The notes under the pieces are model-generated. The model had not been told where the DNA came from. It saw nothing but the letters and a program-made list of their open reading frames with translations, and made no database searches. From a virus: 32,994 bases of DNA. The stretch lies in the IMG/VR virus record IMGVR_UViG_3300047300_000714, positions 1 to 32,994 of that record. One strand, given 5' to 3'. This document shows, one piece after another, positions 1 through 32,994 of the stretch (the stretch's first letter is position 1; every line of letters begins with the position of its first letter). The translations under genes and the position numbers were made by a program.

Positions 1-3
1 GTT

Positions 4-264
4 ATGACAAATTTAGAAAAAAAACAATTAGAAATGTATTTAGACTATTTTGATACAGATAAAGTTGATAGAATGTTAGAGAATAGTTCGTTAGGATTCA
101 ATGTTGTTTCGTTAATATACAAACAACTAATGAAAGATATTACAAAATACCACGGTAATGGTAAAAAAACATTACAAATAAAAAGTACAGTTCATAGTAT
201 TACTGTAAATGCAATGATGGTATTAGCTCAAATAGAAAATGATATTAAACAATTAAACAAATAA
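4..264 (+). CDS. Small early protein of unknown function (86 aa)
   Basis: First of four short plus-strand genes. I do not recognise the family. The product is charged and probably mostly helical, with no membrane segment or Cys motif. It begins MTN, and its first ten coding bases (ATGACAAATT) are identical to those of the genes at 339 and 777. The three therefore look like members of one set of early cassettes with a common leader and start. Its own promoter is not in the window; the partial promoter at 32981-32994 would suit it if the genome is circular or terminally redundant. Position in the early block suggests host takeover or regulation, which is inference only. Confidence 0.8.
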   Translation: MTNLEKKQLEMYLDYFDTDKVDRMLENSSLGFNVVSLIYKQLMKDITKYHGNGKKTLQIKSTVHSITVNAMMVLAQIENDIKQLNK

Positions 265-275
265 TCAGTAAAATA

Positions 276-307
276 TTTGGAATTATCAGAATAATTTCGT
301 ATATTTG
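276..307 (+). promoter_or_regulatory. Bacteroidota-type early promoter for the gene at 339
   Basis: TTTGG at 276-280 and TATATTTG at 300-307 are separated by 19 bases. This matches the known Bacteroidota primary sigma consensus (-33 TTTG, -7 TAnnTTTG). TTCG stands directly before the -7 box, as in the promoters at 715-746 and 32673-32704. Transcription should start near 313-316, leaving a leader of about 25 bases before the ATG at 339. Confidence 0.85.
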
Positions 308-330
308 ACTATCATTAAAATTTAAAACAA
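296..330 (+). repeat. 35-bp early promoter/leader repeat, copy 1
   Basis: These 35 bases, from TTCG through the -7 box and the A-rich leader, recur exactly at 735-769. The downstream starts (ATGACAAATTC) also match. A further copy is predicted just outside the window, between its last and first bases. Such repeats could allow early gene cassettes to recombine. Confidence 0.9.
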
Positions 331-338
331 ATAGAGTT

Positions 339-605
339 ATGACAAATTCAATTACAATCCCGGCAGAGTTAGAAGAAATGATTCACACATGTAGAATCGG
401 AATCAATGGGTTACAATCCCTTAAATCAGATTACAATACTAAACGTAATTTAGAGATGTTATCTGAAGAGTTAGAGAAACTATTATCAATCCACCGATTT
501 ATTGTAGACTTACAAAAAGAAAAAACTAAAGGTCCAAGTTCATCTGAATCTCTACAATGGAGAGAACAGGCCTTAAATGCGTTAAAAAATTACCAAAATA
601 ACTAA
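339..605 (+). CDS. Small early protein of unknown function (88 aa)
   Basis: Family not recognised. The predicted protein is largely helical with heptad-like leucines in the middle (about residues 36-62) and a polar C-terminus. It has its own early promoter and is followed by a terminator-like structure at 661-694, so it is probably transcribed alone. It shares the MTN start and leader with the genes at 4 and 777 but no clear similarity beyond that. An early anti-host or regulatory role is plausible from position only. Confidence 0.82.
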   Translation: MTNSITIPAELEEMIHTCRIGINGLQSLKSDYNTKRNLEMLSEELEKLLSIHRFIVDLQKEKTKGPSSSESLQWREQALNALKNYQNN

Positions 606-612
606 AAATCAT

Positions 613-635
613 AACTCGTTGATAATCAAACAGTT
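613..635. promoter_or_regulatory. Palindromic operator-like site, copy 1
   Basis: The left half AACTCGTTGAT (613-623) and the right half ATCAAACAGTT (625-635) form a dyad around base 624. The right half read on the minus strand is AACTGTTTGAT. The same arrangement occurs at 32917-32939. A related half-site, TCAATGAGTT, lies at 674-683. Both dyads lie upstream of early promoters, so they may bind a repressor. The 58-aa ribbon-helix-helix protein at 31237-31413 is a candidate partner (inference). Confidence 0.55.
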
Positions 636-660
636 AGGAATTACCCATTTTTATATGTGT

Positions 661-694
661 ATAACGTTGAAAGTCAATGAGTTATGTTTTTTTT
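661..694 (+). terminator. Intrinsic terminator after the gene at 339
   Basis: The arm ATAACGTTGA (661-670) can pair with TCAATGAGTTAT (674-685), with a two-base bulge, and is followed by eight T at 687-694. The same right arm can instead pair over 13 bp with 610-622, using a 51-base loop. Either fold puts a stem directly before the T run. It separates the gene at 339 from the next promoter. Confidence 0.6.
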
Positions 695-714
695 CAAAAA
701 TAATTCACTTTTTA

Positions 715-746
715 TTTGGAAATACCAATTATTATTCGTATATTTG
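715..746 (+). promoter_or_regulatory. Bacteroidota-type early promoter for the genes at 777 and 1059
   Basis: TTTGG at 715-719 and TATATTTG at 739-746, 19 bases apart, with TTCG before the -7 box. Bases 735-769 repeat 296-330 exactly. The start of transcription should lie near 752-755, about 22-25 bases before the ATG at 777. Confidence 0.85.
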
Positions 747-769
747 ACTATCATTAAAATTTAAAACAA
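735..769 (+). repeat. 35-bp early promoter/leader repeat, copy 2
   Basis: Exact copy of 296-330, covering the -7 box and the leader. The bases outside it diverge quickly, so the conserved part is limited to the promoter core and leader. Confidence 0.9.
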
Positions 770-776
770 TAAAATT

Positions 777-1040
777 ATGACAAATTCAATGGCACTTACA
801 ATGGAAGAAAAAGGTTTAATAACTTATCTTCAAAATCAAATCAATCAAACCGATGCTTTATGTTTAGCAAAAACACAATCAATTCGTGATATCGAAAACC
901 AAATCGATGAAGCTACTTCTGAAAATAGTATCAGACAATTAAAACAACTTTTGTATGAGAGACAATCAGAATCATATACACTTCGATTCCGTTTAGATTT
1001 CTTACAAAATCAATTAATCGAATTTAGAAGTTCACTTTAA
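777..1040 (+). CDS. Small coiled-coil early protein (87 aa)
   Basis: Family not recognised. Almost the whole chain looks helical with coiled-coil character (about residues 10-85), rich in Gln, Glu, Leu and Arg. This suggests a dimer or a protein-protein adaptor rather than an enzyme. It starts with MTNSM, like the gene at 339. The gene at 1059 follows after 18 bases, so the two probably share one transcript from the promoter at 715-746. Confidence 0.82.
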   Translation: MTNSMALTMEEKGLITYLQNQINQTDALCLAKTQSIRDIENQIDEATSENSIRQLKQLLYERQSESYTLRFRLDFLQNQLIEFRSSL

Positions 1041-1058
1041 TCTTAAACTTTAAACAAA

Positions 1059-1331
1059 ATGGCACAACAAAATGAACCCCGTATTCTTCAATTCACAAAA
1101 GAATCAATTGAAGAAAGTATTAAGTATGAAATCCGTAGTTCTTTCCGTAGAACAAATTATTCATTCTTTCATTGTGATGGTGAAGATTTTATGATGTACA
1201 AAGGTAGCCGTAAGAACTCCAATGGTGATATCTTACCTACATTCAAAATATATCGTATCATCTATAATATCGATGAGCCGGATTATGATAGTTTATATCA
1301 ACATCCATTCTCATTCGAATTAGTTAAGTAA
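1059..1331 (+). CDS. Small early protein of unknown function (90 aa)
   Basis: Last gene of the plus-strand early block. Family not recognised. The sequence has many aromatic residues (Phe and Tyr, for example NYSFFHCDGEDFMMY) and alternating polar and hydrophobic stretches that suggest a small alpha/beta fold. The leader TAAACTTTAAACA (1044-1056) directly precedes the ATG and recurs after the gene at 1345-1357. Two hairpins at 1376-1406 and 1419-1445 end the transcript. Confidence 0.8.
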   Translation: MAQQNEPRILQFTKESIEESIKYEIRSSFRRTNYSFFHCDGEDFMMYKGSRKNSNGDILPTFKIYRIIYNIDEPDYDSLYQHPFSFELVK

Positions 1332-1375
1332 ATAAAATTTAGTATAAACTTTAAACATAAAAAAATATAATGAAA

Positions 1376-1406
1376 CGATAGGGTATTAGTCATATCCTAT
1401 TGTTTT
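1376..1406 (+). terminator. Terminator of the plus-strand early block
   Basis: An 11-bp stem pairs 1376-1386 with 1392-1402, including three G-U pairs, around a five-base loop (TAGTC). It is followed by TTTT at 1403-1406. It lies 45 bases after the stop of the gene at 1059. Confidence 0.65.
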
Positions 1407-1418
1407 AATGATAAAAGA

Positions 1419-1445
1419 AAGGGTAGCTGTTTTATGGCTACCCTT
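1419..1445. terminator. Bidirectional terminator between converging operons
   Basis: A perfect 9-bp stem, AAGGGTAGC (1419-1427) with GCTACCCTT (1437-1445), has a nine-base loop. T-rich stretches follow on both strands (CTTTGTTT on plus, TCTTTTAT on minus). It lies between the plus-strand early genes and the end of the minus-strand late genes, where transcription from both sides meets. Confidence 0.75.
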
Positions 1446-1477
1446 CTTTGTTTGGTTACTCTCCTATGATTTACGAT

Positions 1478-1600
1478 TTACCCCTGTCCTCTATATCTTT
1501 TTGGCTTTTGTTCTTTTGGGCCATATGATTTCTTATACTTACCACTCTTTCTTTTACCGAATGATATTTTGTTATTGCTAGATGCTTTTGCCTTTGCCAT
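1478..1600 (-). CDS. 40-aa lysine-rich basic protein
   Basis: A short open frame runs from ATG at 1600 to TAA at 1478 and encodes a very basic protein that begins MAKAKASSNN and ends KRYRGQG. Lys, Arg, Ser, Gly and Tyr dominate. From memory, small basic proteins with an SFGKRKSGKYKKSYGPKE-like core recur in Bacteroidota phages; their function is unknown to me, though the charge suggests nucleic acid binding. It overlaps the upstream gene (ending 1578) by 23 bases, which implies coupled translation. It is the last gene of the late operon before the terminator. Confidence 0.65.
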   Translation of the reverse strand: MAKAKASSNNKISFGKRKSGKYKKSYGPKEQKPKRYRGQG

Positions 1601-1856
1601 CGATTAAGTATTTTATTTCAGTTTGTAATTTTGCTACTTCAGCAGTTAGTGTTAAGATTTGAGCACGAAGTTCATCTTTCTCTTGTGAACTTTTTTCTAA
1701 TAGAGCTTCTAATTTAGAAATCCTACTTCTACAATCGTTGAACACAAATCTATCATCCTCTTCTTTTTTTGCTGCTCTTTTTTCGTAATAACGAAACGCA
1801 GATGCACCCGTTAGAGTTCCTGCTAATGTCACTAATACTGTCCAAATGTTATCCAT
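1578..1856 (-). CDS. Small membrane-anchored coiled-coil protein; candidate holin or spanin
   Basis: Starting at MDNIWTVL (base 1856), the product has 92 residues. One hydrophobic segment (about residues 4-21) is followed by a basic stretch (RYYEKRAAKK) and a coiled coil (about 38-85). A longer frame reaches 1883 but would overlap the upstream stop at 1862, so the inner start is preferred. Membrane anchor plus coiled coil fits an inner-membrane spanin or a holin-like protein, and its place at the end of the late operon is suitable. No endolysin lies next to it, so the lysis role is inference. Confidence 0.75.
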   Translation of the reverse strand: MDNIWTVLVTLAGTLTGASAFRYYEKRAAKKEEDDRFVFNDCRSRISKLEALLEKSSQEKDELRAQILTLTAEVAKLQTEIKYLIDGKGKSI

Positions 1857-1861
1857 ACTTA

Positions 1862-2392
1862 TTAATCTTTTATTGGTACACAATTTGGAGTACCATCATC
1901 TTTCATACCTATCATTTCATATCCATCCCAACAAGGGTCTTCATCCTTTAACTTATCATCACCAATGTATATTCCCTTTTGTTTTAACTGAATCATTCTT
2001 TCCATAAACTCAATTTTCTTTCTATCAAAATCAGAAATAGGTTTTGATTTCATAATTGAAAGTTTTTGTTTTCTTAATTCAGAAACAGTCACTTTGTTTT
2101 GATAATGGTCTGCACAATATGAAGCTGCTATTCTTTGGTCATACTTTTCAGGGTATAATGTAGGAATACATCTTTCTAAATATGAATCTTCAGTTTCAGA
2201 TGGTTCAACATCTGGAAGATTTTTCAACTCCGGTTCGGTTTCGTGTTCTGCCATTTCAGTTGGTTTATCCCACTCTCCTTTACATATTGCGTAAGGTTGT
2301 CCCTCTTCGGTATATTCTGAACTAATTTCAGAAATACATCTTCCAATGTATTCCTCTTCAGTTTCTTTTGGTGTTGGTGATGGTATCGGCAT
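1862..2392 (-). CDS. Acidic protein with two C-x17-C repeats and a Cys-Trp C-terminal motif
   Basis: Starting at MPIPSPTPKE (base 2392), the product has 176 residues; the start is two bases from the upstream stop codon. Two tandem repeats of about 40 residues each begin with an ETE acidic stretch followed by a Cys, 17 residues and a second Cys. A helical, charged middle follows, and the end carries the motif CWDGYEMIG with a later NCVP. From memory, that motif is frequent at the C-terminus of head-associated phage proteins. The chain has no known catalytic motif. A virion or head-maturation accessory role is inferred from the prohead protease upstream. Confidence 0.75.
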   Translation of the reverse strand: MPIPSPTPKETEEEYIGRCISEISSEYTEEGQPYAICKGEWDKPTEMAEHETEPELKNLPDVEPSETEDSYLERCIPTLYPEKYDQRIAASYCADHYQNKVTVSELRKQKLSIMKSKPISDFDRKKIEFMERMIQLKQKGIYIGDDKLKDEDPCWDGYEMIGMKDDGTPNCVPIKD

Positions 2393-2393
2393 C

Positions 2394-2747
2394 TTATTTA
2401 ATTTTATAATTTCTACCTCTATATGAAACACTTTCAATATTTTGGTAACTCAATGTTCTCCAATTATTTGTACCCGGTGTTACTAATAAATTGAATTGGT
2501 CTTGCAATGCTTTAGTATCACTACCACCTGCATCTCCTCCAACATACTTTGATGAATCCCACCAAATTAAGTGAGTTGTCATATGTGGTGGTTTTCCACT
2601 TCCATCAGCACTACCTTCTGTCATCCATCTGATATTCATTTTGTGAGTTCTACTACTTTGTCTTAAAAGTGTTAAGAACTGCTCAACTGAAATATAAGTT
2701 GGTTTAGCAAACTCTTGTAGTTTCTTATGTACTATACTAGTTTCCAT
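2394..2747 (-). CDS. Late protein of unknown function (117 aa)
   Basis: Family not recognised. The N-terminus contains IVHKKLQEF, closely matching SVHKKIQQF in the next upstream gene, so the two may share a short helix or targeting segment. The rest is Gly-, Ser- and Trp-containing and looks beta-rich. It overlaps the upstream gene (2737-3081) by 11 bases and is followed within one base by the gene at 2392, so it is part of the tightly packed late operon that starts at the motif at 4734-4743. Confidence 0.75.
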   Translation of the reverse strand: METSIVHKKLQEFAKPTYISVEQFLTLLRQSSRTHKMNIRWMTEGSADGSGKPPHMTTHLIWWDSSKYVGGDAGGSDTKALQDQFNLLVTPGTNNWRTLSYQNIESVSYRGRNYKIK

Positions 2748-3081
2748 CTATCTCTTTCAATTTATTTATTGCCCATTCAACTCCGCTAGTTCCTCCCCAA
2801 GCATCCCACATTAATCCACCACATCCTTCTGAATAGGGTACATCTTTGTTTTGTTGATGTCTTTTGAACGATGCCATTCTTGCTATCGTATCTCTACTAA
2901 TCTTCTCTCTATTGGCAAGCTGGTTGGCTCTATTTTTACCTGTTGCTTCTCCACAACTTCCCCAACCATTCTTATCAGCCCATTCCAATGCTCTTTTAGC
3001 ATTGTTAGTTGCTGATTGAGGATAATCGTTATAAGTTTCCTCAAATTGTTGAATCTTCTTATGTACTGAATTATGATACAT
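2737..3081 (-). CDS. Phage protein with a conserved DTIARM-SF-RH / WGGTSG domain (114 aa)
   Basis: Residues from about 20 to 105 form a compact domain with the series NNAKRALEW, CGEATG, ANQLANREKISRDTIARMAS and MWDAWGGTSG. From memory, this domain occurs widely in phages, alone or fused to head proteins and often near the prohead protease; I know no proven biochemical role. Here it lies four genes downstream of the protease in the same operon, supporting a link to head proteins. Its N-terminal SVHKKIQQF resembles the downstream neighbour. Confidence 0.78.
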   Translation of the reverse strand: MYHNSVHKKIQQFEETYNDYPQSATNNAKRALEWADKNGWGSCGEATGKNRANQLANREKISRDTIARMASFKRHQQNKDVPYSEGCGGLMWDAWGGTSGVEWAINKLKEIDGN

Positions 3082-3082
3082 A

Positions 3083-3493
3083 TTAATCAGTTATTGGTCC
3101 ACCAACTACCCATGCATCGCATGTTCTTTTTGATGCACATTTAAAATCAAATGCTTCACAATATCCTAAATCACCTGCTTCAACTGTACTCCACTCATCT
3201 TCACCTCCAATAGCAGATGCTATACAATCTAATATTTTTTGTGTTTGTACAAAGAATGCACAATTACCACATAGGGCTTTCTTAGCACTTTCTACATCTT
3301 CACCACCAAATACTTTTGCTTTAGCAATCCAATAATCTTCGTTTGGTTCATTTGGGTCTAATGGGCCATAATGAGCTTCATCGATAGCTTTTTGTCTATT
3401 TGCTAAATTAATTTCTATATTTTGTGTTGCTTCAGGACATGCAGCCAATCTCATCTCCTTTAACTTACCAATGATTTTTTGATTTGCTAACAT
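3083..3493 (-). CDS. Cys-rich, probably metal-binding late protein (136 aa)
   Basis: The C-terminal half carries a regular Cys pattern: Cys75 and Cys78 (CGNC), Cys90, Cys112 (GYC), Cys119 (FKC) and Cys125 (RTC), followed by AWVVGGP. This looks like a zinc or iron-sulfur site, or a disulfide-stabilised virion domain. The N-terminal half is helical and charged. I recall similar Cys-rich domains next to head genes in marine phages but cannot name the family with confidence. It sits one base from the gene at 3081 in the late operon. Confidence 0.75.
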   Translation of the reverse strand: MLANQKIIGKLKEMRLAACPEATQNIEINLANRQKAIDEAHYGPLDPNEPNEDYWIAKAKVFGGEDVESAKKALCGNCAFFVQTQKILDCIASAIGGEDEWSTVEAGDLGYCEAFDFKCASKRTCDAWVVGGPITD

Positions 3494-3494
3494 C

Positions 3495-3863
3495 TTATTT
3501 CTTTAAAGTAAGTAAGTAAATTGTTTGTGCTACTAATGCAGCAATCTCATCTATTTGATTTTGAATCCAACTCTCTGAATACAAACTACCTCTTTCAGTT
3601 TGTATATATGTATATACACCTTTGAAGTAAGATATAGTATCATCGGTTGAAGTCCAATCCACAAAATCATGTGCATCATATCCTTTAGGACGTCCATATA
3701 TTCCAGCTACTGATTCAACTAAACCATCTAATAAATCTTCAATAGATTCGTAAAACCCATTAAGAGTTTTGTGTTCAGAATATACTTCGGTTTGGTTATG
3801 CCAAAATATAGATTGTTGTTTAGCTGAATTTAATACTGAAATGAATTCTACAAATGTTGCCAT
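3495..3863 (-). CDS. Ferritin/Dps-like helical protein (122 aa)
   Basis: Starting at MATFVEF (base 3863), just past the upstream stop at 3865, the product has 122 residues. It is nearly all helical and contains the pattern SIFWHNQTEVYSEHKTLNGF, in which His, His and later acidic residues are spaced as in Dps/ferritin-like helix bundles. From memory it resembles the phage family DUF5856, which is probably ferritin-like. It could bind iron or protect DNA, or it could be a structural helix bundle that keeps only the fold. The ferroxidase ligands cannot be confirmed by eye. Confidence 0.75.
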   Translation of the reverse strand: MATFVEFISVLNSAKQQSIFWHNQTEVYSEHKTLNGFYESIEDLLDGLVESVAGIYGRPKGYDAHDFVDWTSTDDTISYFKGVYTYIQTERGSLYSESWIQNQIDEIAALVAQTIYLLTLKK

Positions 3864-3864
3864 A

Positions 3865-4728
3865 TTATTTCTTTTGTCCAATCAATGCCGGATGTGTGTA
3901 ATCTTTTTTCTTTTTCGGTCCCTCACCTGCGTAAGTTGAGCCTGGAATAGATGGTTGGGATTCTAAATCCTCTTTATCTACTCTTTGTTTCTTTTTAAAT
4001 CTATTATCTTTTTTAATCAGATATTTTAATTTATCTAAAATCTTTTGTGCATCACTATCGGATATAGTAGATAAATCGATTTCTCCCTTCAATATCTCTT
4101 CAGGATTCAATCCAAATTCTGAAATGGTATCTTTTATCATTTCAAAAATTATCTCCTCTCTATGCTCCTCTAAATGAATTTGTGATGCTTTCATAAGTTC
4201 GTGAGTAAACAAACCTTCTAAACTTATTCCACGATAATCACCTGATTTTACTTTAGCCCATACTGATGGATTTTCAACTTTGAAAACTCCCATCCAAGTC
4301 CCTGGTCTAACAGTCAAACCATATGCTTTTGATTTATCATATTTTGCAGATTCAGCAATCCAACTTTCTACCAATGAAACATCGTTTACTGAATGTTGGT
4401 GTTCTACTGTGATATTGTTTGCGTTATTATCTTTGATATACTTTTGAGCAATCTTTTGCACCGTCTCTTTACTGAACGTTACATAATAAGGAGTACCCGT
4501 ATTTTCATCTAATCTCAAAATTTTAAGACCAGGTATGAGAATAGGACCAACGATAAGATGTTTATCAGAATCAACTTCTGCGAACTTAACTTCTTCTTTT
4601 TTACCATCAGTATTGAAGTAAACAAAGTTTTGCTGGATTGCCGGGTCATGCACTAACGATAGAGCAAATACCTCATCCTCTTCATCCTTTAATACTAATT
4701 CGTATATTTCGTAATTTTGATTTTCCAT
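3865..4728 (-). CDS. Prohead maturation protease, XkdF-like (peptidase S78-2 type)
   Basis: This 287-residue protein matches the XkdF-like group of serine proteases that cleave scaffold and capsid proteins during head maturation. The central domain (about residues 55-175) shows VGPILIPGLKILR, then His110 in ITVEHQH and Ser169 in YRGISLEG, the expected His and Ser of the active site. The C-terminal part is helical, then basic (KKKK). It contains STYAGE at 264-269, also found at residues 14-19 of the capsid protein; this may be a cleavage or contact site. Unusually, the gene is about 12 kb downstream of the capsid gene, after the tape measure. Confidence 0.85.
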   Translation of the reverse strand: MENQNYEIYELVLKDEEDEVFALSLVHDPAIQQNFVYFNTDGKKEEVKFAEVDSDKHLIVGPILIPGLKILRLDENTGTPYYVTFSKETVQKIAQKYIKDNNANNITVEHQHSVNDVSLVESWIAESAKYDKSKAYGLTVRPGTWMGVFKVENPSVWAKVKSGDYRGISLEGLFTHELMKASQIHLEEHREEIIFEMIKDTISEFGLNPEEILKGEIDLSTISDSDAQKILDKLKYLIKKDNRFKKKQRVDKEDLESQPSIPGSTYAGEGPKKKKDYTHPALIGQKK

Positions 4729-4733
4729 ATTAC

Positions 4734-4743
4734 TTATCTAACA
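4734..4743 (-). promoter_or_regulatory. Late promoter-like motif for the protease operon
   Basis: The minus strand reads TGTTAGATAA, five bases before the ATG of the protease gene (4728). The identical 10-mer occurs at three other late gene starts and close variants at four more. The first transcribed base would fall at or just before the ATG, so the message would be almost leaderless. Confidence 0.65.
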
Positions 4744-4762
4744 TCGTTAAAATTATTTATTG

Positions 4763-6793
4763 TTACCCTAAACCAAACGTAGCACCTCTATTTGTTTTTC
4801 TATCCAATGCCTGTTGTGATGTGATATCGTTAGAAACTACATATGCTCTAATTGGCATTTGGTTTGCTTGTTGTATCGTTTGAGAGATTTGAGTTGCAGG
4901 ATTTGCTCCACCCGTTGTTTGGACTTGTGGTGCGGATATTGATGGTGCTCCACCATACGATGGTAGTGTTGCTCCACCTCCTCCACCTATACTTCCTGCA
5001 CTACTTCCACCCGGTACATTAACACTATTTAAATCTTGTACTGCCTTAACACCTGCTGCAACTGTTGCTGCGATTGCCAATGCTCCTGCAACGTTGTTGA
5101 TTGCAATCCATGGCATACCAGCCGTTAATGGAGATGCTGCAAGTGCTTTGATATTAGCCAATTGAGTATTAACAATGATACTACCAACTGCTGCTGCTTT
5201 CTCAATTGCGATTGCTGCTATTGCCAATGCTTTGTTCTTACCTGCTAATTGAGCAAGAGAGTTACCAATACCAGCGATTACTTGCAATCTCTCTAATTGA
5301 GTTTGTTTTTCATATATTGCGGCTTTTGTACGAATATCCTTTATGTTTTGTTCGTGCTCAATCTCAATAGCTTTTAACTTAGCTTTGTTATCCTTTGCAT
5401 TAGCTACTTTGATTGCATATGCCGCATTCTCAATTGCGATACTATTATCCATATAGGCTTGAGTACCTTCAATTAAAGTTTTTTGTTGAGCTTCTAAAAC
5501 CATCAAATCATCTTCGTATTGTTTTATTTTAGCATCATCATCTAACTTCTTAATATCGTTATTATATGCAGCTTTTAGATTTAATCTGATTTGTTGTTTC
5601 TCTGCCTCTGATTTCTTAATGAATTCCTTATCCTCTTCTAATGCCTGTAAATCCTGATTATATTTGTCTAATCTTTGTTGTTTAGATTTTGCCAACTCAT
5701 CAGCAATTGCTTGAGTTTTAATCTCACCAACCTTCTTAGCAAAATCTTCTGCTGCTTTCTTATTATCTTCGTTTATCTTCTTTTGTTGTTCACCGAATCC
5801 AGTCAATGCTTTGATGTATTCAGTTTCAGCTCCAATCTTTTCCGCCTGTAATTGTTTATATTCTGCTGAATCCTTTTTGTATAGAGCTTGTTTTTCGTTA
5901 ATCTCTGCTACCTTTAAATCTCTTGTCTTTTTAGCAAATGCTTTCTCTACATCTAATTTCTTTTGTTCAGTATCTGCAAGTGCTAGAGCTTCGGCTTTCA
6001 TCTTTTCTAATTGAGCCTCATCTAATTTGTTTTCAGCATCTAATCTCTTTAACTTCTCTTGTAGGGCTTTCTCTGCTGCTTCTTTTTGTTTCTCTAAATT
6101 CTCTTTTTGAGTTTTAGTTGTTTTCTTATATCCCTCCTCAAATCTTGCTTCTGCTTTTTCAAAGTTATCTGCAAATCCCGTTACTGATTGTTTTGCACTT
6201 TCCCATGCTCCACTAAAATCACCTTTGATTAATTTACCAACTGCTTCACCTATCTTACCCAATGATTGGAATACTGCGGTTACTGCTGAATATGCTACTT
6301 TAAATGCTTCAGTTACATATGGCATTACTTTAAGGGCAAGTTCAATAAACCCATCAATAAGGGGTTGTAATGCTCCTAATACACCACCTAATGTTTTCTC
6401 AAATGCAATAATGATAGGTTCGAATTTCTTCATTGAACCTTCAGTTTGTGAGAATGCAGCAACTAATCCACCCAATAAACCTACGATTATTCCGATACCC
6501 GTTGCTTTCAATGCTGCACCAAATGATTGAGTTGCTACTTTTGCTTTATTCAAACCAGCACCAACTGCACCCAATGGACCACCGGCTGCTTCTAATGAAT
6601 CAATCCAATCAGATGACGTATTTTTAGCTGATTTAATTTTATCTTCTAAATCATCAATTTGGTTAAATATCTTTTTAAACTCCTCACTACCGGCAGCAGT
6701 TGATTTTAACTGTTGCTTCAATGCTTTTAAATTAGCAATAGTAGGTTCGATATTACCTTCAACGTCTACTTTAACGGTTACCTTTTTGGCCAT
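4763..6793 (-). CDS. Tail tape-measure protein (676 aa)
   Basis: This is the long helical protein that sets tail length and is ejected ahead of the DNA. The N-terminal 60 residues are charged. A hydrophobic stretch (about 98-114, GIIVGLLGGL) is followed by more apolar helices to about 200. A long Lys/Glu/Ala/Gln coiled coil covers about 215-490. A second apolar region lies near 515-585, and a Gly/Ser/Pro-rich tail near 595-645. At about 0.15 nm per residue, the length suggests a tail near 100 nm. The start overlaps the small upstream gene (6771-6929). Confidence 0.9.
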   Translation of the reverse strand: MAKKVTVKVDVEGNIEPTIANLKALKQQLKSTAAGSEEFKKIFNQIDDLEDKIKSAKNTSSDWIDSLEAAGGPLGAVGAGLNKAKVATQSFGAALKATGIGIIVGLLGGLVAAFSQTEGSMKKFEPIIIAFEKTLGGVLGALQPLIDGFIELALKVMPYVTEAFKVAYSAVTAVFQSLGKIGEAVGKLIKGDFSGAWESAKQSVTGFADNFEKAEARFEEGYKKTTKTQKENLEKQKEAAEKALQEKLKRLDAENKLDEAQLEKMKAEALALADTEQKKLDVEKAFAKKTRDLKVAEINEKQALYKKDSAEYKQLQAEKIGAETEYIKALTGFGEQQKKINEDNKKAAEDFAKKVGEIKTQAIADELAKSKQQRLDKYNQDLQALEEDKEFIKKSEAEKQQIRLNLKAAYNNDIKKLDDDAKIKQYEDDLMVLEAQQKTLIEGTQAYMDNSIAIENAAYAIKVANAKDNKAKLKAIEIEHEQNIKDIRTKAAIYEKQTQLERLQVIAGIGNSLAQLAGKNKALAIAAIAIEKAAAVGSIIVNTQLANIKALAASPLTAGMPWIAINNVAGALAIAATVAAGVKAVQDLNSVNVPGGSSAGSIGGGGGATLPSYGGAPSISAPQVQTTGGANPATQISQTIQQANQMPIRAYVVSNDITSQQALDRKTNRGATFGLG

Positions 6794-6929
6794 AATAAAT
6801 TCTTTTTATATATTTCCAAAGTTCCTTCCATGTGGTTGGTTTTTGGTTTTTTCCTTTTGCGATATCTACGTTGTTTGATACACCATAGTAATCATCCAAC
6901 ATCAGTAAATCAATTAGTTCTTTTACCAT
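6771..6929 (-). CDS. 52-aa protein overlapping the tape-measure start
   Basis: The frame runs from ATG at 6929 to TAA at 6771, begins MVKELIDLLMLDDYYG, and has an aromatic, basic second half (TWKELWKYIKRIYYG). It overlaps the first 23 bases of the tape-measure gene in another frame and follows the late motif at 6942-6951 by 12 bases. It would be the first gene of that transcript. Family unknown. In other siphophages the place before the tape measure is held by tail-assembly chaperones, but this product is too short to be assigned so, and the chaperone-like gene is elsewhere (26479-27251). Confidence 0.65.
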   Translation of the reverse strand: MVKELIDLLMLDDYYGVSNNVDIAKGKNQKPTTWKELWKYIKRIYYGQKGNR

Positions 6930-6941
6930 CTTTTTTCTTTC

Positions 6942-6951
6942 TTATCTAACA
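6942..6951 (-). promoter_or_regulatory. Late promoter-like motif for the tape-measure operon
   Basis: The minus strand reads TGTTAGATAA, 12 bases before the ATG at 6929. It lies in the gap between the small virion-protein gene at 6965 and the tape-measure operon. Confidence 0.65.
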
Positions 6952-6964
6952 CTCTTTAAAAATT

Positions 6965-7246
6965 TTAGTAAACATTAAAATCAAAGTATGAGAAATCAAT
7001 ATTGAAATCACCACCCAATGAACCTGGCAATACGTGTATGATTGAATTGTTACAAACACCTATTGAAGTTAATCTTACTAATGTAGTATTGTTTTGAACT
7101 GTGATAACTGCACTACTACCAACTGAAGGTAATGTTACGTTAGACACGAATGTCCACGTGTTACCATCAGGTGATATATACACACCATATTGAGGACCGG
7201 AATTTACACCTTGCTCTGTTAAAACTATTTTCTTTCTTAAACTCAT
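6965..7246 (-). CDS. Small beta-rich tail-tip accessory protein (93 aa)
   Basis: Family not firmly recognised. The sequence has alternating hydrophobic and polar strands and motifs such as GPQYGVYISPDG and NTTLVRLTS, and it looks like a small beta-sandwich. It is the last gene of the tail-tip group (11774 down to 6965) and is followed by the late motif in front of the tape measure. A virion or host-binding role is likely from context. Confidence 0.7.
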   Translation of the reverse strand: MSLRKKIVLTEQGVNSGPQYGVYISPDGNTWTFVSNVTLPSVGSSAVITVQNNTTLVRLTSIGVCNNSIIHVLPGSLGGDFNIDFSYFDFNVY

Positions 7247-7264
7247 ATTCTAATTTTTTATAAG

Positions 7265-8590
7265 TTATACAGTACAATTAAATCCAACACTCAAATCAGG
7301 TCCACTTAATCTAATCATCCATTGAGATGATGGAACACCCGAACATACACTTTGACCTGGTGTAATGTATGCGTAATTTACCCATTGTCCTGCTTGACAA
7401 TCATAATAATGTCCATACCACTCATAGATTGATGCGTTAGTGTATTCTCTACACGTTGATGGAACATCTGCACAATTGGTACAATCAGTTCTACTTAATC
7501 CCTGAACATTCTGAATATCATACGAACCACTTCCTAAATTAGTAACTACATAGCAAGTGTTAGGTAATTCAGGTATAGCAAATACATCACCAATTGATGG
7601 TACAACTCCCGAAATCGTTTCTACTGTCCAATTATATGTTCCTGTCTGACAATCTTCTATGAATACAACACTACTTGTCGGTGGTGGTGGAGGTGTTACT
7701 CCAACATATGTTTTAACATCCCAACTAAACACATCACCCTCTTTAGATGATGTTACATAAGTTATTACCGATGAACTTAACGTAGTATTATGTGCGTAAA
7801 TTTGTGTACCATTTAAACTTGCAGTTGCTTCTAACAATGAGTTAGATGGCCAAACTGAATCACCACTTGCACTAAATACAATTGGTGTATTATCTAATAT
7901 TGGACTTACACTACCACTTCCCGTTGAAGAGATTGTGAATATATTTACACCACCATATGTTGCGGTTGATGTAGCACCAACTTCAGGCGCCATACTCATA
8001 GTGTATTGTGTAGTAAATGAAGCAGTATAATCTTCAATTGCGAAATCAAATGTACACGGAGCACCCGGTAACTGATTTGCTATTACATCACCGATTACAG
8101 GTCCTAATAATTGTAATTGACACTCACCATTGGATAGGTTGTAATTGTTTATTGCACGAAGATGGTAGTAATTACCTCTCCACTCTACAATATCGTTTAA
8201 TTCCATCTTAAAATAATCCGCAAGAGGTATGATTGCTGAACAATCAAACAATCTCGTTTTAGGATTATACAATAGATTCACATAAGTTTCCCAATATTCA
8301 GAATACAAACTGCCTGTTGGCATTTCACCATATGGTGCAGTTTCATTATTGAATAGAAGTGAATACGAAGATGTTGATGGAGTATTACCACTATAATTGT
8401 CAAAATACGGAAATTGATTTATTGTATTTTGTGTTACTGATGAAGTACTTCCACTTGCATACCCTTCAATAAAGTATGAATCACTTTCCTTTAAACCATT
8501 ATAAAAATAGACATGAGGTAAAACCCTAGCAGGTTTGAAATCAATACTACTAATAAAAGTTGGAATAAATATTTTCTGCTTTTGAGCCAT
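7265..8590 (-). CDS. Tail-tip / baseplate-type protein with Cys-rich C-terminus (441 aa)
   Basis: The N-terminal 165 residues, which include KTRLFDCSAIIPLADYF and ELNDIVEWRGNYYHL, resemble tail-tip proteins I recall from Bacteroidota phages and prophages. The middle is Ser/Thr-rich and beta-type. A Pro run (PPPPPTS) begins a C-terminal third containing paired Cys (DCTNC, YDCQ, FNCTV) and many aromatic residues, possibly one or two disulfide-stabilised receptor-binding domains. It is the third of three large tail proteins in a row, downstream of the gene at 8602. Confidence 0.75.
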   Translation of the reverse strand: MAQKQKIFIPTFISSIDFKPARVLPHVYFYNGLKESDSYFIEGYASGSTSSVTQNTINQFPYFDNYSGNTPSTSSYSLLFNNETAPYGEMPTGSLYSEYWETYVNLLYNPKTRLFDCSAIIPLADYFKMELNDIVEWRGNYYHLRAINNYNLSNGECQLQLLGPVIGDVIANQLPGAPCTFDFAIEDYTASFTTQYTMSMAPEVGATSTATYGGVNIFTISSTGSGSVSPILDNTPIVFSASGDSVWPSNSLLEATASLNGTQIYAHNTTLSSSVITYVTSSKEGDVFSWDVKTYVGVTPPPPPTSSVVFIEDCQTGTYNWTVETISGVVPSIGDVFAIPELPNTCYVVTNLGSGSYDIQNVQGLSRTDCTNCADVPSTCREYTNASIYEWYGHYYDCQAGQWVNYAYITPGQSVCSGVPSSQWMIRLSGPDLSVGFNCTV

Positions 8591-8601
8591 AGTTTATTAT
8601 T

Positions 8602-10611
8602 TTATACACAATCAGGACAATATCCATCTAAATTAAGTACAACACCATTTATAGTATTTACTGAATAAATTTCACACGTTGATGGATTTGATACCCATCT
8701 ATATCCAGTCACTAAATCATTTCCATATGCATCAAAGTATAATACTGCCGATGGTTCTAATACACCCGTAGATGAATATAAATCATATAGGTATGAGTTA
8801 CATACTGAAATAGGATTACCACTTATTGATAATCTCATTTGACCAATTGGGTATGCTACAACTCCACCACTCGATGCACTTCCACTCACACCCGTACCAT
8901 TTAAGTAAACTAATGGTGATGATGCAAAGTTTGTTTTAACTTCAAATGTTCCCTGTGAGAAATAGTTTTCAGTATCTACATAATATGCTTTACCAAATTC
9001 TCTATTTGCTCCTTTTGAGAATTGTTGTGAAATATAATCTCCATCCAAAGTATCACCAAAGTTCAATTGTTGAACTGCAAGATTGTTAGCAGGTGTTGCT
9101 GAAATCTTATCATTCAGATTAATATATTTGTTGAAATCTTTGATATTTCCTTTCTTATACCATTCATTAAACGGCTCAATTATGAACTCATTTAATTTTG
9201 TTTTATTTGGATATATTACCAAATTAAACTTCTTTTGAACTGATGTAATAAAATCAATCAATTTGATTCCATTCGTTCCATATGGCATGTTCTTTGCCAC
9301 ATCTAATACTAAACCATCACCCGCCTGATTTACTTTCGTTATAGACAAATAAGATTTTGTATTACTACCAGGGTCTAATTTAACACTAAAGTTAGAACCA
9401 CCCTGATTTGTATATTGTAAACGGAACTGATAACTACCCGATGGTAGAGTATCTAAAGTAAATTCCGTAAGTAATTCAAATGTTTGTGTTCGAGTTTGTC
9501 CAGCATTGTATATCTGAACTTCATTCATATATGTGTTATAGTTTGTAAGACTCGTTGTATAATCGGTATATGTATCAACGTTTCTTGCAATCAACTGAAA
9601 TTGAGGAATACCATTTCCAACTGCAGATGATGATACTTCAAAATTAAGATTTAATTCACCTCTTAATTTAGAATTCAATGCCAAATGATACGTTAAACCC
9701 GCATCTAATTGACCACCACCTGCGTACATTATGTTATACCACGGAAATTGTGTTGAACTACCGGCACTTAATACCACATCAGTCATACCACTTCCACTCA
9801 ATGGACCAATTTTAAATTGACCATAAGTTTCAATATCAAAATCACTTAAACCATAAGATGATGTTGGATAAACTGGGTATCTTAATTTGTTATTACATAC
9901 CATATAGATATTATCTACCCAACTTTGGTCCATAAATGAAGATGAGTAGGTGTATCCAAATTCTTCAAAACATGCATCAAATACTGTTTTCATTTTGATT
10001 GCAGGTTTATAATCCTGAACACATAATGCACCATTCTCATTATTGATACCAAAACCACCATTACCCGTTTGATAATCTATCTTCTGTCCATACTCTGCCA
10101 TTGGATAAACAATAGTTCCATTAAACAAATTACCACCCCAAGAAGAGGAGATATTTTCGTAAGAGGATGTATGGTTATATTGTGATAAAGAGCCCGTTAA
10201 ATCGGTTAAAAAGTACCTTTTCAAGTCTCTACCAAAACTAGCTAATCCACCATAGATTGTTACTTCATATGAGTCGATGAATTTGTTTTGATAGATGTTT
10301 ACTCTGTTTAATTGAAGATACCCATCAGAAAGATAGATACCATCAAAATCTAAATAACATCTTACCTTTTTATTAGTTGAAAATGTGTAAGGGTCTTCAA
10401 CTGATATATCATACATAAATTCAAAAAAGTGATTATTTTTCTTTGAACCAGGTAAAGTTATCTGACGAGTAAAATCCGCAGGTAACACACCCAAATCAAA
10501 AAGACCGGTTACGTTATCTGATAACAATATCTGCTCATCTTTGAATAAGTCTAATATAACTCCATCTGCTACTAACTTAAACTTAAATCCTTGTGTACTT
10601 GTTACTCCCAT
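8602..10611 (-). CDS. Large tail-tip protein (669 aa)
   Basis: The N-terminal part carries FTRQITLPGSKKNNHFFEF and then SYEVTIYGGLASFGRDLK. I recall this type from large Bacteroidota phage tail-tip proteins, which probably act like distal tail or tail-associated proteins. Long beta-rich Ser/Thr/Tyr segments fill the middle. The C-terminal 100 residues include Cys (NPSTCEIYSV, YCPDCV) and may be a host-contact domain. Its ATG shares one base with the stop codon of the upstream gene (TAATG), so translation is coupled. The exact role is inferred. Confidence 0.78.
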   Translation of the reverse strand: MGVTSTQGFKFKLVADGVILDLFKDEQILLSDNVTGLFDLGVLPADFTRQITLPGSKKNNHFFEFMYDISVEDPYTFSTNKKVRCYLDFDGIYLSDGYLQLNRVNIYQNKFIDSYEVTIYGGLASFGRDLKRYFLTDLTGSLSQYNHTSSYENISSSWGGNLFNGTIVYPMAEYGQKIDYQTGNGGFGINNENGALCVQDYKPAIKMKTVFDACFEEFGYTYSSSFMDQSWVDNIYMVCNNKLRYPVYPTSSYGLSDFDIETYGQFKIGPLSGSGMTDVVLSAGSSTQFPWYNIMYAGGGQLDAGLTYHLALNSKLRGELNLNFEVSSSAVGNGIPQFQLIARNVDTYTDYTTSLTNYNTYMNEVQIYNAGQTRTQTFELLTEFTLDTLPSGSYQFRLQYTNQGGSNFSVKLDPGSNTKSYLSITKVNQAGDGLVLDVAKNMPYGTNGIKLIDFITSVQKKFNLVIYPNKTKLNEFIIEPFNEWYKKGNIKDFNKYINLNDKISATPANNLAVQQLNFGDTLDGDYISQQFSKGANREFGKAYYVDTENYFSQGTFEVKTNFASSPLVYLNGTGVSGSASSGGVVAYPIGQMRLSISGNPISVCNSYLYDLYSSTGVLEPSAVLYFDAYGNDLVTGYRWVSNPSTCEIYSVNTINGVVLNLDGYCPDCV

Positions 10612-11774
10612 TAGATGATTAATTTATATCCTTGTCCGTAAGCGAATTCGAATGAGTATTGAATCAATTTATCCACTACGCCTGTTTTGAATTGAATATT
10701 TGATGTTACAATCGTAAGTGGTTTAACCTCATTGGTATTATCTAAACACCAATAAATTTCAGTACTTACTAATAATTGTTTTAGTATTTCATTCCATTCT
10801 TCTTCTAACCAGTTTGTATTACAAATGATATTTTGTTTTGAATCTACGATATAATTTAGAGTTTGTGAATCCCATTCATTGTATGAAAGAGTTCTACCCG
10901 TAAATGTACCTAATTGTGGTTGATATGTTCTCTTATCTGATGACATTGATTTTCTATTAATCATGTCCATATTGATGTATTGGAACACACCATATCTATT
11001 TTTAAATTTAATTCTAATATTAGGATACTTTTGTTGACAACCAATTACATATTTGATTGATTGTCCTACTGGAGTACCTCCCGAATATGGTTGTATGGTA
11101 TATGAAGTTAAACCAACCTTTGATAAAGGAAACCCTGTCTCTGATGGTGCAATTGGAAATCCAACCACTAATCCATTACTATTACTACCATAAGATGTAG
11201 GTGCAACACTACCAGTCACTCCACTTTGATTTGTATATAAAACCGAAGTTACTGCTGAATATGGATTTGAACCCCACGCATATCCTACACCTACGTTATC
11301 CTCAAATACACTTTGAGTAGCAGGTCCATCTAATAACATTGGGAAATGTGGAGTTAAAGTATTGATTTGTTGACCAATAGTTTCAGGAAATATTTGATAA
11401 CCATCTAATCCTGCGTAAACATCTGATGATATTCTACTACCTGTCACATATGCACTACCCGATTGATATCTCAAATACGAATCCATCTTATAGTATTTAA
11501 CTGCCGATGGGTTTGATTGTGCTAATTCTGTCATTGTAGAATTAAGGATTCTACTAACATCGAATATACCCGTTAATCCTTGCGATGATGGATACTTTGC
11601 CAATGTCCAAAAATCTCCACTACCTGAATCAGATACAGAACCAGTCCATATACTTAATTCACCGATGTATTGAAAATTCGGTTGTGCTACATATTGTGAT
11701 GAGGAAACCGCAAAGATAACTGGCGATTGTGCCAATGATACCTCTGCTGGGGTTTGTATAAATGAATATGACAT
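10611..11774 (-). CDS. Tail-tip protein (387 aa)
   Basis: First gene of the tail-tip group. The chain is beta-rich, with many Ser, Tyr, Gly and Gln. It includes GIFDVSRILNSTMTE near residues 70-84 and, near the C-terminus, SYNEWDSQTLNYIVDSK and the charged helix WLEEEWNEILKQLL. I recall proteins of this type next to the 669-aa type in Bacteroidota phages but know no specific assignment. The late motif at 11791-11800 stands 16 bases before the ATG. Confidence 0.75.
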   Translation of the reverse strand: MSYSFIQTPAEVSLAQSPVIFAVSSSQYVAQPNFQYIGELSIWTGSVSDSGSGDFWTLAKYPSSQGLTGIFDVSRILNSTMTELAQSNPSAVKYYKMDSYLRYQSGSAYVTGSRISSDVYAGLDGYQIFPETIGQQINTLTPHFPMLLDGPATQSVFEDNVGVGYAWGSNPYSAVTSVLYTNQSGVTGSVAPTSYGSNSNGLVVGFPIAPSETGFPLSKVGLTSYTIQPYSGGTPVGQSIKYVIGCQQKYPNIRIKFKNRYGVFQYINMDMINRKSMSSDKRTYQPQLGTFTGRTLSYNEWDSQTLNYIVDSKQNIICNTNWLEEEWNEILKQLLVSTEIYWCLDNTNEVKPLTIVTSNIQFKTGVVDKLIQYSFEFAYGQGYKLII

Positions 11775-11790
11775 TTTTCTAAATCGTTTA

Positions 11791-11800
11791 TTATTTAACC
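11791..11800 (-). promoter_or_regulatory. Late promoter-like motif (variant) for the tail-tip genes
   Basis: The minus strand reads GGTTAAATAA, two mismatches from TGTTAGATAA, 16 bases before the ATG at 11774. It is the weakest member of the set and was accepted because of its position. Confidence 0.45.
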
Positions 11801-11827
11801 TAACTAAAATAAAAAATTAGTGATGGA

Positions 11828-12253
11828 TTAGAGATTATCTACGATATCCTGCAATTCATCAGCTACATCATTTGCGATATCTTCAGCAATTTCATTCTGA
11901 ATATCATTGAGTTCTTTCTCAATAGATGCATCCAATGCTTTTTGTGCATAATTAATACTGCCAGGAATATTCTTTGTTTTACCATTACGAACTGTTCTAC
12001 TGACAGTAGGGTCATTCCACCACTTACCATATTTTGCGCCCGGTGGTGCGTATTCTACTTCAAATGATGCATCAATTGAATACTTCTTTGTAGATGATTT
12101 TACCTTTTTGGTATTACCTAATATACGATTGATTGTATTGTACTCACGCAACTTATTTCTTAAATTGCCTGTACGAATAGGTGCTATATCAACCAAATTC
12201 TTTTGGATTAATTTAGCAGTATCTCTTAAACTTTTATAATCAGTAAATGCCAT
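11828..12253 (-). CDS. Head-tail or tail-completion protein, HK97 gp10-like (141 aa)
   Basis: The pattern IAPIRTGNLRNKLR, then YAPPGAKYGKWW and a closing NYAQKALDASIEKEL, follows the layout of HK97 gp10-like tail-completion proteins (TG-L motif, beta core, C-terminal helix). Such proteins sit between the connector and the tail. It is placed as expected, after the connector and tail-terminator-like genes. The acidic C-terminal helix is longer than I would expect. Confidence 0.7.
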   Translation of the reverse strand: MAFTDYKSLRDTAKLIQKNLVDIAPIRTGNLRNKLREYNTINRILGNTKKVKSSTKKYSIDASFEVEYAPPGAKYGKWWNDPTVSRTVRNGKTKNIPGSINYAQKALDASIEKELNDIQNEIAEDIANDVADELQDIVDNL

Positions 12254-12263
12254 CTATCTTATT

Positions 12264-12794
12264 TTAGTAAGAGCCCGATGGATATAAATCATATAAACAA
12301 CGAGGTCTATTATTGTGAGTAGTTAAAGTAAACGATGCAACCCATCCTGCTAATCCATTATTGAATCTTTCTGCAAAGGGTTCGTTAGATATTGTTGAGT
12401 TTATTTGGAACGATTCTAAACTATATTGAGTATAAGATACCAAATCATTTAAGATAGCCAATGTATTAGCATGAATATCTACTACATCATCGACATCTGA
12501 AAATGGAACAGTCATTTCGTTTGTTCTCGGTACACTCTCATTGTTTTTATTCTTAATCTTATCCGCAACAACTAATTGAATACCGTATTCGGTTACACTA
12601 TCGGTAAAATTAGCAGATGTAATCATTACATGTCCTAATGGATAAAATTGATACGCATTATTATCAATATCTTCAATACTACCCTGCGATACTGCAGCAA
12701 TAGAAGGATGATTCTCCATTATTGTTTTGAAATAATCCAAAACATTGTAATAGAGAGTATAGTTTACACCAGCGTTATTTTGTAAAAAACTCAT
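12264..12794 (-). CDS. Putative tail-terminator / neck protein (176 aa)
   Basis: Helical N-terminus (YNVLDYFKTIMENHP), then beta strands (YPLGHVMITSANF, EYGIQLVVADK) and a C-terminal segment with GWVASFTLTTHNNRPRC. This alpha/beta layout and its position between the connector-like gene and the gp10-like gene fit a tail terminator, which caps the tail tube and joins it to the head. The assignment rests mainly on gene order. Confidence 0.65.
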   Translation of the reverse strand: MSFLQNNAGVNYTLYYNVLDYFKTIMENHPSIAAVSQGSIEDIDNNAYQFYPLGHVMITSANFTDSVTEYGIQLVVADKIKNKNNESVPRTNEMTVPFSDVDDVVDIHANTLAILNDLVSYTQYSLESFQINSTISNEPFAERFNNGLAGWVASFTLTTHNNRPRCLYDLYPSGSY

Positions 12795-12819
12795 AAGTTA
12801 TTTGTTTACATTTGTGAAT

Positions 12820-13338
12820 TTACAATTGTAGTCCCGAGAAATACTGATTCGTTTGGTCAGGATATATCTGTGTTTGATTACCAATCGATTGTAAGTATTG
12901 AGGAATTTGGTTACTATATGCTATACAATAGTTTTGTAATCTCAATGCGTAGTAATCTGCATTTGCTTGAGCCTTTTGTAATAGGTAATCAATCTCTGCT
13001 TTTGTTGGTGCTACACCTTGCTCTGATTGTTGTTTAACTGCACCATTCGATTTGAATTGTACTGATGAGAATGGAATGTATTCAACACAAGCATACCATA
13101 TTAAAGTATTCTTAATGTGGTCATCTAATAAGTCCTGATAATATGGTGATAAACTACCTACTGTGTTTGCTTCTATCTCTGCTTGTAAATAAAAGAATAA
13201 GACTGTACCTAATAAGTTCTTTAAGTACTTATCTTGCGCAGTTCTCACAAAGGGTAACAATGCATCAGCATCGATTGCTCCTTGTAATGGTGAGTTCTTA
13301 ATGATATCGTTTCTCGTAATAAATAATGCGTACGCCAT
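12820..13338 (-). CDS. Head-completion / connector-like protein (172 aa)
   Basis: The N-terminus (ITRNDIIKNSPLQGAIDADA) and the long helices with KYLKNLLGTVLFFYLQ match a protein type that follows the portal in Bacteroidota phages (from memory, DUF6712). Its partly helical fold resembles gp6-type adaptors that bind under the portal. The place directly downstream of the portal gene supports this. The Tyr/Gln/Asn-rich C-terminus is disordered-looking. Confidence 0.68.
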   Translation of the reverse strand: MAYALFITRNDIIKNSPLQGAIDADALLPFVRTAQDKYLKNLLGTVLFFYLQAEIEANTVGSLSPYYQDLLDDHIKNTLIWYACVEYIPFSSVQFKSNGAVKQQSEQGVAPTKAEIDYLLQKAQANADYYALRLQNYCIAYSNQIPQYLQSIGNQTQIYPDQTNQYFSGLQL

Positions 13339-13344
13339 ATTATG

Positions 13345-14700
13345 TTAGTTTAATTTATTTCCTTCATCATCATACATTTCATATTCTCTTTGAAAGAATG
13401 CAGATGTTGCGTTTATAATTGTTGTTCCTTCACCCGGTCCATTACCTCTACTATTTTGTGGAGTTGGAGTAGGTCTATTTTCATCTATTGTAGATGCATC
13501 ACCACTTTCATCAGTAGTAGATGGGTTTTCCATCTCCTTATTAGTTTCATCAGCAACTTCAGAAATTGTTTTATCAGTATCTTCTGCTTGTTGTGATAAG
13601 ATTGCTAATGGAGTTAATTGGTCAAAGTATAATTCACAATCTTCGTATCCACCTTCAGTTAATGCTGCATCCAAAGTATTTAATAATAGATTTTGGAAAG
13701 GTGCAATAGTCATTGATTGTAAGATAGAGAATGCTGTCATCATCTCCTCTGAATTTGAACTAAATCCATTTGCTTCAGTTCTTATACCGAACAACAACGG
13801 AGAAGTAATACGATGGGAAACAAGTATTCTGTCTTGTGCATAATTCGCAACATATTCAAACTTTTCATGTAGATTATCGATTTGAATTGTATCAACAGTT
13901 GGTTTAGTAGCTGGGTCATCATTAAAAGATACCATAAATCTACCGGCGTTCTTTGTGCCTGTAAACTTATGCATAATTAAATCTTCAATAGTTTGTCTCT
14001 CTTCGGGAGCAGGAACTCCATTGTTGAAGTTTACCATTACTGCCGGTAAGAAACCATTTTCAATATTGTTTAAGTGAGCATTTGATAATTCTGCTTCAAC
14101 GAATGAGAATTGTAATGAACTAACCCAATCAGGTAAAGAGTAATAATATAAATTTGGAGAATAATTTTTGAAATACAATAATTCCATCTTCTCATTGGAC
14201 GTACCAAACGCTGGAATCTTTGTTTTAACTCTTTGTGCTCTTTGGTCTAACCAATCAGTACAATAGAAGTAATTTTCTATCTTTGGATTTTTACTAATCT
14301 TTTCAGCACGGATATATTGAACTGGTACGTGATAGAATTTGATAATCTTTGTGTGGTCATCATTCCAATACACTTGCATTGCTGCGTTACCATACAATTT
14401 CAAATCAAATGCAGTTCTTTTAATCTCTTCTTGCGGTAATATCTTATGAAGGATTTTATCCATCTCTTCTCTTTTAGAGTAGATACCTTTACCATAGATT
14501 AAATCCGATATACCTTCGATACATGCAGCAGTTGTTGTAGATGTACTATGTGCAACTGATAACATTTGAAAGAAATCATCGTGTCCAAAGATACCAAACG
14601 GCACCCATTGTTGACGAGTTTTTGTATCCTCCATAATTTGAGGAATATCAGCACCCGATAAGTTTACAACTGAAAAGTTTTGTCTAAATTGTTTGTTCAT
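13345..14700 (-). CDS. Portal protein (451 aa)
   Basis: The portal forms the dodecameric ring at the DNA-entry vertex. The sequence has the usual portal series: an N-terminal segment with ACIEGISDLIYGKG, AFDLKLYGNAAMQVYW, ENYFYCTDWLDQRAQRVK, then YFKNYSPN, a long stem helix region (about 205-290), and SHRITSPLLFGIRTEANGF, typical of the crown-side helix. The last 70 residues are acidic and Ser/Thr/Pro-rich, so probably disordered. Unusually, the gene lies downstream of the capsid and tail-tube genes and far from the terminase. Confidence 0.85.
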   Translation of the reverse strand: MNKQFRQNFSVVNLSGADIPQIMEDTKTRQQWVPFGIFGHDDFFQMLSVAHSTSTTTAACIEGISDLIYGKGIYSKREEMDKILHKILPQEEIKRTAFDLKLYGNAAMQVYWNDDHTKIIKFYHVPVQYIRAEKISKNPKIENYFYCTDWLDQRAQRVKTKIPAFGTSNEKMELLYFKNYSPNLYYYSLPDWVSSLQFSFVEAELSNAHLNNIENGFLPAVMVNFNNGVPAPEERQTIEDLIMHKFTGTKNAGRFMVSFNDDPATKPTVDTIQIDNLHEKFEYVANYAQDRILVSHRITSPLLFGIRTEANGFSSNSEEMMTAFSILQSMTIAPFQNLLLNTLDAALTEGGYEDCELYFDQLTPLAILSQQAEDTDKTISEVADETNKEMENPSTTDESGDASTIDENRPTPTPQNSRGNGPGEGTTIINATSAFFQREYEMYDDEGNKLN

Positions 14701-14702
14701 AA

Positions 14703-15056
14703 TTAATCCATTATAATGTACTCATTAGTAGATACATTTGAAACATATCCATCATTTTGATTTAAATAATTTGCTTTATCTCCTGTTTGTGGTCTGAATA
14801 CCTGTAAAGAACCATGCCAAATCTCCTTTGTACCATTGATTAATGTTGCACGATATTCTTCACCCGTTATGGTAGAAGCTAAACTTGCAGTAAATGATAA
14901 AAGAGATTCATACCCATCATATGATATGTTGGATAAAGATGCAGTAGAGTTTACTTGTGTTGTCATATCTTGCAATGACATCGTAAATGTATTTGAACTC
15001 GTAACTTCCGTTCTTATTGTGTATCCGTTACTTCCTGAAAGGTAATATGTTAGCAT
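14703..15056 (-). CDS. Small beta-rich virion protein (117 aa)
   Basis: Family not recognised with certainty. Thr, Ser and Tyr dominate in alternating strands (SNTFTMSLQDM, EEYRATLING, EIWHGSLQVF). It could be a head decoration protein or part of the neck. It is the first gene under the late motif at 15085-15094 and ends two bases before the portal start. Confidence 0.7.
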   Translation of the reverse strand: MLTYYLSGSNGYTIRTEVTSSNTFTMSLQDMTTQVNSTASLSNISYDGYESLLSFTASLASTITGEEYRATLINGTKEIWHGSLQVFRPQTGDKANYLNQNDGYVSNVSTNEYIIMD

Positions 15057-15084
15057 GAGTTTGTATTTATCTCGTTGTTACTAT

Positions 15085-15094
15085 GTATCTAACA
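15085..15094 (-). promoter_or_regulatory. Late promoter-like motif for the portal/neck genes
   Basis: The minus strand reads TGTTAGATAC, 28 bases before the ATG at 15056. It follows the terminator of the tail-tube gene, so the portal group needs its own promoter. Confidence 0.6.
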
Positions 15095-15117
15095 CCTCCA
15101 AATAGAAATATCATCAA

Positions 15118-15150
15118 ATAAAAAAGGGATACCACTTTGTGATATCCCTT
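15118..15150 (-). terminator. Intrinsic terminator of the capsid/tail-tube transcript
   Basis: On the minus strand the stem AAGGGATA with TATCCCTT (15143-15150 with 15124-15131) is extended by three pairs beyond one mismatch and has a TTT/AAA loop. A run of T (A15120-15125 on plus) follows. It lies 24 bases after the tail-tube stop codon. Confidence 0.78.
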
Positions 15151-15173
15151 AATATGTTCAATGTGCTTACTGA

Positions 15174-15734
15174 TTAAGATGCACTTCCTGTTACAACTGT
15201 TGGAGCGTTTCCAACACCGGCAAATGGATTAGTTGAAGTTGAACCGCTAATGAATTGAGCTGGAAGAGGTTCTAAACCGGTCATAGTGATTGAGTATCCG
15301 TAAAGGTCACCCAAACCTGCTCCTGTCTGAATAGTTCCACCAGTTAAATCAGTTCCTTTAGTTAAACCTGCTACTAAAGCTTCTCCGTTGTTTGTCCAGA
15401 TAATAGCAACCGGTCTTCCGTATGCCATTAACTTCAATTGTGTTGTCATTTCGTTAGTCAACTTCTTCAAATTCAAAGTTAATGCTTGAGAGAAGAAAGT
15501 TGTACCATTATCACGAGAAGAGTTTACTGTTTCAGTATATGCACTATTGCCTTTCAATTGATAGTAGTAAACAGTCGAGCCTGAAGGGAATGCAGTAATC
15601 TGTCCATTTCCATCTAATGTAAAAGTAGGGTTGTAAGAAGATGAAGGGTAGTTCATAAAATAAACTCCTTGCAATCCACCTACGCTCTCTTTACAAACTT
15701 CTTGTCTACCAGCTGATAAGTTACATGCTGCCAT
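15174..15734 (-). CDS. Major tail-tube protein (186 aa)
   Basis: The start MAACNLSAGRQEVCKESVGG followed by YFMNY is the opening I know from tail-tube proteins of Bacteroidota siphophages. The rest (ALTLNLKKLTNEMTTQLKLM, GRPVAIIWTNNGEALVAGL, GYSITMTGLEPLPAQFI) has the beta-strand pattern of a tube subunit ending in a short C-terminal arm. It is directly downstream of the major capsid gene, and a strong terminator follows, as expected for highly expressed structural genes. Confidence 0.8.
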   Translation of the reverse strand: MAACNLSAGRQEVCKESVGGLQGVYFMNYPSSSYNPTFTLDGNGQITAFPSGSTVYYYQLKGNSAYTETVNSSRDNGTTFFSQALTLNLKKLTNEMTTQLKLMAYGRPVAIIWTNNGEALVAGLTKGTDLTGGTIQTGAGLGDLYGYSITMTGLEPLPAQFISGSTSTNPFAGVGNAPTVVTGSAS

Positions 15735-15770
15735 AGTGTATAATTTTTTTTAAGTTAAAGTTTTAATAAA

Positions 15771-15792
15771 GGGGTGAGTGTTATCCCACCCC
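15771..15792 (-). terminator. Weak hairpin between capsid and tail-tube genes
   Basis: GGGGTG pairs with CACCCC (15771-15776 with 15787-15792). On the minus strand it is followed only by TTTATT, so it is probably a partial terminator or an mRNA-stabilising hairpin. This would set capsid above tail-tube expression. Confidence 0.5.
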
Positions 15793-15806
15793 ATTATCAG
15801 TTATTT

Positions 15807-16784
15807 TTAGTAAGCTCCGTATAATACGATATCTTGTCCGATACCGAAAGTTGTTGCTCCCGTGTATCTCATAATGATTCTGTAGTTTTGAGAACCATCG
15901 ATGTTTGCCATGTCTAATACTCTTACTTCGTTGAAATCAGATAATAAACCTGTACCGAAGTGTAAGTTAGATTTTTGAGCTGCTACGATAGTAGATGCTG
16001 GCATACCTGGACACAATACGATTTCAATACCATTGAAGTTGAATGGTTTGTCACCAACGTTCATTTGGTTGTTCCATCCGTTAGCACCTACTGCTCCACC
16101 TGCTAATGCTTGTTGGTAAGCTTTTGCTACGTTTGTTGGAACGTATAACAATAAGTCTTCCTTACCATAAACTGTATCAGGAATAGTAGATACTACTGAA
16201 TCTAATTTAGATAATACGTTAGCTGAAGTTACGCTACCAGAGATGATTGCTGATGAACCACCACTTGCTCTTGCTGGTAATACTGCTGTTGCTCCACCTG
16301 CTGCAACTGATGCAGATAACGCTGGGATTAAACCACCGAATTGACCTGAAGTTGCTGCATTACCTTGCCAAATAGATTGTTCAGTTGCTTGAGCAACGAT
16401 ACCACCTACATAAGAAATTAAGTAATCGTTGAAATCCTTTGGAATCTCATCGAATGCAGAATATCCTAATTGTAAAGCCTCCCAAGAATCTACGAATTGT
16501 TGCTTACATAATTGTAAGTTTACTTGTAATTCTTTTGGAGTTAAAACTGCTTCTGTTAAAGTTACAGTTCCTGCTGTTGTAAAATCACACGATGCATCTG
16601 CTACGATTGAATCTACTGCGATTTTTTGAATCACCTCTTTGTATTTTACGTTAGGGTGAATCGTAATGTACTTGTTATCCAAAGTCTTAGCAGATAACAA
16701 AGCCGCTGCGATGTACTGACCTGCGAACTCACCTGCGTAGGTAGAGTTGATTGTAGGTTCAGTGAATTTTTGAATTTTTTTCAT
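15807..16784 (-). CDS. Major capsid protein (HK97-fold candidate, 325 aa)
   Basis: Starting at MKKIQKFTEP (base 16784), the product has 325 residues; a longer frame to 16865 overlaps the scaffold gene and is rejected. The middle and C-terminal parts have features of capsid proteins of this host group: CKQQFVDSWEALQLGYSAFD, a Gly/Ala-rich loop (GQFGGLIPALSASVAAGG), NVAKAYQQALAGG, NGIEIVLCPGMP and YRIIMRYTGATTFGIGQDIV. The N-terminus contains STYAGE (residues 14-19), shared with the protease tail. The scaffold is directly upstream, 25 bases away. Confidence 0.85.
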   Translation of the reverse strand: MKKIQKFTEPTINSTYAGEFAGQYIAAALLSAKTLDNKYITIHPNVKYKEVIQKIAVDSIVADASCDFTTAGTVTLTEAVLTPKELQVNLQLCKQQFVDSWEALQLGYSAFDEIPKDFNDYLISYVGGIVAQATEQSIWQGNAATSGQFGGLIPALSASVAAGGATAVLPARASGGSSAIISGSVTSANVLSKLDSVVSTIPDTVYGKEDLLLYVPTNVAKAYQQALAGGAVGANGWNNQMNVGDKPFNFNGIEIVLCPGMPASTIVAAQKSNLHFGTGLLSDFNEVRVLDMANIDGSQNYRIIMRYTGATTFGIGQDIVLYGAY

Positions 16785-16809
16785 TTTTAAATGATTTTTT
16801 TGGTTAAAA

Positions 16810-17535
16810 TTATTTGTATAATTTAGATAAGAATGAAGATTGATAATCTGCTGATTTCTTACCAAAATTGTTTTTACCTTGTAATGCGTTTGGTTCTAAT
16901 GGAGCTCCATCTAATTTAGGTAACTCTTCTTCATCATCCTCTTCAGGCTCAACCGAACTCATTGTTGTTGCGATTGGTTCTAATGAAGAAACTTGCTCAC
17001 CTTCTGCTGGAAATGCAGATTCCATTTTCTCCATTACACTTTTTAATTGTTTTTCTAATTCGTCAATTCTATATGACATTCTGATGATTGGGTCTTTCTC
17101 TTCATCAGTATCTTCACCTAATGAATTTCTGATATCCTCATCAGTTGTGTTTGGAAGTGATTTAGCTTCTTCAGTTGTTACATCTGCTAATTCCTCTTCA
17201 GTTGTTGCTTCTTTATCAACAACCTCTTCATCAACATTTTCCAAATCAGCTGGTGCTTCTTCTTCAACGTTTTCACGAGATGTTATCTTACCATCTTTAG
17301 TTTCAATTCTGATAACAACTTTGTTACCTTCTGAATCAGTTAATTCAATCTCGTGTTCACCATCCGGTGCTGGAGTTTTAGTTCCATCTTCTGAAACTAC
17401 ATCAACACTCTCTCCTAAATCGAATGTTGGGGATTGTAAGATATTACCTTGTGCATCTTTAGCATCAGTAAATTCTACCTCTTTATCTAAAGATAACAAT
17501 GTTAATATTTTTCCTAATACGCTTTTTGAGTTCAT
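16810..17535 (-). CDS. Scaffold-like acidic protein (241 aa)
   Basis: A very acidic protein (many Glu/Asp runs, about residues 65-150 and 195-215) with a short coiled coil (RMSYRIDELEKQLKSVMEKM) and a basic, aromatic C-terminal end (KKSADYQSSFLSKLYK). This layout, acidic and helical with a basic C-terminal capsid-binding helix, and the position directly before the capsid gene fit an internal scaffold that the prohead protease later removes. No sequence family is recognised. The late motif lies 15 bases upstream. Confidence 0.75.
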   Translation of the reverse strand: MNSKSVLGKILTLLSLDKEVEFTDAKDAQGNILQSPTFDLGESVDVVSEDGTKTPAPDGEHEIELTDSEGNKVVIRIETKDGKITSRENVEEEAPADLENVDEEVVDKEATTEEELADVTTEEAKSLPNTTDEDIRNSLGEDTDEEKDPIIRMSYRIDELEKQLKSVMEKMESAFPAEGEQVSSLEPIATTMSSVEPEEDDEEELPKLDGAPLEPNALQGKNNFGKKSADYQSSFLSKLYK

Positions 17536-17550
17536 ACTATAAAGTTTTTA

Positions 17551-17560
17551 TTATCTAACA
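17551..17560 (-). promoter_or_regulatory. Late promoter-like motif for scaffold and capsid
   Basis: The minus strand reads TGTTAGATAA, 15 bases before the ATG at 17535. AAC stands at 18-16 bases before the motif, as also at the sites 19800-19809 and 26446-26455, which might be an upstream (-35-like) contact. Confidence 0.7.
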
Positions 17561-17587
17561 TAGGTAAAATGTTTTGTTATCATTTTT

Positions 17588-18811
17588 TTACATTTCACCA
17601 AAAATATATTTATCAGCACGATTTATTCCATCGCCTGATTTAAGTAATTTTATTATTTTTTCATCAACTAAATCCGGATGTACCCACCAATCTTCATAAG
17701 ATGAGTAATCATCAACACCTACATCAGATACAACTAATTGGTATCCGAATGATTCTAAATATCTTCTACTCTTATCTCTAATTGTTTCATCTACATAGTA
17801 ATCATGCTCAAATGTTATGACTCTAAATTTATGTTTCCAAAATGGTATCTTTAACAACACCTCATAACTAATATGTGGTGGGTCTACATCGATTTGTAAG
17901 TAATCCGTTACCGATTGTAAATCCCATATAGGCATCTTATCCCAATCCACTTTAGTAGCATCCATAATATAGGGTTTAGTTCTTCTTCCTACCCACTTAT
18001 TTTCAACGTTCTCGTCTAAATCGATAGAAACCCCATCCCAATCAAAATCTCTCTCTAAAAGGAAAGTATTGTTACCATAATACGGGTCTGCACAACCTAT
18101 CTCAATCCAACTTCCCCATCTCTTACCATTCAGTGCCATAAGAACAAATAAGTCCTGATATGATTGTGAATAATTTCTTTCAATCAATTCACTACCTTCA
18201 AATTTGTATCTTAATCTTTGAAACTCATCCTTTTTATATGTGGATGGTTCTTTCCAATTATTACTGAATAGATTCAGATTTCTTTGTATTGCATCTTTGT
18301 AATGTTGTGGTATGTTATTCATTTTAGATAACTTTCTGAATATAGAAGCACTCTCATCGAATATTCCTATCCAATATCCACAAACTGCTTGTTCAAATCC
18401 AAACACCCACCAACCTGGATACTCTAAATCAGTAATTGTATTTCCTTCTTTTAATGGAAATGTATCACCAACTATTGCCATTGAATATCCTTCTTGCCAT
18501 TCTCTATTTCTCTCGTGTGCTCTTACCAATAAATGGTATGCTTCAACTCTTTGTGGTAATAAACTAATTGCTCGTAAGATTAATCCTTTAATCATAAACC
18601 ATCTATCACCTTGCTTCTCAAAACACAATGCCATACGAAGTAGTGCTTCATAAGATAGTTCTAAATCGTTTCCAAATTCAGTAACTCTCAAATAGAATCC
18701 ACACGCAGATGCAGTTTGACCCATTTGTTCATATTTCCAACCTAAATCAAAGTTTACTCTGATATCTCGTGGATTTTGTATGTACTGATGTAATAATTCT
18801 TTTAACTCCAT
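17588..18811 (-). CDS. TPR protein with FkbM-like methyltransferase domain (407 aa)
   Basis: Two parts are visible. Residues about 15-125 are helical TPR-like repeats (VNFDLGWKYEQMGQTASACG, LSYEALLRMALCFEKQGDR). Residues about 212-400 look like an FkbM-type SAM-dependent methyltransferase: SQSYQDLFVL, the SAM-binding loop EIGCADPYYG (237-246), SIDLDE (262-267) and YLQIDVDPPH. Related TPR/FkbM proteins occur, from memory, in marine phages beside sugar-modifying genes. It overlaps the GH130-like gene by 10 bases, so the two are co-translated. A role in modifying glycans of the virion or host surface is inferred; the substrate is unknown. Confidence 0.75.
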   Translation of the reverse strand: MELKELLHQYIQNPRDIRVNFDLGWKYEQMGQTASACGFYLRVTEFGNDLELSYEALLRMALCFEKQGDRWFMIKGLILRAISLLPQRVEAYHLLVRAHERNREWQEGYSMAIVGDTFPLKEGNTITDLEYPGWWVFGFEQAVCGYWIGIFDESASIFRKLSKMNNIPQHYKDAIQRNLNLFSNNWKEPSTYKKDEFQRLRYKFEGSELIERNYSQSYQDLFVLMALNGKRWGSWIEIGCADPYYGNNTFLLERDFDWDGVSIDLDENVENKWVGRRTKPYIMDATKVDWDKMPIWDLQSVTDYLQIDVDPPHISYEVLLKIPFWKHKFRVITFEHDYYVDETIRDKSRRYLESFGYQLVVSDVGVDDYSSYEDWWVHPDLVDEKIIKLLKSGDGINRADKYIFGEM

Positions 18812-19779
18812 ATAACCGATTCAATTTGTGTTTGAGGAACTCTTAAAATAAATGCTGCATTGTCCTGAAATGCGAATGAGATTAACATATCACCTTTCCA
18901 AAACGCCATACCACAACAAAACTCTATCTCACCATCTAAAAATGAGAACTCTTCTGAAATATGTTTGATATTCCAATCTAAATCCCATACTACAAATTTG
19001 TGTGTGTACTTTGCGTTTCTTTGGTCTATCTTATTTTTCCAAAGTTTAGTTTCGTGTATAATAGCAATACGATAATCTCCCCAACGAATGACTTGTGAAC
19101 TACCTCTCATATTCTGATATTCGCCAACACCTTCTTTATGTACTATTTGCGTTGATTGTAATGTATTGATATCAGCAAGGACTACTTCAGTTGGATTAGC
19201 CCACTTAACATAGTGAAATGGTAAATCTTCAACTACCATCCAATTCTTTTCACAATAGGAATCTTTATCTATTGGTGCTTCTATTCGGTATCTACCTATC
19301 TCTCTCCAATCAGTTGGGTCTAACTTACTTAATTCCATTCTACCCTGTCCCTCATCGGTTGTATCTCTTCTTACACCTGATAACCAATACTCTGCATTCC
19401 ATTTGATTAATCTACCATCTTCTAAACCATAGAACTCCCATTTAGGAGGAACATCTCTTAATGATGTATCTATTCTTGTCCATTTATCAATTGATAGGTC
19501 ATCGTTTAACTCCAACATATAGTTGATAGTTTTTAACTTAACATCATTTTCAGGATTAAGATATGCCAAAGGACCGTGTCTATTTCCAAACACTTGCTTT
19601 CCTTCACAATGCATTAGTGTGTAATTAACGTGTCTTAAATTACAAAGTAATCTATCCCCATCTACAAAGATAGAGGGATTCATAAGACCTGTTCCGTTTG
19701 TTTCTGTTGAGGGAATGATGAGTGGGGAAATATCCCCACCCTTCGAAATAATTTCTTTAACTAGATTTGATTTTGCCAT
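18802..19779 (-). CDS. GH130-like five-bladed beta-propeller protein (325 aa)
   Basis: The pattern LMNPSIFVDGDRLLCNLRH, FYGLEDGRLIKW (EDGR at 120-123, near the EDPR motif that carries the catalytic acid in GH130), CEKNW (176-180), then a late ISFAFQDNAAFILRVP strand pair fits a GH130/GH43-like propeller. GH130 enzymes phosphorolyse or hydrolyse beta-mannosides, but phage members may be sugar-binding or transferase-like. A virion or late cell-surface role is inferred from the late motif 20 bases upstream and from co-translation with the methyltransferase. Confidence 0.68.
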   Translation of the reverse strand: MAKSNLVKEIISKGGDISPLIIPSTETNGTGLMNPSIFVDGDRLLCNLRHVNYTLMHCEGKQVFGNRHGPLAYLNPENDVKLKTINYMLELNDDLSIDKWTRIDTSLRDVPPKWEFYGLEDGRLIKWNAEYWLSGVRRDTTDEGQGRMELSKLDPTDWREIGRYRIEAPIDKDSYCEKNWMVVEDLPFHYVKWANPTEVVLADINTLQSTQIVHKEGVGEYQNMRGSSQVIRWGDYRIAIIHETKLWKNKIDQRNAKYTHKFVVWDLDWNIKHISEEFSFLDGEIEFCCGMAFWKGDMLISFAFQDNAAFILRVPQTQIESVIWS

Positions 19780-19799
19780 CTTATAGAATTTGCCATTTG

Positions 19800-19809
19800 T
19801 TATTTAACA
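19800..19809 (-). promoter_or_regulatory. Late promoter-like motif for the sugar-modification pair
   Basis: The minus strand reads TGTTAAATAA (one mismatch from TGTTAGATAA), 20 bases before the ATG at 19779. AAC stands at 18-16 bases before the motif. Confidence 0.6.
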
Positions 19810-19820
19810 TAGGAAAACTC

Positions 19821-19841
19821 TAAAGTTGTAATTAACAACTT
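19821..19841 (-). terminator. Weak hairpin at the end of the fibre operon
   Basis: AAGTTGT (19823-19829) pairs with ACAACTT (19835-19841), with the stop codon of the gene at 19832 in the loop. The following T content on the minus strand is low (TTTAGAGTTTTCC), so termination would be partial. Confidence 0.4.
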
Positions 19842-20410
19842 CCTAATCCTGCACTATTGGAATAGTATTGTATGTTGTATTGTGTAACATAACACGTTCC
19901 ATCACATGCAGATGAGAAGTTACAATATTGGTATTGTTTCTGATAGAATGTAAAGTTACCACTACTTTGTCCGTTGTAAATTAAAACATCAGCATATGCA
20001 CTACCTATACTACCACCATAATCTTGCACATCTTCATAATCATAACTAAATGTGATAGTGATTGTATTACCGGTATTATTATTTATTACATTACCATATT
20101 GGTCTTTAAGAGTTGCAGTTAGTATCAACCATTCATCGTTATAAGATGGGTTACAACTTGCGTAATATTGAAGTGATGTACCCCAACTGAAACAATTCAA
20201 TGTTGATGGTGGTGCAACTAAATCCTGATAACGTGGACATCTATTGGATGGGTAACTATTGTAAGGAGATGCTGATGTATCTACATTAAAGTAAGTATCC
20301 ACCCATCCCTTTGTAGCAATTTCATTACTATCCGCAGGAGTTCCACCCTTTAAGGTGAAACCCATTGTCTTTACATCACTATGTGTTACTAAATAATTGT
20401 TAGATTTCAT
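19832..20410 (-). CDS. Tail-fibre-associated protein (192 aa)
   Basis: Residues 10-40 (VKTMGFTLKGGTPADSNEIA and TKGWVDTYF) look like the short linker that often starts phage fibre domains. The rest is beta-rich with many Tyr, Asn and Ser, and its Cys residues (NRCPRY, LNCFSW, ACDGTCYV) may form disulfides. Its ATG shares one base with the stop of the collagen-like fibre gene, so it is translated with it. It may be a receptor-binding tip or a fibre chaperone; the sequence does not decide. Confidence 0.7.
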   Translation of the reverse strand: MKSNNYLVTHSDVKTMGFTLKGGTPADSNEIATKGWVDTYFNVDTSASPYNSYPSNRCPRYQDLVAPPSTLNCFSWGTSLQYYASCNPSYNDEWLILTATLKDQYGNVINNNTGNTITITFSYDYEDVQDYGGSIGSAYADVLIYNGQSSGNFTFYQKQYQYCNFSSACDGTCYVTQYNIQYYSNSAGLGSC

Positions 20411-22884
20411 TAGTTACCTTTTAATGTATCTATTTCAGATTTTAACTCCTGAACTGCTTTAATCAATAAACCAATCGCAGAGTTTGAATCCATTGAGTTT
20501 TGTTTCTTTGTAGATAATTCAATTGGAGTATCTTCAGCGATAAATCCAATATGGTCGTTCTCCAAATCATTTAGATAGTTGAATTTAACAACCTCTACTA
20601 ATCCTAACAATTCAGTTGCTTTCTTATCCCATTTCTCAATATTAGTTTTAAACTTACGAGAAGAGTTTTGATAGAATGCATCTGCGTAAATTGTATTACC
20701 ACTTACATAAACTGAACTATTTGTATATGCTGCATTGGAACTACCATTACTAATTACAATTGCCGTATTATATGCTGGAGATATAGTATTGAAACCACTA
20801 CCCGTTGCTCCCGCAGGTCCCTGTGAACCTTGCTGACCTGGACTACCATTTGAACCCGCAGGACCTTGCGGACCAGCAGTTCCTTGTCCCGTTGCTCCGG
20901 TATAACCTTGTGCTCCCGTAGCACCCTGCGGACCAGTACCACCCGTAGCTCCTTGTGTTCCCGTACCATTAGCACCGGCAGGTCCTTGCGTACCTTGCTG
21001 TCCACCACTACCCGCAGGTCCTTGCGCACCTTGCGTTCCCGTTACTGATTGACCAATTGCTCCTTGTGCACCCTGAAATCCAGTTGTACCTTGCGAAGTA
21101 AATAATTGCCAGTATGTAGGTGCACTTAATGGATTTTGGTTTGTACCATTCTGAATTGAAACGTAAGTATTTCCAGCATATGATACAACATCATTAACAA
21201 CGTATGCAGTTGCACCACTCCACGTATTTTTCCAACTAAATCCACTACCTGTTGCTCCGGTTGTACCTTGCGTTCCTGCTCCCGTTGCTCCTTGTGCTCC
21301 TTGCGTTCCTTGCTGTCCTCCACTTCCTGCTGCTCCTTGCGGTCCTTGTGCACCTGTTGTAGATTGTCCCATACCACCTTGCGCACCTTGCACCCCATCT
21401 GCTCCTGCTGCTCCTTGTACACCGGGACTACCCGTAGCACCTTGTGTACCCATTTGTCCAACACCACCAGTTGGTCCTGCTGGTCCTTGCGGACCTGTTG
21501 TTCCCTGAATTGAACCTAAAGGAACTGCTGCTGATTTATTGTTAGGTTGTCCTACCCAAATATATCCATTTGCTAATGATGCAGTGAATTGTCCACTTAC
21601 ACTCAATGAGCCAGTTACCGATGTATCACCACTTAATACGTTATTATCAGATTTAATTAATGCTTGTGTGTATGTACCATTATCGTATAATGATATTTCA
21701 TCAAAAACATAATCATATCCATTATTGATAACAAATTGAACTTTATTACCATTTGTAGTTGGTCCTACTGCTAATCCTGCGTATCTACTAAAATCTGCAT
21801 TCGAAAATTCAATAATAAAGTTTTGGTCTATATTTGAACTTGCATAATCTTGCAAACTCATATTAGCCAACGTATATGTTATACCATTTGCTCCAACAAA
21901 TGGTGCAAAGTTAAATAAGTTTGTTTGTGATTCAGAACTTGCAGTTGGAAGATTTGTTTGGAAATTTCCATTTATACTCACCGGTCCATTTACAATAGCC
22001 GAAGATGCAGTTATACTTCCTGTTACTGCTAAGTTTTGTAACATAGCCACATTACGAGGGAACGTTACTCTACCATCGGTAAATGATGCGGATGCTTGTA
22101 ACTCCATAGCAACATATTGTTGACCAGAACCACTCAATGCTAAAATAGCAGGTTTAGTAGATGTTGCTAATGAAGGTGCTCCTATCTTCGATGGGTTACC
22201 ACTCATTCCAATTTGACCTCCTTCAACAGTTGAAGTAAATCCAGTCTTATTTAGTACACTAACATTTACTAAATTACCACTACCCGATACGTTAGAAATT
22301 GCAGTTGGTCCCCATTGTGATGTACCGCCCGATGCACTTACAAATAATACATTGATAGATGGATTATAGAATAAATTATCGCCTGAATCCTTTGATATAG
22401 TACTACCACTTACGAATAATATTGGATATTGTGTATTAGTAGATACTGATGCAGGTGTTATATTTAAATTACCACTTATACTTTGGTCACCAACAAATAT
22501 ATTCGAACCCGTTGTTGCATATGAGCCAGTTTTTGAACTTAACCCATTTACTATTGTATCGTTACTTGCAGTATATGCATTGAACGATGAAGTTGTTACT
22601 AATGAGCCGGTATTAATGTTTGTTACTAATGATGATGTTGCGAATGGAATTGATTTACCACTACTATCACCAACCCAAACATATCCTTGCTGAAGTGATG
22701 CGGTTAAACCACCTACAATTGTTTGTTCACCTATGAATGTATTACTACCACTTAATAATGCCGAAGAACTAATCCAACTTTCGTTTAGAGTTCTTACATC
22801 AGCAGCAGTAATACTACCCGATACGTTTGTTACATATGTTGCGTTACTTGCTGATATTAATTGGGCTTGTGTATATTGAGCCAT
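20410..22884 (-). CDS. Tail fibre with collagen-like repeats and S74 chaperone domain (824 aa)
   Basis: Residues 1-455 are Ser/Thr/Gly-rich fibre sequence with a module also found in the fibre at 23733. About 458-545 and 600-695 are collagen-like Gly-X-Y repeats rich in GPQGPAG, GAQG and GATG. A globular insert between them (about 545-600, with [18 protein letters not shown] and TYWQLF) resembles small chitin/carbohydrate-binding modules. The C-terminal 85 residues resemble the self-cleaving chaperone of endosialidases (peptidase S74): [12 protein letters not shown] supplies a Ser and Lys five residues apart, and HIGFIAED follows. The chaperone would trimerise the fibre and then be released. 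Confidence 0.88.
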
Positions 22885-22900
22885 ATTATATATTTTTATT

Positions 22901-23731
22901 TTATAATGTTAATGCGCCTGTACCTTTATAATACAATTTAAGTTGTTCCCAATCAGTTGTATTCAATAACGTACTCCAACCAATTATAGAGAATATACCA
23001 AAACTGCTACCTTCAGAATAGTTATCGTTTGTACCAAATATCAATCCCTTTGTTGCAGTTGTAGTAAAGTTAAATGGTTTAGATGCATTGTTAAAATTAA
23101 ACATCCATAATCTATGAGAATTATTTATTGCTCTTTGATTTGGACCTAACCATTGATATGCATTAGTACCACCATATAGATTATTACCACCATTAGTTAA
23201 ATATACGGGTGTGGTTGGCATATTAGTCCAAGTTGTTACTTTTAAAGTATCATCCCATGCCCAATAAGCACCATTCCAATATATTGCAGTATTTGTACCA
23301 TCTATACTATCATATTGATTTAGATATCCACCTGATGATGTTGTACCTGCACTTCTCATATCCCAAAAATAGTTTCTTGCAGTAGTAGCACCTCCATATT
23401 GAGCAAATGGATTATTATAAAGAATACAAAGAGTTTTAATTGTTACGTTTGTATTCGTTGTTATTCTCAATCTACCATTACGTGTTACCTGGCTATTATT
23501 AAAATATAATGCATTAGATGAATCTATTGTTGTTGGAACTGAACCTTCTATTAAACCCGTTGTATATCCTAATCCCGATGTATCTGTCCAAACCTTTGTT
23601 GTCAGATTTGCATTGGTCAAAGGTAGTTCATAACGAAATAATACATTCGCAGATTGAGGTATATCGGTTGGTATTATAACCGATGATTTTACCTTTTGTT
23701 CCCAATACGAAATAGGTTTTATTAATGTCAT
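22901..23731 (-). CDS. Lectin-like (LamG/concanavalin-type) fibre protein (276 aa)
   Basis: The sequence is beta-rich and aromatic. The C-terminal region ends with [12 protein letters not shown] and [10 protein letters not shown], much like the end of LamG or concanavalin-like lectin domains in phage receptor-binding proteins. The N-terminal 30 residues may attach it to the fibre. It sits between two long fibre genes, one base from the upstream stop codon. A sugar-binding role at the fibre tip is inferred. Confidence 0.7.
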
Positions 23732-23732
23732 A

Positions 23733-26138
23733 TTATATGAATCTATTTACTGATGCTACATACACTTTAGATGTATCACCAAATGTTGCTAATGTAAGGA
23801 TATCAGTTGCGTTTGCTACTGCTGATGCGGTATAGAAACTACCCGATGGTTGTAGGAAGTTAGCACTAAATGCTACAGTTCCAGTACCTAATGAACCCTG
23901 AACAACTAATACGTTTAAGGTTTGTCCTGCCTTTTGGTTTGAGATACTCAATGTATTTGTTACACCATCGGTTAATGACCATTCCCACGTATTACCTAAA
24001 TTAGCATTTAATGTAGCAGTACCAGCAATTGGATTTATATTTGATGATATACTACCTGTCACTTCTAATCCTTGTTCTACAACAAATCTTCTTTTTGCAG
24101 TTATACCACCATCAGTAAATGTTGTTGAGCCTGATGGTTGGAATTCAATTGCAACATAAGGTTGGCCTGAACCACTCAATGCTAAGATTGCTGGTTTAGT
24201 ATTAGATGCCACAGATGGTGCACCTAATTTAGATGGGTTACCACTTAAACCAATATAGTTACCACCTTCAATTACGTTTGTATATCCTGTCTTACTGATT
24301 GTAGATGCATATGTTCCATACTGACCACTACCTGATACAAATCCTATATTACTTGGAGTTATATTAGATTGTCCCGTAGATGCACTTACATAAAGTGTAT
24401 TAGTAGATGGGTTATACATTAATGTATCTACTGAATCCTTTGCAAATGTATTACTACTTAAAAATGGAATAGGATATCCAGCATTAGTCGAAACTGATGA
24501 TGGTGTTATAGTTAATGAGCCCGTAATTTGAACACTACTATTGATACCACTATTGATTACAACAGGTGCATCAAATTGTGCACTTCCGATAGTTGATTGG
24601 AATTGAACTGCATTATTTTGGAATGTAGTAAATCCACCAGTTTTACCACCCAATGTCATTACTTTAACATTGGATACTCCATCTCTACTAAATGCTAAAT
24701 CACCATCGTTAGGGATTAATTGAATATTGAAATATCCACTACCCGTTGCGAATCTAATTCTACCATTATTTATTGAATCGTTCAAATATAATCCCTGGCC
24801 TGTGATATCGCCTGATGCAGAGAATGGTGTATTAGTATATACCAATGTACCATCATCAGTAATAGATGAATCTGCTAAATGATGTCCACCAGTTCCTTTT
24901 TGTACTTTATTGTTTGTAGGATATGGAGTATTTGCAATACCATTTCCTGCAGGTCCGAATAACATCACTGCTGCATCGTGTCCTGTTCCTACGTTATAAT
25001 TGTATTTCCAATCGTTTGTTACACCATCCCATACTAATGAAGATGTAGTTGGTATTACACTTCCTGAATCATATACTGATAAACCACCATATGGTTGAGT
25101 TGGTGTACTATTATTTACTACCACAAACGCATCTCCAATGATTACTGCACTTCCGGTTACCGATGTAACGTGTTGGAACGATGCAGATACTGCTGATATA
25201 GATTGGAATGAGTTAGTACCTGTGAATGTATTATCCCCACTCAATGTTGCATATCCTAATGAAGATGTTGCAATTGATGTAGGTTGATTACCACTATTAC
25301 CAATCCAAATATATCCACTTTGTAAGTTTGGTAAGGTTGCAGGACCTGGGTTCAATACCTCTCCTTTACCACCATTACCACCTTTAGTTACAATTCCTAA
25401 TGGTTGAACGATTGAATTACTTCCCGATGGACGAGTTGTTGACCAACCACCACCTTCTGCAACATATACTAATGTTCCATCAGCGATACCAGTCAAATTC
25501 ATTCCTTCAATATGTCCTAATACGATTGCTTCACCCGTAGAATGTGTTGTAATGTTTGCATTAGCAACATATATCACAGGCATCTTTGATGCAACACTAG
25601 CATCTGCTCTATACACTATTGGATTAGCACCTTGCGAACCGCTCACATATAAAGGAGTTCCTTTTACAATTGTAGTTGCTTCACCATTGTAAACAGTATC
25701 GGTTAGAGTTTGTGTTGCTGCTGATGCAGTAATATTGTTTATTCTATAATCTACCGATGCAGAGTACGAAGTTACATTACCAATACCAACAATAGATGCT
25801 GATACCGCACTTGCAGTAATTGCATTATTAACTCTCAAGTCGTTGTATATATGGACTTGTGTAGTGTTTAAATTCAATTCAGGTCCAACTGATTCAATAT
25901 AGTTTGTGTTTATTACATTAGTATTACCCAATGTAACATCACCTATAATGGTCTGGTCACCTACGAATGTATTACTGCCAGTAGTTAGAAATGATGCAGT
26001 TACATCACTCGTTACAACTGAATCAATCATATCCGAATTGAAGTTACGAAGTTTTTCAGGTGTAATGAAGTTTGTATTGTTATTAGGGAAGTTAGTATTA
26101 TTCTCAACCCTTAATGCTTGTTTTGTTAAATTAGACAT
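23733..26138 (-). CDS. Long tail-fibre protein (801 aa)
   Basis: The N-terminal 60 residues include ALRVENNTNFPNNNTNFITP, followed by short fibre motifs also seen in the 824-aa fibre (GSNTFVGDQTI). Then comes a long Ser/Thr/Gly/Asn-rich beta region. A module near residues 545-685 ([44 protein letters not shown]) clearly repeats one in the 824-aa fibre. The C-terminal 100 residues (QKAGQTLNVLVVQG, FGDTSKVYVASVNRF) form a beta domain and no S74 chaperone is seen here. Probably a second fibre or a fibre shaft joined to the collagen-like one. Confidence 0.82.
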   Translation of the reverse strand: MSNLTKQALRVENNTNFPNNNTNFITPEKLRNFNSDMIDSVVTSDVTASFLTTGSNTFVGDQTIIGDVTLGNTNVINTNYIESVGPELNLNTTQVHIYNDLRVNNAITASAVSASIVGIGNVTSYSASVDYRINNITASAATQTLTDTVYNGEATTIVKGTPLYVSGSQGANPIVYRADASVASKMPVIYVANANITTHSTGEAIVLGHIEGMNLTGIADGTLVYVAEGGGWSTTRPSGSNSIVQPLGIVTKGGNGGKGEVLNPGPATLPNLQSGYIWIGNSGNQPTSIATSSLGYATLSGDNTFTGTNSFQSISAVSASFQHVTSVTGSAVIIGDAFVVVNNSTPTQPYGGLSVYDSGSVIPTTSSLVWDGVTNDWKYNYNVGTGHDAAVMLFGPAGNGIANTPYPTNNKVQKGTGGHHLADSSITDDGTLVYTNTPFSASGDITGQGLYLNDSINNGRIRFATGSGYFNIQLIPNDGDLAFSRDGVSNVKVMTLGGKTGGFTTFQNNAVQFQSTIGSAQFDAPVVINSGINSSVQITGSLTITPSSVSTNAGYPIPFLSSNTFAKDSVDTLMYNPSTNTLYVSASTGQSNITPSNIGFVSGSGQYGTYASTISKTGYTNVIEGGNYIGLSGNPSKLGAPSVASNTKPAILALSGSGQPYVAIEFQPSGSTTFTDGGITAKRRFVVEQGLEVTGSISSNINPIAGTATLNANLGNTWEWSLTDGVTNTLSISNQKAGQTLNVLVVQGSLGTGTVAFSANFLQPSGSFYTASAVANATDILTLATFGDTSKVYVASVNRFI

Positions 26139-26154
26139 ATTATATGATTTCTAT

Positions 26155-26430
26155 TTATTCAGCTGTTTGATTATCAAATCCATCATCATAACCATTTGAG
26201 AATGCTCCTCTCTCTGTGAGTGTTCCTTGAATTACACCAATACCTTGCGATATCAATGCTCCTCCGCAACAATCTCTCCCATATCTATCCTCATTAACGC
26301 ACAAACATCCACGTCTATCATTCTTTGGAGAAGATAAACCACGAGTTGGTCCGATATATATACCGCTTGCGTTCTGTCTATTAACAGAATATCTTAAATT
26401 ACCATTACGGGAGTTAGACCATATAGCCAT
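26155..26430 (-). CDS. Small Cys-containing virion-associated protein (91 aa)
   Basis: The protein begins MAIWSNSRNGNLRY and contains CLCVNEDRYGRDCCGGALIS followed by QGIG. From memory, small proteins with such a Cys-Cys-G and QGIG pattern occur just before fibre genes in Bacteroidota phages. Its role is unknown; four clustered Cys could bind metal or form disulfides. It is the first gene under the late motif at 26446-26455 and so leads the fibre operon. Confidence 0.72.
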   Translation of the reverse strand: MAIWSNSRNGNLRYSVNRQNASGIYIGPTRGLSSPKNDRRGCLCVNEDRYGRDCCGGALISQGIGVIQGTLTERGAFSNGYDDGFDNQTAE

Positions 26431-26445
26431 AGTGTGAATCGTTTC

Positions 26446-26455
26446 TTATCTAACA
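26446..26455 (-). promoter_or_regulatory. Late promoter-like motif for the fibre operon
   Basis: The minus strand reads TGTTAGATAA, 15 bases before the ATG at 26430. AAC stands at 18-16 bases before the motif. It lies in the gap after the chaperone-like gene stop at 26479. Confidence 0.7.
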
Positions 26456-26478
26456 TTCCCAATCTAAAAAGTTATTGA

Positions 26479-27251
26479 TTATTTATGTGAGTTCAATATA
26501 GCATCGTGCATCATTTTTTCCAATAGTGCTTTATCTGCTTTAAATGCAAGAAGTAACAAACACTTTTCTAATGGTTGATTGATTACTGAATCTATTTTAT
26601 CTACATCCCCATTTGCTAGTTCAACAATAGCTGCATAAGATTTCCACTTTTTGGAAAAATTGTATTGAAGTTGGGAAGTATCGCCTGAAGGGTCTGCATC
26701 GAAGAGTTCTGGGTAGCGTTCATTAAGTCCGTTAAGGTATGAACAAAAAAAAACAATGCACCGAAATGAACATCCATTGTTACGTTTAGAAACTTATCTT
26801 TATCTATCTTACCATCATATGGCTTGATTGAATATAATCCTCCCTTATTCTTTGTTAGTATTGGACGGTATAAGATACTCATTATCTTTGCCCAATTATC
26901 ATCGATGGTGACTGTATCCCATTGTGAGATATCTGCGTACGCACCATATGTTATTTCTGAAAGGTTTGGTTCAAATCCATATTCCACATTATCTATCCAA
27001 ATTGTTTGTTGTAGTGGCATCTCTTCGGGATTTAAGAATGTAACCAATCCTTGCTTTAATTCATCGTATGAACTCTTTGAGATATTCTTTAGATATTCAA
27101 CGGGAAAATCACATAGGTGGTGTAACATTAACGCAACTTGTGCCTCCTCATCATCAGAGTATGCTTCCAATTCAGATTGTAGAGTTAGATATTTTTTAAG
27201 AGTTACATCTGCCCAACTCTCTGGCATTGTTATTTCTATTTCCTTTTTCAT
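26479..27251 (-). CDS. Tail-assembly-chaperone-like protein joined by a -1 frameshift (257 aa)
   Basis: The frame from ATG at 27251 runs through MDVHFGALFFF and then ends at 26616 with 42 unconvincing residues. One base back (-1), reading continues after a run of nine T (A26745-26753 on plus) for 88 protein-like residues, with LNGLNERYPELFDADPSGD, KKWKSYAAIVELANGDVDKI and DKALLEKMM, to TAA at 26479. The first 165 residues (WADVTLKKYLTLQSEL, MSILYRPILT) and this second part together resemble chaperone-like tail proteins of Bacteroidota phages. The in-frame T TTT TTT is a canonical -1 slip site, so two products of 211 and 257 residues, as with lambda G/GT, are possible. A homopolymer error is the main alternative. 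Confidence 0.72.
26745..26753 (-). other. Slippery T9 run at the frameshift
   Basis: Nine T on the minus strand are read as TTT TTT TTT in the zero frame, so the heptamer T TTT TTT is in the right phase for -1 slippage. After it, the zero frame reads GTT CAT and the -1 frame TGT TCA TAC. Confidence 0.7.
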
Positions 27252-27263
27252 AGTTTACAATTG

Positions 27264-27443
27264 TTAATTTACATTTGTGAACATCTTTAACATATTTTTC
27301 AGACGTATCACTTTTCTTTCTTCGTTTTGTAATTTGGCTTCCATTGCGATTATACCCGCACGAAGGTCTTCATTGATTTCTTGCAACTCCTTTACATAAA
27401 GTAGTATTTGTTTAATCTCTTCAGATGTCCATTGTTGTTCCAT
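27264..27443 (-). CDS. 59-aa coiled-coil protein between terminase and chaperone genes
   Basis: The frame runs from ATG at 27443 (three bases after the terminase stop at 27447) to TAA at 27264, and the next gene starts 12 bases on. The product begins MEQQWTSEEIKQIL and is a single helix with coiled-coil spacing (LLYVKELQEINEDL, AMEAKLQNEERKVIRLKNM). The tight packing supports a real gene. The function is unknown; a small assembly or terminase partner is possible. Confidence 0.7.
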   Translation of the reverse strand: MEQQWTSEEIKQILLYVKELQEINEDLRAGIIAMEAKLQNEERKVIRLKNMLKMFTNVN

Positions 27444-27446
27444 ATA

Positions 27447-28625
27447 TTATCTTATTGATATTGAGTACTTACCTGCGTTTATCTTCTTTGCGTTTAATCT
27501 TTCCATTACTACATAACGTATTGCATCTATTGCGTGATTGGAATAATCTACGGGAATGTTTTCAAAGTTGCCATTCTTATCTACCATCCATACATACTCA
27601 CTAAATTCGGTTATTGTATTCTTGCTTCTTTTTGTCACATTTAAACGATATTGTTGCATAAGGTCTATTCCTAACTTAATAGAATCTTTTCCTTTCTTAA
27701 CGGGTTTAATATTGAAGCCTGAACGATATATCTCTTCAATCAATCTTCCTTCCGCACTATCTCCCCATATTTCGTTTCTATCTATCTCTAATCTCTTTAA
27801 TTCGTTTATGATATCAGAGGTAACCATTCCCGTCTTATACATCAATTCATCTATGTACAAATCCTTATCTATTCTTGCTACCGCAACTAATGTGGTTGGG
27901 TCATTACTAAATCCATAATCCATACCAAATGCAATGAACTCTGCGTTCTCCGGTATCTCATCTACTATGTTAATATTAAAGATTGTTCCGATGTTATTAC
28001 CGGGTAGACCAAGTCCATATATCTTATAATACTCTGGATTAATCGTTTTAAGACGTTCTATCTCTTCAACGATAGATTGTTCCAAAAAAGGATTATCGAG
28101 GAATGTAGATATGTACAAATCACTCTGTGGGTGTGTCTGAATCTCATTGAAGATATAGTTGTTAGTTCCAAAGGATGGGTTGTATGCTACAATGGTTTTA
28201 ACTCTCGTTCTGATAAACAATTGAAAGAAATCTTCTCTACTTAATTCATTACACTCGTCCACAAAGAGGTAATCACGTGATGTACCTTTTCTCTTCTCTG
28301 CGTTATCAATAGACATAAACTCTATGATTGAACCACCATCAAAATGATATAGGTGTTCAGTTGCACTCCATCTCGTTTCATCCCATATATCCAACTCCTT
28401 CATAATGTTTGTAAAATCACGCAGGATGGATACCCTCATTGATGGGAATGATTTTCTTACTACTGATATTAAGATATTAGGTTGTGATAGTGCTTGTACG
28501 ATTAACCATTGTAGTGCTGAATGTGACTTACCACTTCTCGTACCACCTTGTAGTATTGCTATCTTACGGGATGATTCTATATCCCTATACGTTTTCGTTG
28601 TTTGTATTTTCAGTTCCTTTGCCAT
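27447..28625 (-). CDS. terL: Terminase large subunit (392 aa)
   Basis: The ATPase and nuclease motor that packages DNA. Walker A GGTRSGKS is at 27-34 and Walker B YLFVDECNE at 119-127, with the catalytic Glu. The nuclease domain shows its three acidic sites: Asp236 (GMDYGF), Asp289 (GDSAEGR) and Asp367 (HAIDAIRY). The length is normal to short for this family. The start overlaps the small-subunit gene by 41 bases, and no later Met before Walker A is available, so the overlap is real. Confidence 0.95.
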   Translation of the reverse strand: MAKELKIQTTKTYRDIESSRKIAILQGGTRSGKSHSALQWLIVQALSQPNILISVVRKSFPSMRVSILRDFTNIMKELDIWDETRWSATEHLYHFDGGSIIEFMSIDNAEKRKGTSRDYLFVDECNELSREDFFQLFIRTRVKTIVAYNPSFGTNNYIFNEIQTHPQSDLYISTFLDNPFLEQSIVEEIERLKTINPEYYKIYGLGLPGNNIGTIFNINIVDEIPENAEFIAFGMDYGFSNDPTTLVAVARIDKDLYIDELMYKTGMVTSDIINELKRLEIDRNEIWGDSAEGRLIEEIYRSGFNIKPVKKGKDSIKLGIDLMQQYRLNVTKRSKNTITEFSEYVWMVDKNGNFENIPVDYSNHAIDAIRYVVMERLNAKKINAGKYSISIR

Positions 28626-28908
28626 CTTTTATTTCAATAACTACTTTACTTATCTTATGTGTCAGTTCACCTTCCAATTCTAACTTTGTTTGTTTAGGTA
28701 GAACGTAATCAATAAACTTTGCAGTTAGACGTATTGCTTCTTCTGGATTCTTCTTACGAATCTTTTCAATATCAGTTACCCAATGTTGTACTTGCCCCGT
28801 TACAACCGCAGATATCATATCTTTAAGTTGTTGGGTTGTCTTATTCTCCGAACCGCGAGGTCTTCCCTTTAAGTTCCTATTCTTATCATCACCTTTTTTA
28901 AATGCCAT
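28585..28908 (-). CDS. terS: Terminase small subunit-like protein (107 aa)
   Basis: The N-terminus MAFKKGDDKNRNLKGRPRGS followed by ENKTT is the basic Gly-Arg-Pro-Arg-Gly opening common to small terminase subunits of Bacteroidota phages. A helical middle (AIRLTAKFIDYVLPKQTKLE) and a charged C-terminus follow. The small subunit recognises the packaging site and stimulates the large subunit. The position directly upstream and the overlap with terL support the call. Confidence 0.8.
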   Translation of the reverse strand: MAFKKGDDKNRNLKGRPRGSENKTTQQLKDMISAVVTGQVQHWVTDIEKIRKKNPEEAIRLTAKFIDYVLPKQTKLELEGELTHKISKVVIEIKDGKGTENTNNENV

Positions 28909-28928
28909 AGTATTTCATAGTATTATCT

Positions 28929-28938
28929 ATATCTAACA
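28929..28938 (-). promoter_or_regulatory. Late promoter-like motif for the terminase operon
   Basis: The minus strand reads TGTTAGATAT, 20 bases before the ATG at 28908, in the 49-base gap after the last early gene. It marks the border between early and late blocks. Confidence 0.65.
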
Positions 28939-28957
28939 TCTCATATCGGAAATGTAT

Positions 28958-29371
28958 TTAATCCAAATGCCAATCTCTCGTATCGGGATACTCATTGGTC
29001 TTATTATCATTCTTATGTGTATGTCTATCAAAGAATTCCATTTCCTTCTTTTGTTCGTATAGTGGTATGTTTAGTTCTCTCCATCTTTCTTCATTAGATG
29101 TTATCTCTTCCCACTTCTTTACTATGTGTACTCTCCATTCCTTTCTGAATTGATTTATCTCCATTCCTTTTCTTTCATCTCTGAATACTTTGGATGAGTC
29201 TATTCGTTTTGGTTTGGGTTTTACTAATCCATTTAGTTTGTCCGAATCTCTTTTGATTTTGTTTATTTTGTTCACACATCCTCTACAACGTAGGAGTGGT
29301 TGTTTTGCTATATAACTTACTCCACAATCTATACATTCCCTTTGTTCGGGTATCCATTTTTTCTTTGCCAT
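28958..29371 (-). CDS. Zinc-finger protein, late end of early block (137 aa)
   Basis: Two Cys pairs at the N-terminus (ECIDCG and RCRGC, about residues 13-32) suggest a single treble-clef or zinc-ribbon site. A basic helix (NKINKIKRDSDK) follows. The C-terminus ends with YPDTRDWHLD, close to YIDTRNIDWDD in the upstream gene, so the two may be distant relatives. No enzyme motif is seen. DNA binding or a transcription role is plausible since it lies between the sigma gene and the first late promoter. Confidence 0.75.
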   Translation of the reverse strand: MAKKKWIPEQRECIDCGVSYIAKQPLLRCRGCVNKINKIKRDSDKLNGLVKPKPKRIDSSKVFRDERKGMEINQFRKEWRVHIVKKWEEITSNEERWRELNIPLYEQKKEMEFFDRHTHKNDNKTNEYPDTRDWHLD

Positions 29372-29384
29372 TGTAACTTCTTAT

Positions 29385-29876
29385 TTAATTATCTTCATCC
29401 ATTCCGAATCCCATAGTTTCAAAATCATCCCAATCTATGTTACGAGTATCTATGTATTGACTTTCTCTCCTTCTTGCTTCTCCTCTCTTCTTTTGTTGTT
29501 CTTTTCTCTCTCCCGCATCTTGCATCCATATCCAATCCATTACCTCTTTGTTATTCCATACGTTATCCAAATTCCTTCTAATGATTTCGATGGATTCTTC
29601 TCTCTCCTTATCTTTTAATTCCTTTGATATGGAGTTGAACTTTTGATTCATATATTCCCATCCTTGTAGTGGGTATGGATATCTACCATTAACACCTTCT
29701 CTTCTTCGTTCATCTTTCTCTGCCTGTTTCCTACTATACTCTCTTTGTTTTTCTCTCGTGCAAGGTTCACATATGTTGTTTCTATGTCTCGTTGAACGTT
29801 GTATCAAGTCTTTAACCTCTTTACAATGATAACACTCTCCTACTATAACCGGCCAATCTTTTGCGTTTCTGCCCAT
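29385..29876 (-). CDS. Zinc-finger protein next to the sigma gene (163 aa)
   Basis: Cys pairs ECYHCK and ICEPC at about residues 14-39 form a probable zinc site. A long, highly charged Arg/Glu/Lys helix follows. The end has YIDTRNIDWDDFETMG, similar to the tail of the downstream gene. The family is not recognised; a DNA- or RNA polymerase-binding accessory is possible. It begins five bases after the sigma stop, so the two are co-transcribed. Confidence 0.75.
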   Translation of the reverse strand: MGRNAKDWPVIVGECYHCKEVKDLIQRSTRHRNNICEPCTREKQREYSRKQAEKDERRREGVNGRYPYPLQGWEYMNQKFNSISKELKDKEREESIEIIRRNLDNVWNNKEVMDWIWMQDAGERKEQQKKRGEARRRESQYIDTRNIDWDDFETMGFGMDEDN

Positions 29877-29881
29877 TGGTT

Positions 29882-30439
29882 TTATTTTTTAAATGGATTG
29901 TTTATTACTTTCTCTAAATGTTTTCTGATTTTCTTTATTGCCAAAAATGTGGTTGATTTACTTATTCCAATCTTCTCTGCGACTTCATTGAGATTATCCT
30001 CTGTCATCCAATACATCTCATAGATTCTTGCGGGTGCCCATAGTTTCGTTGTCTGAAGGGATTTTAATTCTTCTATCACTTCATCATATGCTTTCATTAT
30101 ATCATAATCTAATTGAAAATCATACTCTTCATCACTTATGTCCGATTTGATTGGAGTTGGTGTGTAACTATATCGATTGAGTTTAGTTGTTTTGTTTAAC
30201 CAACGATGTTTAAGAAATGCGTGGAGGTACATTCTATTATAAGATTCCCCCCACCAAATCTTCGGATTACATTTTTTAGCAAGATACACATAAAGGTCTT
30301 GCACTAAATCCTCACTCTCTTCCCTATTCCTCGTGATATTATTAGCACATTGTAGTAACCATGTGTGTGAATCGTAATATAAGTTCTCTAATCTTTTATC
30401 ACATTGAGATTGCACACTTTGAGATACTTCTGTATTCAT
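29882..30439 (-). CDS. RNA polymerase sigma-factor-like protein (185 aa)
   Basis: Residues about 20-85 resemble sigma region 2 (SEDLVQDLYVYLAKKC, then MYLHAFLKHRW). Residues about 135-178 resemble region 4 with a helix-turn-helix (NLNEVAEKIGISKSTTFLAI then KKIRKHLEK). The length is that of an extracytoplasmic-function sigma factor. It is known that some phages encode their own sigma to switch to late genes. Here the gene is near the end of the early block, before the first TGTTAGATAA-like motif, so it is the natural candidate to read those motifs (inference). Confidence 0.82.
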   Translation of the reverse strand: MNTEVSQSVQSQCDKRLENLYYDSHTWLLQCANNITRNREESEDLVQDLYVYLAKKCNPKIWWGESYNRMYLHAFLKHRWLNKTTKLNRYSYTPTPIKSDISDEEYDFQLDYDIMKAYDEVIEELKSLQTTKLWAPARIYEMYWMTEDNLNEVAEKIGISKSTTFLAIKKIRKHLEKVINNPFKK

Positions 30440-30445
30440 AATTTA

Positions 30446-30664
30446 TTATCCTTCGTTTACATAATCTCTAATCGTATCTACTGCTTTCCTCCAAAGTCCC
30501 GCGGATGAGCCACAATTGCATGGTTGAGGTTCGGTTGATTTTGAGATTTTTTTATAATTGTTCCAAACTTCGGGTGCTAAGTGTGTTGGTATATGGGTAT
30601 TAATCATACCTAGCATCTCTTTTAAGCGGTTAAATTCCTCTGGGGTATATAAACTATTCGCCAT
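30446..30664 (-). CDS. Small early protein with PCNCGSSAGLW motif (72 aa)
   Basis: The N-terminal part is helical (EEFNRLKEMLGMI). The C-terminal part carries PCNCGSSAGLWRKAVDTIRD. From memory, such small proteins accompany sigma-like genes in many Bacteroidota phages, but no function is known to me. CxC suggests a metal or redox site. It ends six bases before the sigma start and overlaps the upstream gene by 11 bases. Confidence 0.75.
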   Translation of the reverse strand: MANSLYTPEEFNRLKEMLGMINTHIPTHLAPEVWNNYKKISKSTEPQPCNCGSSAGLWRKAVDTIRDYVNEG

Positions 30665-30926
30665 CTCTTTTTAAGGGTTTTAAAGTGGGTAATTTTAATT
30701 CCTTCTCTTCCGCAGGTTGTCCAATGATAACTGGCTTTTCCAAATTCAATAAGTGTTTGATTGATTCGAAGTAAGGATGTTTGGGATTGAAATTAATTCC
30801 CATTGCTGCGAGGATTAAAATAAGTTCCTCAATTTTAGTTAGTTTAGAGAAGTCTACAAAGTATTGTGCGTTCTCATTGATTTGTGGTGTACCATCTAAT
30901 GTACCTTTAACTGTTTCAAATTCCAT
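30654..30926 (-). CDS. Small early protein of unknown function (90 aa)
   Basis: Starting at MEFETVKG (base 30926), the product has 90 residues, and the A-rich leader ACAAAAAACAAA-like stretch lies directly upstream. Other Met codons at 30986 and 31016 would add up to 30 residues; the one at 30986 follows the upstream stop directly and cannot be excluded. The chain has a central helix (TKIEELILILAAMGI) and a Pro/Lys/Glu-rich end. Family not recognised. Confidence 0.68.
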   Translation of the reverse strand: MEFETVKGTLDGTPQINENAQYFVDFSKLTKIEELILILAAMGINFNPKHPYFESIKHLLNLEKPVIIGQPAEEKELKLPTLKPLKRDGE

Positions 30927-30987
30927 TTTTTGTATTTTTTGTTTTTGTTTGTTTGTATAAGTAAAATACTCTTCTTCGTTATACATT

Positions 30988-31182
30988 TTATAATTTGATT
31001 TGTCCGAAATCCTCACAATTGAATAATTTGTCTAAATACTCTTTTCTGCTCTGACAACCACAATCTGGATTCTTAAAGAATGTCCAAGCAATCCATCCGG
31101 CTAGGTTTTTACCCCAACCGAATGTGATTACGTTTATTAATGATTCAAGCCAACTACCAAAAGGGAATATACATTTTTTCAT
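30988..31182 (-). CDS. Small Cys-containing hydrophobic early protein (64 aa)
   Basis: Residues about 9-37 are apolar and aromatic (WLESLINVITFGW and LAGWIAWTFF), so it may associate with the membrane. It then has DCGC followed by RKEYLDKLF. I recall proteins with a CGC-RKE-LNKLF pattern in Bacteroidota phages, often close to the 72-aa type found here at 30446. The function is unknown. Confidence 0.72.
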   Translation of the reverse strand: MKKCIFPFGSWLESLINVITFGWGKNLAGWIAWTFFKNPDCGCQSRKEYLDKLFNCEDFGQIKL

Positions 31183-31236
31183 TGTGAGGATGTGCCGTTT
31201 AGTATAAATATAATAGATTTTAATTTTTCTATTATT

Positions 31237-31413
31237 TTATAGATTTTTTTCTTTAACTGCTTTTTTGATTAAGTTTGCAACGAAAGAACTCATAATGAAT
31301 CCCTTCTGACTACAATAATCTTTTAATAGTGAATGAACATCTGCAGTTAATTGAACAACTTTGTATTCAGTTTTGTCTGCCTTTCTGATTTTTACGTTTT
31401 CTAAATGTGCCAT
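31237..31413 (-). CDS. Ribbon-helix-helix (Arc/CopG-like) regulator (58 aa)
   Basis: The frame runs from ATG at 31413 to TAA at 31237. It begins MAHLENVKIRKADK, then a beta-strand-like YKVVQLTADVHSLLKDYC, a turn with GFIMSSF, and VANLIKKAVKEK. This is the strand-helix-helix layout of small dimeric DNA-binding regulators. Position in the early block makes it a candidate early repressor. A dimer pair would suit the palindromes at 613-635 and 32917-32939, but the pairing is only inferred. Confidence 0.72.
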   Translation of the reverse strand: MAHLENVKIRKADKTEYKVVQLTADVHSLLKDYCSQKGFIMSSFVANLIKKAVKEKNL

Positions 31414-31439
31414 AATTGTTTTTGTTTTTGTATATTAAT

Positions 31440-31838
31440 TTATTTTTTGTTTTTCCATCTTCCACCATTGAACCACGGATGTTTAGGATTTGCTGCTCCC
31501 ATTAATACTCCTGCTTCAATTGCGAATCTTTTGTTTTCTATATCAGTAACCAACTGAAGGTTATCAATACTATTATTAGTTTTGTTATGGTCTATGTGGT
31601 GTACCACTTTATCTGAAGGGATAATACCATTGAAACACTCCCATACAAATCTATGAGCTAAATAAGGTACTCTCTTACCTTCATAACTTACCTGAAATTG
31701 TAGATACCCTTTGCGATGTGGGTTTGAGTAAGGTGGTTTCCAATTCTTATAACGATTACTGAATGTTACTATCTCACCATTTTCTGTTGCACCATAGTCT
31801 GAATAGATAGGGTGTCTTTTAATTACTTTTTCTTCCAT
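31440..31838 (-). CDS. HNH endonuclease, probably free-standing homing type (132 aa)
   Basis: Starting at MEEKVIKRHP (base 31838), the product has 132 residues; the frame open to 31988 overlaps the replication-like gene and is out-of-frame sequence there. The N-terminal YSDYGATENGEIVTFSNRY is NUMOD4-like (DNA-binding), and residues 80-98 carry the HNH core HHIDHNKTNNSIDNLQLVT. The end (NPKHPWFNGG) could be a further DNA-binding element. Such genes insert between phage genes and spread by cutting; whether this one is a homing enzyme or has a packaging role is open. Confidence 0.85.
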   Translation of the reverse strand: MEEKVIKRHPIYSDYGATENGEIVTFSNRYKNWKPPYSNPHRKGYLQFQVSYEGKRVPYLAHRFVWECFNGIIPSDKVVHHIDHNKTNNSIDNLQLVTDIENKRFAIEAGVLMGAANPKHPWFNGGRWKNKK

Positions 31839-31851
31839 AGTTTCTGTGTTT

Positions 31852-32382
31852 TTATATATTTTCAAAAGCTTTATTAATTTCTTCTTCTGTGTATATGTTT
31901 TTATTAGTGTTCTTATCAATGTATTTACCCATAACTTTATCTGTATCTTTATCTTTAACGATTTGAGAATCATTATTAAACTCTTCAATAAGGGTTAGTG
32001 AAGGGTTATTAAACCCTTTATTAACTGTTGGTAAAGTATTATCATTGGGTTGGATAATCTTATGAGAAAGTAATAAGTTTTTAGCTGATACAATTGCTGG
32101 AGTTTTTGAAGTAAAGAAATTCTTATACTGAAATGTAATAAATTTTGGAATAAACCATTTATTATTATCAGCAACATATATTCTATCTTTAAGATAGTTT
32201 AATATCTCTTCTTCAGTTCTCTCACAATCAGTTTGAAATTTAAGTAATTTTAAATTTAACTTATACACACCTGCGTGGTCACACATATCTAATATGTAAA
32301 GCCATACCAACTTCATATCCATTGGTAGGTTTCCGAACCACTCGTCATTCCATTTAGACGAATCTGTCATTCTTTTTGCCAT
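31852..32382 (-). CDS. Replication-organiser-like protein (DnaD/Rep N-terminal type, 176 aa)
   Basis: The N-terminus MAKRMTDSSKWNDEWFGNLP, then KLVWLYILDMCDHAGVYKLN, is that of phage replication proteins with a winged-helix N-terminal domain, of the DnaD/RepO-like kind in Bacteroidota phages. The middle (KWFIPKFITFQY, then SAKNLLLSHK) supports this. The C-terminal 60 residues are Asn/Asp/Lys-rich and disordered. It could bind the phage origin and recruit host helicase. It is the only gene in the window with a replication-like signature. Confidence 0.72.
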   Translation of the reverse strand: MAKRMTDSSKWNDEWFGNLPMDMKLVWLYILDMCDHAGVYKLNLKLLKFQTDCERTEEEILNYLKDRIYVADNNKWFIPKFITFQYKNFFTSKTPAIVSAKNLLLSHKIIQPNDNTLPTVNKGFNNPSLTLIEEFNNDSQIVKDKDTDKVMGKYIDKNTNKNIYTEEEINKAFENI

Positions 32383-32397
32383 CTTTTTTCCTTTTGT

Positions 32398-32634
32398 TTA
32401 TGAGTATTGTAATTCCTTCAACTCTTCAGCTCTATTATTTAGATAACTGATTTGGTTGTATAGGACATCAATGTTTTCAGTAGTTAAAAGTTCTAACTGA
32501 AACTTTAACCATTCTAAATTACCTTTAATATCATTGATTTCTGATTCACTTAAATTGTTTCCTTTAAGTGTTTGTTGGAATAGGTTAATCTGACCTACTA
32601 AATAACCAACTAACTTTGTGTTTTGATTTGCCAT
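32398..32634 (-). CDS. Small coiled-coil protein opening the minus-strand early block (78 aa)
   Basis: Family not recognised. The chain is almost entirely helical (LVGYLVGQINLFQQTLKG, DIKGNLEWLKFQLELL, SYLNNRAEELKELQ) with coiled-coil spacing. It starts at base 32634, about 30 bases after the expected transcription start of the promoter at 32673-32704. A regulatory or adaptor role is possible. It is followed by the replication-like gene 16 bases later. Confidence 0.75.
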   Translation of the reverse strand: MANQNTKLVGYLVGQINLFQQTLKGNNLSESEINDIKGNLEWLKFQLELLTTENIDVLYNQISYLNNRAEELKELQYS

Positions 32635-32672
32635 CTTTTTGTTTTTTAAGTTATTAACTAATTTGATTTATT

Positions 32673-32704
32673 CAAAGATACGAAAAATATTTCATATATC
32701 CAAA
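32673..32704 (-). promoter_or_regulatory. Bacteroidota-type early promoter for the minus-strand block
   Basis: On the minus strand TTTGG (32704-32700) and TATCTTTG (32680-32673) are 19 bases apart, with TTCG directly before the -7 box, as in the two plus-strand early promoters. Transcription should start near 32665. Partial half-site AACTAATTTGAT (32656-32667) lies at the expected start and might be a regulatory contact. Confidence 0.82.
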
Positions 32705-32798
32705 CATTTTATTAAAATATTTTTTATACCTTCTATATAAATAAATATAGAGTTTTTTTCGAAACGTAAAAAATAATTAATATTTTTTTTGTGCAGGT

Positions 32799-32808
32799 TG
32801 TTAGATAT
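32799..32808 (+). promoter_or_regulatory. Late promoter-like motif on the plus strand
   Basis: The plus strand reads TGTTAGATAT, identical to the motif of the terminase operon at 28929-28938. It is the only copy noted on the plus strand, and no protein gene follows. The stretch downstream folds into three hairpins and ends in a terminator, so a small RNA is the likely product. Confidence 0.55.
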
Positions 32809-32810
32809 AT

Positions 32811-32908
32811 AGAGTGTCTTTTTTTACTCTTATAGGGTGGTCAAATAATACACCCTCCATTTCTTTGTGTAACTCCGGAGTTTGTGCCATCATCTCCGGA
32901 GTTTTTTT
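32811..32908 (+). ncRNA. Candidate structured late small RNA, about 95-100 nt
   Basis: Three hairpins follow the late-type motif: AGAGT/ACTCT (32811-32815 with 32826-32830), AGGGTG/CACCCT (32834-32839 with 32851-32856), and the terminator stem AACTCCGGAG/CTCCGGAGTT (32871-32880 with 32894-32903), followed by T. No open frame of useful size is seen. The region lies between divergent early promoters, close to the genome end. Function unknown; a packaging, antisense or host-directed RNA are options. The alternative is that the terminator merely insulates the early promoter at 32981. Confidence 0.5.
32871..32908 (+). terminator. Strong intrinsic terminator
   Basis: A 10-bp perfect stem (AACTCCGGAG with CTCCGGAGTT), a 13-base loop and T through 32908. 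Each arm carries CTCCGGAG, which is itself palindromic. The polarity is plus, so it ends something transcribed from between 32640 and 32870. Confidence 0.85.
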
Positions 32909-32916
32909 ATGCACAT

Positions 32917-32939
32917 AACTCGTTGATAATCAATTAGTT
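32917..32939. promoter_or_regulatory. Palindromic operator-like site, copy 2
   Basis: Left half AACTCGTTGAT (32917-32927) and right half ATCAATTAGTT (32929-32939) surround base 32928. Bases 32914-32933 match 610-629 over 20 bases. It lies about 40 bases before the TTTGG box at 32981, and the copy at 613-635 lies about 80 bases before the TTTGG box at 715. Confidence 0.55.
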
Positions 32940-32980
32940 GTAAAAAATACCCTTTTTTTTGAAAAAAATATATAGAATTA

Positions 32981-32994
32981 TTTGGCGTTCTGAA
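32981..32994 (+). promoter_or_regulatory. Partial early promoter at the window end
   Basis: TATTTGG, with TTTGG at 32981-32985, stands at the window edge and only nine bases follow. In the other early promoters TATTTGG also precedes the 19-base spacer. The -7 box would fall about ten bases outside the window. Confidence 0.5.

Follow-up and report, generated by a model that had tools for sequence, protein, structure and literature searches.

A predicted two-part late promoter and an ECF-like phage sigma factor appear to have changed together between related viruses

Genes and motif sites of the window

The window analysed here is the whole of the linear IMG/VR virus record IMGVR_UViG_3300047300_000714 (32,994 bases), whose minus strand encodes TerL (Terminase_3), the portal and the tape measure protein. 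A preliminary description had placed a ten-base motif before eight late gene groups, and its coordinates and letters proved exact to the base at all eight sites. All are on the minus strand in the gaps before late genes, four of them (4743, 6951, 17560 and 26455) reading TGTTAGATAA and the other four being variants, as described. The distance to the ATG, given as 5-28 nt, was confirmed (5, 12, 16, 28, 15, 20, 15 and 20 nt), as were the A 17 bases upstream in nearly all sites (7/8 by our count) and the AAC at -18 to -16 in three. The list of sites, however, was incomplete, as a ninth lies on the plus strand at 32799-32808. The features are given below, with predicted late promoters ranked by a matrix trained on relatives of the window and described in the next section.

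276..307, plus: host-type early promoter (exact match) before plus-strand gene 339-605
715..746, plus: host-type early promoter (exact match) before plus-strand gene 777-1040
4734..4765, minus: predicted late promoter before the protease-like gene 3865-4728; ATG 5 nt past the box; matrix rank 4
6771..6929, minus: 52-aa ORF that opens the tape-measure group; relatives likewise have a similar-sized small ORF after a promoter
6942..6973, minus: predicted late promoter before the 52-aa ORF and the tape measure gene; -10 TGTTAGATAA at 6951-6942; matrix rank 21
11791..11822, minus: predicted late promoter before 10611-11774; -10 GGTTAAATAA at 11800-11791; matrix rank 8
15085..15116, minus: predicted late promoter before 14703-15056 and the portal gene; -10 TGTTAGATAC at 15094-15085; matrix rank 6; a terminator-like hairpin (15150-15124) stands upstream
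17551..17582, minus: predicted late promoter before 16810-17535 and the MCP gene; -10 TGTTAGATAA at 17560-17551; matrix rank 9
19800..19831, minus: predicted late promoter before 18802-19779; -35 TTACAACTTT, -10 TGTTAAATAA at 19809-19800; matrix rank 1
26446..26477, minus: predicted late promoter before 26155-26430; -35 AATAACTTTT, -10 TGTTAGATAA at 26455-26446; matrix rank 5
28929..28960, minus: predicted late promoter before the terminase group (28585-28908, then TerL 27447-28625); -10 TGTTAGATAT at 28938-28929; matrix rank 3; a further ATG stands at 10 nt
29882..30439, minus: ECF-like phage sigma factor (sigma2 and sigma4, 185 aa; profiles, predicted fold), proposed reader of the promoter
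32673..32704, minus: host-type early promoter (-33 TTTG / -7 TAnnTTTG, exact match) upstream of the early gene run with the sigma gene
32777..32808, plus: ninth late-type promoter (predicted); -10 TGTTAGATAT at 32799-32808; matrix rank 2
32811..32908, plus: predicted structured small RNA of about 100 nt; terminator hairpin AACTCCGGAG-TTTGTGCCATCAT-CTCCGGAGTT-T5, loop GUGCCAU

Non-coding DNA makes up less than 4% of the late span, and TGTTARATA has seven minus-strand copies in the window, all of them in late gaps, and one plus-strand copy; of nine minus-strand occurrences of the shorter GTTARATA, eight lie in gaps. All late gaps of at least 30 bases hold the motif except 15735-15806, downstream of the MCP gene. 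A genome-wide search for a loose form with two mismatches returned 72 matches against 82 expected and, without an excess, was uninformative, so that the signal resides in the strict core and its placement. The preliminary description had held that equal frequency of the motif in coding positions would speak against a late promoter; the sites proved to be gap-placed, and that reading held. In scans for generic sigma-70 promoters and terminators, matches were no more frequent than in shuffled sequences. The early boxes do differ from the late motif, as had been claimed: early genes have exact TTTG-N20-TAnnTTTG host-type promoters, and the only exact one on the minus strand (32704-32673) lies upstream of the sigma gene, which itself stands outside the late operons. 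We also considered the late box as a Bacteroidota primary-sigma promoter (-33 TTTG, -7 TAnnTTTG) and rejected it, no exact match to this being present on the minus strand of the late region.

The element in related viruses

Searches with the portal, TerL and sigma proteins gave approximately 200 loci. Blind 8-mer discovery over 343 deduplicated gap segments of these relatives, run without the window motif as input, returned TTGTTAAA, TGTTAAAT and GTTAAATA at the top, with TAACTACA-type words next among the enriched ones (along with others), and thus reproduced the motif found in the window. EM on the relatives yielded 81 sites and a second conserved box upstream at a fixed offset (C at -19, A at -17, C or T at -16). 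The late promoter that had been proposed therefore stands, but as a two-part element rather than a single box, and one that the plus-strand small RNA carries as well: a -35-like box (TAACTAcaa/TAACTATTTT), occupying offsets -21 to -14, is set at constant spacing from TGTTARATA, the consensus being TAACTAcaa-N13-TTGTTARATA. When a matrix trained on 70 sites, all from relatives, was used to score the 65,914 positions of the window (both strands), seven of the eight reported sites ranked 1, 3, 4, 5, 6, 8 and 9; site 6951 has no recognisable -35 box. The -35 score was +3.5 at the correct spacing and -1.0 or lower at every shift, and none of 20,000 random draws equalled it. In eight class A genomes, window included, 55 of 68 strand-correct matches were in gaps (6-8 per genome), with a matrix that had some of the scanned sites in its training. 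Whole-contig maps of near-complete relatives place the same promoter before the same operons, and also before a small ORF of about 51-54 aa.

Across the window family, the distance from box to ATG ranges from 2 to about 30 nt. At twelve sites, in relatives and the window, the ATG is found 2 or 5 nt past the ten-base box; these genes, when present in several relatives, have N-termini that agree, and the small RNA's 5' stem starts at roughly the offset of these ATGs. Because some late ATGs and this stem begin there, we place the probable transcription start near offset 10-12, counted from the box's first T, in which case several late mRNAs would be leaderless; that from 4734..4765, whose ATG comes 5 nt past its box, would have little or no leader. 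Counting against this estimate, which lies 2-4 nt past the box, is the distance of 6-9 nt at the phiEco32 and 7-11 promoters in the descriptions cited below.

The sigma factor and the reading of the late boxes

The product of 29882-30439 matches phrog_1740 (sigma factor, E = 2e-10), and its closest NCBIfam family is TIGR02985, a Bacteroidetes ECF family which, together with the ECF superfamily TIGR02937, was matched by all 33 aligned members. Its own score against TIGR02937 is 31.2, where the curated cut-off is 42.9, and its NCBIfam and Pfam scores are below the cut-offs, for which reason we call it ECF-like. With sigma2 and sigma4 domains only and 185 aa, it has the composition of an ECF-type factor (these two domains only, about 160-200 aa); its predicted fold consists of two helical domains (pLDDT 84.9), for which the best PDB matches were the ECF sigmas L, H, K and RpoE in initiation complexes, and a gp79-dependent promoter complex. 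A sigma gene is encoded in 41 of the 41 TerL loci with at least 2.8 kb of upstream DNA, 0.3-2.6 kb before TerL. Neither tblastn against annotated phage records nor a search of bacterial genomes with the alignment returned a relative of the sigma, and the host is therefore named no further than Bacteroidota.

The promoter and the sigma factor appear to have changed together between these related viruses. There are three promoter classes that share TAACTAttttt and TGTT and differ by clade in the bases after TGTT, giving -10 classes TGTTAAATA (class A, with the window), TGTTTTTA (class B) and TGTTATTA; the late sites of one genome mostly belong to a single class. The TGTTTTTA class corresponds to exactly one clade of the sigma tree (support 99), and when -10 class was compared with that tree none of the shuffles reached so low a value for classes A, B and C; D and E are noisy and poorly defined because many of their assignments rest on a single site. 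Classes A and B are set apart by fixed differences that include N68H, L69M and M73Y, which fall where the predicted region 2.4 helix (residues 69-87) begins, and the helix-turn-helix segment ISKST of region 4 is nearly invariant. A variable -10 box with class-fixed residues in region 2, and a constant -35 box with ISKST, fit a factor whose region 2 reads the former and region 4 the latter. We acknowledge that this covariation could partly reflect common descent, because sigma and promoter share ancestry.

In our best reading, to which we give a probability of roughly 0.87, the window encodes a phage ECF-like sigma with its own two-part late promoter, the motif forming the -10 half of it. In the first phase of infection, host RNA polymerase carrying the primary sigma would transcribe the early genes from the TTTG/TAnnTTTG promoters, as the exact matches suggest, and 29882-30439 would be one of these genes, its product having regions 2 and 4 only to judge from profiles and predicted fold. 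This factor would then join the host core polymerase and direct it to TAACTAcaa-N13-TTGTTARATA, with the ISKST helix-turn-helix of region 4 reading the conserved -35 box and region 2 the -10 box, where TGTT is fixed and the following bases depend on the clade; the regulon would comprise eight late operons and one opposite-strand small RNA. The earlier proposal that this sigma-like product reads the promoter is thus supported as a reading, direct recognition being what we infer.

It could be argued that the boxes are real promoters of a host alternative (ECF) sigma and that the phage protein acts otherwise. ECF sigmas are common in Bacteroidota, and the closest NCBIfam family to the window sigma is of that very kind, yet a host factor is not expected to vary with the phage clade, as the -10 box does in step with the phage sigma, and the latter is present at every testable TerL locus; we consider this explanation improbable. 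Alternatively, boxes that are short, conserved and variably spaced from the ATG could serve as operators of a phage activator or repressor beside ordinary host promoters. The late region, however, has no exact host-type promoter on its strand, and the -35/-10 geometry with strictly fixed spacing, as well as boxes that directly precede ATGs and the small RNA's 5' stem, make operators very improbable.

Least credible of all is a role of the boxes as a signal in translation or RNA processing, or their occurrence by chance. Some sites do lie 2-5 nt from the ATG, and an analogous box in phage P12024S is always at 4 nt, but in the window family that distance is variable, the upstream box keeps a constant spacing to the -10 box rather than to the ATG, and a box precedes a non-coding RNA; a translational signal was rejected on these grounds, and the concentration of sites in gaps far exceeds what chance would give.

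The late promoters of T4, which are read with gp55 (reviewed in PMC2988020), depend on the sliding clamp and lack a -35 box. They resemble the window boxes in a -10-like element with TAAATA (TATAAATA vs GTTAAATA), but a gp55-type promoter, with a lone TATAAATA element, is ruled out by the conserved -35 box at fixed spacing in the window family. Phage 7-11 (sigma SaPh711_gp47), in the passages of PMC8948821 that describe it, has like the window its own sigma and a two-part promoter that stands before each of about eight late units, with early genes left to the host sigma. Its consensus is GTAAtg-(16)-aCTA vs TAACTAcaa-N13-TTGTTARATA, and its system is enterobacterial and biochemically proven, whereas that of the window is Bacteroidota and predicted; those passages describe neither a clade-wise -10 change nor a small RNA, unlike what is seen in the window family. 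For phiEco32 (gp36), the sections concerned of PMC8948821 and PMC4331800 likewise describe middle/late promoters with a -10-like element (tAATGTAtA) particular to the phage sigma, but this element is a single one and the sigma is without a region 4 homologue, in contrast to the -35 box and region 4-like helix-turn-helix found here. Our best reading of these comparisons is that the window system is functionally like those of 7-11 and phiEco32, and differs in consensus, host phylum and clade-specific -10 boxes.

The closest cultured relative found by portal (33% identity) is Nonlabens phage P12024S (NC_018271), whose gp33, a protein with sigma-70 region 2, is encoded upstream of TerL as in the window. 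It has a box of its own, CGTTAATA, five times on the plus strand and each time exactly 4 nt before a late ATG; this -10 sequence differs from that of the window, and tblastn did not detect its sigma as similar. In the literature searched we found no description of the P12024S boxes as late promoters, nor, in open-licence papers, any of late promoters in this phage group or of a phage-specific late promoter for Bacteroidota phages, abundant as these are. Our results give this large uncultured clade an early/late switch that can be tested. They also provide a natural series of sigma/-10-box pairs with a constant -35 box, from which it could be learned how ECF-like sigmas alter -10 specificity, and a source of orthogonal promoters.

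The predicted small RNA behind the ninth site

The second-best matrix match in the window, at 32799 on the plus strand, is followed by the structured segment of about 100 nt (z = -4.57). In relatives, the RNA has a 5' domain (P1, a 9-nt bulge, P2) and then a terminator with UGCCAU or UGUCAU in its loop; the window copy is without the 9-nt bulge domain and was identified by promoter, terminator and loop. The family was defined by a descriptor search on structure only, with reversed sequences as control: 84 places were found, of which 29 had the loop as well as a TGTT box, against 36 and none, respectively, in the reversed sequences. At many positions of P1 and P2 three or four kinds of base pair occur, the descriptor itself having required pairing, and we predict a new RNA family with covariation support qualified in that way. 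Rfam 15 gave no match at E <= 1 for 32600-32994, or at E <= 0.5 for six loci with family members. The promoters of the small RNA carry the -10 class of their own phage.

The loop of the terminator complements the start codons of early genes that lie nearby. Complementarity of at least 7 nt between the loop and a neighbouring gene start was seen in 15 of 21 cases, vs 6.7% of all starts, and loops fitted the starts of their own neighbours better than swapped loops did, the latter being as good in 26 of 20,000 permutations. There is, in our estimate, an even chance that the late sigma drives a small RNA family whose loop (UG[C/U]CAU) covers the AUG of early genes and would thereby silence early mRNAs late in infection. 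Hosts without Shine-Dalgarno sequences, as treated in the cited part of PMC6847099, would suit such start-codon targeting, and the predicted leaderless late mRNAs together with a small RNA aimed at start codons bear on translation control in such hosts. A 6S-like or packaging role was considered as well, with nothing specific in its favour. One locus (L202) holds a compensatory case, a UGUCAUUG loop with a CAAUGACA start, and several of the loop-complementary neighbours are HNH endonuclease genes.

Late boxes in Nonlabens phage P12024S

On the plus strand of Nonlabens phage P12024S (L144 among our related loci; NC_018271), five copies of CGTTAATA were found, at 3019, 5400, 23949, 25189 and 26790, and each of them lies 5' of a late ATG at a spacing of exactly 4 nt. 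Some of these copies also have, just upstream, a host-type box on the minus strand (CAAATATA, the reverse complement of TAnnTTTG).

A small RNA family and the hairpin after the MCP gene

Two predicted RNA elements of the window are the following:
32811-32908, plus strand: predicted small RNA, with members also in the related loci L005, L174, L177, L202 and L211
15771-15792, minus strand: GC-rich hairpin with a T tail, downstream of the MCP gene

Judging from sequence, the small RNA and its relatives are predicted to be a new family under the late promoter, and the terminator loop of the family is complementary to the start codon of a neighbouring gene in most cases. The gap holding the hairpin is the sole late gap of at least 30 bases in the window that has no promoter; in relatives the equivalent gap also contains hairpins, but of a different sequence.

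Reading frames of late genes

Gene 26616-27251 (minus strand) contains a T9 run at 26745-26753, past which the -1 frame stays open as far as 26479, a stretch of about 90 residues. In the related genomes G004, G012 and G019, too, a conserved frame follows a T-run. This arrangement suggests a programmed -1 frameshift of the kind known from tail assembly chaperones, and a -1 frame reaching 26479 would shorten the gap ahead of the late promoter at 26455.

In the stretch 16784-16865 (minus strand), the listed MCP ORF has a TTG start located within the upstream gene. The true start is likely the ATG at 16784, which gives a protein beginning MKKIQKF. The product of 20410-22884 (minus strand), which carries collagen-like Gly-X-Y repeats, is likely a tail fibre protein.
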